From: Muricea muricata
Taxonomy: Eukaryota; Cnidaria; Anthozoa; Malacalcyonacea; Plexauridae
DNA: 64,000 nucleotides
Direction: 5' to 3'
NCBI GenBank assembly: GCA_963855995.1
Contig: OY979724.1
Coordinates: forward strand, 8,441,032 to 8,505,031
Shown here: positions 1-64,000 of the stretch, piece by piece
How the letters are laid out: each line of letters opens with the position of its first letter
Numbering within the stretch: the first letter of the stretch is position 1
Notes under the pieces: generated by a model
Database searches by the model: none
What the model was told of the DNA's origin: nothing
Seen by the model: only the letters and a program-made list of their open reading frames with translations
Translations under genes and position numbers: made by a program

Positions 1-223
1 ATGTGGTATAACTAGAAAATATTGTCAAACAAGTTTGTTCATTTTTATGCAAGATGCTATTTCTCAGATCACATGTAATATTTACTTGCAATTGTGTAGA
101 GACATAATTAACAGAAATTATTGCAGCTGTTAAAAGATTTTATATACTTCAGATACTTAAGTCTTTGAACTTCTAATAGTGAGCTAGCATATTAAAAACA
201 TGTCTGTACCAATTTAAAGATAA

Positions 224-395
224 TTATTGACTCTCGTCATCTGTTTCAATATCATCATAGCCAGTAAATGCATGATCAAGCTTAAAAGTGGAACGAATAG
301 CAGTATATGCACAAGAAGGCAATGGTATTCTTTTATCCCTTAACCGACCATGTACCATCCGTGTGAACTGTCTATATGCAACACCTCGAAGAAAC
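224..395 (-). CDS. P2X7 C-terminal-like protein, last exon
   Basis: Minus-strand exon from an acceptor (tatag before position 395) to a TAA stop at 224-226. It encodes the second half of the P2X7 intracellular (ballast-like) domain: the order YRQFTR, a hydrophobic/basic stretch, then LPSC and an IR-x-x-F pair is typical of that family. It joins exon 470-709 in frame (AG|G). The protein ends in an acidic tail. The domain occurs without the channel part in many cnidarian proteins; its role there is unknown to me. Confidence 0.75.
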
Positions 396-469
396 CTATA
401 TTAGAAAAATACATATCAATGTTACATAATAGTTACATCTTCAGCTAAAATGAATGGTAATAAGTCTAC

Positions 470-709
470 CTTTCTTTTGAAGCACTCTGTCTGTGACGCT
501 GACCATCTCGAGTTTTATAATTATCAGCCGCAATCTCTAACGACCACTTGTTGAGGCAAACAGCTGGAAAACCAGGGTGATCTGTTATACATTTCAGTGC
601 TCCTTTACCATCTTTACAATAAACTTCAATGAACTGTAAGCAATTTTCGATCTCCAGGCAACAACAGCATTCTTTGGCATTTTGCAACAATCCAGTGCTA
701 CCAGTGCAC
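470..709 (-). CDS. P2X7 C-terminal-like protein, middle exon
   Basis: Exon bounded by an acceptor (ccatag) and a donor (gtagac). It carries the cysteine-rich core of the P2X7 C-terminal domain: a run of four cysteines (CCCC-x-EI), then CITDHPGF and VCLN-x-W. These are the zinc/cysteine signatures of that fold (family knowledge). Both junctions keep frame with the flanking exons: TG|G upstream gives Trp and AG|G downstream gives Arg. No transmembrane segment of a P2X channel is seen, so this is a domain-only gene. Confidence 0.78.
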
Positions 710-905
710 CTATGGAACGAATATTGATGGTAGAATGAATTTTAAAAAACCCACTTTACTGTAATTATGAAATGTAAATGACAATGCTGTTTAATTGATA
801 AGGCAACTCTCAGCTCAGTTTGTTGAAAATTTAATTTGCGCATATGATTTAAAACACATACCAAGTGACGCGCATGGCAAAAAATAAAAATTGTACGAAA
901 ATTAC

Positions 906-1191
906 CATGATGTTACAGGTTTACTCTCTTTCCATCGAAGTTGTAATTCCTTAACTTTTTCAGCTTCCTCTTCCCGCCTCCGGTAATACTCTTGAAGCCA
1001 ATTTTCGTCAGCAATTGGCTCGTCTGAGTAAGCATCCATGTAATAGTTTTCGCCATCATGGCTACCTTGAGTGCCTTCATCGTGTGATTTTTCAATTAAA
1101 TTTCACTTTCGTACTGTTCATTTTCGATTTCAAGAGGCATGCTCGTAGAAGCCTTGCTATGTGTACTTGAGAATGAATTTGAGCAAGACAT
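906..1191 (-). CDS. P2X7 C-terminal-like protein, first coding exon (frameshift?)
   Basis: The 3' part (906-1039) reads from an ATG at 1037-1039 through an acidic/charged, likely helical segment to a phase-2 donor after 906 (gtaatt), joining the middle exon in frame. Upstream, a second open stretch starts with ATG at 1189-1191 and runs into a stop near 1095. The two stretches would be continuous if one base were missing in a short A-run near 1097-1100. So the gene either starts at 1039, or the longer start is broken by a one-base loss (pseudogenisation or a sequencing error). Confidence 0.6.
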
Positions 1192-1727
1192 TCCAACTTT
1201 TTTACGCAAAAATAGCTGATCTTTGAGCTTCGAGACTAATATTACTATGTAATTGTATATAAAGTCTACATAAACATGTTCCTGGGATCCAGTCTCCCAC
1301 AGGCGCGCACTTTTTCAACGAGCTGGCTTCTTTGAGCCCGGTTATCTCCGTAACTAAACGCTTAACGAAAAAACTAAATAATAACTTACTAACTAACTTT
1401 TTTAGTTCTATCTGAATCACCAATAACCCATTTTGGGTTTATAAGCACTTTAAGGTACAAATAAGTCAGACCACCCCACAGATCAGTCCAACTCAGTCCA
1501 GATTGTCTATAAACCAATCAAATGAGCAGATTCGAGACTGGGTCGGTCACCCGCTTCGGCGAGATTCTGGTGTTTCACCGCTGCTCTCGATAAGCATATC
1601 GCTTTCTCAAAACGAAGCACGAACACGTAACTGGACTACGATATGAAATTCATATTATAATCACATAAATTATTCTAATTTTGAAATAATAAATTACTAT
1701 TTCTTTGCAAAAAATACGTCAGTCAGG
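1192..1727. other. Gap without a recognised gene
   Basis: Upstream flank of the P2X7-like gene; it would hold that gene's promoter. No convincing TATA box, ORF or repeat terminus was recognised. The segmental duplication shared with the second half of the window begins at its right edge. Confidence 0.4.
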
Positions 1728-1959
1728 CTAATATTAACTGAAAATATGTGATGGGCAGTGAACCAAGTAATGCATCTTGGGTATTATGGATCGTCCAGGA
1801 TAAATATGGGAAAATTTCCAAAGGTATTCTTGGATCAATGCTTCGAAAACTCCAAGAAGTCAAGCGAAATCGTTAGGGAAAAAACAATATCAATGATCTC
1901 TAGCAAAAGCATGAAACATTGCCAATACTCATCATCTAATGGCATTTTTGAATTGAAAT

Positions 1960-3130
1960 TTTTGGAGCTTTCTTCGACGTTTTTGAGATCTGTTTGTAAA
2001 GCAAGTGCATCGGAGTATGAGTTGATTGTTTTAAAGGTTTTTGTATCATCAGCGAAGGTGGCAATGTTTCAATGTTTGATGTGCGCACGGCATTCGCTAG
2101 GTGATCTTCATAGAGCAGAAACAGTAACGGCCCAAGAATTGACCCTTGGGATACTCCTGATGTTACTGGGAGAGATTTCGATTTTGTTCCAAAGATTGTT
2201 GTCCGTTGACGTCTGTTGATGAGATAAGATCTGAACCATTCTAGAATGTTTCCTCCAAACCTAAACTGACGAAGACAGTGAAGCAGTTTAGCGTAACTTA
2301 CGTGACATAAAACCATTTTGACAATGATTTATTTGTTCATAGATATTTGATGTTGTTAAAAACACAGCGCTCGAGAGCTTTAGAAATGATTGATAACAAG
2401 AAGATGGGTCGGTAGTGTTCAACGTAGGATTTTTCGCCATGTGTGTGTACAGGAACAACGTTCCCAAGTTTCCATTCGTCAGGTAGCACTCCAATATTTA
2501 AAGGTTTGTTGAAAAGAACTCGAAGTGATTGTGCGATCTGCATAGCTGTTTCTTTCAGTAAGCGGACTGGAATACCGTCAGGTCCTTGTGATTTGTTGCT
2601 GTCTAGATTGTTTATTACATCTACGATTTCTTCCTCCAATAAAGTTACATTGTCAATTACGCAAACATCGTCTTGGGACAGATCACGTTACTCAACACTA
2701 CTGTCCTCGTCCTTCGTGAAGATGGACGCAAAATATTTATTAAACGCATTCACTATGTCAGTGTTGCCATCGAAATAAGTTCTTTCAGTCTCTATAATCT
2801 TCATTGAAACTTTACCTGGAACATTTGAGGCTTTAGATTTCAATTTAAAGTAGGACCAAAAGCGCTTTGGGTTGTTTTCTTGAGACGCACATATTCTGTT
2901 CATATATTCAAGGCGATTGTCACGTAACATACGTTTGATTCTAGAACGTAGATCTTTAATTTTGGTAATTAAATGTTCACTTTGAAATGTGGATTCCTTC
3001 ATTCCCTAATTCTCTTTCTTAAGGTATTTTTCTTCTTGATTAAATAGAGGATTGTATTGGTAACCCAAGGAAGCAATTTTCGTCCTTTCGCACGTTTCGT
3101 GGGCATAAAGTCATTTACCAGCTTTTTATT
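1960..3130 (-). pseudogene. Non-LTR retrotransposon reverse transcriptase relic (copy 1)
   Basis: Broken minus-strand frames encode LINE ORF2 fragments in order: the linker before RT (KRFWSYFK), RT blocks with an SQGPDGIP-like motif, EHYRPI, then SQGSILGPLLFLLY and the region of the F-A-D-D box. Several frameshifts separate the pieces, and the endonuclease domain and both ends are missing. The unit is duplicated at 36003-37030. In both copies the 3' side runs directly into a different, transposase-like segment, so the 3' end is lost. Confidence 0.75.
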
Positions 3131-3289
3131 TCCCACCAATCAGTTTATGCATTTTTCCATTTTCAAAGTCGCATTATTATATATTAGAACTTACGGATCG
3201 AAAGCTTTCCGATAGTAAACTTACGTGGTGTATCCACAAAATTATATTATAATTAGATATGGAAAGCTGGAACCGTCCGACCAGAAAGA

Positions 3290-4250
3290 CTAAGCACAGT
3301 AAGACGCCGTTGCCGATCGAGAGTTCATCGCGCAAATTTCGTTCGTAATTTGGACAAATATAGAAAAGAATTTAGTTTCAATACTGCTTTGCCTGTAGGC
3401 TACGCAGAATCTGTAAACCCCGTATTGCTAACACTGATCGCACCTCACAACCAAGTGAAAATCCCGTAGAATCATTAGATCAGTCAGGTGGCGAAAAACG
3501 ACCATGTGCTGAGCACCACACTGCGTCGGACATGGCGAGCAAACGACCTGGCACGAGCAGCTTGATTGGTCCCGAATTGGACCTTCAAGAAGACACGAGC
3601 AGTCATTTGTTCGATGATTAGTTGTTCTCACCGTTTGGAGGCTAGCGAAGAATTGAGCACCTTCCTAAACACTGCCAGCAAGCGCTTAAATAGATTTGAA
3701 CGACGAAGCTTGGTTAAAACTTTCCTTCGTCCAGATGTTGATTGCTTGAACACTCCATCGCTCGATTAGCATCTCAACCCATTTGTTCAAGCCCTTTGCA
3801 CCAGTTAAGCCATTAAATAAATTACATGATAAAGTCCTGGATATTCTTGGGCCTTTGTCCACCATTTACGAAAACCTTTTGTCCACGTTTCACACCATGG
3901 AAAGAGACGGTGTAATTGAGCCGGATAAAGAAAGTGTATCTATATTTATGACATGTATAAAGCACGCAATGCGCATGACGGGACGTTTCCACCCACATAG
4001 CTGGCAAACGCAGAGAACTAGTGCTCCAAAAGATCAACCCACCTTTGACATACTTGGCAAACGAAGAATTCACGGACACCGAGCGCCAATTATTTGGTCC
4101 AGCGTTTGAACCGCGTTTTAAAACCCGATCGGAAACAGCAGAGATCATTGGCAAAGCAAAAGTGGGCAAACCCTTTTTTCAAGGAGCGGCCACCCGGGGG
4201 TCCTTAAAACCTCGTGGAAGCTGGATGTCAAACACATTTCAGTCATTCTG
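3290..4250 (+). pseudogene. DIRS-like (tyrosine-recombinase) retroelement gag relic (copy 1)
   Basis: Several short plus-strand frames together read like the gag region of DIRS/tyrosine-recombinase retroelements: a serine/arginine-rich start, a KLHDKVLDILGPLS-type segment, then a frame-shifted KINPPLTYLANEEF and FGPAFEPR segment. The family call rests on remembered similarity to cnidarian elements and is moderate. Frames are broken by stops; no RT or recombinase part is present. The second copy is at 37200-38165. Confidence 0.42.
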
Positions 4251-4939
4251 AACCTATCGTCCAGCCCAGTTACTATAATTGTTATTGGCATTAAAACTAT
4301 TCAGTAGCCTATCTCAGCATAAAATAGGATACAGGAAACACCCCTCTCCAACAACAATCTTTGGAAAAACGCTAAATTGCCCTGACATTCTAAATTCTGA
4401 GGCTCAGGCTCTGGTGTACGTTTTAGAAACAAGAACATGCGTGTATGTTAACCTTGGGAACTTCTGCGAACTATGTATATACGTATATATTGAGTTACTT
4501 GTGATCTTTGGACGTTATTTATAGTTTAATTAGTTTATAAGTGCCCTTGAGAAAGGCTTGTCAGTATAACGATTTAATTTCTTGCTGTATTCGAAGTGCC
4601 CCAAAGACAGGGCGTCGCTAAGATATTTAAACAGGGGAGGAGCGTTAGCTTTATTTTTGCAGAAAAATTGGCGTGGGCGTATAGGGGTGACGCCTAAAAT
4701 AAAAAAAAGAAATGTGGAAACGCTTGCGTTATATACATCATTACATATGTCAATGGTTATATAAGATTAACATGCATTCAGTGTTGTGACTTACATTCCA
4801 TCGTGGCATTCCATCTTCACGAATTTAAACAAAACTTTAACAGTTTTAAATATTAAAATTGAATGTCTTTACTACTGTTAATAAGAAATGCGAACATGAC
4901 GCAATGACTTAATGAGCACTGATTCGTCGACTCTTAAGC

Positions 4940-6030
4940 TCAACCCATCTGGCAGAATCTGTTAAATCCTTCTCGCAGGACAACAACATCAGCGATTTTA
5001 AACGTGCATCTGTCATGGTCGTTCTCTACTTTGATTCTTTTAGGTCTGCTGATGTCCTCTCACCTTGTGCAGCTGTAAAAGGAGCGGTCATCAACAGTCG
5101 AAATGCTCTGTTCGTAAGTGGAAAGGCTGACTTACAAACTTCCGAAAGTTTAGCTACTCAAACCAGGAACTCGAGCTTTGTCTTCGTTAAGTCAACATAG
5201 CTGACAAAGTTATGAAATTCTGCCTGAAGTACAACAGAATGAACCGACATTTTCGATGGAAATAGCTTAACTAGCTCACTAATATCTTCTAGATTTAGCT
5301 GAGGTTTAACCGCTTGAAGACACTGGGTAAGGCTGTCTCCAATTGAACAACTTGCGTATCCAACACCTTGCATTCTCTCCAATAAAATTGAAAGATTGAG
5401 AGCTCTGCTTGGGTATTTGGGTTATCATCAATTCTTCTTGGTAGTCGTCTTACACGATGTTTACGGCTGAATTCAGCTTCAGGATTACCTCCCAATTTCT
5501 TGGCGAACACAATGCCAGCCTGAATCTCGTCATCCATTGCTTTCTCGTCGTCGTTAATTCTCTTCAGGCTCTCAGCAGTTGCCATAATGATGATTATTGC
5601 ATCAACAACATTCAGATTTTCAGCTTGTAGTGCTTCTGTTATTTGCTTGGACGTGATCATTATGTTCTTCATGGACATAATGGAGAGAACGAAATCCACT
5701 GATTCCATTTTATCGTGAAGATCCGTGGCACTTGCCTTTGTATTATTGTCCGATTAGCTGAAAGTTTTTATTGCTGCCAGGGTGTCTTTTACAGCGTCAT
5801 AGCTCATCCAGACTGCACGAATTGATTCTGCTCTTGCTATCCATCTAGTCTTCGACAGATTTCTTAACTTGAGCGAATTTTCTACCTTCTTGACACCTCT
5901 ATTCTTCATTTTCTTCCACGTTGACGCAGACATGTACGTGGTCTCTGGTGCGTGATTGCCCGTGTCACAGAAATTAAAATCTTTTAAAAATTTAATTGAA
6001 GTAAAGCTCGCTCTCTGGGCGCCCAAGTTT
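4940..6030 (-). pseudogene. hAT / ZMYM1-like transposase relic, C-terminal half (copy 1)
   Basis: Minus-strand frames read from about 6030 down to a stop at 4940-4942: a segment with TRWIARAESIRAVW, then ALQAENLNVVDA, RINDDEK, the arginine-rich joint HRVRRLPRR, FQFYWRE, and finally a hAT-dimerisation-like end with SELVKLFPSKMS and SAFPLMNRAFRLLMT. This order is that of ZMYM1/THAP-type hAT transposases. At least two frame breaks (near 5300 and 5750) and the missing N-terminal half make it inactive. Copy 2 is 38749-39840. Confidence 0.62.
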
Positions 6031-6293
6031 TACACATTTAGTTTTTCTAAACCAACTTACCTTCTAGTGTAAATTACTTCTAGAAATTTTTTTTCTTTTA
6101 AAAACTTTTTTGGGGTGTTAAGGCAAATTGAGCTTTACTTTAATTATTATTGTTATTGTGTAATTTTAATATAATTAATTTCAGAGTTTTGAGGGGGGTG
6201 CCTCGCATGGGCTTTCCTGTCCAGTTTTGTATTCTTCTTTTTTTGTATAATTTTATGTATATTTTGTTGCCCTTATTAATATTCCGAACAAAA

Positions 6294-6860
6294 TTATAAA
6301 CAATGAACAACAAACTCCGGTTTCAGCCCAAGCAGGATCCTGTCCATTTTCTCAGAATAAAGATCAGATAAAGCAGTACACAGCGTCTTTGCATATGCTA
6401 TATTCAAGGTGCGGGAATTCCTTATACCGGCTGGTGGTGAATTGCCGCTGTTTAGAATCTGGTATGCTGTCCTTTTGCGGAAACGTAGCAAGATTTGGTT
6501 GATGTGGACCTTTTTTATGAGGTATCTCTTCTGATTATCACTCAGTTTTGAACTTCTGAGACCTGGATCCCAATCTGGCAAGAGAAAACTTTGTTCTGTT
6601 TCTTGGTTTTCCTGCATATAACCAATCGCCTCTTCATACCGTGATAGAGCATTCTGACATTATAGTTGAAGGACAGCAGCGTGTTCCTTGATCGTTGCGG
6701 TCAGAAAATCGTTTGGGTTTGATTTCGCTTGACGTCTTCACTTGCAATGACAAGGCCAACGCTTTTTCTAAATCCTTGACCAGATGCTCAAGCGCACCAG
6801 CGCGAGAAAGCCAAGAATCACTGTTTGAAACGTCTTCCAAAGTCGCATCCTTTTTAATGA
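6294..6860 (-). pseudogene. Unrecognised minus-strand coding relic (copy 1)
   Basis: Two adjoining minus-strand frames (about 6840-6640 and 6617-6294) encode a hydrophilic, mostly helical protein with LEHLVKDLEKALALS and a C-terminal LLGLKPEFVV-type end. Copy 2 (40080-40660) is more continuous: its frames overlap across the break seen here, which suggests one original reading frame. I do not recognise the family. It lies directly upstream, on the same strand, of the hAT relic and may belong to the same element or be host-derived. Confidence 0.35.
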
Positions 6861-7140
6861 ATTTGGAATTAAGTCATTAAGTTAACACTTCAATTTTCAA
6901 ATACTTGTATAAAAGTAATTTGATCTACCTTACTCACATCCTTATTTGGAACAGATTCTACGTCAATGTGGGATGGAGCAGGCGCTTCTATTAAGTCTAT
7001 GATTATATCCTCTTGCATCTCTTCTTCCTTTCCAAAAGAACATTGAACTAAAGGCCTCGAAGATAAATTTAAGAGTGCAACAAAATTGGTATTTAAACAG
7101 CTATATACACTATGAAAGTTATAAAGACATTATGTAACCA

Positions 7141-7161
7141 CCACCCCCCCCCCCCCCCCCC
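7141..7161. repeat. Poly(C) tract
   Basis: A nearly pure C run. Such C/G runs recur in the window (13829, 14501, 18311, 19949, 26572, 26601, 62612, 63001), usually inside MITE-like sequence. Confidence 0.9.
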
Positions 7162-7299
7162 TTACCGACGGCCCTGATAAAAAAATGCGCATCATGCTGA
7201 GCATGGAAGATGCAGGAGTTTCTCTGCTCGTTGTAGTACTGGTGAGAAAGGAGGACACGAAACATCTTCTGGGGATAAATGCGAGAGAGATGACACTTC

Positions 7300-7855
7300 C
7301 GCCAAAAACAACAACAGCCGCAGTAATTCATGCCGTGTGAACGACAGACGACGAACTAACTCTGCCCCTTGTGGTAGCAACAGTGCAAGAGATTCGAAAA
7401 CAGAGAGTTGTTCCACGCACGTAAATGGCAAGAGAAAAATACACAAGAGTTCAACGGATGTAAAACGAAGCAAGGGGAAACGTGCTCGACCAGGATGGGG
7501 ATACACTAGTTCAAATTCGCAAACATCGCCGTCTGTAAATCTTCCAAGCTTGGAAAAGCTTTCCAGCTTTTCAATATTCATCGACTTGGACAACTGGGCC
7601 CGGTTTTCAACGGTTTTGTATCCCATCCCGAAAAATGTTTTTCTTTGGGGTTTTGACGGTGGTAATTATACCGGCAGGAGAAAAACCTCATTTTTTTCGC
7701 ACTCTTTTAGACGAGCAACATTTCTTCAAACATCTCAAGTGTGGCAGGGTGAAAAATGCGGCCGATTTTTCCCTTTTTGTTCACGGCGCCGGGCAGCGAG
7801 GTTGGATCTTCATACCCCATTTATAATATTGTCTGGTAAAAAGTTTTTGTGAACT
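7300..7855 (+). pseudogene. PIN-like (ZNF451-type) domain fragment (copy 1)
   Basis: Plus-strand frames contain FSIFIDLDNWAR, then after a frameshift KNAADFSLFVHGAG and, in a third frame, LDLHTPFIILSG. The order of an acidic strand (FIDLDNW), an ADF-x-L segment and an ILSG end recalls the PIN-like nuclease domain of ZNF451-type proteins (my recollection; moderate). The N-terminal part is Ser/Arg/Lys-rich. At least two frameshifts break the domain. Copy 2 is at 41480-41960. Confidence 0.38.
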
Positions 7856-8230
7856 AAAGAATCAGTTAAAGTAAGGTAAGGGTGTTCGTTACAGTAGAGA
7901 GAATCGATATACCGGATATATCCAACATGCCCCTATTTGTTTAGATGCCGGTTTGAAGATATTGAGAATACCGATATACCGTCATGCATTTGGCATTGTG
8001 CTGCCTGATACTGGACTTTACCTGTATTTCGAATCATCATTTACCAATAATCATGCATGTTTAGAAGCCAAAGCTACTGGGGCCAAAACAGCGAGAGCAA
8101 TAGCGATTTTTTGAGGAAATAAATTCAAAGAAAGGGACTGATATTGTCATTCAGCTTGAGCGTTTAGCGGCAGTGTTAGTAAAGTTGCAAGGTTGCTGGC
8201 GTTGCAACGTGACGTTTCTAAATGTTAAAC

Positions 8231-8934
8231 CACAGGCATCCCAGCAAATGGTGCGAGTCGCGCACGTTACGTCATTGCATACATTATTACATAAATATCC
8301 TAAGGCTGGCAACTCTTTCACCACATAAACTGACACACGTTTAGACTTTTGCTTCAAACAAACAAAATAACACAAGTTATCGCCAAAAAACTAGATACAC
8401 ATTACCTTGGATATCTATCTCTTCTATGTTTCGGAAATGCTCAAATTTGTTCAGTAAAATGTGTTTTTTGATCGAAATTTTCCGTGTAGATAGGCGGGAT
8501 GCTAATTGCCCCAAAAACGTCAGTATCGGAAACAACTTCGGCTAAGCAAGGCTAAGTTCCTATTGGCTGCTATTGAATTCGCGGTCTTCGGCGTTTCCAA
8601 GTTCTCATCAGCCAATAGCAGCCTGGCCTGCCTGGTCGTTGGCCCGCCAATCGACACGGAAAATTTCGATCAAAAAAACTTTTTATTGAACAAATTTAAG
8701 TACGTCCGAATCTTGTTTTTGTCTAAAAACTATCTAGAAATGTAGAGGAGATATCAAGGTAATGTGTATCTAGTTTTTTTGCGATAACTTGTGTTATTTT
8801 GTTTGTTTGAAGCAAAAGTCTAAACGTGTGTCAGTTTATGTGATGAAAGAGTTGCCAGCCTTAGAATATTTATATAATAATGTATGCAATGACGTAACGT
8901 GCGTGACTCACACTATTTGCTGGGATTGCTGTGG
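8231..8934. mobile_element. Long-inverted-repeat (foldback) hAT-like element
   Basis: Termini CACAGGCATCCCAGCAAAT and CACAGCAATCCCAGCAAAT (right end reverse-complemented) head two long inverted arms; roughly 250 bp on each side encode near-identical mirror peptides. The element is flanked by TGTTAAAC at 8223-8230 and 8935-8942, an 8-bp target-site duplication typical of hAT elements. In the partner duplication (near 42330) this insertion is absent and the target is uninterrupted, which is direct empty-site evidence. No transposase gene inside: non-autonomous. Confidence 0.88.
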
Positions 8935-8952
8935 TGTTAAACAAACGTTTTC

Positions 8953-9118
8953 AGGTGGCAAAACAGATTTTGCTAGCATTGATCATGCAAAAAACGGACG
9001 TTCCTAGACGGGAAAAAAACCAATTTTCGCGCGAAAACTGTAAACAATGTTTTCTCCCGGGAACGCCTGTTTTTGTATGATTAATGCTATTTTTGGGCTA
9101 GTAATGTTTGTTGCCACT
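8953..9118. repeat. Short palindromic MITE-like repeat
   Basis: Inverted ends: GTGGCAAAACAGATTTTGCTA at the left is mirrored by a TGTTTGTTGCCAC-type right end. A matching copy lies at about 42350-42515 in the partner duplication, so this insertion predates the duplication. Confidence 0.5.
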
Positions 9119-9776
9119 TAGAAACGTCTGTCAGTTTCGACACCTATTGTAATACCAACACAGGGTCTATTCAGAAAATTTAAAAGCTCCAATGTTTCTT
9201 CAGGTCTAGTGTGCCGTATTGAAAATTCCATAAAATATGCCCTGCCCCAACAACAAACGCGACAAGCCGACAACGACTTCCAAACGACTGAAACGGCGAT
9301 AATATTAAATAGCTTGAAAATAGGAACATTTCACATGTGTGACATTCAGGGGCGTAGCCAGCCCTAAACAATTGGGGGTGAAAGGGGGGGGAGTCGAATC
9401 CTCCGGTACACGCAGGTGTCACCAGAACAGCATTGTGGGTTTGCACTTTGAAGGAAATTTCTTCATTAGACCATCATTACGAGGGGAGGGGGCAGTATGA
9501 ATAGCATATCACAATATAAAATCTTTTCAAAGTTTCTTTCTCTTGTCCAATCCCACTCCCCGTATGGACACTCCTATATGCAAATATTGTAAACTGTGAT
9601 ACTCCGAACACAGTCACAGATTAATATATTTTTAAGATATATCTTTAATCCGTAATCTTCAATCACCTTGAGGCTTTACCACCGTGATGCTTTGCGTTGC
9701 GAAAGCGCGAGCCTAACCGCCCAGACTTGCCCATACTACAGAATGTAAAAGCTGTATTGCGTGTTTAGCTTGAAAA

Positions 9777-9904
9777 ATGGGCATCTCAATTGAGCAATAT
9801 CGACAGAGAATAGGATGTTTTGGAATACTTGGAAGTTTCAAAGGCATAAATTGTGAGAGAAACTTGGGAGAATCAAAGCTGAAAGACTTTTGTGCTGTTG
9901 TAAG
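9777..9904 (+). CDS. Gene A exon 1: N-terminal leader of 2A-REase-NACHT-LRR protein
   Basis: ATG at 9777-9779 opens 42 codons ending GTA AG before a donor gtgagc (phase 2). It starts MGISIEQYRQRIGCFG and ends KDFCAVV-R. The phase matches the 2A exon at 17421 exactly (AG|G = Arg). The exon is kept almost unchanged at 43261-43388 with the same start, length and donor position, while flanking sequence diverges, which supports a real coding exon. Upstream in-frame context suggests this ATG is the true start. The gene reads: leader - 2A - endonuclease-like - linkers - endonuclease-like - NACHT-LRR. Expression and splicing are inferred, not shown. Confidence 0.78.
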
Positions 9905-10810
9905 GTGAGCTATATAAAATGTTCTACGTAAGCAAATTAATAGACTATGAACCGAACTAACTTGGTTTAGCTGAATTTGTTACACTGTAAATTTGACCAA
10001 ATATCGTTTATTTATACACTGCCAAGATTGGTTATCATGTGTCCCAGGAATTTTAACTTTTAAGAGTTAAAACCCCTAACTACAAATGTTGTCGAACTTT
10101 TAACTGTTGTCAGGCTAGCTGAGCAATTTAACAATTCGCTAGGTGCTCAAATTGCTAGGGCGATAAAAACTAGTCTTCACTGGAAAGTTTCTAATGTGCG
10201 ATGATCCCAATCTATGATATTTCCCACAGGTTATATAATTATGTTTTCCTATATTTTGAGCATGTTTTGATCAAACTGTTTTACGCTATACATTTAAAGC
10301 ACAGACTGCAAACATTCTTATGTTGTGCATAGCAACGCTTGCCGTTGAATTTGAATAAAATTCAGATTTGTGGAAATATGCAAATTTATATGCAGTAGAA
10401 AACACAGATGTTTGTGAACAATGAAGCAACGAAACGAAATGAATGAAAGGACAAAGCGAAGAAATGTATTTCGTTGTTTTGTTTCACTGTTTTGCTTTGT
10501 CTTTTTGCTGTTTCATTGTTTAGATTTGTGCGGAAAACCCAACGATTATACCTGTTACTGCACCGGTCATATTACGTTATATTTTGTTACACATTTATCA
10601 ATTATATTTCGATCCCAGAAGCATAGATTATGCCAGAAGTTTCGATATAATAGTGGTTTATTCCACATCAAACGCTCTACACAGCTAATGAAGCAGAAAT
10701 ATCAAGTAGCCTCGACTTGAAAATCAGTTAACTCTTCATCATTTAAAGCGGGTAAAAAACTAAGAGCATTTTTGATTTAATTAAAAAGAAATTTGAAGAA
10801 TGCCCTATTT

Positions 10811-11012
10811 AAGAAATAGAAAACGAGTCGCGTGCGTTTATAGCGTGATAATGCACGCGGGAAATGTTAGGAGAATACGAGAGAAGTGTGTAAAACACGA
10901 GGCGTAGCCGAGTGTTTTACACGTTTCTCGAGTATTCTCCTAACATTTCCCAAGTGCATTATCACACCATAAAGGCACAAGACGAGTTTTTCTATTTCTT
11001 TTATAATATAAG
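10811..11012. repeat. Foldback element 1 (hairpin)
   Basis: Near-perfect inverted repeat with arms of about 80-95 nt around a small loop (GAGGCGTAGCCGA). Outer arm CGAGTCGCGTGCGTTTATAG pairs with its mirror near 10965-10990. It ends in TTATAATATAAG, shared with foldback element 2. Confidence 0.8.
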
Positions 11013-11943
11013 AACGTTATTGCACAGCAAACAATATTTTCAAACAGATTGATGATAAAATTCTCCTTACATGTCAAGATTGACGTCACGCAAATGCTTT
11101 TACTCATTGCTTAGCAACAAGCTCACATTTTTAAGCGGCCGGCGAAGGAAGTGAACTTTTTAAGCAAAAAAAAAAACCCAGATTTTCGATACTTATAATT
11201 TTAAAAAAGCTTTAAAAAGGGTAGGATTGATACAAGAAGTAATTTACAGCTGTTTTGCTGCATATGGCATGAGAGTGGGCAAGAAAGTCGAACAATCTGG
11301 TCTTTTCGTCGTCCTGTTTTGTTTCCGTTTGCTGAAAGTATGGAATATATTTTTTTGTGTTTCGTCGATGATACGTCAACGAGTTTCTGTCCCGATAACA
11401 ATTAAGGTATTTTTTGTGATAAAATTAGTTTAGTTTTTGTAGTTTTCTTGCACTTTTTCACGGTTTTTTGTGTTTTTTCGCTGCCTTTTTAAAGTTTTGT
11501 CGAGTCGTTCAATCGAATTCGTACTCAACGAAAACAGCTACGAATGTTTTTTTTTTAAACTTTATCGTTTTGCTTTGCCCGGTTTTCTTTATTTTCAATC
11601 TGGAAATTTTACAGTTTACCGTACCGTAGTCAGTACTCTAGGAATTACGAAATACATACGCCACCAAAACATATTATAAAAGAACGAGAAAATGGTCACG
11701 TCATCGCACACTGACGTTGTTTGGGTACGGTAAAGTGTAAAGTACCCTTCAATCCATTTTTTTCTCCTTATTTTCACGCCGTTTTTTTTCTACATTATAT
11801 TATAATTTGTGCATAAAAACTACGCTAAATGTGGTCACAGTCTCCCGGGAAACAGGATACAAAACAAAAAAACCAGCGTGCTGCGTGCATTGTTGTGTTA
11901 AAATGCACGCTCGGTAACCAATCACATTGCAGATTTTGCACTA

Positions 11944-12162
11944 CTTATATTATAATTAAGAATTAAAAAACGAGTCGCGTGCCTTTATGGTGTAATAATG
12001 CACGATGGGGGAATGTTGGGAGAATACGAGAGACGCTTGTAAAACACGAGGCGTAGCCGAGTGTTTTACAGGCTTCTCGAGTATTCTCCCAACATCCCCC
12101 CGAGTGCATTATTACACCATAAAGGCACGAGACGAGCTTTTTTAATTCTTTTATAATATAAG
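11944..12162. repeat. Foldback element 2 (hairpin)
   Basis: Starts CTTATATTATAA and ends TTATAATATAAG, an exact inverted terminal repeat. The inner arms (CGAGTCGCGTGCCTTTATGG and its mirror) are over 70 nt long and enclose the same GAGGCGTAGCCGA loop as element 1. The family is probably a palindromic MITE. Related right ends (CCAATCA..TTGC..CTTATATTATAA) occur at 11918-11955 and 12918-12957. Confidence 0.82.
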
Positions 12163-13914
12163 AAGAAATTGCAGGGCAACAAGTCCAACAGCAAAATTTA
12201 TTTATTAGATCAATAATAAAATTCTCTTTACATTCATTTAAGATGTTGCTTAGCAACAAAAACAGCTCGGTTCAAACGGCGTGACAACAATATAGTCAGC
12301 AGTCAGCAGTATTTAGGCGAATTCTTGCCCAAAAACCTTTCAAAAACATCTAAAATTTGCCAACAATTGCAAAGGAGCTTAAAAATATAACATAAAATTG
12401 TCAAAGAACTAATCACTGTTCGATTTAAACACGTTCTGGACGCTGCCGATCGAGCAAGAAGTAAACATGCCGCCGGCCAAGGCCGTGGAGTAATTGTGCA
12501 GCTCTGTGTTTGTCGTCGAACTTGCAGAGGATAACGCCAAAGTTTTCTAGTGAAGGTACTGCGGAGTGGATATTTAGTAGTTAAGATTTTCGAAGATATG
12601 GGTGTAATATAAAAGTGTCGTAAAATGTTGTACGGACTACGGTTTTGCTTGAATTTCGCGCATTGCATGAAAAAACTTATGGCAAATGCAACGACAATAA
12701 TGTGAAAATGATTAAATTTACCTTGTGGAAAAAAATTTCTGTTCTTACTATAGTCTGTAGTCTTTAGTAAAATGTGTATTTAAAAGCCGAGTTTGTTTTA
12801 GTACCTACCTTTAAAAGTGGAGACAGCCATAAATGTTGAATTTTTGTTTACTTACAAGAGGCGGGAAATTTCAAAAGCTACAAGCGTGCATTATAGCCTC
12901 ACAATGCACGCGCGTTAGCCAATCAAATTGCTCGTTGTATCGCACTTATATTATAATGCTATTTTAAATGCTACTTGGTGAGGACGTAGCTTTACTATCA
13001 AGTACAGTGATTATGAATGTCCGAGACTTGTCACGAGAAATGAATCCGGTTTACACGGCAAAGCCGAAGAAAAAATTGTGACACGTGTTTGGCGCGGGGT
13101 ACAAGACCTACCCATTGTATTTTATAAAGGAATATGGCATGGATAATGCTTTTTGGCAACGGAGCTGCAAATATATGATGAACATATGCGATTTGTTGCG
13201 ACGAAAAAACGGTTTGCTCTTTGCAAAACTGGTGGAAAAACCCCAAGACAACAAGTACACATGCCCAAAAGTATAATATATAGCATAGGAAAGCTTTAGA
13301 AATCCGTTTTGGATGAGTTACAGAACCGATGTTTCAAATATTCCTGGTGTTGTTCAAATTCAAAATAATCAAATCGTTAATGTTTCCATGCATGCAACGA
13401 CGCTACGAAAATATCGAGGTTTCTTTGTCAAATGTCGAGTATCTCGGCAATGTTGTCAGAATCAAGGTCCCGCTAAAATCATTTAATGTCAGCAAAGCAA
13501 AGACAGCAAAATACTGCAAAAATTTTCCATAGCGAAATTGTACTGTTATATGCAACATAACCACAAACTCAAAGGTTTGCAAAGCGGTATCCAAAACTTC
13601 AACCAAAACGAAAAGGATGGACGATAATAAAATACACGGTCAGTAGTGATGTTTTCAGTACCATTTGTCTTTTAGAGTATATGTTTGCCTCGCAAGAAAA
13701 CGCACACGCAGGACAAACAAACTAGCTCGATCTTTACGATCGCAAATCCAGTGTCGATATAATAGTTGTCTACGTCGTTCATAATTGTAAAGCACATTAA
13801 CGCGTTTCGTGGCCCACCTTTTTTTAGAGGGGGGGGGGAGTGCTTACCTAAAAGTCATTTTATTTTACAAGGGAGTGAATAGTATGGCATGGAAAATGCT
13901 TTCTGGCCAATTAA

Positions 13915-14163
13915 GCCTGGTCCTCACTAGTGACATAAGCATAAGCACAAGATAAAACAAAAGGCAAAACAAAGAAATCCACTGAAGCGTACGACATAAG
14001 CATCGACATAAGAATAACACAAGCATAAGACTACGAGCATAAGCTATGGCAGAACAAAAGCAAATTCAAAAGAAAATTCGTTTTGCTTTGTCTTCGCAAA
14101 CCTCAAACGAAAATTTATCCTTTGTTATTTTGCTTATGCTTATGTCGCTAGTGAGGACCAGGC
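13915..14163. mobile_element. MITE with GCCTGGTCCTCACTAG termini
   Basis: Left end GCCTGGTCCTCACTAGTGAC is mirrored by GTGAGGACCAGGC at the right, with further internal ATAAGCATAAGC mirrored as GCTTATGCTTAT. TTAA flanks the left end and T-TTAA the right, suggesting a TTAA target duplication (piggyBac-like; tentative). No coding capacity. Confidence 0.72.
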
Positions 14164-14932
14164 TTTAAGCCCTCTGGTACATTACACCGGATTACTTTTC
14201 ATATACCGGATTAATTTTTGCACCAGTGGTTTACACTACGCCGTCGCGCTTTGTGTCGCCCGCTCTTTTTCTAATTAGCATAGTAAAAATCCTATTGTTC
14301 TCTAAGAATTATTCAAAAGTCTTGCACCGGAGCGTACCGGATTTGTTGTTTACACTTGACTTTCCCGGTACGGCACATACCGGATTACTTTTCGTATCAC
14401 CAACAAAGCGGAGTGATTTGTACTCCGCGGCACGTACGTACCAGATTGCAGTGTCAGTGGCGTAATGTGAAGAACAGCCTAATCCGGTATAAAAATCGCG
14501 ACCCCCCCCCCCGATGTAATCCGTTAATTCACCGAATAAATCGCGTATTGTTATGAAGTTCGCACAGGCGAACAATGCTTTGTGTTCAAAGAGAAGGGGG
14601 CCACGTCGAAGGTCAAGGCGCTTGATACTTGTAACTTCTTTAAATAATTGTACATGTAAGTAAAAAGAGTTGTTTTGCTGACTGTTTTGCTCCAGGCACG
14701 TAATTTTTCTGGCTGAAACAATCGGTTTAACGGTTTTTTGTGTTCAGCTTAGTGCTAGGCCATTCAAAGTTCTAATACCTGTAAGTGATTTCAACAGCGT
14801 CATTTTTCAGGGACGCTCTGGAGCACTTATAGTGGTGGGCCATCCAAATTATAACAATAGTTGAATTCAATAACGTCCTCTTTTTGTGGAACACCCTGTA
14901 GTGTTAAGAGGCCTAAAGAACAGGGGTCGGCT

Positions 14933-15153
14933 GTACGAAAGGTGAATAACGCTATCCAGCCGATGTAGTGATTTTCTCAAACTTTCTAAGCATGTTCAGT
15001 AACTGGTAAAACCCATAATAAAGTTAACTGTTTTCGAGTTAAAGTCACTTTTTATCTCTTGCAAGTTCAATATCCCTGGTATCACTGCTTTTTATGTCTT
15101 TCTGCAGCAGTTGAAAAAATCAACCGGTGGATAGCGTTATGCACCTTTCCTAC
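14933..15153. mobile_element. MITE with GAAAGGTG..AACGCTATCCA termini
   Basis: Left end GTACGAAAGGTGAATAACGC and right end (reverse-complemented GTAGGAAAGGTGCATAACGC) match over about 28 bp. Non-coding, 221 bp, inside gene A intron 1. Confidence 0.65.
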
Positions 15154-15310
15154 AAGCTGTCCCTGCAAAGATGATGAATATCCAGGATTTGTTGCGACGA
15201 AAACGCGGTTTCGAAAATTTAAAACGGAAATTCATTTGCTATTTCATTGCCAAATTGTTTGTTGATTAGCATATAGACAATACAAGATGATCAATATAAT
15301 TGGATCACGG

Positions 15311-15492
15311 TCAGGGTTCTCACAATCTGAGGAAATATCCTTAGATTTTTGCTGTTTCTATGGGGGTGGGATTAGGCTTATCATGAGGATATTATGCATT
15401 CCTTTCAAAATTTTATTGTTCGGCTAATTCCCAACCACCCTCCCCATTTAGAAACAAGGATATGGAAATTAGTTGTGAGAGCGCTGATCTCG
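15311..15492. repeat. Imperfect palindromic repeat
   Basis: TCAGGGTTCTCACAA at the left is loosely mirrored by TTGTGAGAGCGCTGA at the right, with internal GGGGGTGGG / CCACCCTCCCC pairing. Probably a decayed MITE; the limits are approximate. Confidence 0.4.
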
Positions 15493-17420
15493 GTCATCAC
15501 ACATTGCACAAAGCATCTGCATGTATACAGTGCAGTAGTGTGAACGATATTTAAAGGCAAGCGATTCGGTTATCGCTTGAAAGTGCCCAGAAAAGATTTC
15601 AAACAAGCTAGAGGTGTTGAAAGTTATTAAGCAACTGCTATTTCATCCGAAACGTATAGAAAACCAAAGGAAAACGTGTTTTTTTACAAGAGGATTATCA
15701 AAAAACTAAAATACACTAACGATACCTGAATTTCTTCAACGTAATCAGCGGGAAGTCATGAAGAACGTTACAGCCAGTCAACAGTGGCATAATATAAGTA
15801 TGCTAGCCACAATTTAGGAAGGCAAATTTATCGACAAGTTGTGAAAACCTGACTGGCATTAATGAAAATACAGGGTATTGGATGTCTTCCACGTGATATT
15901 CACTGATGAATGCCCTGTTCTGGATGGACCGGACGATCCTCCCACTATTCTCCTGCAGTCCGAGTACCTAATTAGCAAGATAAGACGTGTCATGACCAAC
16001 CATCAATGATATAGTATTTTCGGACCACTTTGGACCAAAAAGGTTGTGAAGATCGACTCCTGGATATGCGTTTCTAAACAAACACTTTCTAACTTAGTGA
16101 AATAAAAGCATCAAGGTACGCTAGATATTAGCTGGTGAAATATAGAATTAAGGATGACACAGTATATAGCTACAACGATAAAATATGGAATGCTCTAACC
16201 GACGGTGAGGGTTTCTGTTGAGATCCGTCGAAGCACCTAGCGACCAGTACTTTTTAAACTTACGTACTACTTTAAAAACGTTTTTAACGGAGAAATTTCA
16301 GTTGACGTGGACAGTGTATTGGTCTACATGCTGTCTTACGGGCACGATGTTCTGGTCTCGAACCCAGGGAGTGACATTTATTTCTTGTTATCGGTTTTAT
16401 TTTTTTTCAAAGTTATTTTTCTTCAAAAGTATAATTTTTTAAGATTTTTCCGTTTTGTGACGTATTCCTCGTTCTTTAGACTATTTATATACATCTGTCA
16501 CTTTTGCCATAGCAACGACAGTTTTTGTAGCTTCCGTGAAAAAATTCGAGAGAATTATCTAGTAATAATAACAGTCAAAAAATACGGATCTAAATCGTTA
16601 ATTTTGCATTATATAAAAAACTGTATTGAGCCACCTTATGCCAATACCAATGACACGGAATTATTTTTGAAAGACGTGATAAGAGGTAATTTGTAACCGT
16701 ATGCTTTGTATCCAGAGGCGTCTTTATATGATTTGTCAAAACAAAACATTCATTTGTTGTTGACTGATTTGTAATATATTTATGACGTTACATTTTTTTA
16801 CCTAAACAGCTGAATTTGCATAATTTTAACCACCAGGTTTCATATATAACTGGCAAATTTTTCAATGATATCATCGGCATAACTATTCTTATAACAACTT
16901 ATAAAATGCCATTTCAAATGACTGTGCAAAGGATATGACAATTTTAATAGACCATACCCATAATGATGTCATTGATGGCAGTTAAAACTATACGAATAAG
17001 ACAATAGTCCTCAATGGTCAAAGTAACAGAAAGATTATTAGTGAAGTAGATGTTAAATTTGTATAAAAGTTTAGTAGTGCAATAACAATAAAAGTAAATG
17101 CATATCACGACAACATTCATTTGTACTTTTGTACCGTATATGAGACCTCGTAAGCAATCAAAATGATAGGGCAGGCTAAATGGTACTTGATCTGCGAAAG
17201 AAAATTAGTTTGGCAGGTCATATTTTTTCTCTATCTCGAGCCGTTTGACTCTGACCAGGACACAAATAGCAATAAACAAAACAATAAATACATTAAACAG
17301 CATTATTTATAATAAATAGGCCAACCAGAAAAACTGTCAGCATCTGTTTTGGCAGACTTGTTTGACATGTCCATATTTTCGACCAAATCATAATTCATAA
17401 TAGTAATTTTTTATTGGCAG

Positions 17421-17527
17421 GTTGATTTGTCTTGTTGCTCTTGTATCAGCAGTTCTTAGAAGTTCTGTATTTGTCTTGGACCTTACTCAATTTGGAGATG
17501 TTGAAAAAAATCCTGGTCCAAATTCAG
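17421..17527 (+). CDS. Gene A exon 2: hydrophobic segment plus 2A ribosome-skipping motif
   Basis: Exon between acceptor ttggcag and donor gtaact, entered in phase 2 and left in phase 1. Joined to exon 1, residues 44-62 are a hydrophobic stretch (LICLVALVSAVL...) and residues 63-76 are DLTQFGDVEKNPGP, a full match to the 2A consensus D-(V/I)-E-x-N-P-G-P. 2A motifs make the ribosome skip the Gly-Pro bond (established), which would yield a 75-residue leader and a downstream protein starting with Pro. A hydrophobic segment directly before 2A resembles the signal-sequence 2As reported in sea urchin NLR proteins. The exon is repeated almost unchanged at 46018-46124. Confidence 0.86.
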
Positions 17528-18290
17528 GTAACTGATTTTCTGCTACAAGCATTCAGGTACATTCAGTAATTTATGTGAAAACTAGCCCAAAACGAAATGA
17601 ATTTACTTTACTTTACTTTACGTTTAGCTTTAATAGGATAGTATACTTTTAACTAACATAAACATCCTATAAAAGTGTTTATCTTAATACGGTAGAATTG
17701 TAAAAAATACGTAAATTATTTTCACATTCACGAACATTATTTAAAAATTTCATGAAAACCCCCCCATAATTTGTACTGTGCAAACAGTGGCGTGTCGAGG
17801 CAGTGAGAATTTTGCTCCGCTATGTAGAATTCAAATTGTTATCATCATTAATTTCTTTAAAAATTCATTGATTTCACCGTCCATGACTTTCAATTTTTAC
17901 TATTGTACATTTTGTAATTTATATGAAAGATGGGCCGAAACAAAAAGTCCTTGGCATACTTTAAAATTTAACTTTAATAGAATACCCCTGTTAAGTTTTT
18001 CTAGGAGAATTTGACATTTAACTAACTTGTGTAGTTGGTAAACACACATAAATATTAAAAACGTTCTCAATGGCTAAAAATAAAATAAATTTCAAAGGTT
18101 TTTTATTTTTGTGTAAATCAACAAGCATCTTTATCACATATTTGCAAAATTCATGAATAATTAACGAAGTTTATACCCAATTAAACTATCTGGATTACAT
18201 CACATGTATACCCCTGTAAGTCCCATAAAATTAAATAAATGTAAATCATTTACAAGCACTCGTTGTTGTAACAGAAAAATACAACCACGA

Positions 18291-18588
18291 CAGTGGCGGT
18301 CTCAATATTTAGGGGGGGGGGGGGGCATTAGAGGGCAAATTTATATTTCAGGGAGGAGCTAGAATTTTGAAAAAAGCTGCGCTTTTTACCCATGCCTTGG
18401 CAAATGCCAGAGACGTAGACTGAATTGAGTGTTGTTGTATAGCCATATCGGTGTCAATGACGATGTAAAAATGGCTTGAATCTCCATCTACGGAGGTGCC
18501 CATGACATTTCCATGTCGTTCTTACGTCGTCTTTGGCGTAGCATCGTTTTTTCTAAACCTTTCTATCAAGAAAAGAGCTACGCCCCTG
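18291..18588. mobile_element. Probable hAT-type MITE
   Basis: Left end CAGTGGCGGTCTC and right end (reverse-complemented) CAGGGGCGTAGCT share the CAG-x-GGCG hAT terminus. No clean 8-bp target duplication is visible and the segment is missing from the partner region near 46830, so the limits are approximate. Confidence 0.45.
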
Positions 18589-19866
18589 GTAAATATAATA
18601 TGTTACATTACTCTAAATAAGTGTTTCTTTTATGTATTATTTTTATTATTGTTTACAAACAAGAAGATTTGTAAAAAACACATATTTTAGTCATCACTGG
18701 TAACAAACATAATGTAAACGTAAAATGTTTACACGTAAATGTATATTTTTAGCAGAACGTGGTGCTCTATTTTTGAGTCATTAATTGTTAAGTATTTAAT
18801 GCTCATGCAGTTTAATTTTGACGTGAACATTTCAGCGAGTTATAATTTCCACAGATATTCCATAGAGCTGGGGGGGACAAAAAATAATTTGGGGGCATTC
18901 CCTCCCCCCTTGCCTTTTCGCCGCCACTGAAGCACGAGCTTACAATACTCGCAGCCGTATTGTATTGAAGACACAATCTCTCGCCGTTCAACGCGGCCGC
19001 TCGTATATATAAACATTACCAAGACTCCTACCAGGTCATAATTTCCTTCGTGTTCTCCTCGTTATTAATAAGACAGAAACTGATAAGACAGAAAATTTAC
19101 ACATTATATAAATAAGAAGTTTAAGAAAATTTTGAATCTGCTGAAAACCTCATTAGTCCGGCAGCTAGAGACCAATACACTTACCACATCGAGGTAAAAT
19201 TCCATTTTGATATTATCTCGTTCGTTTGAGGTTAGTAAGTAAATTCCTGCATGTTGGTCACATTGAAATTCCTTGAAGGCTCTTCCCAACAACTTTTTCG
19301 TCGATATCACTATAAAACTGTATTACTGTCAAAAAAGGGGATATTTCAAGTTCATTTAAGAATAAATAACTTACAACATCAGAACGCTCATCAAAAACTA
19401 CATATGAGGCATTTAAATGGCCACCCCGAATAGTCGATTTTTCAAGCGGTTTTCAAGTTAAGGATCCTTCAAACTACGAAAAAATGCTAAAATCATGCAA
19501 ATATCCTGGGCAATAGTACAAAAGTATGCTAAATTCAAAGGCTCATAACTCACTAAGAACTGGAAAAAAGTCTCATTCTGATGATGCAAGTTTTTTTTCC
19601 AAAATTGGATTTGAAATATTATCTGTTATTACAGTAATGCAGTTTTATTGTAATATTAACGAAAGACGTGTTCCAAAGCGGCAAACATGTAGAAATGTAC
19701 TTACTAAGCTAAAACCAAAATGGAATTGCCCCTGAGTATGGTAAGGAAACATACATGTTTGTACCTGTAGCTGCCGGAATACATGTATAATTCTTCCTGA
19801 GGACTTGGTGGAAGACAGTATAGATTAAATATACAACAATTTACCACATACCGTGTGAATAACCGT

Positions 19867-20114
19867 GTGAGTCTCAAGAGTAAGCGGCCCTCGAAAGTAA
19901 GCGCCATTTTCGACACTTCCTGGAGAATCTTGAAAGTAAGCGCCCCCCCCCCCCCCACTCTCTTGTGTAATGTAATGGAAAAGAGACCATCTAAACCCTA
20001 TGTATACGATATTTGCTCTAGCACGCGTTTAAACTTGGCCGATGCCGAAAACAACTCAAAAGCGCCCTTCGAAATAAGCGCTCCCTCGAAAGTTATAAGT
20101 GTCCCTTGAGACCA
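19867..20114. mobile_element. MITE with GAGTCTCAAG termini
   Basis: Left GTGAGTCTCAAG and right CTTGAGACCAC are mirrored. Inside are repeated TAAGCGCC and CCTCGAAAGT motifs. The right half recurs at about 25070-25185, just upstream of the second endonuclease-like exon, showing that exon and upstream intron were duplicated together. Confidence 0.6.
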
Positions 20115-20201
20115 CTAATTACGAAAGAAAGCAGGGCGCTTACTGTCGACCCTCAATGCTGTATGGTAAACAGTTTGTAATTATGTCTGATTAAGCGACA
20201 G

Positions 20202-20792
20202 TTGTAAAATATTTTCTAGACCAAAGATACAAGTTCCATCTCCTTACTCCAGATGATTTTGAAAATCTTGCTGCCATTGTGCTGAAGCATGAATATGGAA
20301 GACCATTTCATGTGTACAAGGCAGGACGGGATGAGGGTATTGATGGTCAGGCATCGAATATTGGTGTGTCCACAAATGAAAAGATAATCGTTCAGGTAAA
20401 ACACACGAGCAACGAATCAGAAACGTTAAAAGACGGCACACGGAAAAACGTATTTGAAAAGGAAAAATCAAAGGTGGAAAAACTAGTTAAGGAGAACGGG
20501 CTGGAGACATATGTTATTGTTACAAATTATCAACTACCTCGTGGTCAAGCTGACAAACTTGAGAAATGCTTCAGAGAAGATGCAGGTGCAAAAAACGTTG
20601 ACGTTTTTGGATATGAAACACTGTGTAATTCGCTGAATGGCTCAACAATTTTGGCAGGAGAATTAATCGCTCGTTATCCAGTTATCAACCCTGCGTCCAT
20701 CGTGAACACTACTATCTATAGTCAGTGCACCTTTGTAGCTACAGACGAATACGGAGCGTCACCATCTAAACGCCCAAAAGTAGACATAGAAG
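20202..20792 (+). CDS. Gene A exon: restriction-endonuclease-like domain 1
   Basis: A 591-nt exon (acceptor gcgacag, donor gtacag), phase 1 at both ends, 197 codons. It joins the 2A exon in frame, so the skipped product would start P-N-S-V-V-K-Y. Residue 21 is Glu in FENL; residues 44-49 read D-E-G-I-D-G; residues 62-68 read IIVQVKH. This D-G-x-D-G ... Q-x-K pattern is that of Mrr/PD-(D/E)xK nucleases, with Asp48, Gln65 and Lys67 the likely catalytic set. The later YVIVTNY-x-L, LEKCF and VDVFGYETLCN also fit the REase domain found at the N-terminus of bacterial STAND NTPases (nSTAND3-type; from memory). The tail is basic (SKRPKV). Likely role: DNA-cutting effector, by inference only. Confidence 0.72.
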
Positions 20793-21108
20793 GTACAGTT
20801 CTTTATCTGAAAAAGTTTTTGAAACCAAATTAAAATATAATTTTCTGGAAACACCACATAAATTTATTATCGCAAAGCTTTCAAACCGTAAGCTCGAAAA
20901 TTCGAACCAAAATTATATTTTAATTTGATATTCCCCATGCAAACATACAAGGAATTTATTTTTAAAATCAACTATAATTTTGTGGCACTTCACTGGATGT
21001 GGCATAATTTCTAAAGGGTAAATGTGTCTTAATTCGAGTGGAATTAAATCATGTCGAAATTTGAGCCGCGGGAAAATTAAAGTTAAGAAAAATTTGTCAA
21101 CTTTACAG

Positions 21109-21171
21109 GTCATGCGGAAGGTGTCGTACCTAAAAGAACAAGAATGATCAAACGTAAACCAGTCATAGAAG
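21109..21171 (+). CDS. Gene A linker mini-exon L1, copy 1 (basic)
   Basis: 63 nt, acceptor tttacag, donor gtacat, phase 1-1. Encodes HAEGVVPKRTRMIKRKPVIE plus the split Gly. The cluster of K/R around a Pro resembles a nuclear localisation signal. Its end (KR-x..VIEG) resembles the tail of the endonuclease-like exon (KRPKVDIEG), with similar intron sequence after the donor, so L1 probably arose from that exon's 3' end. Confidence 0.62.
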
Positions 21172-21739
21172 GTACATGTACATGCAGTTCTTTATCAGCT
21201 AATATTTTTTAATCAATTATGATTTAGTGGCACTTCACTGGATGTTGCATAATATCTGAAGGGAAAATGTCTCTTAATTCGCGTGGAAATCATGTCGAAA
21301 TTTAAGTAAATAAAAGTACATGAATAATCAAACATGAATAGTAAATAATCAAACCTAAATACACATAAATTACGCTTGCTCTTGTGGTCAGAGCATTGCA
21401 ACGGCATTGCAAAAATGGAGGTTGAATCCTGCCGAAGGACCAGTTTTGTAGGATTCGAGTGCGAACTTGGTCTTGAACAAATTGGATTCGATGTCAAAGA
21501 ACTCGCACTTGACGGAGTTCTACGAGAAGGGAATTCTATCTTTTTTAACTTCGGACTTTGCACTGTCTGTACTTATAAGCTGAAGTGTATTTCTTACCCT
21601 TTCATAATTTAAGAATGACAGTGCTCATTGCAAATTTAAGTCTAGCAATAAGTTTCAAAACTCTTTATGGGGAGCGGTCACATTAGAAAAGTTTCTGTCA
21701 TAGTGGCTTTGAAAACTTGCATTTCTTTTTACGACACAG

Positions 21740-21829
21740 ATTCTGACACCGATTCTGACACCGATTCTTCCATTACGCACGCTCAAGCGAATTACCCAGG
21801 ACAAAAATCATTGTCGTCGAAAGCGAAAG
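21740..21829 (+). CDS. Gene A linker mini-exon L2, copy 1 (acidic/Ser-rich)
   Basis: 90 nt, acceptor acgacacag, donor gtaaat, phase 1-1. Encodes DSDTDSDTDSSITHAQ followed by NYPGQKSLSSKAK. An internal 12-nt unit (DSDT) is present one time more than in copies 2 and 3. Frame is kept with L1 and all other exons. Confidence 0.62.
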
Positions 21830-22100
21830 GTAAATGCTTTGAAATATTTTGTAAATATTTTGAATACGTAAGCTCGGATCTTCATCAGTGCAAAAAATGA
21901 TGCGCTAAATTATATTTTAATTTGATATTCACCATGCAAACATACAAGGAACTTATTTTTAAAATCAATTATAATTTTTGTGCACTTCACTGGATGTGGC
22001 ATAATTTCTAAAGGGTAAATGTGTCTTAATTCGAGTGGAATTAAATCATGTCGAAATTTAAGCCGCGGGAACAGTTGAGAAAAATTTATCAACTTTACAG

Positions 22101-22163
22101 GTCATGCGGAAGGTGTCGTACTTAAAAGAACAAGGATGGCAAAACGTAAACAAGTCATAGAAG
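22101..22163 (+). CDS. Gene A linker mini-exon L1, copy 2
   Basis: 63 nt, same splice sites and phase as copy 1; Pro to Leu and Ile to Ala changes in the basic cluster (VVLKRTRMAKRK). Inclusion in a transcript is not known. Confidence 0.58.
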
Positions 22164-22736
22164 GTACAATTCTTTATCTGCAAATATTTCTAGATCAATT
22201 ATGATTTTGTGTTACTTCGCTTGATATTGCATAGTTTTTGAAGGGTAAATGTCTCTTAATTCACGTGGAAATCATGTCGAAATTTAAACCGCGGGAAAAG
22301 TTAAGAAAAGAAGTACGTACATGAATAATCAAACATGAATAGTAAATAATCGAAGCTAAATACACATAAATTACGCTTGCTCTTGTGATCAGAGCATTGC
22401 AACGGCATTGCAAAAATGGAGGTTGAATCCTGCCGAAGGACCAGTTTTGTAGGATTCGAGTGCGAACTTGGTCTTGAACAAATTGGATTCGATGTCAAAG
22501 AACTCGCACTTGACGAATTCTACGAGTATATTACCTTTCAACTTCGGACTTTGCATTGTCTGTATACTTATAAGCTGAAGTGTATTTCTTACCCTTTCAT
22601 AATTTTAGAATGACAGTGCTCATTGCAAATTTAAGTCTAGCAATAAGTTTCAAAACTCTTTTTGGGGAGCGGTCACATTAGAAAAGTTTCCGTCATATAG
22701 TAGCTTTGAAAACTTGCATTCCTTTTTACGACACAG

Positions 22737-22814
22737 ATTCTGACACCGATTCTTCCATTACGCACGCTCGAGCGAATTACCCAGGACAAAAATCATTGTC
22801 GTCGCAAGCGAAAG
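22737..22814 (+). CDS. Gene A linker mini-exon L2, copy 2
   Basis: 78 nt, phase 1-1, lacks one DSDT unit of copy 1 (reads DSDTDSSITHARANYPG). Splice sites conserved. Confidence 0.58.
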
Positions 22815-23085
22815 GTAAATACTTTGAAATATTTTGTAAATACTTTGAATACGTAAGCTCGGATCTTCATCAGTGCAAAAAATGATGCACCAAATTATAT
22901 TTTAATTTGATATTCACCATGCAAACATACAAGGAACTTATTTTTAAAATCAATTATAATTTTGTGGCACTTCACTGGATGTTTCATAATTTCTAAGGGG
23001 TAAATGTGTCTTAATTTGAGTGGAATTAAATCATGTCGAAATTTAAGCCGCGGGAACAGTTGAGAAAAATTTATCAACTTTACAG

Positions 23086-23148
23086 GTCATGCGGAAGGTC
23101 TCGTACCTAAAAGAACAAGAATGGCAAAACGTAAACAAGTCATAGAAG
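23086..23148 (+). CDS. Gene A linker mini-exon L1, copy 3
   Basis: 63 nt, phase 1-1; reads HAEGLVPKRTRMAKRKQVIE, with Leu where copy 1 has Val and the Pro kept. Splice sites conserved. Confidence 0.58.
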
Positions 23149-23719
23149 GTACAATTCTTTACCTGCAAATATTTTTTAATCAATTATGATTTTGTGGTAC
23201 TTCACTTGATGTTGCATAGTTTTTGAAGGGTAAATGTCTCTTAATTCACGTGGAAATCATGTCGAAATTTAAACCGCGGGAAAAGTTAAGAAAAGAAGTA
23301 CGTACATGAATAATCAAACATGAATAGTAAATAATCGAAGCTAAATACACATAAATTGCGCTTGCTCTTGTGATCAGAGCATTGCAACGGCATTGCAAAA
23401 ATGGAGGTTGAATCCTGCCGAAGGACCAGTTTTGTAGGATTCGAGTGCGAACTTGGTCTTGAACAAATTGGATTCGATGTCAAAGAACTCGCACTTGACG
23501 AATTCTACGAGTATATTACCTTTCAACTTCGGACTTTGCATTGTCTGTACTTATAAGCTGAAGTGTATTTCTTACCCTTTCATAATTTTAGAATGACAGT
23601 GCTCATTGCAAATTTAAGTCTAGCAATAAGTTTCAAAACTCTTTTTGGGGAGCGGTCACATTAGAAAAGTTTCCGTCATATAGTAGCTTTGAAAACTTGC
23701 ATTCCTTTTTACGACACAG

Positions 23720-23797
23720 ATTCTGACACCGATTCTTCCATTACGCACGCTCGAGCGAATTACCCAGGACAAAAATCATTGTCGTCGCAAGCGAAAG
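23720..23797 (+). CDS. Gene A linker mini-exon L2, copy 3
   Basis: 78 nt, phase 1-1, identical in coding sequence to L2 copy 2 as far as I can read. Splice sites conserved. Confidence 0.58.
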
Positions 23798-24068
23798 GTA
23801 AATACTTTGAAATATTTTGTAAATACTTTGAATACGTAAGCTCGGATCTTCATCAGTGCAAAAAATGATGCACCAAATTATATTTTAATTTGATATTCAC
23901 CATGCAAACATACAAGGAACTTATTTTTAAAATCAATTATAATTTTGTGGCACTTCACTGGATGTTTCATAATTTCTAAGGGGTAAATGTGTCTTAATTT
24001 GAGTGGAATTAAATCATGTCGAAATTTAAGCCGCGGGAACAGTTGAGAAAAATTTATCAACTTTACAG

Positions 24069-24131
24069 GTCATGCGGAAGGTCTCGTACCTAAAAGAACA
24101 AGAATGGCAAAACGTAAACAAGTCATAGAAG
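24069..24131 (+). CDS. Gene A linker mini-exon L1, copy 4
   Basis: 63 nt, phase 1-1, as copy 3. No L2 follows, because the repeat unit is cut short after about 24640. Confidence 0.58.
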
Positions 24132-25249
24132 GTACAATTCTTTATCTGCAAATATTTTTTAATCAATTATGATTTTGTGGTACTTCACTTGATGTTGCAT
24201 AGTTTTTGAAGGGTAAATGTCTCTTAATTCACGTGAAAATCACGTCGAAAATTAAGCCGCGGGAAAAGTTAAGAAAAGAAGTACATGAATAATCAAACAT
24301 GAATAGTAAATAATCAAACCTAAATACACATAAATTACGCTTGCTCTTGTGGTCAGAGCATTGCAACGGCATTGCAAAAATGGAGGTTGAATCCTGCCGA
24401 AGGACCAGTTTTGTAGGATTCGAGTGCGAACTTGGTCTTGAACAAATTGGATTCGATGTCAAAGAACTCGCACTTGACGGAGTTCTACGAGAAGGGAATT
24501 CTATCTTTTTTAACTTCGGACTTTGCACTGTCTGTACTTATAAGCTGAAGTGTATTTCTTACCATTCCATAAGTTTAGAATGACAGTGCTCATTGCAAAT
24601 TTAAGTCTAACAAAAAGTTTCAAAACTCTTTGGGAGCGGTCACATTTTGCTCAATTTGAAGAGAAAATAACGATCCCCCCATGAACGGTATACTTGCTAT
24701 ACTTGTTCATTAAAAAGACGCAAATAACGTGTTGTTTTACTATTCGCTAATATTTGTTTTGATGCAACAAACTTGTGAAAGTTTACTTTGTGATGAGAAA
24801 ACAAATAAAATAGAAATAACATGAAATATGTCGACTTCTTAACTGTTGTCTGCCACGGGTTGAAGCGGAATAAATGACTTACAAGCTAGCATGTGAGAGC
24901 CTAGCTCGCCCACATAGTAGATACAATACAGAGGTTTCACTCGGAGGTGCGAAGTGTTCCTGATTTTCGGCTTGACTTACTGAAAGAATGCCTCCAGAGG
25001 AATGTTAAGTGGATGTCAAAAGGCGATGAACGAATTCAAAGTACAAAACTGATGGAGCTGCTCTAGCATGCGTTTAAACTTGACCGATGCCGAAAACAAC
25101 TCAAAAGCGCCTTTCGAAAGTAAGCGTTCCCTCGAAAGTTATAAGTGTTCCTTGAGACCACTAATTACGAAAGAATGCAGGGCGCTTACTGTCGACCCTC
25201 AATGCTATATATGGTAAACAGTTTGTAATTAAGGCTGATAGAGCGACAG

Positions 25250-25840
25250 TTGTAAAATATTATCTAGATCAAAGATACAAGTTCCATCTCCTTGCTCCAG
25301 ATGATTTTGAAAATCTTGCTGCCATTGTACTGGAGCATAAATATGGAAGACCATTTCATGTGTACAAGGCAGGACCAGATGGGGGTGTTGATGGTCAAGC
25401 ATCGAATATTGGTATGCCGACAAATGAAAAGATAATCGTTCAGGTAAAACACACCAGCAACGAATTAGAAACATTAAAAGACGGCTCGCGGAAAAATGTG
25501 TTTGAAAAGGAAATACTCAAAGTAAAGAAACTGGTCAAGGAGAACGGGCTGGAAACATATGTTATTTTTACAAATTTTCAGCTACCTGCTGGTCAAGCTC
25601 AGCAACTTGAGAAATGGTTTACAGAAGCAGGTGCAAAAAAGGTCGAGGTTTTTGGATATGAAACAGTATGTAATTTGCTGAATGGCTCACTAACTTTAAA
25701 AGCAACATTAATTTCTACTTATCCAGTTATCAACCCTGCGTCGAGCGTGAGTGCTATTGTCTATAATCAGTGCACCATAACTTCAAACGAAGACAGACCA
25801 TTGCCATCTAAACGTACAAAATCTGAACCAGACATAGAAG
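25250..25840 (+). CDS. Gene A exon: restriction-endonuclease-like domain 2
   Basis: A second 591-nt, phase 1-1 exon (acceptor gcgacag, donor gtacag), clearly paralogous to 20202-20792 along its whole length and with the same preceding intron sequence. The active-site pattern is kept and is closer to family consensus: residues 44-49 read D-G-G-V-D-G, and 62-68 read IIVQVKH. The tail is SKRTKSEPDIE. It would splice in frame into the NACHT-LRR exon (GAA G|AG CTC). Either both domains are in one protein (tandem nuclease) or the two exons are alternatives. Frame and motif conservation argue that both have been under selection. Confidence 0.72.
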
Positions 25841-26035
25841 GTACAGTACTCAATTAATCTGCAAATGTTTTTGCATACCAGTCTTATTCCAATAACAAAG
25901 CCACCAGATATACTGGCATACAGGCACATCACTAGTCCACCCTTGAGTAAGAAATAAAGTTATAAGATTAGCGGAATTGTACAAGTGCTATGGTTTAGTT
26001 ATTTCATTGGTAAGGTTTTGTGAATGGGTATATGC

Positions 26036-26200
26036 GATGTTTCGCGGATAGAAATGTAGGATTTAACTACACAATGCAGAGAACTTTATTATCATACTGA
26101 AAACTTATTTCAGACCAGAGCATATGCATTTTACCCCTCTTATACGCTAACTATACATCATAGCAATCATAGATTAAACAAGTATATAGTCTTCGTATCT
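26036..26200 (-). repeat. LTR-like remnant of the gypsy element (3' side)
   Basis: GCGATGTTTCGCGGATAGAA..GTAGGATTTAACTACA matches TGATGTTTCGCGTATAGAA..GTAGGATATAGCTACA at 31817-31870. The two flank integrase sequence on both sides, as LTRs should. Confidence 0.55.
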
Positions 26201-27288
26201 CGACGGCGCATTCCTTCGACGCACAGGACGTGAGTCAGCAGTAGTTTCTGATGTTGAGACAGGTATGGTTGAATTTATTGATACCATCGTCTCTGCAGGA
26301 CCATCAGAACGTGCTGCCTAACCAATTTCTTTATATGCGCTACGTTGCGCATCTTTCGAACACCTTCTTCGTTCTCAAGTAATTGCCGTTTTTCTGCACA
26401 ACTTTGTAGGGTATTTGCTCAAAATTTGTATCCAACTTATTATCGCGTGTTTGTTTCAAGAGAACCTCATCACCCTACTGAATGATGCTATGTTCTGTAG
26501 ATCTTTTTGTGTCAGCGTACTCTTTTTGTTTGATTAAGTTTACACAGGGCGTTTCTCATAGGCGTATGGGGCGGGGGGGGCAGGGGGGGCACGTGCCCCC
26601 CCCCCAGTTCGACCAGAAACATTAATTAGTCGGGCAATTTCTACCTAAGAGTCGGGCAATCTTCCTTATCATGTGGAAACAATTTGTTCTAACCGGCAAA
26701 AAAGCATTAAAAAAGGAACAATTTCATCCTCAAAACGCAGGAAATGGCATTTTAGAGACTCTACATTTCAAAATTTTCGCGGGGGAGAATGCCCCCCGAC
26801 TCCCCCTACGACACTCGTCTAGGCCGCGAGTCGGGCAAACTAACGTGTGCCCCCCCAAAAATTTCGTGGCCCGTACGCCTATGGCGTTTCTTTTTCTGAG
26901 GAGCTGTTGCTGTTCTGCTTCGGTTGCTATGTCCTCGGGTATTTTTACCTTAGGAAGTTTGTCACGGAGCGTGCTGCTCATCAGGAGCTTGGCTGGTGAC
27001 AGACCGGTCGTATAGAGTGTCGTTCGATATTGGAATAGAAAGTTCTCGAGCGCAGTCTTCCAGTTTGTTCCTTCAAGATTGACTATACGGATGACTTTCA
27101 AGATGTTCGGGTTGAATCCCTCAACTTTGCCGTTACTCTAGGGCCAGTAGGGTATGCCTTTTCGGTATTGGATGCCAAAATGTTCTGAAAAACTCTTTTG
27201 ATGCGAATGGGGGTCCATCATCACTTCAGATGCTTTGGGGATAGCCGTCTGTTCTGATTATGACTAATGTTGCTGCAATTATTAATTT
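26200..27288 (-). pseudogene. Ty3/gypsy integrase, core to C-terminal part
   Basis: Minus-strand frames read: a DDGPPFASKEFF-type core segment (27230-27180), NWKTALENFLFQYRTT, GLSPAKLLM, then after the inserted hAT MITE a C-terminal region with basic RRR stretches near 26200. These are standard integrase landmarks of Ty3/gypsy elements. Stops and frameshifts interrupt it. The N-terminal part of the same integrase lies at 31562-31760, beyond a LINE insertion. Confidence 0.72.
26557..26883. mobile_element. hAT-type MITE inside gypsy integrase
   Basis: Termini CATAGGCGTATGG and (reverse-complemented right end) CATAGGCGTACGG. Exact 8-bp target duplication GCGTTTCT at 26549-26556 and 26884-26891. 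327 bp, non-coding, G/C-run-rich. Related, more decayed copies occur around 54390-54540 and 63030-63240. Confidence 0.9.
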
Positions 27289-27296
27289 TTGTATAT

Positions 27297-30200
27297 TACA
27301 TACGGATTCGTTGGTATCTGCTTGGAGTGTTTGTTTGCTAACGCACGAGCTGAATGTAGCTTCTACCTACATACATATTGTGTAACTGCTAGAGTTCTTG
27401 TGAGTTGTGTTCTGGCGGGTTGGAGCCTTAAATTCCTAGACAACAGAACAGCAGAATTGTATGTAGTATTTGTATATATATTGTGATTTGAGGACAAACA
27501 TGTCGGGAATTTTAAGATTGTTTTGGACTTGGATTTGTGATTATGATAGCTTGAAAGAATTCGTAAGTGCCAGTCTTATCCTACAAGGAACGTGGTCATC
27601 GCCAGCGAATGAAAAGAAACTTTTTGAGGCGGAGGGTCTTTCGGTTCTCTGGCTAAAAAACAAAAAGCTCCTTGCAGTTGATGGAAAGGATGCGAAAGAA
27701 ATTCGTAGTCGATTGATCAAAGCCATGTGTGCAAGCGGTGACTTGCTTGCGTAGACAGGGCTACTAATACTGAGAGTTTTGTTGCATACCAGGGCGAAGT
27801 CATGTTACATGACTGTCCTACTTCGACGGAACAAGCGCAGTCAAGTGTTCAATTTGATAGTGCAAAGTGCATTGAAAACCTTAAAATTGATTAAGTGATA
27901 AACAACGAGACTATTCGCTCGTTGGCTGAATCCGTGGACCGGCTCGCCTCAGCACTAGGTGAAATCCAAAAAAAAGTGAATTTTGAGGCGTAGGATCGAT
28001 GTGGTAAGTGCAAGAATGATTTTTTGCTTGGAAAACATGTTGGTATAAAGTACTCACAAACATCTTTTAGCCCTGATAATGCCATTGTTTTAGAACAATC
28101 AGAGGAACTGAGTGTAAACAAAAGTGAATATAAATTGCCATCCATTGAAATGTTGGAAAAAGTCACTAGTACAATAGATTTAACGGTAAACAACCAAATT
28201 AACGATGCTAATGTTATGTTGTTGAATTTTTCCCAGTGAACACGCCACCCATTGAAACACTAAACAGAACTACAGGAAATAGCCATTCCAATCAGTCATG
28301 TATAATACTGAATTCCTGCTCAGGCTCATCGAAACAAGATGCGGTACCATTAGATGTTCGAAACCAGATTGATGAGATATGTAATAAAACAAACCTTCAA
28401 AGTATTCCAACCCGAATTACTACGCGGCGGCCTCTTAAACGAAAAACTACTCGTAGCCGAAAATTGTATGGACAAGCTACTTCTATGAAGAAAGTCCCTG
28501 ACAGGCAGGGTTTTTACCCAGTCCCGATTTTCAACCAAACCGATTGGTATCAATACCTAGATTATGTCTCGGGAATAACGCGTCAACAAATGAAAACAAC
28601 TGTAATTTGATCCAAGTTTCGGCGACGACCTCTGCCGATGTCAATAATAACAGAAGCATTGTAAGACAAACTTTAATGAAATGTTGTGTTTTAAATGCCC
28701 AGTCGTTGCGAAATAAATCTGTTGACTTTGTTGACTATGTACTTGATTGTAAATCCGATGTTTGTTGCTGTTACTGAGGGACTGTTCATATGGGAAGAAG
28801 TTTTCCCGGTTGGCGAGAAAACATTTCGACAAGTTTACAAGCGAGATCTCGCCTTACGAAAATAGTATGAAAAGTTACCTTGCGTTCATATGAGACGAAA
28901 AGTTTTCCCGTTAACCGAGATCTCGCTTGATGACAGGCGAGATCTCGGTGACCGAGATAATTTTTATCCCATATGAACACAACTTTCTCGCTTAGCGGGA
29001 AAACTTTCTGTTTTTTACACTTTACAAAATCTACATCATCGCGGGAAACTTTACCCGGTAAGCGGGAAAACATTTCTCCATATGAACAGAACAACATTAT
29101 TTGACCTGTCGAAATGTTTTCTCGGGAACCGAGATAAGTTCTGCCCATATGAACAGGCCCTGAGACATGTTTAAAAAAATCGACACTGCTGCAAAAATTG
29201 AGGCTACCCCACCTGGTTATAAACTCTGCGATCATCCACGTCCTGATAGGACTGGAGGAGGAACAGCGATCGTTTTTCGTGATACTCTGTGTATAACCAA
29301 GCTTGCAGCTGATGTCTTAAATTCGTTTGAATACTCTGAATGGAAGATCGTTTCTGGATCCTTTCGTGTACATTTTGTCCTCATTTATAGACCACCGTAT
29401 TCTACAAATCACCCGGTAACCATCAATACATTCATTGTTGAATTTTCACAGTACTTGGAGACCATTATAATGTCGACGGATCCACTTATTATCACTGGTG
29501 ATTTTAATATCCATGTCAATTCAAAAACAGATGGTGATAGTATGAAGTTTGTTGATCTGCTATTGTCCATGAGTTTGCAACATGGTCACGAAATCAACCT
29601 TGCAAAGAAGGAAAGAAGGAGAGCATAGAGAAAATGGCGGACTACAAAAGTGACGGCAGATTTTAATAAATTTAAATCAATGAAGAGCCATTGTACTCAT
29701 TTAAAGGTGGAAAGCAAAATGCTCCTTTTTCTCTGACTTTGTTAAAGTAGACAGAAATAACCAAGGGACCCTTTTCAAAGCTATCAAGGGAATGCTAGTG
29801 GAAAGCAATGCAGTAAGTTTCCCCGGACGTAATGAACAGCTCTCGTCAATGAACTTGGCAAATATTTTGTTCAGAAAATCTGTAGTATCCACTCTGAGAT
29901 AAACAACGAGATCTCTTCAAATAATGATGGTCACGTAGATCCTCCAAGTGATGACAATGAGGAGTATCCGGGTGATGTATCGCATTTCGATGCGTTTGAG
30001 CTCTTATCTGAAGATGATGTCAGAAAGTTTGTTGTGGATTCACATAAAAAATCCTGTTATCTTGATCCAGTGCCGACAGATTTCGTGGTGAAATGTCTGG
30101 ATGTGTTACTTCCTGTGATTACAAAAATAATCAGTATTTCACTTGAAACTGGATACTTCCCTAGAGACTGGAAGGAAGCTATTATTCTTCCTATATTAAA

Positions 30201-31553
30201 AAAGTCTGGGTTAGAGTCCGCTTTTGAAAATCTTCGTCCCGTCAGTAATTTAGGATATATTTCAAAGCTTATTGAGCGAGCAGTGTATAATGAAATGCAC
30301 GATCATATTCTTCGATGCGGCTTTTATCCAGTTTTGCAATGTGCTTACCGGCAGCATCACTCCACAGAAACTGCGTTACTTAAAGTACTCAATGACATTT
30401 TGCTAAGCATGAACAGTCAACGTGTCACTCTCTTGGTTCTTCTAGACCTAAGTTCCGCCTTTGGCACAATTGATCACGGAATCTTGTTAGAACGGTTAAG
30501 GTCGAAATTTGGAAACGTGGAAAAGTTCTTAGTTGGTTTTCTTCCTATTTGTCTGGTCGAAGCCAATGCGTTATGCTAAATGGTATCGCCAGATTTACAC
30601 GGTTTTGCTGATGACACTCAGCTGTATGTGTCATACAAACCTGATTACCCATGTGATCAATGTGAAGCAATTTCAGTAATGGAAAGCTGTGTCAATGATC
30701 TGCGGAAATGGATGATTTAAGATAAACTGAAACTTAATGATGATAAAACTGAATGGCTAATAATTGGATCTAAACAGCAACTGCAGAAACTTAACCCATG
30801 CCATGTACGTGTCGGGAATGCTGATGTTCTTCCTGTGGCAACAGCTCGTGATCTAGGAGTTTGGCTCGATTCAAATTTATCAATGTCATGTCATATAACA
30901 AAGACCTGCGGTGCCGCATTCTATTGTCTTCACAACATCAAACGCATCAGCAAGTTTTTATCTCGGGAAAATCTGTTGATTGTTATACATGCCTTTATTA
31001 CAAGTCGACTGGATTATTGTAATGGTCTCCTGTATGGTTTACCTAATACTGAGTTGATTAAGTTACAGAGGGTTCAGAACGCCGCTGCCAGCCCGGTTAG
31101 TGACCTCAACACGAAAATACGATCATATTACGCCTATTTTACGCGAACTAAACTGGTTACCTGTGAAGTTCAGGATCCATTTTAAACTGCTATTGCTTAC
31201 TTTTAAAGCTCTACATGGAATGGCTCCAAAGTACATAGTAGACTTACTTGTTGTCAAAGTGGAAGGAAACTACCATTTACGCTCTAATGACAGCATAATG
31301 TTAGAGTTCCCTAAGGGAAAATTTTTACGGTCATTTGGTGACCGATCTTTCATTGTAGCAGCTCCGAAACTTTGGAACGAACTTCCGAAAGAAATTCGTA
31401 ACATCTCATGATTCATCTTTTTAAACTAGCTTTTAACATTTATTTATTTAGTGATATTATTATTTGAACATTAGTTATATTGTAATACAGCGCTTTTGAT
31501 CATCATGTATAAAAAGCCCTTTACAAATTATTAAATTATTATTATTATTATTA
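27297..31553 (+). mobile_element. CR1/L2-type LINE, degenerate, inserted in the gypsy integrase
   Basis: Bounded by an 8-bp target duplication TTGTATAT (27289-27296 and 31554-31561) and ending in a TTA/ATT microsatellite tail (31533-31553), as in CR1/L2 elements. Plus-strand order: ORF1 start (27500-27754) with the TWSSPANEKK-type domain also seen in the intact LINE's ORF1; later ORF1 pieces (28024-28610); endonuclease pieces (28680-29620); RT pieces (30034-31411) with RDWKEAIILPI and HHSTETALLK, a damaged catalytic region, ADDTQLYV, and the C-terminal region. Many stops: dead. A 383-bp MITE is nested at 28778-29160. Confidence 0.85.
28778..29160. mobile_element. MITE nested in the LINE, 3-bp target duplication
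   Basis: Ends GGGACTGTTCATATGGG and (reverse-complemented) GGGCCTGTTCATATGGG, flanked by TGA on both sides (28775-28777 and 29161-29163). Removing it restores the reading frame context of the LINE endonuclease. Internal GAGATCTCG and GCGGGAAAACTTT motifs repeat in both orientations. A 3-bp duplication fits a PIF/Harbinger-like origin (tentative). Confidence 0.88.
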
Positions 31554-31561
31554 TTGTATAT

Positions 31562-31760
31562 CCGTCCACTTGACCAACACCACTTCGGGCCAGCGGGAAA
31601 AATTGTCGATCACTACTAATAAGAGGTGGTTACAAGCTGGGATTTCGAGGAGGTCCACGGCAATGTCGCTCCAAGGGTCTTCGGGTAGTTTTGTGGACCG
31701 TACAGGTTCTGATTGGGGTCGTGGTCCCACCAATTGGCATTCGTGTAAGCTTTGACAAGC
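31562..31760 (-). pseudogene. Ty3/gypsy integrase, N-terminal part
   Basis: Minus-strand frame with a zinc-binding C-x-x-C end, then PEDPWSDIAVDLLEIP and LLLVVIDNFSRWPEV, the start of the DDE core. It is continued at 27288 and below after the LINE. Directly beyond it (31800-31812) is GGCGACGAGGG on the minus strand, resembling a tRNA primer-binding site next to the LTR. If so, gag, protease and RT have been deleted. Confidence 0.7.
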
Positions 31761-31816
31761 CGTTCACTTGTTATTACCAAATACGCGTTCTTGGTTTTAA
31801 CCCTCGTCGCCAAAAT

Positions 31817-31900
31817 GTGATGTTTCGCGTATAGAAATGTAGGATATAGCTACAAAATCGTAAGAACTTTATTAACGAACAAAACACTTTAACAGACGTA
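31817..31900 (-). repeat. LTR-like remnant of the gypsy element (5' side)
   Basis: Starts TGATGTTTCGCG and matches the remnant at 26036 over about 60 bp; the remainder diverges or is lost toward the microsatellite. Confidence 0.55.
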
Positions 31901-31948
31901 AACCCATGCTTTTTTACTACCACCACCACCCCACCCACCCCACCCCCA

Positions 31949-31952
31949 CACA

Positions 31953-32028
<76 letters not shown>
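31949..32028. repeat. (CGCA)n microsatellite
   Basis: About 20 perfect ACGC/CGCA units, preceded by a CCACCC-rich stretch. Confidence 0.97.
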
Positions 32029-32409
32029 TACTTCATGTAATATACTATAGTATACAGTAAGTTGATGCAGTTGAAATGCAGTTGAAATAATTTCCATAAC
32101 GTTTTTTCTAAAATGAGCTGTCTTTGTCCAGATTAAAAATTTAGTTTAACTGGGGCAAGTTGTCCATTAGTGTAAGAGAGTTGCTCTAAGTGGGACGTAA
32201 CACTACGATCATGCAAAAGCAAAGGACATAGATAATGTTATATTGCTTTGAATGTCATTAGAAGAAGTTAAGTCACTATACGTCCTGCAAGTACGTGCGG
32301 AATCGATGAGCATTTTTAAAAAGTTATGAAAACAATCTATTACTTTAAAATATTGAATTTTGAACGTGAATGAATTAACTTTTTAATAATTTTGCCTACT
32401 TTGTTTCAG

Positions 32410-34706
32410 AGCTCAAAGAAGTTTTGTGTGAAGGGTACAAGCGCAGAGCAGAAAATTTTCAACCGTTGCCTTGGATTGACAAAATGCGGTTCAAGCTGGA
32501 AAACCTGTACACAAAACTGTCTGTTGTAAAAAGAGAAAAATCTCGCTGGATAAAAACAAAACAAAATGTTGAACTTTCTGTCATTTTCGATAAAGAGGAA
32601 GATGAAGAGTCAGGATCAAGTCCAAAAATTATCCTAATCGAGGGGAGTCCGGGGACGGGTAAAACAACGCTAAGCTTGAAACTTGCGTATGATTGGGCCA
32701 CAGGTAAGATGCCAAACAAGTTTCCAGAAGTAGAGCTGGTTTTGTTGATTAAGTGCCGGGATATGGAAGATAGCATTCAGGAATCAGCGAAGACGCAGCT
32801 TTTGTCTTGGGATAACGATCAATTGCGGAATGCTTTAGACTCTTTTATTCACTCGGATAGGATAATGTTAATCATTGATGGGGTCGATGAGATTCCAAAA
32901 AGTGCGGAAAGTCATGTTGTGAACTTGTTAAACAGAAAAGTTCTGCGAAATTGTTATGTGGTCGTCACATCTAGGCAAGAGAAAGGAATGGAAGTGCGGA
33001 AATATTGCGATAAACTATTAGAAATCGACGGCTTTTCAGATGAAAGTAGAAACAGTTTCATTGATAAATACTTCAAAAGTAACATTGATCTTGCTCAAAA
33101 ACTACAGGAAAAGATACGAACAAGCACTGAGAATAATCTCCAATCGCTGGCCACAAACCCGTTAAATGCATTGCTGTTGTGTGTTGTTTTTGAAGATAAT
33201 GATGGCGATCTACCTACTACGGCAACTAAGCTATATAAAAATATTATAAAGTGTATCTGGACACGCTATTGTAAAAGGAAAAGACCGGACGAAAAAGCTA
33301 TCTCGTTCAAAATGGCTATGCAGACATTGGGTAAATTGGCATACGAATGCCTTATTGAACGCGACACGTTGTATTTTAGCGAAAGCATGTTGAAAGACGA
33401 GGACAAAAAACCGTGTACTAACATAGGTTTTTTGTATAAGGACGATATTAGTACAAAAATATTAAAGCCGCAAAATACGTACTGGTTTCTTCACAAAACG
33501 TTTCAAGAATATTTTGCTGCGTATTATTGTGTATATATTGAAAAAGAAATCGACATGTCAAAGTTATCTTATTACACGCGTAAGGACGGTGCGAAATTCA
33601 TTCAAGTTTTAAAGTTCCTGTCTTCTATGTTGCAGAAAAAAAACACCAAGGATCACAAAAAAGTTATAGCACAACTGGCATCACGCATTTCTCAAAATGT
33701 TGAGTGTGAAAGCAATGAAGGTTTAGATATCATGTGCCAAGTCCTTTCAGAGAATAAGCTCGATAAAGATTTAGCTGGTGCAGTCAAAACCTTCATTCCG
33801 GAAGACTTACTGGTGTTCAGGAAGGAACATTCTATTATGCCTCGCATTTTAAATCTTCTTGGAACAGGAGGTGAAGATAAAGAAACATTAAAATTAGACA
33901 AATTAGACTGCAATCATTTTGATGAAGACACAGAGTGGTTGAGCTTGATTTGCGAAGCACTAACGGAAAACCTCGTTGTCGATGAGATGTATTTGGATGA
34001 TTGTAAAGTAGACGGAACTTTTCTGCAACAAATGTTGTCTGAGAACTCGACTCTACAGTCCTTAAGACTTACATCGATCAATAATATGACTTATGGAGCA
34101 GTGAATACATTGGCGAAGGGTCTATGTGAAAACTCTACTCTAAATGAACTAAGTCTTATAGATATTTATTTGGAAGAGCCCTCCTCAGAATTAACAGGCA
34201 TGGTTGAAATGCTTCAAACTAATGTTACATTAAAAAAACTCTACCTGGAATACAACCCACTTGGTTCTGACGGAGTGACTTGGATTGCCGAGGTACTAGG
34301 ATCGAACCAAGGGCTGGAGGAACTTCATCTAATGAATACCGAATGTGATGACGAGGGAGCAGCAGCACTTGAAAAAATGTTACGCATAAATAAAACGCTC
34401 AAGCTGCTTGCTCTATGTAACGAATTCGACAAACCCGTATTCATCAACAGTATTGGTGACAAGGGAGCAACTTCTCTTGCTGATGTACTGAAGGAATACA
34501 ATTCTTCATTAAGAGAACTTCATCTTTGTGGTAATACAAACATCACAAATACAGGATTAGGAAAACTTATAGAAGCAGTGCAGAGAAACAAGATACTGAC
34601 ATTATATATCGACCTACCTGAACAGATCTGCATGACACTTGATGACGGAACAATGAAAAGAATACAACCATCGTTAAGCTGTTATATTTGCAGTTATGGC
34701 TATTAA
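32410..34706 (+). CDS. Gene A terminal exon: NACHT-LRR receptor module
   Basis: Acceptor tttcag, phase 1, then one open exon of about 765 codons to TAA. Order: a pre-NACHT segment with YKRRAENFQPLPWID and LENLYTKLSVV (typical of invertebrate NLRs); NACHT with Walker A GSPGTGKTT (near 32643) and Walker B IMLIIDGVDEIP (near 32860); a sensor-like VVTSRQ; a helical region with FLHKTFQEYFAAYYC (winged-helix/HD2-like); then about eight ribonuclease-inhibitor-type LRRs with the repeated pattern of about 28 residues (L-x-x-L-x-L..N..G-x-x-x-L-A..L). NACHT proteins are ATP-driven oligomerising sensors; the LRRs probably sense or autoinhibit. No start codon lies before the domain, so it must be spliced to upstream exons. 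About 80% similar to the gene B exon by eye. Confidence 0.9.
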
Positions 34707-35467
34707 GTTAAAACAAGCTATGTATTTGTTAAGGTTGGAACCTTACTTAACAGGTTATTTTTAGCTGATCAAATAGGTTAGAACCAATTTAAACAGGTTC
34801 AAATGATCTATTAATAATAGGTCAAATGACAAAAAGTCGTTATAAACCAATAATAATAGGTCAAAATGACCTAAACCAATTTCTCACCAGTTAAAACATA
34901 TAAGCAACCAAGAACATTAAAAATAATTTAAAATAACCCATCTAGGTCGGCGTGATGATTAATACAAATGGTTTAAGTAACTCTTTCAACCTAAGACAAC
35001 CTTTTTAACATAGGCGTGTGTGGAAAAGTTAAAAATTATGCAGATAATAGGATCGAAAGTTTTCAATGCAAAAACAAGGTAAAATTATTCATTGGCAAAG
35101 GCTGAATGGCTAGTTACTATATTAAAATAATGGAACTATAATGTTACACAGATTTTAATATGCAAACATGAATGAGAAACCTAATAGTAAATAAATGAGT
35201 AACATACTAGGTTTTTCAAAGTTAACAATTGCCCTCATTATGTTACAGTTATTTCTTAAAATAGACATTTCTTACATTTATTAGTAATCACAATATTTTA
35301 CAAAGCCAACGTTGACAAATAAAGATCTCTAATACACAGGGATAGTGCACCTTTGTGCTATAAACAACATGCCAGACAACATAATTTCATGTGCAGGCAT
35401 GTAATGCTTAAAGTCATTTTGTTGTAAAATAAAGGTACTTTCATCCTGTGGTCTGCATACTTGAAAT
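34707..35467. other. Region downstream of gene A
   Basis: AT-rich, with short repeated ACCAATAATAATAGGTCAAA-like units around 34815-34870. ATTAAA at 34916-34921 and AATAAA-like hexamers near 35193 and 35318 could serve polyadenylation. No gene recognised. Confidence 0.4.
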
Positions 35468-35561
35468 TCATGATAATGCGCCCAGGCAGGAAACAAGATA
35501 TTTGAAAAAGCTATGCTTAGCCTCATAGCGCATACACCGTGCGTGCACCATGGGACCAAAT
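35468..35561 (-). pseudogene. Transposase-like fragment, last exon
   Basis: Minus-strand exon from acceptor ttcttttag to a TGA stop: FGPMVHARCMRYEAKHSFFK. It joins the upstream exon (ends at 35788, donor gtaata) in frame as AG|A. The KMHYLVH .. FGP .. MRYEAKH..FK order belongs to a protein family common in cnidarian and fish repeats; I cannot name it precisely. Confidence 0.5.
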
Positions 35562-35787
35562 CTAAAAGAAATAAGAATCTTACAGATGAGAGAGCTGGAT
35601 GAGATTCCTCATCTCATTATCTATTGTTTGAATTGGATTCAAGTCCACTGAAATGCGATGTATAAAACATGCCTTAGGCTGAACTAAATCCTACTGATAA
35701 TGAACCAATCACCCAAAGCTTTACAGAATAAAAGATCATCATTCTCCATGAAGGCACTCAATGCCAATACACTGACTGTAATATTAC

Positions 35788-36002
35788 CTGAAAATATGTG
35801 ATGGGCAGTGAACCAAGTAATGCATCTTGGGTATTATGGATCGTCCAGGATAAATATGGGAAAAATTCCAAAGGTATTCTTGGATCAATGCTTCGAAAAC
35901 TCCAAGAAGATCAAGCGAAATCGTTAGAGAAAAAACAATATCAGTGATCTCTAGCAAAAGCATGAAACATTGCCAATACTCATCATCTAATGGCATTTTT
36001 GG
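35788..36002 (-). pseudogene. Transposase-like fragment, upstream exon (chimeric with LINE RT)
   Basis: Reads DDEYWQCFMLLLEITDIV...PKMHYLVHCPSHIF-R up to donor gtaata. Upstream it runs without a stop into LINE RT sequence (36003-36359), giving an accidental fused frame. The same junction exists at about 1965-1985 in the partner copy, where the donor is lost (ttaata) and the frame is shifted. Confidence 0.5.
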
Positions 36003-37030
36003 ATTGAAATTTTTGGAGCTTTCTTCAACGCTGGTGAGATCAGCTTGTAAAGCAAGTGTATCGGAGTATGAGTTAATTGTTTTAAAGGTTTTTGTATCGT
36101 CAGCGAAGGTGGCAATGTTTGATGTACGCACGGCATTTGATAGGTGATCTTCATAGAGCAGAAACAGTAACGGCCCAAGAATTGACCCTTGGGATACTCC
36201 TGATGTTACTGGGAGAGATTTCGATTTTGTTCCAAAGATTGTTGTCCGCTGACGTCTGTTGATGAGATAAGATCTGAACCATTCTAGAATGTTTCCTCCA
36301 AACCTAAACTGACGAAGACAGTGAAGCAGTTTAGCGTAACTTACGTGACATAAAACCATTTTGACAATGATTTATTTGTTCATAGATATTTGATGTTGCT
36401 AAAAACACAGCGCTCGAGAGCTTTAGAAATATTTGATAACAAGAAGATGGGTCGGTAGTGTTCAACGTAGGATTTTTCGCCATGTTTGTGTACAGGAACG
36501 ACGTTCGCAAGTTTGAAGTTTCCATTCGTCAGGTAGCACTCAATATTTAAAGATTTGTTGAAAAGAACTGGAAGTGATAGTGCGATCTGCATAGCTGTTT
36601 CTTTCATTAAGCGGACTGGAATACCGTCAAGTCCTTGTGCTTTGTTGCTGCCTAGATTGTTTATTACGCCTACGATTTCTTCCTCCTCCAATAATTTAAG
36701 TTACATTGTCAATTACGCAAACATCGTCTTGTGACAGATCACGTTACTCAACACTACTGTCCTCGTCCCTCGTGAAGATGGACGCAAAATATTTATTAAA
36801 CGCATTCACTATGTCAGTGTTGCCATCGATTGTCACGTAACATACGTTTGATTCTAGAACGTAGATCTTTGAATTTGGTAATTAAATGTTCACTTTGAAA
36901 TGTGGATTCCTTCATTCCCTAATTCTCTTTCTTAAAGTATTTTTCTTCTTGATTAAATAGAGGATTATATTGGTAACCCAAGGAAGCGATTTTCGTCCTG
37001 TCGCACGTTTCGTGGGCATAAAGTCATTTA
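36003..37030 (-). pseudogene. Non-LTR retrotransposon reverse transcriptase relic (copy 2)
   Basis: Same fragment as 1960-3130 but with a longer open stretch including SQGSILGPLLFLLYEDHL and the catalytic F-A-D-D box. A deletion of about 80 bp near 36830 removes part of the linker before RT that is still present in copy 1 (2775-2920). Confidence 0.75.
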
Positions 37031-37199
37031 CCGCCTTTTCATTTCCCACCAATCAGTTTATGCATTTTTCCATTTTCATAGTCGCATTATTATATATTAG
37101 AGCTTACGGATCGAAAGCTTTGCGATAGTAAACTTACATGGTGTATCCACAAAATTGTATTATAATGAGATATGGAAAGCTGGAACCATCCGAGCAGAA

Positions 37200-38165
37200 T
37201 GACTCTAAGGACAGTAAGACACCGTGTGCTACTGGTCTCGCTCAGGCTGTAGTTGCCGATCGAGAGTTCATCGCGCAGATTTCGTTCGTAATTTAGACAA
37301 ATATAGAAAAGAATTTAATTTCAATACTGCTTTGCCTGTAGGCCACGCAGAACCTGTAAACCCCGTATTGCTAACACTGATCGCACCTCAAAACCAAGTG
37401 TAAATCCCGCAGAATCATTAGATCAGTCAGGTGGCGAAAAACGACCATGTGCTGAGCACCACATTGCGTCGGACGTGGCGAGCAAACGACCTCGCACAAG
37501 CAGCTTGATTGGTCCCGAATTGGACCTTGAAGAAGACACGAGCAATCATTTGTTCGATGATGATGAGTTCTCACCGTTGGGAAGCTAGCGAGGAATTAAT
37601 TGAGCACGTTCCTAAACACTGCCAGCAAGCGCTTGAATAGATTTGAACGACGAAGCTTGGTTAAAACTTTCCTTCGTCCAGATGTTGATTGCTTGGGCAC
37701 ACCATCCCTCGATCAACATCTCGATCCCTTTGCTCAAGCCCTTTGTTCCAGTTAAGCCATTCAATAAATTACATGATAAAGTCCTGGCATGGATATTCTT
37801 GGGCCTTTGTCCACAATTTACGAACACCTTTTGTCCATGTTTCACACCATGGAAAAAGACGGTGAAATTTAGCTGGATAAAGAAAGCGTATCTATGTTTA
37901 TGTGTATAAATTTAAAGCACGCAATACGCATGACGGGACGTTTTCACCCACATAGCTGGCAAACGCAGATAGCTAGTGCTAAAAAAGATCAACCCACCTT
38001 TGACATACTTGGCAAACGAAGAATTCACGGATATCAAGTACCAATTATTTGGTCCAGCGTTTGAACCGCGTTTAAAAACCCGATCGGAAACAGCAGAGAT
38101 CAGTGGCAAAGCAAAAGTGGGCAAACCCTTTTTCGAGGAGCGGCCTCCCGGGGGTCCTTAAAGCC
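37200..38165 (+). pseudogene. DIRS-like retroelement gag relic (copy 2)
   Basis: Counterpart of 3290-4250, again with KINPPLTYLANEEFTD and FGPAFEPR in one frame and other pieces in shifted frames. Confidence 0.42.
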
Positions 38166-38748
38166 TCGCGGAGACAGGATGTGGAACACATTTCACTCAT
38201 TCTAAACCTATCGTCCAGCCCAGTTACTGTAATTGGTATTGGCATTAAAACTATTCAATAGCCTATCTTAGCATAAAATAGGAAACCCCGTCTCCAAAAA
38301 AATCTTTGAAAAAACGTTAAATAGCCCTGACATTCTACATTCAAATATCATTATCAAGGTCGCATTCCTCAGATTTAAAAAAGAAATATCTACCAGTCGG
38401 CAAGAGTTGTAGTTGAAACAAAGGCAGGGTTATCACCCTGATATTTAGACAGGGGGGAGCTTTATATTTGCCGAAAAATGGGCGTGGTCATATAGGGGTG
38501 ACGCCTAAAATAAAAAGAGAAATGTGGAAACGCCTGCGTTATATAAATCATTATACTTATATCAATGGTTATATAAGATTAACATACAGTGTTGTGATTT
38601 ACATTCCATCGTGGCATTCCATCTTCACGAATTTAAACAAAACTTTAACAGTTTTAAATATTAAAATTTGAATGTCTTTACTATTGTTAGTAAGAAATGC
38701 GAACATGACGCAATGACTTAATGAGCACTGATTCGTCGACTCTTAAGC

Positions 38749-39840
38749 TCAACCCATCTGGCAGGATCTGTTAAATCCTTCTCGCAGGACAACAACATCA
38801 GCGATTTTAAACGTGCATCTGTCATGGTCGTTCTCTACTTTGATTCTTTTAGGTCTGCTGATGTCCTCTCACCTTGTGCAACTGTAAAAGGAGCGGTCAT
38901 CAACAGTCGAAATGCTCTGTTCATAAGTGGAAAGGCTGACTTACAAACTTCCGAAAATTTACCTGCTTCAGTCAGGAACTCGAGCTTTGTCTTCGTTAAG
39001 TCAACGTAGCTGACGAAGTTATGAAATTCTGCCTGAAGTACAACAGAATCAACCGACATTTTCGATGGAAATAGCTTAACTAGCTCACTAATATCTTCTA
39101 GATTTAGCTGAGGTTTAACCACTTGAAGACACTAGGTAAGGTTGTCTCCAAATTGAACAACTTGCGTATCCAACACCTGGCATTCTCTCCGATAAAATTG
39201 AAAGATTGAGAGCTCTGCTTGGGTATTTGGGTTATTATCAATTCTTGGTGGTCGTCTTACACGATGTTTACGGCAGAATTCAGCTTCAGGATTACCTCCC
39301 AATTTCTTGGTGAACACAATGCCAGCCTGAATCTCGTCATCCATTGCTTTCTCGTCGTCGTTAATTCTCTTCAGGCTCTCAGCAGTTGCAATAATGATGA
39401 TTATTGCATCAACAACATTCATATTCTCAGCTTGTAGTGCTTCTGTTATTTGCTTGGACGTGATCATTATGTTCTTCATGAACATAATTGAGAGAACGAA
39501 ATCCACTGATTCCATTTTATCATGAAGATCCGTGGCACTTGCATAATTTTGTATTATTGTCGATTCGCTGGAAGTTTTTATTGCTGCCAGGGTGTCTTTT
39601 ACAGCGTCATAGCTCATCCAGACTGCACGAATTGATTCTGCTCTTGCTATCCATCTAGTCTTCAACAGATTTCTTAACTTGAGCGAATTTTCTCCTTCTT
39701 GACACCACTATTCTTCATTTTCTTGCACGTTGACGCAGACATGTACGTGGTCTCTGGTGCGTGATTGCCCGTGTCGCAGAAATTAAAATCTTTTAAAAAT
39801 TTAATTGAAGTAAAGCTCGCTCTCTGTGCACCCAAGTTTT
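38749..39840 (-). pseudogene. hAT / ZMYM1-like transposase relic (copy 2)
   Basis: Counterpart of 4940-6030, with the TRWIARAESIRAVW to RRPPRIDNN region in one open frame of 177 codons (39665-39132). A frame break near 39130 separates the dimerisation-like end. N-terminal half missing. Confidence 0.62.
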
Positions 39841-40079
39841 ACACATTTAGTTTTTCTGAACCAACTTACCTTCTGTAAATTACCTCTAGAATTTTTTTTC
39901 TTTTAAAAACTTTTTTGGCGTGTTAAGGCAAATTGAGCTTTACTTTAATTCTTATTGTTATTGTGCAATTTTAATATAATTAATTTTAGAGTTTTGAGGG
40001 GGATGCCCAGTTTTGTATTCTTCTTTTTTTGTATAATTTTATGTATATTTTGTTGCCATTGTTAATATTCCCAATAAAA

Positions 40080-40660
40080 TTATAAACAATAAACAACAAA
40101 CTCCGGTTTCAGTCCAAGCAGGATCCTGTCCATTTTCCCAGAATAAAGATCAGATAAAGCAGTACACAGCGTCTTTGCATATGCTATATTCAAGGTGCGG
40201 GAATTCCTTATACCAGCTGGTGGTGAATTGCCGCTGTTTAGAAACTGGTATGCTGTCCTTTTGCGGAAACGTAGCAAGAGTTGGTTGATTTGGACCTTTT
40301 TTATGAGGTATCTCTTCTGATTATCACTCATGCACTTTTGAACTTCTGAGACCTGGATCCCAATCTGGCAAGAGAAAACTTTGTTCTGTTTCTTGGTTTT
40401 CCTGTATATCACCAATCGCCTCTTCATACCGTCATAAAGCATTCTGAGATGACAATTGAAGGACAGCAGCGTGTTCCTTGATGGTTGCGGAGATTCCAAC
40501 AGCGTGCGTCAGAAATTCTTTTGGATTGATTTCACTTGACGTCTTCACTTGCCATGACAAGGCCAACGCTTTTTCTAAATCCTTGACCAGATGCTCAAGC
40601 GCACCAGCGCAAGTAAGCCAAGAATCACTGTTTGAAAGGTCTTCCAATGTCGCACCCTTA
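40080..40660 (-). pseudogene. Unrecognised minus-strand coding relic (copy 2)
   Basis: Counterpart of 6294-6860. Here the two frames overlap through a TIKEHAAVLQLSSQNAL-type segment, suggesting a single original protein with LEHLVKDLEKALALS and LLGLKPEFVV. Family unknown. Confidence 0.35.
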
Positions 40661-41479
40661 ATGAATTTGGAATTAGCACTTCAATTGTCAAATACTTGTA
40701 TAAAAGTAATTTGACCTACCTTACTTACGTCCTTATATTTGGAACAGATTCTTCGAACAGAGTCTATTATTATATCCTAGAGCTTGCATCTCTTCTTCCT
40801 TTCCAAAAGAACATTGAATTAAAGGCCTCAAAGATAAATTTAAGACTGCAACAAAATTGGTGCTTAAACAGTAATAACTATAAAGGTTATAAAGACAGTA
40901 TGCTACCTCGTGCGAGTTTTGAATTCCCTTGTGAGCATTGTCATTTTCCTCAGACAGCTCTGACTGATCAGTGTTGGAATTACAGTCCCGTGCCGCTGCG
41001 AGTTCATGATTTTCAGTCATCGAAAACAGCGTCGGCAGGGGCATAAACAGGCTGCCAAAATAAAAAATGATTGTTTTTTGTGAGCAAAAACACTTCAAAC
41101 AATAAAAAAGTTTAAAAAACATTGAAAAGAAATTATAAATAATTTACTACTATAAACATTACGTATACGTTGCATTAATTTATATCAACGATTTGTATTA
41201 ACCTAACGAGGAACTACTGCATTCTTCAAATGGCTTGTTTGGTGCTCCAAGTATTTCATACGGGACAAGTTTATTCTGTTTTCGGTATTCTGGATGATAT
41301 TTATTATTATGCTCTATCCTGTAATCGTTATCAAACACTCTACTACACACAAGATACTTAATTTTTATTCGACGACGGTCCTAAACAAAGATGCGCATCA
41401 TGCGGTGCGTGGAAGATGCAGGAGTTTCTCTGCTCCTTGTAGTACTGGTGAAAAAGGAGGACACAAAACATCTTCTGGG

Positions 41480-41960
41480 GATAAATGCGAGAGAGACGGC
41501 ACTTCTGCCAAAAACCCAACAACAGCTGCAGTAATTCATGCCGCGTGAACGGCAGACGACGAACTAACTCTGCCCCATGTGGTAGCAACAGCGCGAGAGA
41601 TTCAGAAACAGCGAGTTTTTCCTCGCAAGTAAATGACAAGGGAAAACGACCGGACAATTTAAGGAAGTAAAACTAAGCAAGAACCAACGTACTCGACCAG
41701 GATGGGGATATGCTAGCTCAAATTCGCAAAAATCGCCGTCTATAAATCTTCCATTTTCACATATAATATTCATTGACTTGGACAACTGGGCCCGTTTTTT
41801 AACGGTTTTGTATCCCATCCCGAAAAATGTTTTTCTTTGGGGCTTAGACGGTGGTCATTATACCGACAGAAGAAAAACTTTGTTTCATTTTTGAACTCTT
41901 TTACACGAGCAGCGAGGTTGGATCTTCAACCCTATTTATGATATTGTCTGGTAAAAAAGT
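41480..41960 (+). pseudogene. PIN-like (ZNF451-type) domain fragment (copy 2)
   Basis: Counterpart of 7300-7855, with an IFIDLDNWAR-like acidic strand (in a shifted frame) but a deletion of about 85 bp that removes the ADF segment. Confidence 0.35.
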
Positions 41961-42649
41961 TTTTGGAAACTAAAGAATCAGATAAAGTAAGGTAAGGGTG
42001 TTGGTTACAGTAGAGAGAGTCGATATACCGGATATATCCAGCATGCTCCTATTTGTTTAGATACCGGTTTGACGATATTGAGAATACCGATAACCATCAT
42101 GCATTTGGCATTGTGTTGCCTGATACCGGATTTACCCGTATTTCGAATCATCATTTACCAATAACCATGCATGTTTAGAAGCCAAAGCTAGTGCGGCCAA
42201 AACAGCGAGAGCAATGGCGATTTTTTGAGGAAATAAATTCAAAGAAAGGAAAATATTGCCATTCAGCTGGAGCGTTTAGCGGAAGTGTTAGTGAAATCGG
42301 CTGTTGGCGTTGTAACGTGACCTTTTTAGACGCAAAACAAACGTTTTTAGGTGGCAAAACAGACGTTGTTAGCATTGATCATGCAAAAAATGGACGTTCC
42401 CAGGCGAAAAAGCAATTTTTGCCCGAAAACTGTAAACGCAAATGTTTTCGCCTGGGAACGCCTATTTTTGTATGATTAATGCTATTTTTGGGCTAGCAAT
42501 GTCTGTTGCCACTTAGAAACGTCTGTTTCGACACCTAGGAACTCTCAACACCTATTGTAATACCAACACAGGGTCTATTCAGAAAATTAAAAAGCTCCAA
42601 TGTTTCTTCAGGTCTAGTGTGCCGTATTGAAAATTCCTTATTATGCGCC

Positions 42650-43109
42650 AGCCTCGTCCCCAGGCCCAACCGTTACCGTTGCGTGGGTATTGCGTGGAAA
42701 ACACAGTCGGAAACGCGCGGTCGGGCCTGGCAGAAAATGCAGAAAAAAGTGTATGATTCAACGAAAAAGTGATAAGATAGTATTTTATTGAGAATTTCGT
42801 TTTCCAGTCGCGTGTGTTGGCCATACATGTGTTTGATAGATGGAAGAGATTACCGAAAGCCTTAAGAAATCTAATCTCGAAGCTGCTCTTCTTCGCTTAT
42901 ATCGTCGAGGGGAGTTTCTATTAAACTTGGCAGTGGCTGATCCACGCATTCCGCCATCTTGAGTTCATTTTCTGCCAGGCGCTTTCGCTCCCTTCCCTTT
43001 ATTTTCTCCTCGCGTGTTTCCCGCGCGCATTCACGATATTAAATCGATATATACAATCCTATACACTTTTCCTGATTAGAAAATTAGAAAGCGCCTGGGA
43101 ACGAGGCTA
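42650..43109. mobile_element. MULE-like MITE just upstream of gene B exon 1
   Basis: Termini AGCCTCGTCCCCAGGC and (reverse-complemented) TAGCCTCGTTCCCAGGC. Target duplication ATTATGCGCC at 42640-42649 and 43110-43119 (9-10 bp, typical of Mutator-like elements). Non-coding, 460 bp. It is absent at the equivalent site in copy 1, which carries a different insertion (about 9230-9640). It ends 150 bp before the gene B ATG, so it sits in the likely promoter. Confidence 0.85.
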
Positions 43110-43260
43110 ATTATGCGCCGTAATCTTTAATCACCTTGAGGCTTTACCCCCGTGATGCTTTGCGTAATTGCGTTGCGAAATTGCGAGCTTATAAGCCTGG
43201 ACTTTTGGACTTGCACATACCACAGAATGTAAAAGCTGTATTGCGTGTTTAGCTTGAAAA

Positions 43261-43388
43261 ATGGGCATCTCAATTGAGCAATATCGACAGAGAATAGGAT
43301 GCTTTGGAATATTTGAAAGTTTCAAAGGCATAAATCGTGGGAGAAACTTGGGAGAATCAAAGCTGAAAGACTTTTGTGCTGTTGTAAG
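43261..43388 (+). CDS. Gene B exon 1: N-terminal leader of 2A-NACHT-LRR protein
   Basis: 128 nt from ATG to a phase-2 donor (gtaatc), paralogous to 9777-9904. Only about five residues differ, and the end KDFCAVV-R is the same. It joins the 2A exon at 46018 in frame. Equal length and phase despite diverged introns support a coding exon. Confidence 0.76.
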
Positions 43389-43444
43389 GTAATCTACTGT
43401 ATATAAAGTGATTGTATTTATTTGTATTTAATAAGTTTAAAACC

Positions 43445-44494
43445 CCTACAAAAACTACAAATGCTGTCGAATTGTTACATTGCTAAATGTTGTCGAATTC
43501 ATCTACTATAGCTATGCGCATAATTGGCCTAAATTAACACTGCAACGGAAGCTGCCATATAAAGATATATACAGGACTATTCAGATAGAACTTCTAAATT
43601 CCCACTAAATATAATTAGATAAATATACAGTATAATAATATACAAAACTATTTTATATTTTTGGATATTTTCAAACTTAATTAAGTTAAAATTAAATAAA
43701 CCATTCGAGCTTCTTACAAATGGTAGCTTTAAACTGAGATCTGCAAGCTATACTCCTAATTTCAAGATCAAGATTGTTCCAGATTTTTATTCCCCTGACT
43801 CTAAGTGCTTGAGCTAAAAATGTCTTCTTCTTATATTTAGATTTCTCTAATACTAATTTATCATCCTTATACTTTAATGAATGCCTCGTATCATGTTCGT
43901 GTAAAATTTCAAATGCATGAAGATGCATATAAATGGTGGAAGGCTCATACGTGTACAATGACTTATGTAACATCATAACAGTTTGGAAATGAATCCTTTG
44001 TCTGACAGTTAGCCAGCCTATTTCATCATACAGGTCTTTCCAAGAGATTTCAGTAACTTTATAATTTAAGACTAATCTGGCAACCTTATTTTGAAACTTT
44101 TGCAGATAATAAATAGAATCTTGATTCAATACAGCACCCCAAACAGTGCAACAATAGTTCGGTCTAGATAGTATTAATGCCTCTGCAGTGGACTTTAGCA
44201 TTCTTTTGTGGTACCGGTGTATATTTCTTAAATCTATGCAAAAGGGCGGCCTAGGCATTTGGAACATTTCTTGAGCAGGTACTCACAATGTGGCCTCCAA
44301 CTTAAGGTATCATCAACATATTATACATTGTTATTCATATTTAGGTTGAGAGGTTGTGCAGGTTAACTTTTTAAGAGTTAAAACTCCTAACTACAAATGC
44401 TCTCAAATTGTTAAATTGCTAATTGTTGTCGAATTCATCTACTATAGCTATGCGCATAATTGGCCTAAATTAACACTGCAACGGAAGCTGTCAT
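43445..44494. repeat. Direct repeat of about 115 bp flanking a LINE fragment
   Basis: 43445-43558 and about 44380-44494 share TACAAATGCT, GTTGTCGAATTCATCTACTA and GCCTAAATTAACACTGCAAC in the same order. They enclose the truncated LINE. The repeats are too long and diverged for an ordinary target-site duplication; local duplication or recombination is more likely. Confidence 0.65.
43692..44267 (-). pseudogene. 5'-truncated LINE, RT C-terminal region
   Basis: One open frame of about 190 codons matches the part after the RT catalytic core of CR1/L2-like ORF2: LSRPNYCCTVWG, LQKFQNKVARLVL, IGWLTVRQRIHFQ, RVRGIKIWNNL and a K-rich end. No EN or RT core. The open frame suggests recent arrival. Confidence 0.75.
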
Positions 44495-45349
44495 TATGAA
44501 CGATGTACTGCCATTGTGAATGATGTGCTACCTATAGGTCAATAAAGAAGAAACAATTTCTTGGCATGATGTAGCCAAATTTAGATCATTTATCTCTACC
44601 GGTACATGCCATGCGAAATGAATATCTGTTGCTCAATGTTGGCTTTGTCCAGGCCAAGCCTTGATTAATTAACACAAACATTTCAAAACAACTATATTTT
44701 CTTGTACTTATTTTGAGTCGGATATATTTGCAATCGGTCAAAGTGAGATTTTGCGTTATATATTGTGTAAAATATACTGTAGTCTTTCACTTCATGACCA
44801 TGAGTGCTATATACTGTAAGCTCTTGTCTCTCGATTGTTTTACCAGACTACTGTAAGATCAAAACATCTATATACTGTAGGCAAATCCAAAAGGGCTTCA
44901 ACCTCCCAGGCATAAGACACCACCAGTAATGCATAAAACACAACAGAAATAAGACTACATAGGTAGAAAACAGAAACAAAAACAGTGGCAGAAGGTCTAT
45001 GCTGCAAAAAGATTGACAAAACAAAATGATGTATATATAATGCATAAAAGCCAACATCTGGCTACTGCAGGTAAGTTGGGAGTGATAGGACGCCCAAACT
45101 GCATCCTCGTTTTCATGTCTTTATATTTAGGCAATGCAGGCAGCCAGCCAATAAGGCCTGGGAACAAGGATGCCTAAGCACTGTAATGTTAGAAAAAGAA
45201 TAAAACATTAGGAACCACTGTGGCCGAACAGCCTCTTGTTTTCATCATTTTTCGTGCTTTAAAAATTTTCAAGAATATGCAATAAAGCCGCTTGGTAAAC
45301 AATATCATAAACTATTAATGTTCTCGCGTATTTGATCCCCCCGGTAAAA

Positions 45350-45880
45350 CACTCTCACTTCAAATATGCTGCATTGTAATGCTAATAAGGATGCAACATT
45401 AATCATTATATAGAGAATATACTAATTAACGTGACAGATCATATAAAGTCTCATCCAGGGATAAAGCCACCTCAAATGACCTATTATGGTCGAAATGATT
45501 CATCAATAATCGTATGAATTATTAACGAGTATTTGAAGAAATATCATGTAATATTTAAAACACAAGCAGGAGTGCTTTATAAGATATACAATGCAAGGCA
45601 CAGCTGAGTGGTTTGTTTCTGATAAAGCATGAATTGCGAGTATTTTAAATGACTTCTAAAACGATCGATTTTATACCGACCTTCTCAGTTTGTTTGCAAA
45701 AGAATTTTCAATATCGATGTTTTGTAAGCCGAGAAAATCGAGACAAAAGTTTTGTGAAAATCTACGTGCGTTTTATCACATATAAAGACTCCTTCAACGC
45801 TATGATTTCCTGTGTGTTCTCATGAATAGTTCTTATCAACTATTAATGTTTTTGAAACATCCGTATAAACACAGCAATGA
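45350..45880. repeat. Palindromic MITE-like repeat, copy 1
   Basis: Shares a distinctive downstream part (CGAGAAAATC.., AAAATCTACGTG.., ACTCCTTCAACGCTATGATT.., TTCTCATGAATAG) with 59780-60075. Limits approximate. Confidence 0.45.
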
Positions 45881-46017
45881 ATACACCATAAAGCCTTGAA
45901 ACAGAAAAGCCTTGAACCACAAAAACTGTCCGAGCATCTGTTCGGTAAACCTGTTTGACACATCTGTATTTTCCACCAAAACATACTTCATTATTAGAGT
46001 AATTTTTTTATTGGCAG

Positions 46018-46124
46018 GTTGATTTGCCTTGTTGCTCTTGTATCAGCAGTTCTTACAAGTTCTGTATTTGTCTTGGACCTTACTCAATTTGGAGATGTTG
46101 AAAAAAATCCTGGTCCAAATTCAG
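46018..46124 (+). CDS. Gene B exon 2: hydrophobic segment plus 2A motif
   Basis: 107 nt, acceptor ttggcag, donor gtaact, phase 2 in and phase 1 out, as in gene A. Only two bases differ over the exon, with one amino-acid change (Arg to Thr before SSVFVL). The DLTQFGDVEKNPGP motif is unchanged. It would splice in frame to the NACHT exon at 55013, giving NPGPNS-ELEKVLCEEY. Confidence 0.85.
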
Positions 46125-47235
46125 GTAACTGATTTTCTACTAATGGGTACATTAAGTAATTTATATGAAAGATAGCCCAAAACAAAATGAATTTACTTTC
46201 TTTAAACTTTAATAGGATGATATACATTCAACTAACTTAAATGTCCTATAAAAGTGTCTATCTGAGTACGTTAGAATTGTTAATATACAGCCAACTTCTA
46301 AGATTGATTGCTGAATGAAAACTTGATCATATAGAGCGACTATTTTTTAGTTTTATGGCTTGTTCATCGGCCTTTCGAACAAGGTATTCCTTGTCTATTT
46401 GAAGCAAGGGTAGTTTGAGACTGACTAATGTGCACTTAATGTTGCTAAGTCTCCTTGATGAAAATTGTTTTACACAAATATCGACAAAGAATATGAATAT
46501 TTTTTCTGATTGAGATTCCCTTGATCGAAATTAAATGGATTTGATTGAAATTTCACCACATTTTATGACTTAATGCATGAGACAGCGATTAGTGCTTTCT
46601 TTTGAGCTGTCTATAAAGACAAAATTTACTGCACGCTGCCCCAAACACACTCTCATTACAAAAGATCAATGAATCACGAAAAATAATTTAAAAATGAGAT
46701 GAATGTTCAGCTTCCATATATGAACTCTAGATAGCCACCTTGAATACAGATTGTGAACATGTGATGTAATTAAAAACTTCCAATCGCGATCGCTTAATGT
46801 ACTATAACTGTGATTCATTCACTCAAACTTATATAATATGTTATATCACTCTAAATAACTGTTCTTTTTATGTATTATTTTTATATTGTTTACAAACAAG
46901 AAGTTTTGTAAAAAACACAAATTTTAGTCATCACTGGTAACAAACATGATGTAAACGTAAAACACGTAAATGTATATTTTTAACAGAACGTAGTGCTCTA
47001 TTTTCGAGCCATTGTTAAGTATTTAAACTCGTGCAGTTTTGACGTGGACATTTGGATCAGGCTTGCAAGTGTTAATCCATTTCAGCGAGTTAATGTCTAA
47101 TGATATTCCGAAGAGCTGGGGGGCAAAAAATAATTGTGGAGGGGGAGGAGCATTTTCCCCCTTGCCTCCACGCCACCAGTGAACAACGAGCGTTTGTAAC
47201 TGATTTACATACAACTCATCTTCATGAATTCATTC

Positions 47236-47440
47236 CTTTTTTTTTTACCTATCCCACCCTACCAAGTTTCCCTGTGGGAGGAAACCGGAGTACCCGGAGG
47301 AAATCCACGATTTTCGGCAGATCGTTGACTATACTCTTTTCACATGAGGACTGGGTTCAAGTCCACCTTACTGGGGATCGAAGTCGGAACTTTAGAGGTG
47401 AAAGGCGAGTGGTCTGACCATTACACCACCAAAGTCTTTC
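47236..47440 (-). mobile_element. tRNA-derived SINE
   Basis: On the minus strand: GGTGGTGTAATGGTCAGACC (A-box-like, as in Glu/Asp-type tRNA) about 50 nt before ACTTCGATCCC (B-box-like), then a body with CTCCGGTTTCCTCCCACA and an A-run tail (T-run at 47239-47248 on +). The body motif recurs in many invertebrate SINEs (from memory). The insertion is missing at the matching site in gene A intron 2 (near 18950). Confidence 0.68.
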
Positions 47441-48055
47441 ACAAGTTGTTTGCAATACTCGCAGCCGTATTGTATTGAATACACAATCTCTCGCCGTTCA
47501 TCCCGGCCGCTCGTATATATAAACATTACAAAGACCGATCAGACAGAAACTTTAAACATTATATGAAAAGGACGTTTAAGAAAATTATGAACCTGCTGAA
47601 AACCTCATTAGTCCGGCAGCTACAGGCCAATATTTCAGAACCATCCTCAGAAATATGAAAACTAGGTTCATATTAATCTGAATCCACAGGACAATATGCT
47701 TACCATTTTAGCGCCAATTCCATATTGATTTTATCTCGTTCTTTAAGGTTTAGTATAAGAAATTTCTGTACTAAAAAAACTGTATTACTGTCAGAAAAGG
47801 TGATATTTCATGATATTTTTAAATCGCCACCTCGCTTTTTCAAGCGGTTTTCAAGTTATTGATCCTTCAAATTACGAAAAAAATACTAAAACTCTAAAAT
47901 CGCGCAAAAATGCTGGACACTAATCAAAGTCAATATCGACGAAAAACGTGCCGATTAACAACTAGTAGTTCATCTACAATAATTAATATAGAATTCAAAG
48001 CATCATTTCAATGCCCATCCGTACTTGTTTTAACCGTAATACCTTTGAAAAATTG

Positions 48056-48087
<32 letters not shown>

Positions 48088-48201
48088 GATATTTAAACAC
48101 GGTACTATTTCACAATATATAAAATATTTACAAAAAAGGAAAAAAAAGAGTGATCTTCCAATAGGCCGTGTGCTAAACTATTATATAAATATTAAAAAAA
48201 T

Positions 48202-51105
48202 TTATTGCTTATCAATCTGTAATTGTTTTATCTTACTCTTAAAAGTTGATAAACCTTTTTGCGACTTCAATTCAATTGGAAGATTATTCCAAGTTTCCGC
48301 ACCTCTGTAGCCAAATGATTTTTTCATAGCATTAGTGTTTGGCATTGGCAATGCGTAATTATATTCTCTTTGTCTCGTGTTATGATAATGGACTTGCTGA
48401 GTGTTAACAAAAATATCTTGTAAGTAATTTGGTAGCATTTTATGTTTGATCTTGTACATCACTACAGCAAGTTGTTGTTCTCTTCTAGTTTGTAGGTCGA
48501 AAAATCCTGCCTTATTTAGAATATCTTTTGATCGCGTTTCATATCCTTCACGGGAAATTATGCGAAACGCTCGGTTTTGAAGACGCTGAAGTATATCTGA
48601 TAAAACCTTTCCTAGGCAACCCCAAACTTGTGAGCAATAATCAAAGTGTGGTTGGATGATAGATTTGTAAATAATTATTAGAGTATTATAGTCAACTATA
48701 TCACGCAATTTTCTTATAATGCTTAGACCCGAGTTAACTTTTTTCGTAATTTTGTCAACCTGGGCCGACCAAGATAAAGTGTCATCGATCATTAGACCTA
48801 GAGACTTGGCCACATTGACTTTTTTTATCTCAACACCTGCAACACAGATTGAGGGTTCTTGTTCAACTTGGCCAAGTCTTCTATTACTGCCTATGACCAT
48901 GAATTCAGTTTTATTATTGTTCAAAGTTAATTTATTGGCCGACATCCAAGTGGAAACATTTAGTAAATCAGCGTTAAGATTCTCCAAAATTACGCTAATG
49001 TCACTATTAGATGTTGTAATTTGTGTGTCATCGGCGAACATATCTGGTTTTGTATGTCTTAAACATTTTGGGAAATCATTAATGTAGATCAAGAACAATA
49101 ATGGACCTAATCCCGAGCCTTGTGGTATTCCAGTTGTAACAGTTAAAGGATTTGACAAGTGACCATTGACTTGGCAATATTGAATTCGATCTGATAAATA
49201 AGACTTAATCCAATTAAGTGCCAAGCCATTTATGCCATAAATTTGTAATTTTTGAAGCAAAATATCGTGGTCAACAGTATCAAACGCCTTTTTTAAGTCT
49301 AGGAATACAACTCCGTTTAGTTGTCCTACGTCTATACTTTGATACCATCTGTTGGTGATATCTAATAGCGCTGTGGTTGTTGAATGACATGGTCTAAAGC
49401 CATGTTGGGAGTTTGATAGTATGTTTGAATTTATAAGGTAGTCATATAATTGATTATATATCAGTTTCTCCATAATTTTGGAAACAATCGATATAACAGA
49501 TATTGGTCTGTAGTTTTCCATGTCATGTTTGGCTCCCGTTTTAAATATTGGAGTTACCCTCGCGATTTTCCAGTCAGATGGAAATATACCGGTAGAGATT
49601 GATTGATTAAAAATTAATGCAAGTGATGGAGCTATTACTGGAGCTGCAATTTTCAAAACTTTTGCTGAGATTCCATCCATCCCGGATGCTTTTGAGGCAA
49701 CTAATCCGTGAAGTAGATTTAAAATTTCTGTTTGAGTGATATTTCTAAAACAGGTAAGCTTATTTACTGGATTTTGGAGGTCATTAAGGTAGCTTTCAGG
49801 AGCTACATGGGAATGAGGTATATTAGTCGAAAGTCTATCTCCCATTTCCACAAAGTGCTTATTAAATGCATTTGTGATGGTGATCGGATCAGTAATTTCA
49901 ACTGAGTCAATTTTTATTTCTGGAATCATACTCTGTTTTTTTGAATTGTTGATTAATTCGTTAATTGTTTTCCACGTTTTTCTAAGATCACCTTGGGTAT
50001 TATGTAATTTGGTTTGATAATAACTGCGGATTGTATCTTTCACAAGTTTATTATAGCGATTCCTTGCATTACGATACGCCGACCAGTCGGTCATAGACTT
50101 TGATAATACAGCTTTACGCTTTAAATATATTTTTTCCCGTCTTTTTAAGGATAGATCATTCGTTAACCATGGTATTTGCTTATTAGATACTCTACGTCTT
50201 TTAAGAGGAGCATGCATATTTACAGTCTCTAAAAATTTGCTTTTCCAGCTAATCCACGACTTGTTAGGATCAGAATCGATGAAATTCAATGTTGATAACG
50301 AGGCTAAATTCCACAAAAAATTTTGTTCATTGAAATGTTTAAAATCCCGGTATTCGATAAACTTTGGAGCCTGTTTAAATGTTTTAAATTTACGAATACC
50401 ATAGATCAAATAATGATCACTGATGGTCATAGCCGTCACTCCACTTGAAGTAATCAAGTTGCTGTTTGTTGTATAAAAATGATCTATAAGGGTTGAAGTA
50501 TCTTTTGTAATCCTCGTAGGTTCTTTAATTAATTGCTCATATTGGTAAAGATTTGTAATAAATTTTAATTCTGAGATGAGTGACGTAGGATTGTTATCTA
50601 GGAGATCACAATTAATATCTCCTAAAATGATACTTTCTTTGTCCTCATTATCAATTAGTTTTAAACAGTTCTCAAATTTATAAAGAATGTTAATTGTATC
50701 ATTTGGCGGTCTATACCACGTGGTAATTAAAAATGGTTTGACTCTATTTTTAATAATTTCAATAGTTAAAATTTCAATGTCATCAACATTTAGATCATGT
50801 CTAAGACAGAAATTTATTGTATTTCTGACGTAAAAACCAACACCACCCCCAAATCTATTTCTATCCTTAGAAACCCAGTTGTAGCCATGTACAGTTACCA
50901 TCTCAGGTGCAATACTGTTGTCCATTCTGCTCTCATTAATTGCAAGAACGTCAATTTCATTATTTTTCATTTCAATTCTTAATTCGTCAATATGTTTCGG
51001 TAAACTAGCTATATTTAAGCTTGCGATCTTGAAACCACGAATTGATGGTACCAATTCATTTTGTTTAAAAGGATTATTGCTTTTATCAATATTTGAGGTT
51101 GCCAT
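48202..51105 (-). CDS. LINE ORF2: endonuclease-reverse transcriptase (967 aa)
   Basis: ATG at 51103-51105, uninterrupted to a stop at 48202. An N-terminal apurinic-like endonuclease (FKIASLNIASLP, NESRMD, RFGGGVGFYVRN, YRPPND, GDINCDLL, ISDHYLIYG) is followed by a linker and RT (SGMDGISAKVLK, NYRPISVIS, QHGFRPCHSTTTALL, FLDLKKAFDTVDH, IPQGSGLGPLLFLIYIND, F-A-D-D box) and a C-terminal region with HFDYCSQVWG. All catalytic landmarks are intact. It nicks target DNA and copies the LINE RNA at the nick. Confidence 0.95.
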   Translation of the reverse strand: MATSNIDKSNNPFKQNELVPSIRGFKIASLNIASLPKHIDELRIEMKNNEIDVLAINESRMDNSIAPEMVTVHGYNWVSKDRNRFGGGVGFYVRNTINFCLRHDLNVDDIEILTIEIIKNRVKPFLITTWYRPPNDTINILYKFENCLKLIDNEDKESIILGDINCDLLDNNPTSLISELKFITNLYQYEQLIKEPTRITKDTSTLIDHFYTTNSNLITSSGVTAMTISDHYLIYGIRKFKTFKQAPKFIEYRDFKHFNEQNFLWNLASLSTLNFIDSDPNKSWISWKSKFLETVNMHAPLKRRRVSNKQIPWLTNDLSLKRREKIYLKRKAVLSKSMTDWSAYRNARNRYNKLVKDTIRSYYQTKLHNTQGDLRKTWKTINELINNSKKQSMIPEIKIDSVEITDPITITNAFNKHFVEMGDRLSTNIPHSHVAPESYLNDLQNPVNKLTCFRNITQTEILNLLHGLVASKASGMDGISAKVLKIAAPVIAPSLALIFNQSISTGIFPSDWKIARVTPIFKTGAKHDMENYRPISVISIVSKIMEKLIYNQLYDYLINSNILSNSQHGFRPCHSTTTALLDITNRWYQSIDVGQLNGVVFLDLKKAFDTVDHDILLQKLQIYGINGLALNWIKSYLSDRIQYCQVNGHLSNPLTVTTGIPQGSGLGPLLFLIYINDFPKCLRHTKPDMFADDTQITTSNSDISVILENLNADLLNVSTWMSANKLTLNNNKTEFMVIGSNRRLGQVEQEPSICVAGVEIKKVNVAKSLGLMIDDTLSWSAQVDKITKKVNSGLSIIRKLRDIVDYNTLIIIYKSIIQPHFDYCSQVWGCLGKVLSDILQRLQNRAFRIISREGYETRSKDILNKAGFFDLQTRREQQLAVVMYKIKHKMLPNYLQDIFVNTQQVHYHNTRQREYNYALPMPNTNAMKKSFGYRGAETWNNLPIELKSQKGLSTFKSKIKQLQIDKQ

Positions 51106-51201
51106 AGGGGTTTCATTTTTAAGATTTGTTTTTTCAACATCATTAGTAATGTTACAACTATTGCAGATGTATTCAAAGTTACTAGCCTTTGGAAGATTTA
51201 G

Positions 51202-52971
51202 TCAATGCTTTAGAAAATCTAAATAGCTCTTTGCTAATATTGCCGTACCTGTTATATTTAGGTGTAGGCCAGAAGCATTAAGATTAGATATATTAATATT
51301 GCTATGCTGAATAATAGGCCAGTTGTATTTCATACCGAGCTTGGTTAAGAGTTTGTTTGTACTATTTATCTTTATGTTCAGTGCTTGATCATCTCTTTGG
51401 ATTATTTCAGAAATAGCAACTTTAGCCAAACTGTTTGTTACTATACCTATACATAGAGATTCTATTTCCTTGACAATTTCTTCTGGTTCTTTTTGAGGAA
51501 TGTCATTCGTCCCGACGTGTAGGATAATGAGTTCAGGATTCTTTTCAAGAGTGGGTTTCACATAATGCTTCATGTCAGCAACTGATGCCCCAGGAAATGT
51601 CTTGACCACAGTCTTCTTTCCGATCGAACGCTGCAGCCTCGATGGCTTTAGCATTTTAATCATAGAGTCGCCCAAAATGGCTATTGGGCCTTTGTCTTTG
51701 ACAGTGTTTGAACCATTATTAGGCTGCCGATTTTGTTTGGGGATCTTTGATTCTTCCCCCACTTTTTTTCTTGATCTTCTAGGCGCTAGGCTCTGGTAAC
51801 TGTCTTTTGAAGCTGCAGGAGCTTCATCTTTACTAATTGACGCAGCATCCTCTTCATTTTGTGACTCTGGAATATATAGTGGATTATATCTATTCTCGCC
51901 AGCGAAGTTGGTAGTTTCTGGTTTATTGGTAGTTGGCATGTTTTTTGCAATATCATCACTATTCTTTTTATCACGTCGGTTTGCTTGTAAACACCACTGG
52001 GGTTTTTGTTGATTTGATTTTACAGTTGAAGTATGCTTCCGTGTGCAGTCGTCTTGAGTTAATTTCAGCGCTGTCAAAAGACTCGCATTTTCGCTTTCGA
52101 GATTTTTATTTGTTAGCCTTAAGTCCGAATTGGTGTGGGACAAAGCCGTATTTAGTTCCTTAAGGTCATCATACTTCTTAGCCAACTCGTATTTTTCCTG
52201 CTTTAAGTCGCTTACTGTATTTTCTAATACTATGATAGAGTACGGTTTGTTCTCTTTGATGTTATTGACTTCGGCGGCAATACCTTCTAATTTATTCGTT
52301 ACACTTTGGGCGAATTTTTCAAATTTAAATTTCAATACACTGATTTCCGACTCGTTGTTGTAATTATCGTATATGTCTTTCAAGGGACTTGTTTTATTAA
52401 GTTTCTCGCCACATTCGTTAGATACCTTATGCAGATTAAACGGCTCATTAAATACATTTTCATTTAACGATTTCTTGGTTGTTTTGTTTTGATTCACACT
52501 TTTGATATACAAAATAGAATCGCCCTGCTTTTCATATTCGATGTTCGCATCTTTATTTGCCGCGACAGGATCATGAGACATGCTGTGAGCTCCAGCTGAG
52601 AGATATTCTGAGCCGTCGCACGCGTCATTTTCGTCTTCGGACTGCGACTGGCTCTCAAGCGGTTCAACATAGCTAGTCTCTGAGGCACATTCCCTTCGCT
52701 TTAGGAATTCTTGAACGCGTTCGATTAGGTTAGCGCTGTTGTCACCGCTAAAATAAATGTTATGGCTTTTAGTCAACCAAGTTACTGCAAGGGGATTGCT
52801 TTCAAATTTCCACTTTCCACCTCCAGGGGAATGCCATGCAGTTTTAGCGGCCGTTTCATCGTCTACTTCGGTCAGAACAAAAGCTTTCAATTCTTCTAGT
52901 GTCCCTTTCCATTGTAACTTATTTTTCTTGATATCAAAACAACCATCAAAGTCGATAGAAGAAGTATTCAT
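51202..52971 (-). CDS. LINE ORF1 with coiled coil and GDSL/SGNH esterase-like domain (589 aa)
   Basis: Start at ATG 52969-52971 (the open frame extends further upstream without an ATG near a good context). The N-terminus has a small domain with WHSPGGGKWKF, also seen in the dead LINE at 27500. The middle (about residues 210-310) is heptad-rich coiled coil; a basic Lys/Arg region follows. The C-terminal 150 residues form an SGNH hydrolase-like domain: ILGDSM (block I Ser) and HVGTNDI (block III), with a final SGLHLN that supplies the His. Esterase-bearing ORF1 proteins are known for CR1-type LINEs and probably bind RNA or membranes. Confidence 0.88.
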   Translation of the reverse strand: MNTSSIDFDGCFDIKKNKLQWKGTLEELKAFVLTEVDDETAAKTAWHSPGGGKWKFESNPLAVTWLTKSHNIYFSGDNSANLIERVQEFLKRRECASETSYVEPLESQSQSEDENDACDGSEYLSAGAHSMSHDPVAANKDANIEYEKQGDSILYIKSVNQNKTTKKSLNENVFNEPFNLHKVSNECGEKLNKTSPLKDIYDNYNNESEISVLKFKFEKFAQSVTNKLEGIAAEVNNIKENKPYSIIVLENTVSDLKQEKYELAKKYDDLKELNTALSHTNSDLRLTNKNLESENASLLTALKLTQDDCTRKHTSTVKSNQQKPQWCLQANRRDKKNSDDIAKNMPTTNKPETTNFAGENRYNPLYIPESQNEEDAASISKDEAPAASKDSYQSLAPRRSRKKVGEESKIPKQNRQPNNGSNTVKDKGPIAILGDSMIKMLKPSRLQRSIGKKTVVKTFPGASVADMKHYVKPTLEKNPELIILHVGTNDIPQKEPEEIVKEIESLCIGIVTNSLAKVAISEIIQRDDQALNIKINSTNKLLTKLGMKYNWPIIQHSNINISNLNASGLHLNITGTAILAKSYLDFLKH

Positions 52972-53718
52972 TATGTAGCTTTCTGTCTGTACACTCTGTA
53001 GTGACAAAACATATGAAGCGCCAATTCGCAAAAAAGTTGTTTCTGTTAGGAAGCAAAATCGACGCATTGAAAACAAGTGAAAACAAGTGAAAACAAGTTA
53101 TCGAGAAACAACTGAGGATATATAAGTGCGCTATTGTAGTGTGTGTGATTCCATAAGTGAAGAGGTGGAAATATGCGATTTCGACCGGCTATTTTCATTT
53201 GATTCGTATTTGCCCAATCTTTACCCATCACAAAAATGGTGCCAGTCGAAAGCTAAAAGCCTGGTCTTTCCGCCTGCGAAAGAATGATTTCTGTAGATTG
53301 TATAATGGACGCGCTAGAGCACTGCAAAGTTCGATTACCTTTTTTTTATACACCCTGTATTACGAACTAAAAATAAACAATGCTAACGAAGCAAACATTT
53401 ATATATTACACCTGGTTTTCATGAGTGTCGTGATATACGTATATACAATTAAATACCAAAATACCAACCTAAAATATCAGGCTTTGTGGTTGGCCTTTCG
53501 AAACAAAAGTCATCATTGTTTGTGATTCGTTCTTTAGAAAGACAATTTCTATAGTTTTTGTCTTTCATTGTTGTAACCAAGTTAGTATAGGTTAGTGGAG
53601 ACGCTATGGTCCTCTGCCAAGATCCTTCAAAGGATTTTTTTTGGTAAATCAAATGACGGGTCTTTATGCCGAAGGAAACAACTTGGCACAAAGTTAAGTT
53701 TGCACATTTCAAATAATT

Positions 53719-53822
53719 AACAGTTATTCGCCGAAGGCGAGGTGATTATCGGGGAATATTCACCGAGACGAAGTCGAGGTGAATATTCCCCGAAAATCAC
53801 CGAGCCTGAGGTGAATAATTGT
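53719..53822. repeat. Foldback hairpin 3
   Basis: Imperfect inverted repeat with arms of about 48 nt (CGGGGAATATTCACC mirrored) around ACGAAGT. It shares the (G)CCGAAGGCGAG motif with hairpin 4. A further mirror, TATATTCACCTGTAGGTGAATATA-like, lies at about 53925-53948, followed by GGACCAATCACAACG. Confidence 0.75.
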
Positions 53823-54049
53823 TTTAGTATTTTTACTGAAGTTACTTTAATTTTGTTTATTTCTTTGTCCGTAATTTGTACAAAGCGGTGGCTAGTCGCC
53901 ATTTTGTAAACTTGTTTTTACTGTTATATTCACCTGTAGGTGAATATAAAGGAATGTCACGTCATATTGGACCAATCACAACGTCGGATTTCTTATGTTC
54001 ACTTGTGTAAAAATACTAACATCATATAGTACACGTCAGAATTGTATTC

Positions 54050-54450
54050 CAATTAGTTACAAGAATAAATCCCATCTCAACAGCTTTATAACACAAATGA
54101 AACTTTCTAGAGCAGAGAGTAAAAGTGGCTTAATAAACAGATGAGTTGAGAATTCACGATCTTTGTATAGGTAGATTGATTTTCTAATTGAATACATATG
54201 CGTCACACGATGGCATAGGTGTCCTCTTACAGTAGACACAAAAACTGATGTAGCTTAATTGCCTTTAGAATCAGGGACCGCGGAGAGGGTGGCGATGGGA
54301 GGGGCTTCACCCCTCTCATTTTTTTATCGCAGATGAAGATTTCTACGCTGCACTGGGCCGTAGGGTAACAAGTCCTGCGAAGTTACTGAAATTGGAGAAG
54401 AATGCAATGTCCAAATCGCAGGAAATAGCATTTCCAAGGTTCTAATTTTC
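54050..54450. repeat. Intron segment paralogous to 62040-62745
   Basis: Shares CCCATCTCAACAGCTTTATA, ATTCACGATCTTTGT-type, CACACGATGxCATAGGTGTC, ACTGATGTAGCTT and TCGCAGATGAAGAT in order with the later region. Each copy sits 0.6-0.8 kb before a phase-1 effector exon: NACHT here, kinase there. Confidence 0.75.
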
Positions 54451-55012
54451 AAAATTTCTCGGAGACCACCCTCCCCAAAAAACCGTAGATAGATTACGTA
54501 TTCGGAGTTGGACCTTAGCCTCCCCACTTCAAATTACGCTCCGCGGGTCGTGAGAATGTACGTAAACTATTTTAGTGTGGAATTTTAATTTATTATGATT
54601 TAAAATTGGTATGCGCTTGCGCTAAACTTGGCTGCTAAATAGCAAATTTAAGGCGATTTTAATCTCCCAACTGTGATTTCCACCATGAAGTTTATACTAT
54701 CTTCGGCTTGATCATGATAGACTTTCTTTCAACTTGGCGCGGCACAACATGCGTGACACAAAAACTTTAAAGTCTCCGTGTTTATGTGCGCGCTGATCTC
54801 TGTATAGTACTGAAATTATACAACGAATTGGGCGACCTAAGGTAGCAGGAAGCAATTAGCGATTACATTATTTTTTTCATCAAATATAGCATATCGAAGC
54901 TGCTTCTGAAATAATATGCTACGCTTGTTAGCAAAACTATGTAATTGCTCATTAAATTTTTTGAACACGATTAAAACTAGCTTATAATTTTGCTTACATC
55001 AATTTCTTCCAG

Positions 55013-57426
55013 AACTCGAAAAGGTTTTGTGCGAAGAGTACAAGCGCAGAGCAGAAAATTTTCAACCGTTGTCTTGGATTGACAAAGTGCAGTTCAACCT
55101 GGAAAACCTTTACACAAAACTGTCTGTTGTAAAAAGAAAAAAATCTGGTTGGAAAAAAACAAATCAAATTGTTGAACTTCCTGACATTTTCGATGAAGAT
55201 GAAGAGTCAGGATCAAGTCCAAAAATTATCCTAATCGAGGGGAGTCCGGGGACAGGTAAAACAACGCTAAGCTTGAAACTTGCGTATGATTGGGCCACAG
55301 GTAAAATGCCAAACGAGTTTCCAGAAGTAGAACTAGTTCTGTTGATCAAGTGCCGGGATATGGAAGATAGCATTCAGGAATCAGCCAAGACGCAGCTTTT
55401 GCCTTGGGATAACGATCAGTTGCGGAATGCTTTAGACTCTTCTATTCACTCGGGTAAGATAATGTTAATCATTGATGGGGTCGATGAGATTCCAAAAAGT
55501 GCGGAAAGTCATGTTGTCGACTTGTTAAACAGAAAAGTTCTGCGAAATTGTTATGTGGTCGTCACATCTAGGCAAGAGAAGGGAATGGAAGTGCGGAAAT
55601 GTTGCGATAAACTATTAGAAATCGACGGATTTTCAGATGAAAGTAGAAACAGTTTCATTGATAAATACTTCACAAGCAACATTGATCTTGCACAAAAACT
55701 GCAGGAAAAGATACGAACAAGCACTGAGAATAACCTCCAATCGCTGGCCACAAACCCGTTGAATGCATTGCTGTTGTGTGTTGTTTTTGAAGATAATAAA
55801 GGCGATCTGCCTACGACGGTAACTGAGCTATATGAAAATATTGTGAAGTGTATTTGGGAACGCTATTGCAAAAGGAAAGGACCGGAAGAAAAATTAGATT
55901 CGTTCAAAAAGGCTATGGAAACCTTGGGTGATCTGGCATACAAATGCCTTATTGAAGACGACACATTGTATTTCCGCGAAAGCATGTTGAAAGACGACGT
56001 CCAAAGGCAGTGTACTAACATGGGTTTCTCATATAAGGACGATATCAGTACAAAAATATTAAAGCCGGACAATGCGTATTGGTTTCTTCACAAAACGTTT
56101 CAAGAATATTTTGCAGCGTATTATTGTGTATATATTGAAAAAGAAATCGACATGTCAAAGTTATGTCATTACACGCGTACGGACGGTGCGAAATTCATGC
56201 AAGTTTTAAAGTTCATGTCTTCTATGTTGCAGAAAGAAAACGCCGAGGGCCATAAAAATTTCATAAAACAACTAGGATCATACCTCTCTTCTCAAGATGA
56301 TGGGCATGTGTACGTTGCTGTCTTGGATAATTTATGCGAAGTCCTTTCTGAGAATCACCTCGATAAGGGAATAGCTGGTATTGTTAAAACATTCATTCCG
56401 GGGGACTTGAGAGTTGACGATTACCGTCATTTTAATTTGTCTAGTTTTCGTAGAATTACGCCTCGTATTTTAAATCTTCTTGGAACAGGAAGTGAAGATG
56501 ACGAAACCGTTTCTTTTGGAACATTAAGTTTCCAGAACTCAATGCATGATACAGAATGGTTAAGGCTGATTTGCGAGGCACTAAAGCAAAACCTCCATGT
56601 CTATACGATGGTATTAGATAATTGCGAATTGGACGAAAATTATCTGCAAGAAATGTTGTCTAAGAACTCGACTGTACGGGAATTACATCTTCTAAACAAC
56701 AGTATGAACTATGAATCATTGATTATATTGGTAAATGGTTTACGTGAAAACTCTACTCTAGAATTACTAAATCTTTTTAATAATAATTTGGGACACATGA
56801 TTAAATCCGCTCCAAAATCTACAGAAATGGCTGAAATCTTTGAAACCAATGTTACTTTAGAGGTACTGGACTTGACTTGTAATCCACTGGGTTCTGACGG
56901 AGTGACTTGGATTGCCCAGGCACTAGAATCGAACAAAGGGGTGAAAAAACTTTATCTTATGAATACCAAATGTGATGACGATGGAGCAGGAGCACTTGCA
57001 AAAATGTTACGCATTAATAAAACGCTCGAATATCTTTATCTATCTAACCTATACGATAACTGCCAATACAAGAACAATATTGGTGACAACGGAGCAACTG
57101 CCCTTGCTGATGTACTGAAGGAATACAATTCTTCAATAAGAGAGCTTCATCTTTCCCAGAATAAAAACATCATAAATACAGGATTAAGAAAACTTACAGA
57201 AACAGTGCAGAAAAACAAGACACTGAAATTACATATCCATCAGCCTGAACAGAACAGCATGACACTTGATAAAGAAACAGTAGAAACTATAAAACCAGGC
57301 TGTACTACGAAGAAGTTGACTAATTTTCTTGCAGTGGAATATATACAGGGTAAGATAACAGCTACCTCCTTCACAAGCGTTTTATTGGCGGGAATTTTAA
57401 GAAATGTATTAGATACCGTTTTCTAG
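55013..57426 (+). CDS. Gene B NACHT-LRR exon
   Basis: Acceptor ttccag, phase 1, about 804 codons to TAG. Same order as gene A: pre-NACHT YKRRAENFQPLSWID; Walker A GSPGTGKTT (near 55240); Walker B IMLIIDGVDEIP; VVTSRQ; FLHKTFQEYFAAYYC; ribonuclease-inhibitor-type LRRs. The LRR part has diverged much more from gene A than the NACHT part, with a small insertion (NNLGHMIKSAPKS). Near the end, AGG|GTAAGA after 57349 is a strong phase-1 donor; using it would skip the last 25 codons and the stop and lead to exons at 58273 and 63550. The exon therefore has two possible 3' ends: stop at 57426, or splicing on. Confidence 0.9.
57349..57355 (+). promoter_or_regulatory. Candidate alternative 5' splice site in gene B NACHT-LRR exon
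   Basis: Exon end ...ATA CAG G then GTAAGAT: a good donor in phase 1, the same phase as every downstream module acceptor in the locus. The codon context EYIQG resembles the DIEG/VIEG ends of the other modules. The gene A exon lacks this site. Confidence 0.5.
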
Positions 57427-57487
57427 CGGAATAGTACCGTATAGTTGTGTACCGATACCGATCAGAAGATAAGATAAATCATTACCG

Positions 57488-57493
57488 AATAAA
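57488..57493 (+). promoter_or_regulatory. Candidate polyadenylation signal for gene B short form
   Basis: AATAAA 62 bp after the gene B stop codon. Confidence 0.4.
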
Positions 57494-57499
57494 AAACGG

Positions 57500-58200
57500 A
57501 TACCGGATAAGAACCACATACTCAACGTCCTCAGACATTTACTGATTAAAAAAATATTTTAAACTAATATTACAACTCCAACATGTTTTATACAATAATA
57601 ACAATGAGTAACCATCTTATTATTTGCATTAGCAAGGGTTTTTTTCGCGTCTTCATATACTTTTGAACCGCGGTCAACTTTTCTATTTGATGCTTATAAT
57701 AAAATCTGTCACAGTGTAAAAATCCATCGGATATTTTGTTTGTCCCATGGCTGACTAGACATATGATTCAAATGTCTATGAGTACTTCTAATGGTCACAG
57801 AGTGATGCGAATGTGTCCCATCGTCCAGTGGACGAATGGAGATTGGAATGCACAGTGGGCAATTCGAATGTCCAGTTAGTCCACTAGAATGATCAAGTCG
57901 TCATTCAAATGACCATTCATCGATTGGACGAATGGAGACGTCCACTGAACACTTAAATGTTCATTAGACACGTTGCATAGGTATTAGACATGCATGTGAG
58001 GTTGTGACGTCATTTGTGAAATGGACAAAAACGGCCGTCAACGTAACAGGCATTTGTGCAACGCATACAAAAGAAGTGTGTCTAATAAAGTCAGTCCTTC
58101 GCAAAAACGTTGTCAGTAATAATGATAAATACTCACTTGTTTAGTTCTCCGGGAATCATTTTAAAAGAAGTTTTGAAATAGATTTAAACATGGATAATTT
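57500..58200. other. Gap after gene B
   Basis: AT-rich. Around 57770-57970 are partly repeated TGGACGAATGGAGA units (57832 and 57927) and related GTCCA-type motifs; perhaps a decayed repeat. No gene recognised. Confidence 0.35.
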
Positions 58201-58272
58201 AGTAAGAACGGTTATTTAGAAAAGTTTCTGTTAGAGTAGCTTTGAAAACTTGTATTTCTTTTTACGACACAG

Positions 58273-58350
58273 ATTCTGACACCGATTCTGACATTACGCA
58301 CGCTCAAGAGAATTACCCGGGACAAAAATCATCGTCGTCGCAAGCACAAG
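58273..58350 (+). CDS. Linker mini-exon L2 upstream of the kinase exon
   Basis: 78 nt, acceptor acgacacag, donor gtaaat, phase 1-1; encodes DSDTDSDITHAQENYPG and a Ser/Gln tail. Paralogous to the gene A L2 exons including about 60 bp of upstream intron. It can join gene B (donor after 57349) and the kinase exon (63550) in frame. Confidence 0.6.
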
Positions 58351-58890
58351 GTAAATACTTTGAAAAGCTGCCTCATATATCACTTTTTTATTAGATGTAA
58401 TACAGTTTAGTTTTATTTTCCAATTTACTCTTGCTCTTGGAGAGAGGGTGGGTCATGTAAAAATATGCAGAAATTTATACACACATATGATTCACACTGA
58501 CTAGTGTTTCTCTTTACTTTGAAGATGAGTAATCGATCATATGGTACTAGTGACTGAATTATATATTCTTGAGTAAAATACTGAAGGAATATGTTCATTC
58601 TCCTTTTTTATCGCTGTGCCAAGTCAGCCACAAGTAATCCAAAGGCCACACAGACCGGACGCGATTTTTCAATTTTCAAAAGCAAATTTTGTGAAAGGTA
58701 CTGACGTCATCATGAGGGGGGCCCATTGGGACGAAATATTAAGGACAGTGGAGCTATATCTTGTTACAATTCCATGTCTCGTACAATTTACCCGATGAGC
58801 AGATGAGCACCTACTCATAACTACTCGTGTGCACATGCTCACACGCTCATATGGCCCGATTGCTGGATAGGCGACTTCCCTACGGAGATC

Positions 58891-59274
58891 TGTAACGATG
58901 TTGCGCTATAAAACAAAGTTTTCAATGGTATAAAGCCTTTATTAAACAGTCCTATTTCGCTAAGTCCATGCATGTAGTTTTTACAGCAATCAAAAACAAC
59001 AACACGAAGTATTACACAATACTTCGGGACTGATTGTAACCGTCTTTAGGTACATGTATAATAAACATTTGAACAGCTATATACCGTAATTTGAACAGTT
59101 CTACTCAAAACATTATAGAAACTTTATTGTTGTAAAAAACTTTACAATATACATTTCAAAACACATGTTTGCGTCTCTGTCATTCACCTTAACGCGATGA
59201 CGTCATCTTTTGCTTAAACCGCCATCTTGCATACTAATTACTTCCGATCCCAAAGGGACGGGTGTACTATACAC
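58891..59274. repeat. Possible solo LTR
   Basis: Starts TGTAACGATGTTGCG and may end GTACTATACA; has two CTTTATT (AATAAAG on the minus strand) signals near 58937 and 59120 and a CpG-bearing CGATGACGTCATC. No matching target duplication, so only a candidate. Confidence 0.3.
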
Positions 59275-59793
59275 TATTGGTGTACTATATGTGGAAGATT
59301 CCAAAGAATTGCTTTTTTGTATTTTATATTTGCACCATTTAGCCATTGCATTACAAAACTATCTTGCAACAGAAAAATGATCAAGTTCACATCTTCTGCT
59401 TTTCGGAAAGGGTGGGTCAGGATTTTTTTGCAGCGATTTAAGGGAGGACTACAGATTTTCGTGCAACTTTTAAGGGGTGGGCTACAAGAAAGCATGCACT
59501 ATATATTTGATTTTCCCACCCAACCCATCTCTAACTTTATGATTGGTCCCTTTTTTACTTTTTTCGGGTGAACATTTACTAGTAGTTAATACCTGACTTG
59601 AATAATATATGCTATATGTAATGATATAATAGACGTATAATAGATAATTTATTTATTTATTTATGAACAATATTTTGACAGAGATGCTCAGTTCAGCAAA
59701 GCTGGTTTGAATGGGGCTTTGTATTAAGTAATATTAAATAGCACAATTTTAAATTACAAATTACATTGGATGCAAGATACAATTATATGTATT

Positions 59794-59892
59794 ATTTACA
59801 ACATGAGCGACCGTGTTGTATCAGCATATACAAACTCGAGCCGAAGGCGAGAGTTGTATATCTGATACAACACGGACGCGAATGTTGTAAAT
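59794..59892. repeat. Foldback hairpin 4
   Basis: ATTTACAACAT...CCGTGTTGTATCAG...ATACAAACTCGAG mirrored around CCGAAGG. With the downstream part to about 60075 it forms a second copy of the repeat at 45350-45880. Confidence 0.75.
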
Positions 59893-60399
59893 AGCTTGTG
59901 AAACTCTCCAATTTTATAGATTAGTTTGCGAAGTAATTTTGAAAATAGATCTTATATAAGACGAGAAAATCAAAGTTAAAGTTTATGAAAATCAACAGAA
60001 TTCTGTATCAGAGTATACAAACTCCTTCACGCTCATGATTTCTTTTGTGTTTTCTTTATGAATTATTAATGAGTTTCACAAATTACTGGTACAAGTCATC
60101 ACAAGCAATACAAAAGGAGAGATAGAAATAATAATGAACATACATAGAAGGCTTAATTTTAGAAAAATGATTTAAGAGCTTTTTGAATGGCAGAAAAACT
60201 GACGTATTGCGTACTTTAGTACTTAACAAATTCCCAGTTACGAATAATGATGGTCTTGGACTTTGATTTAGACTTGGAATATATAAGACTTGAACTTGAG
60301 AATGTCGGAGATGTCAAGAGACTTGTAAATACTGCACTTGTCTATAACGCTGCGGAAGACCTATATAGTTGATGATAAATTTTTCTCAACTATTTCGGC

Positions 60400-60940
60400 C
60401 TCGAATTTCGACATGTGTATGGTCTTCACTCGAATTAAGACACATTTACCCTTTCGAAGTTTTTGTTCCAGTTTGGCTCAACCAACAATGTACGAAAGCT
60501 GAGAAGTGAATTCTACTTTTTAACTTCGGACATCACACTGTCAGTCTGTACTTATATTATAAACTGTGCATTCCTTGTGCATCCGCCATAAGTAAAGAAT
60601 GACAGTGTTCATTGCAAATATAAGGTTTGCGATCTGTTGGGAGAGCAATCACGTTTTGCTTATGGGATAGGGGAAATGAAAGACGCAAATAACGCGTTTT
60701 TTACGATTCCCTGATGTTTGTTTTGATACAACAAACAAGCTTGTGAGATTTTTACTTTGTGATGAGAAAACAAATAAAATAGAAAATAAATACCATGAAA
60801 TTATTTCGACTACCTAACTGTAGTCTGCGACAGGTTAAAGCGGAATACATGACTTACAAGCATGTGGGAGCCTTGCTCGCGCACAGAGTAGATACGTTAG
60901 AGGTCTCACACGGGGGTGCAAATTGGCCTCGGCTTGGTCG
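60400..60940. repeat. Segment paralogous to the end of the gene A linker array
   Basis: Shares TAAAGAATGACAGTG-type, ATTGCAAATxTAAG, TTTTGATxCAACAAAC, TTTACTTTGTGATGAGAAAA and CATGACTTACAAGC-like stretches with 24540-24960. Together with the L2 exon at 58273 it shows that a block of the gene A linker region was copied in front of the kinase exon. Confidence 0.72.
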
Positions 60941-61364
60941 CCAAGTTGAAAGAGAGCCTCCACAGGAATGTCAACTGGATTTTAAAACGCGGCGAAAACA
61001 AAAGAATGTAGATGTATGATATGCACAAGACATTCAGTGGTGTATGACACCTGATCATTGGGGGGGGGGCACATATTCATGTATTCGTTTTCTGCACAAT
61101 CAAGTTCGTTTGAAATCGATTAGTTTGGTGATCTGAGCACACACACAAATGAATATGTGTCCCGCCCAAGTGCCATGTGCCATTCAAAACATCAACTATA
61201 TATATACATCAACTAAGATAAAAAAACCTGATATAATGAAAATTTCATTCACACAAAATACAAAACTAATCATACATACATATTACACCTATGTGCTTAC
61301 AATAGTTAAGGTTGACAATTTGGTTAAGCCACGTTCTCATTTGGTCATAGTAAAGTCACTTTTG

Positions 61365-61462
61365 ATGATGTGATGTAGCCTATAGATATGATGTGATACA
61401 GCCTATATTCTTGATGATGTGATGTAGCGTGAATGCAATCATTGTTTGGCGATTGCATTCGT
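61365..61462. repeat. Short tandem repeat and hairpin
   Basis: TGATGTGATGTAGCCTATA-like unit in about three imperfect copies, followed by a mirror pair GAATGCAATCA / TGATTGCATTC-type (61431-61460). Confidence 0.6.
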
Positions 61463-62039
61463 TAAATAAAAACTAGTGTGGCATTTTTAAAGTTTTAATA
61501 TGTTGTACTCAAATTAGTCATATCAGATCGGCGACTTTGATATATTCACGATCTTTACGATAAAATAGAAACTACTTCAAACTAGACTTAACTACATTGC
61601 CAAACTGTGTGTCGTCTTAACTAAGTGTTCAGTTTGTAGAGATTGTAGTTATATTGCTCATCATATCTATAAATAATATATATAGTGTATAAAAAGTTTG
61701 TTGACTTGTTGCATATACGGATAGAAAACAGAGATGAACTAAAGTAAACAAAAGAGCTTATCTATTTTTATATTGAGTAGTGATGCTCCCAATGACTAAT
61801 AGGCGGTACAATGACAAGTCATGATAACTTGTTTTATTAAAAAAATTTTTTGAAATTTACTTGACATGAGAAAAACATTTGTTGGGAGAATAACAAGAAA
61901 ATAAGAAAATGTTCGAAAGAAAGTCATTAAAAAATTTTTAAATTTGGAAAATATTTTCGTAAGTAAGAAAACTTTAAGATTAATTTGTTAATCAATTTCA
62001 ATTTTCTTAAATCAGTTGCAAGTTGCAATAACTCATTGA

Positions 62040-62745
62040 ATAAAATCAGTCCCATCTCAACAGCTTTATAATACAAATGAAACCTTCCAGAGGAGAATCT
62101 CAGAAAGAAACAAGCCTGAGTAAAAGTGACTTGATAAACAAATTAGATAAGTTCACGATCTTTGTGTACAAAAAGTAGATCAAGTATTAAATTTTCAGTA
62201 CAAAGACGTTAATAAGATCAACTCTTGAATAATCTCTTCAATAATCTTTCCTTGACACTGCATAGATCTGCAGAGGCGATGTTATGTAATGACGTTCATG
62301 CTCAAAACAATCTAGCATAGAATCCTCGACGAAAATATTACGTACAAATGTAAAAATATATTATTCTGTGTCATATCTGCGCACAAAGCTTGCACGCGTA
62401 CGGCAAAATTCGATAGCAGCCGATGCTTGATGTCCGAGCCATCTATGGGGCTGTAAGTAAACATTCGGAATACAGAAACGTCCGAAATCAGAATTCTCGT
62501 ATGCACACGAACAACACCCAAATTGTGCTCACACGATGACATAGGTGTCTTACTTACAGTGGACACAAGAACTGATGTAGCTTGATTAACTTTGCAACCA
62601 GGGACAGCGTAGGGGGGGGGGGGCTCAGCCCCGTAACTTTTATCGCAGATGAAGATCTCTATGCTGATACTGGGCCGTAGTGTTAATAAAAAATCCTGCA
62701 AAGTTACTAAAACTCTAGAGGAATGCAATGACTTGAGAGGTACCT
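62040..62745. repeat. Intron segment paralogous to 54050-54450
   Basis: See the partner entry. It carries extra sequence and a longer G run (62612-62623). It lies 0.8 kb before the kinase exon. Confidence 0.72.
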
Positions 62746-62789
62746 TGAGCTAAATTTATAAACGATGTGAGTCTAAAATGACATTTTTA

Positions 62790-63440
62790 CAGTACTTAAT
62801 AACATGGAATGAGGAGGGTGTTTTTGACCCTCCAGTCTTGCCCTAGGCCCTAGAGTAAGGGGCTCCAATTGGAGAGAAAGTCTAAAATTGAACAAAACCC
62901 TATCAAAATCGGAGTGCAAGAGCAAATTGAAATAATTTTTCATAGTATTCAGTTGTAATTGAGCCATGGACTTACGAGACAAGCAATAAATTTGGCCTAA
63001 CCCCCCCCCCTTTCCCCCAGTATAATCAGGAATATTAATTAGTCGGGAAATTTTGCTGTTAAGGTCTTGTTTCATTGATTTTGCAAATATTTTCTTCTCA
63101 TTCGTTGCCTACTCCATACACAAAATCTCACTCCAGAAATGACATTAAAGAGACGCTATTAAAAAATTCCCGGGGAGTATGCAACGGACCCCCTAGATGT
63201 TCTCGCGGCTTCGACGCTCGTCGAACAGACTCACGTTCGGCCTTTTCCCACCCCTTGCATCTATGAACTGAGCTCTTGAACCTATGAATTGAACAATTTA
63301 TATTAAATGTATTCTCGATGGTTTGGAGTACTGTACGCCTGTTTTTGTCTTTTTAATTTTTGTTGTTTGAAAATAATTACGTCCTAGGGGGCCCTAATAT
63401 GATTTTGCCCCGGGCCCAGCGAATTCTCTTGGCGGCCCTG
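62790..63440. repeat. Decayed hAT-like MITE sequence
   Basis: Contains TTAATTAGTCGGG and a CTCGCGGCTTCGACGCTCGTC-like segment resembling the hAT MITE at 26557-26883, C runs, and CGGGCCCAGCGAATT..GGCGGCCCTG near 63410. Limits uncertain. Confidence 0.4.
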
Positions 63441-63549
63441 CATGACATATTTTATAGGTAACAAATGATGGTTCCAAAGGTTTTAATTAGCTTTGGTCAA
63501 AAGTTAATTTTTTTTTTGCAAGATATCAATCGTTTATAATTATTTACAG

Positions 63550-64000
63550 AGAACCGAGAATCATGGGAGTGGAAACCGAATTCGAAAACTCATAGAGAAA
63601 AGTTCGAAGAGTTTTTGAAACATGATCCCAAAGATATCGATGTAATAAGCACTGTACGTGTTTGTAAGGACAAAAGGTTTCTTGTTGGTGAAGGAGGAAA
63701 TAGTAATGGGGTTTATATAGGATTAGGAACGGATGGAAGCGAGAAGGCTGTGAAAATTTTTGACAAAGTTACTCATCGTAATGTCTGTGAAAACGAAAAG
63801 GATTTGTTGATGAACAAGGAAATTAAAACGTCAAACCATGTTGTGAAATACTGGAACTTCGACAAGACAAGTAACAGAGACTTCGCATATTTGATCATGG
63901 ACTTGTACGAGGGAACGTTAGAAGATTTTATTGTTACTAATGAGAGCCCGGATCCTGTAAATTTTGCACCAAAAATCATTGAGCAAATTTTGACAGGATT
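63550..64000 (+). CDS. IRE1/RNase L-like protein kinase exon (cut by window edge)
   Basis: Acceptor tttacag, phase 1, open to the end of the window (150 codons). After a charged start (ESWEWKPNSK) it shows a kinase N-lobe: glycine-loop-like GEGGNSNGVYIG, AVKIF with the beta-3 Lys, NKEIKTSNHVVKYWNF, and the hinge-like LIMDLYEGTLEDFI. The short alphaC region and the hinge (x-L-C/Y-x-x-TL-x-x-F/Y) are typical of IRE1 and RNase L pseudokinase/kinase domains, which are followed by a KEN ribonuclease; that part would lie beyond 64000. The exon has no start codon and must be spliced to an upstream module; candidates are 58273-58350 and gene B. Confidence 0.72.

Follow-up and report, generated by a model that had tools for sequence, protein, structure and literature searches.

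Does this locus encode an animal immune receptor with a DNA-cutting effector of its own? In bacteria, STAND sensors often carry out the response directly, by means of an N-terminal nuclease, whereas the animal NLRs that are well studied call in caspases via adaptors. We analyzed a window of 64,000 nucleotides from Muricea muricata, in which an earlier note had proposed a gene fusing a 2A leader, restriction-endonuclease-like domains and a NACHT-LRR receptor. Our preferred reading, to which we give a probability of roughly two in three, is that the locus belongs to a tandem family of animal NLRs with an Mrr-like PD-(D/E)xK nuclease as N-terminal effector, built like the bacterial Avs and bNACHT systems. 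That the gene is metazoan, as had been claimed, is borne out by Wnt genes in the same genome.

Architecture of the predicted gene

The exons named in the earlier note are all present on the plus strand and form one open frame when spliced, and its exon 1 (ATG, phase 2) and 2A exon were recovered as described:

9777..9904, plus strand: exon 1, with ATG, 42 codons plus 2 nt, and donor AAG/GTGAGC
17421..17527, plus strand: exon 2, a hydrophobic stretch and a 2A (StopGo) motif, GDVEKNPGP
20220..20792, plus strand: nuclease exon A, Mrr-like PD-(D/E)xK, phase 1-1, with basic tail PSKRPKVDIE
21109..21171, plus strand: mini-exon 1, HAEGVVPKRTRMIKRKPVIE, basic, phase 1-1
22101..22163, plus strand: mini-exon 2
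23086..23148, plus strand: mini-exon 3
24069..24131, plus strand: mini-exon 4
25268..25840, plus strand: nuclease exon B, phase 1-1
32410..34706, plus strand: NACHT-LRR exon with the stop codon

This exon set is real, and its members are parts of one unit. The predicted splice form is a single open frame of 1309 aa with one stop, at its end, and the five shorter exon combinations that we tried all keep the frame open, as the internal cassettes are without exception phase 1-1. The order, phase and open frames that recur in the 12 genes of the family (see below) speak for a joining of the leader, nuclease and NACHT-LRR exons in vivo. The four mini-exons found, 63 nt each, all lie between nuclease exons A and B. 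Introns are long (6.6 kb before the NACHT exon) and hold retroelement remnants, and a reverse-transcriptase frame occupies 29836-30579 inside the last intron, between exon B and the NACHT exon; the window as a whole is rich in retroelement frames. An exon-like scan of this last intron and of the neighboring paralogue for extra cassettes returned weak, unsupported candidates only.

Two nuclease exons of 591 nt had been proposed; the two exons and their motifs stand, and the length gives way to 573 nt with a better acceptor. The preferred acceptors, TATTTTCTAG/A at 20220 and TATTATCTAG/A at 25268, lie 18 nt inside the site proposed earlier; across the 14 copies of the nuclease exon in the genome (see below) the AG of this inner acceptor is always kept, and TATTTTCTAG itself is found in 10. 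The outer CAG acceptor, at a border that is likewise in frame, is absent in two copies (L019, L022) and by eye has no pyrimidine tract; we rejected it. At the other end, the donor AAG/GTACAG was located in every copy except the one with a broken frame, or 13 of 14. Past this donor the length of the frame differs among copies, with a stop within about 50 codons in the copies listed.

Exon 2 reads LICLVALVSAVLRSSVFVL, then GDVEKNPGP, which fits the 2A consensus D-(V/I)-E-x-N-P-G-P, and its Kyte-Doolittle hydrophobicity reaches a maximum of 2.45 over 19 aa; ribosome skipping would be expected at such a motif. The NACHT exon matches Pfam NACHT (1.4e-22) and contains GSPGTGKTT and LIIDGVDE, the P-loop (Walker A) and Walker B motifs. 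The LRR_6 profile scored 21.2 bits against a cut-off of 23.4, with repeats visible by eye, and the nSTAND3 profile scored 23.1 bits on the window gene, below its cut-off of 27.2. At E<=1, Pfam searches with the NACHT and nuclease exons detected no CARD, PYD, Death or DED, the N-terminal adaptor domains of classical NLRs, so that the nuclease takes the place usual for a signaling domain; no HEPN family was detected in the window gene. Between three nuclease-bearing genes, dN/dS was 1.06, 1.55 and 1.71 in the LRR part and 0.49-0.62 in the NACHT part.

Identity and constraint of the nuclease domain

The assignment to the PD-(D/E)xK fold, for which the earlier note had set a refuting test in advance, held. 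The two nuclease exons match Pfam Mrr_cat (PF04471) at E values of 1.4e-5 and 1.0e-5 (25.6 and 26.0 bits), both above the curated cut-off of 21 bits. Their best PADLOC match is PDC-S73 (2.9e-17 and 3.3e-15), a profile that matches the nuclease exons alone and not the NACHT exon. A structure prediction from the two window copies alone was poor (pLDDT 61.5); a model from six sequences, these two and four relatives, reached pLDDT 82.2. Foldseek comparison of the predicted fold with the PDB ranked Avs4 (8dgf) first (E 7.9e-4, probability 1.00, TM 0.49), the single match at E<=0.001; weaker rows included EcoT38I, FokI, BstEII and Can2, mixed with non-nucleases. PDB sequence searches with one exon or a 12-sequence profile gave no significant match, so the link to Avs4 is purely one of fold. 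By profile match and modeled fold, the domain falls inside the PD-(D/E)xK class.

The catalytic set, DFEN, D-x-G-x-D and Q-x-K (QVK), is invariant in all 14 copies, and we take the D ... (E/Q)-x-K motif to be the PD-(D/E)xK catalytic signature. The nuclease frame is intact in 13 of 14 copies, with lengths of 573, 579, 588 and 603, all multiples of 3; the basic tail, present in 10, is not universal. Median dN/dS over 83 of 91 pairs was 0.52, only moderate constraint, with 0.68 in the third containing the catalytic Asp and 0.26 in the middle third with Q-x-K. Six copies contain no Met in the 190 codons read, and in the other eight the first Met falls at residue 49 (five copies), 80, 159 or 164, in every case past the DxGxD motif (residues 37-41); translation of the nuclease therefore needs an upstream start.

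A tandem family and its alternative explanations

The nuclease exon occurs 14 times in the genome (453 Mb), always on the plus strand of contig C9 between 8.39 and 9.28 Mb, and each copy has a 2A-leader exon before it and a NACHT-LRR exon after it. In 20,000 shuffles the order 2A-nuclease-NACHT arose on average 1.6 times, and never more than 10, against 14 observed. These 14 exons make up 12 genes, which as tandem duplicates with an inherited order are not independent proofs of that order. Exon 1 is present 17 times on C9, once in partial form, and once on C5; the 2A exon has 17 copies on C9 and one on C5, those on C9 being 89-100% identical to the exon described here. One nuclease copy and one NACHT copy are broken.

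Some members of the family carry no nuclease. One of these is the neighboring paralogue (43261-57426), in which we looked for a nuclease exon and found none:

43261..43388, plus strand: exon 1 of the neighboring paralogue
46018..46124, plus strand: its 2A exon
55013..57426, plus strand: its NACHT-LRR exon, nuclease-free form

Leader and NACHT-LRR are both retained in these nuclease-free sister genes. Identity to the window's NACHT is 79-100% among the 11 unbroken nuclease-linked NACHTs (the window's own included), which are 70-76% identical to the neighbor's; the five nuclease-free NACHTs are 68-73% identical to the window's and 87-100% to the neighbor's. Nuclease presence therefore tracks a gene lineage. 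The neighbor's intron also holds two plus-strand frames of 107 and 122 codons that match no Pfam family; similar frames occur in sister introns, in one with a length of 107 codons and in the other in split form. Larger frames in the same intron lie on the minus strand and belong to a non-LTR retroelement.

Could the nuclease exon be a bacterial insertion or mobile-element remnant that came by chance to lie inside an NLR cluster? The domain is bacterial in affinity and retroelement frames are abundant in the window, but the exon has conserved borders, a dN/dS below 1 and the same position in 12 genes, and its PADLOC and Pfam matches are confined to the nuclease part; we regard a chance remnant as highly implausible. 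Less far-fetched, though still improbable, is that the locus yields two products and no fusion: leader-nuclease transcripts that end early, by a retained intron or internal polyadenylation, and leader-NACHT-LRR transcripts that skip the nuclease cassettes. The phase 1-1 cassettes do leave the leader and NACHT in frame without the nuclease, the nuclease-free sister genes appear to be built in just this way, and a nuclease frame read past its donor would soon meet a stop. Against this, the near-universal donor and the variable frame length beyond it are what would be expected if onward splicing were selected.

A further alternative accepts the fusion and doubts the enzyme: the domain would serve, with its catalysis idle, as an adaptor or to bind nucleic acid, the NLR would signal via partners, and cutting would be unused. 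Enzyme-derived domains are often repurposed, a general tendency that speaks for such a role, as do the moderate dN/dS, overall and in the catalytic-Asp third, and sister genes that lack the nuclease and keep the leader and NACHT-LRR. The catalytic motifs, however, are invariant in every copy and the Q-x-K third is the most constrained, and we think an idle domain unlikely. We prefer a family of NLRs with a nuclease effector.

Proposed function and comparison with known systems

How might such a receptor work? Exon 1 and the 2A exon would form a removable leader: skipping at NPG/P would release nuclease-NACHT-LRR into the cytosol, whereas protein made without skipping would retain the hydrophobic leader and be directed to the secretory route. 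In this scheme the LRR would sense a ligand, the NACHT would bind ATP and assemble, and clustering would switch on the nuclease to cut DNA, whether an invader's or, as a form of suicide response, that of the cell itself. The basic tails and mini-exons may permit nuclear entry. This fuller picture, in which an inflammasome-like animal receptor with its own DNA cutter, related to that of bacterial antiviral REase-STAND proteins, is set free by 2A skipping and can operate inside the nucleus, remains tentative, at slightly less than even odds. If true, it would mean direct sense-and-cut immunity in an animal, replacing adaptor signaling. The family would allow tests of whether direct nuclease effectors were kept or re-acquired in animals, and of whether defense effectors pass between the STAND proteins of bacteria and those of animals, with the nuclease-free sister genes as built-in natural controls.

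In the literature passages that we covered, including Hamada et al. 2013 as summarized in PMC4083563, we found no REase-like domain joined to NACHT in animals. In cnidarians 35 Pfam domains co-occur with NACHT, some of them named in the text (PMC8260672), and an unremarked REase-NACHT listing in that paper's supplementary table is possible. A text search of a fungal NLR paper (PMC12258605) found no occurrence of nuclease or Mrr.

The resemblance to bacterial systems drawn in the earlier note finds support in relatives with Mrr_cat fused to nSTAND3, both over cut-off, from Methylobacterium (L044), Bacteroidales (L045) and a viral contig (L047), as well as in the Avs4 fold match. The nuclease domain is 26-34% identical to these bacterial and viral-contig relatives. 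Two scans of viral contigs gave no confirmed relative, and a third, seeded with L044, yielded L047; phage records searched with the nuclease gave no match. Plasmid records gave 12 matches (26-46% identity), annotated as restriction endonuclease (six), TIR (four), AAA ATPase (one) or nothing (one). PDC-S73, for which PADLOC has no description, probably represents this REase-nSTAND3 family. Its members share with the window gene an N-terminal Mrr-like nuclease fused directly to a STAND NTPase, but are open frames without LRR matches, introns or a 2A leader, and their NTPase is nSTAND3 rather than NACHT. Domain recombination appears to fit better than whole-protein descent, because the nuclease shares homology with its counterpart in bacterial REase-nSTAND3 proteins but the NTPase is NACHT, not nSTAND3.

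Avs proteins have an N-terminal nuclease, a central STAND NTPase and a C-terminal sensor. The predicted splice form shares with Avs4 (8dgf), the best PDB fold match of the nuclease domain, the N-terminal nuclease and STAND NTPase; the window gene differs from Avs/AVAST by its LRR sensor and NACHT NTPase, and we do not class it as an Avs member. The HEPN fold differs from the restriction-endonuclease fold. HEPN-NACHT proteins, animal NACHT proteins with a predicted RNase effector that are expanded in anthozoans (PMC3710099, PMC8260672, PMC10236652), including those of corals, are nonetheless a precedent for a nuclease effector on an animal NACHT protein; theirs is a predicted RNase, whereas DNA is the expected target of the restriction-endonuclease fold of the window gene. 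Sea urchin NLRs bear N-terminal hydrophobic 2A signal sequences active in recoding and dual targeting (PMC4981915), a leader ahead of NACHT like the one predicted here, but as described there their N-terminus is DEATH-type, in place of the nuclease. The combination of PD-(D/E)xK and NACHT is itself known from bacterial bNACHT25 and bNACHT32, in which activation of a PD-(D/E)xK DNase effector degrades DNA, an activity reported lost in D48A (PMC12169576); the nucleases are here compared by description, and the bacterial proteins end in a C-terminal module other than that of the window gene.

Exon structure and splice borders

The exons of the predicted 2A leader-nuclease-NACHT-LRR gene, which the earlier note had placed on one strand with matching phases, were all located on the + strand of the window (C9:8441032-8505031, in a genome of 453 Mb and 74 contigs):

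9777-9904, +, exon 1
17421-17527, +, hydrophobic 2A exon
20220-20792, +, nuclease exon A
between exons A and B, +, four mini-exons of 63 nt each
25268-25840, +, nuclease exon B
32410-34706, +, NACHT-LRR exon

Predicted splicing joins them into a single open frame of 1309 codons with one stop, which is terminal. Because the internal cassettes start and end in phase 1, five shorter exon combinations, including ones with a single nuclease exon or none, also stay in frame. The genome is that of an animal, since Wnt-family matches, counted exon by exon, numbered 51 here and zero in 14 control genomes. Positions 21081-24667 hold a unit of ~985 bp repeated in tandem about four times, with a single basic mini-exon per unit; the upstream gene carries two mini-exons versus four here, and linker length may therefore differ between genes.

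We take the nuclease exons to be 573 nt long, with the inner of two acceptors preferred, both being in frame. The acceptor chosen in the earlier note, GCGACAG, has no pyrimidine tract by eye and is lost in two copies (L019 and L022), whereas an AG 18 bases inside it is kept in all 14 nuclease copies, with TATTTTCTAG in 10 of these, in a comparison set up to look for such a motif.

The introns carry mobile elements. A non-LTR retrotransposon (48202-53097, - strand) lies in an intron of the downstream nuclease-free neighbour and has two long open frames, one a 999 aa endonuclease-reverse transcriptase and the other, of 631 aa, with a weak GDSL-esterase match below cut-off; at this place two sister genes show a gap in the aligned introns, so the element looks young. 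The last intron of the nuclease-bearing gene contains what is left of a different reverse transcriptase (+ strand, 29836-30579, with further frames nearby up to 31411), and its first intron holds two 93-nt MITE-like elements (10859-10951 and 12008-12100), 89% alike and palindromic by eye.

Nuclease and NTPase domains

Both nuclease exons clear the Pfam cut-off of 21 bits for Mrr_cat, scoring 25.6 and 26.0 bits and placing the domain on the PD-(D/E)xK side, as the earlier note had proposed. Their top PADLOC match is the candidate family PDC-S73 (2.9e-17 and 3.3e-15), followed by Aga families, which we take to be Argonaute-associated, and ZorD, described as Mrr-like. A search of the PDB by sequence alone gave no significant match for the nuclease domain. 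The predicted fold (pLDDT 82.2, pTM 0.80, 6 sequences) best matched the antiviral STAND protein Avs4 with phage portal (E 7.9e-4, probability 1.00, TM 0.49), the sole match at E<=0.001; weaker rows, among them SfsA, EcoT38I, FokI, BstEII and Can2, are interspersed with unrelated proteins.

A scan of a prokaryote genome collection gave three relatives among 75 pattern-matching stretches; these and the viral relative are a small sample, found via short patterns. In the Methylobacterium (34% identity) and Bacteroidales (29%) relatives both Mrr_cat and nSTAND3 exceed cut-off, nSTAND3 with 1.5e-41 and 1.7e-50, respectively; their PDC-S73 matches reach 7e-150 and 9e-167. The 481-codon Bacteroidales frame is followed by another frame and may therefore be interrupted, and the third relative lies close to a contig end. 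A viral contig encodes a relative of the Methylobacterium protein (nSTAND3 5.5e-48; PDC-S73 across 750 of 752 positions), and plasmid relatives also occur within proteins annotated restriction endonuclease and TIR.

The NACHT-LRR exon matches Pfam NACHT at 1.4e-22. NLRC4_HD2 (20.7 bits) and nSTAND3 (23.1 bits) fall below cut-off, and nSTAND3 family membership was rejected on that score; the top NCBIfam row, from a prokaryote library, is the antiphage NACHT protein EruA (3.1e-5, far below cut-off). We infer animal descent for the NACHT-LRR part, because NACHT and LRR sit in an intron-bearing animal gene.

A tandem family and the selection acting on it

With nuclease exon B as query, the same genome yielded 14 copies, plus a fragment belonging to one of them, all at C9:8.388-9.280 Mb on the + strand. 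The NACHT-LRR search, in which 59 of 127 candidates were scored, gave 17 long copies (C9:8.39-9.31 Mb, + strand), together with broken copies and fragments; off C9, the matches listed comprised a 69% fragment with a stop on C2 and partial matches at 24-35% identity. Exon 1 (one C9 copy partial) and the 2A exon each occur 17 times on C9 and once on C5. With 1 for exon 1, 2 for the 2A exon, R for nuclease and N for NACHT-LRR, the order along C9 is:

2RN 12RN 12RRN 12N 12RN 112RN 12RN N 12N 12RN 12N 12RN 12RN 12RN 12RRN 12N 12RN 12N

This string counts as N the NACHT at 9084546, which is broken, as is the nuclease exon at 9139491, and leaves out the other NACHT fragments, on C2 and at ~8.906, 9.292, 9.297 and 9.329 Mb, as well as the leader exons on C5 and the split-off piece of one nuclease copy. 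All 14 nuclease exons have a 2A exon before and a NACHT after (mean 1.6, maximum at most 10, in 20,000 label shuffles); because tandem duplication copies order, this is a stable unit, not 12 independent origins. Twelve genes bear the nuclease, two of them with two nuclease exons; exon 1 of the first was not found in the genome search with exon 1. Nuclease exons L010 (C9:8642948) and L011 (C9:9279547) encode identical protein 636 kb apart, which points to recent duplication or conversion. On C5 (L050, C5:17197901-17207900), the exon 1 and 2A copy lies ~1 kb upstream of a 710-codon frame with a Death-effector-domain match of 22.5 bits (cut-off 35.9); the 2A leader may be a module common to several immune genes.

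NACHT identities split by nuclease presence. Identity to the window's NACHT is 79-100% for 11 unbroken nuclease-linked copies (its own included) and 68-73% for five leader-bearing nuclease-free copies; identity to the neighbour's NACHT is 70-76% and 87-100% for nuclease-linked and nuclease-free copies, respectively. The nuclease-free introns also align together, the 2A-to-NACHT stretches of two such genes being 89-96% identical to the neighbour's (blocks >300 nt), so the nuclease marks a gene lineage. Two + strand frames >100 codons tested from these stretches matched no Pfam family. For the NACHT at 8799725 (75% identical to the window's, 69% to the neighbour's), same-genome exon searches found neither leader nor nuclease.

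Thirteen of the 14 nuclease frames are open, with length differences that are all multiples of three; in all 14 copies DFEN, DxGxD and KIIVQVKHT are unchanged. Median dN/dS is 0.52 across 83 of the 91 pairs, with those at dS <=0.05 removed and the broken copy used as far as its stop. By alignment thirds it is 0.68 (catalytic Asp), 0.26 (Q-x-K) and 0.78 (86, 84 and 77 pairs); purifying selection is therefore clear only in the middle third. Among three nuclease-bearing genes the ratio is 0.49-0.62 for the NACHT part (to residue 490, a border of our choosing) and 1.06, 1.55 and 1.71 for the rest, mainly LRR (dS 0.07-0.14), which against the nuclease-free neighbour gives 0.87-0.94. These pairwise ratios from four genes fit a conserved NACHT motor and a fast-changing LRR sensor.

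Proposed mechanism and comparison with known systems

The nuclease tail fits a short basic pattern (KRPKV, KRPKS, KRLKL or KRTKS) in 10 of 14 copies; of the remaining tails one has KHPKL, two lack the pattern and one is broken. The mini-exons contribute KRTRMIKRK, and by their pattern both elements look like nuclear localisation signals. The leader resembles those of sea urchin NLRs, which act as signal sequence and 2A at once (PMC4981915). 2A skipping would set the nuclease-NACHT-LRR protein free, and failure to skip would retain the signal. In bNACHT25 and bNACHT32 a PD-(D/E)xK domain degrades DNA once activated and D48A abolishes this (PMC12169576); by analogy, ligand binding and NACHT assembly might turn the nuclease on, its target being foreign or host DNA.

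Animal NACHT proteins that carry HEPN, a different sort of nuclease that is expected to be an RNase, have been described and are common in corals (PMC3710099, PMC8260672, PMC10236652). Also known are NLRs of corals bearing glycosyltransferase or other domains (PMC4083563, PMC12314368) and bacterial STAND systems with REase effectors (PMC8195603, PMC7159879). The literature searched, in the portions available, held no case of an animal NACHT protein with a restriction-endonuclease-like domain, and supplementary domain-combination tables may contain an entry. We do not assign the gene to Avs, a class that senses phage proteins; the likeness here is one of domain layout and predicted fold. In its predicted splice form, the architecture is like that of a bacterial nuclease-STAND sensor.
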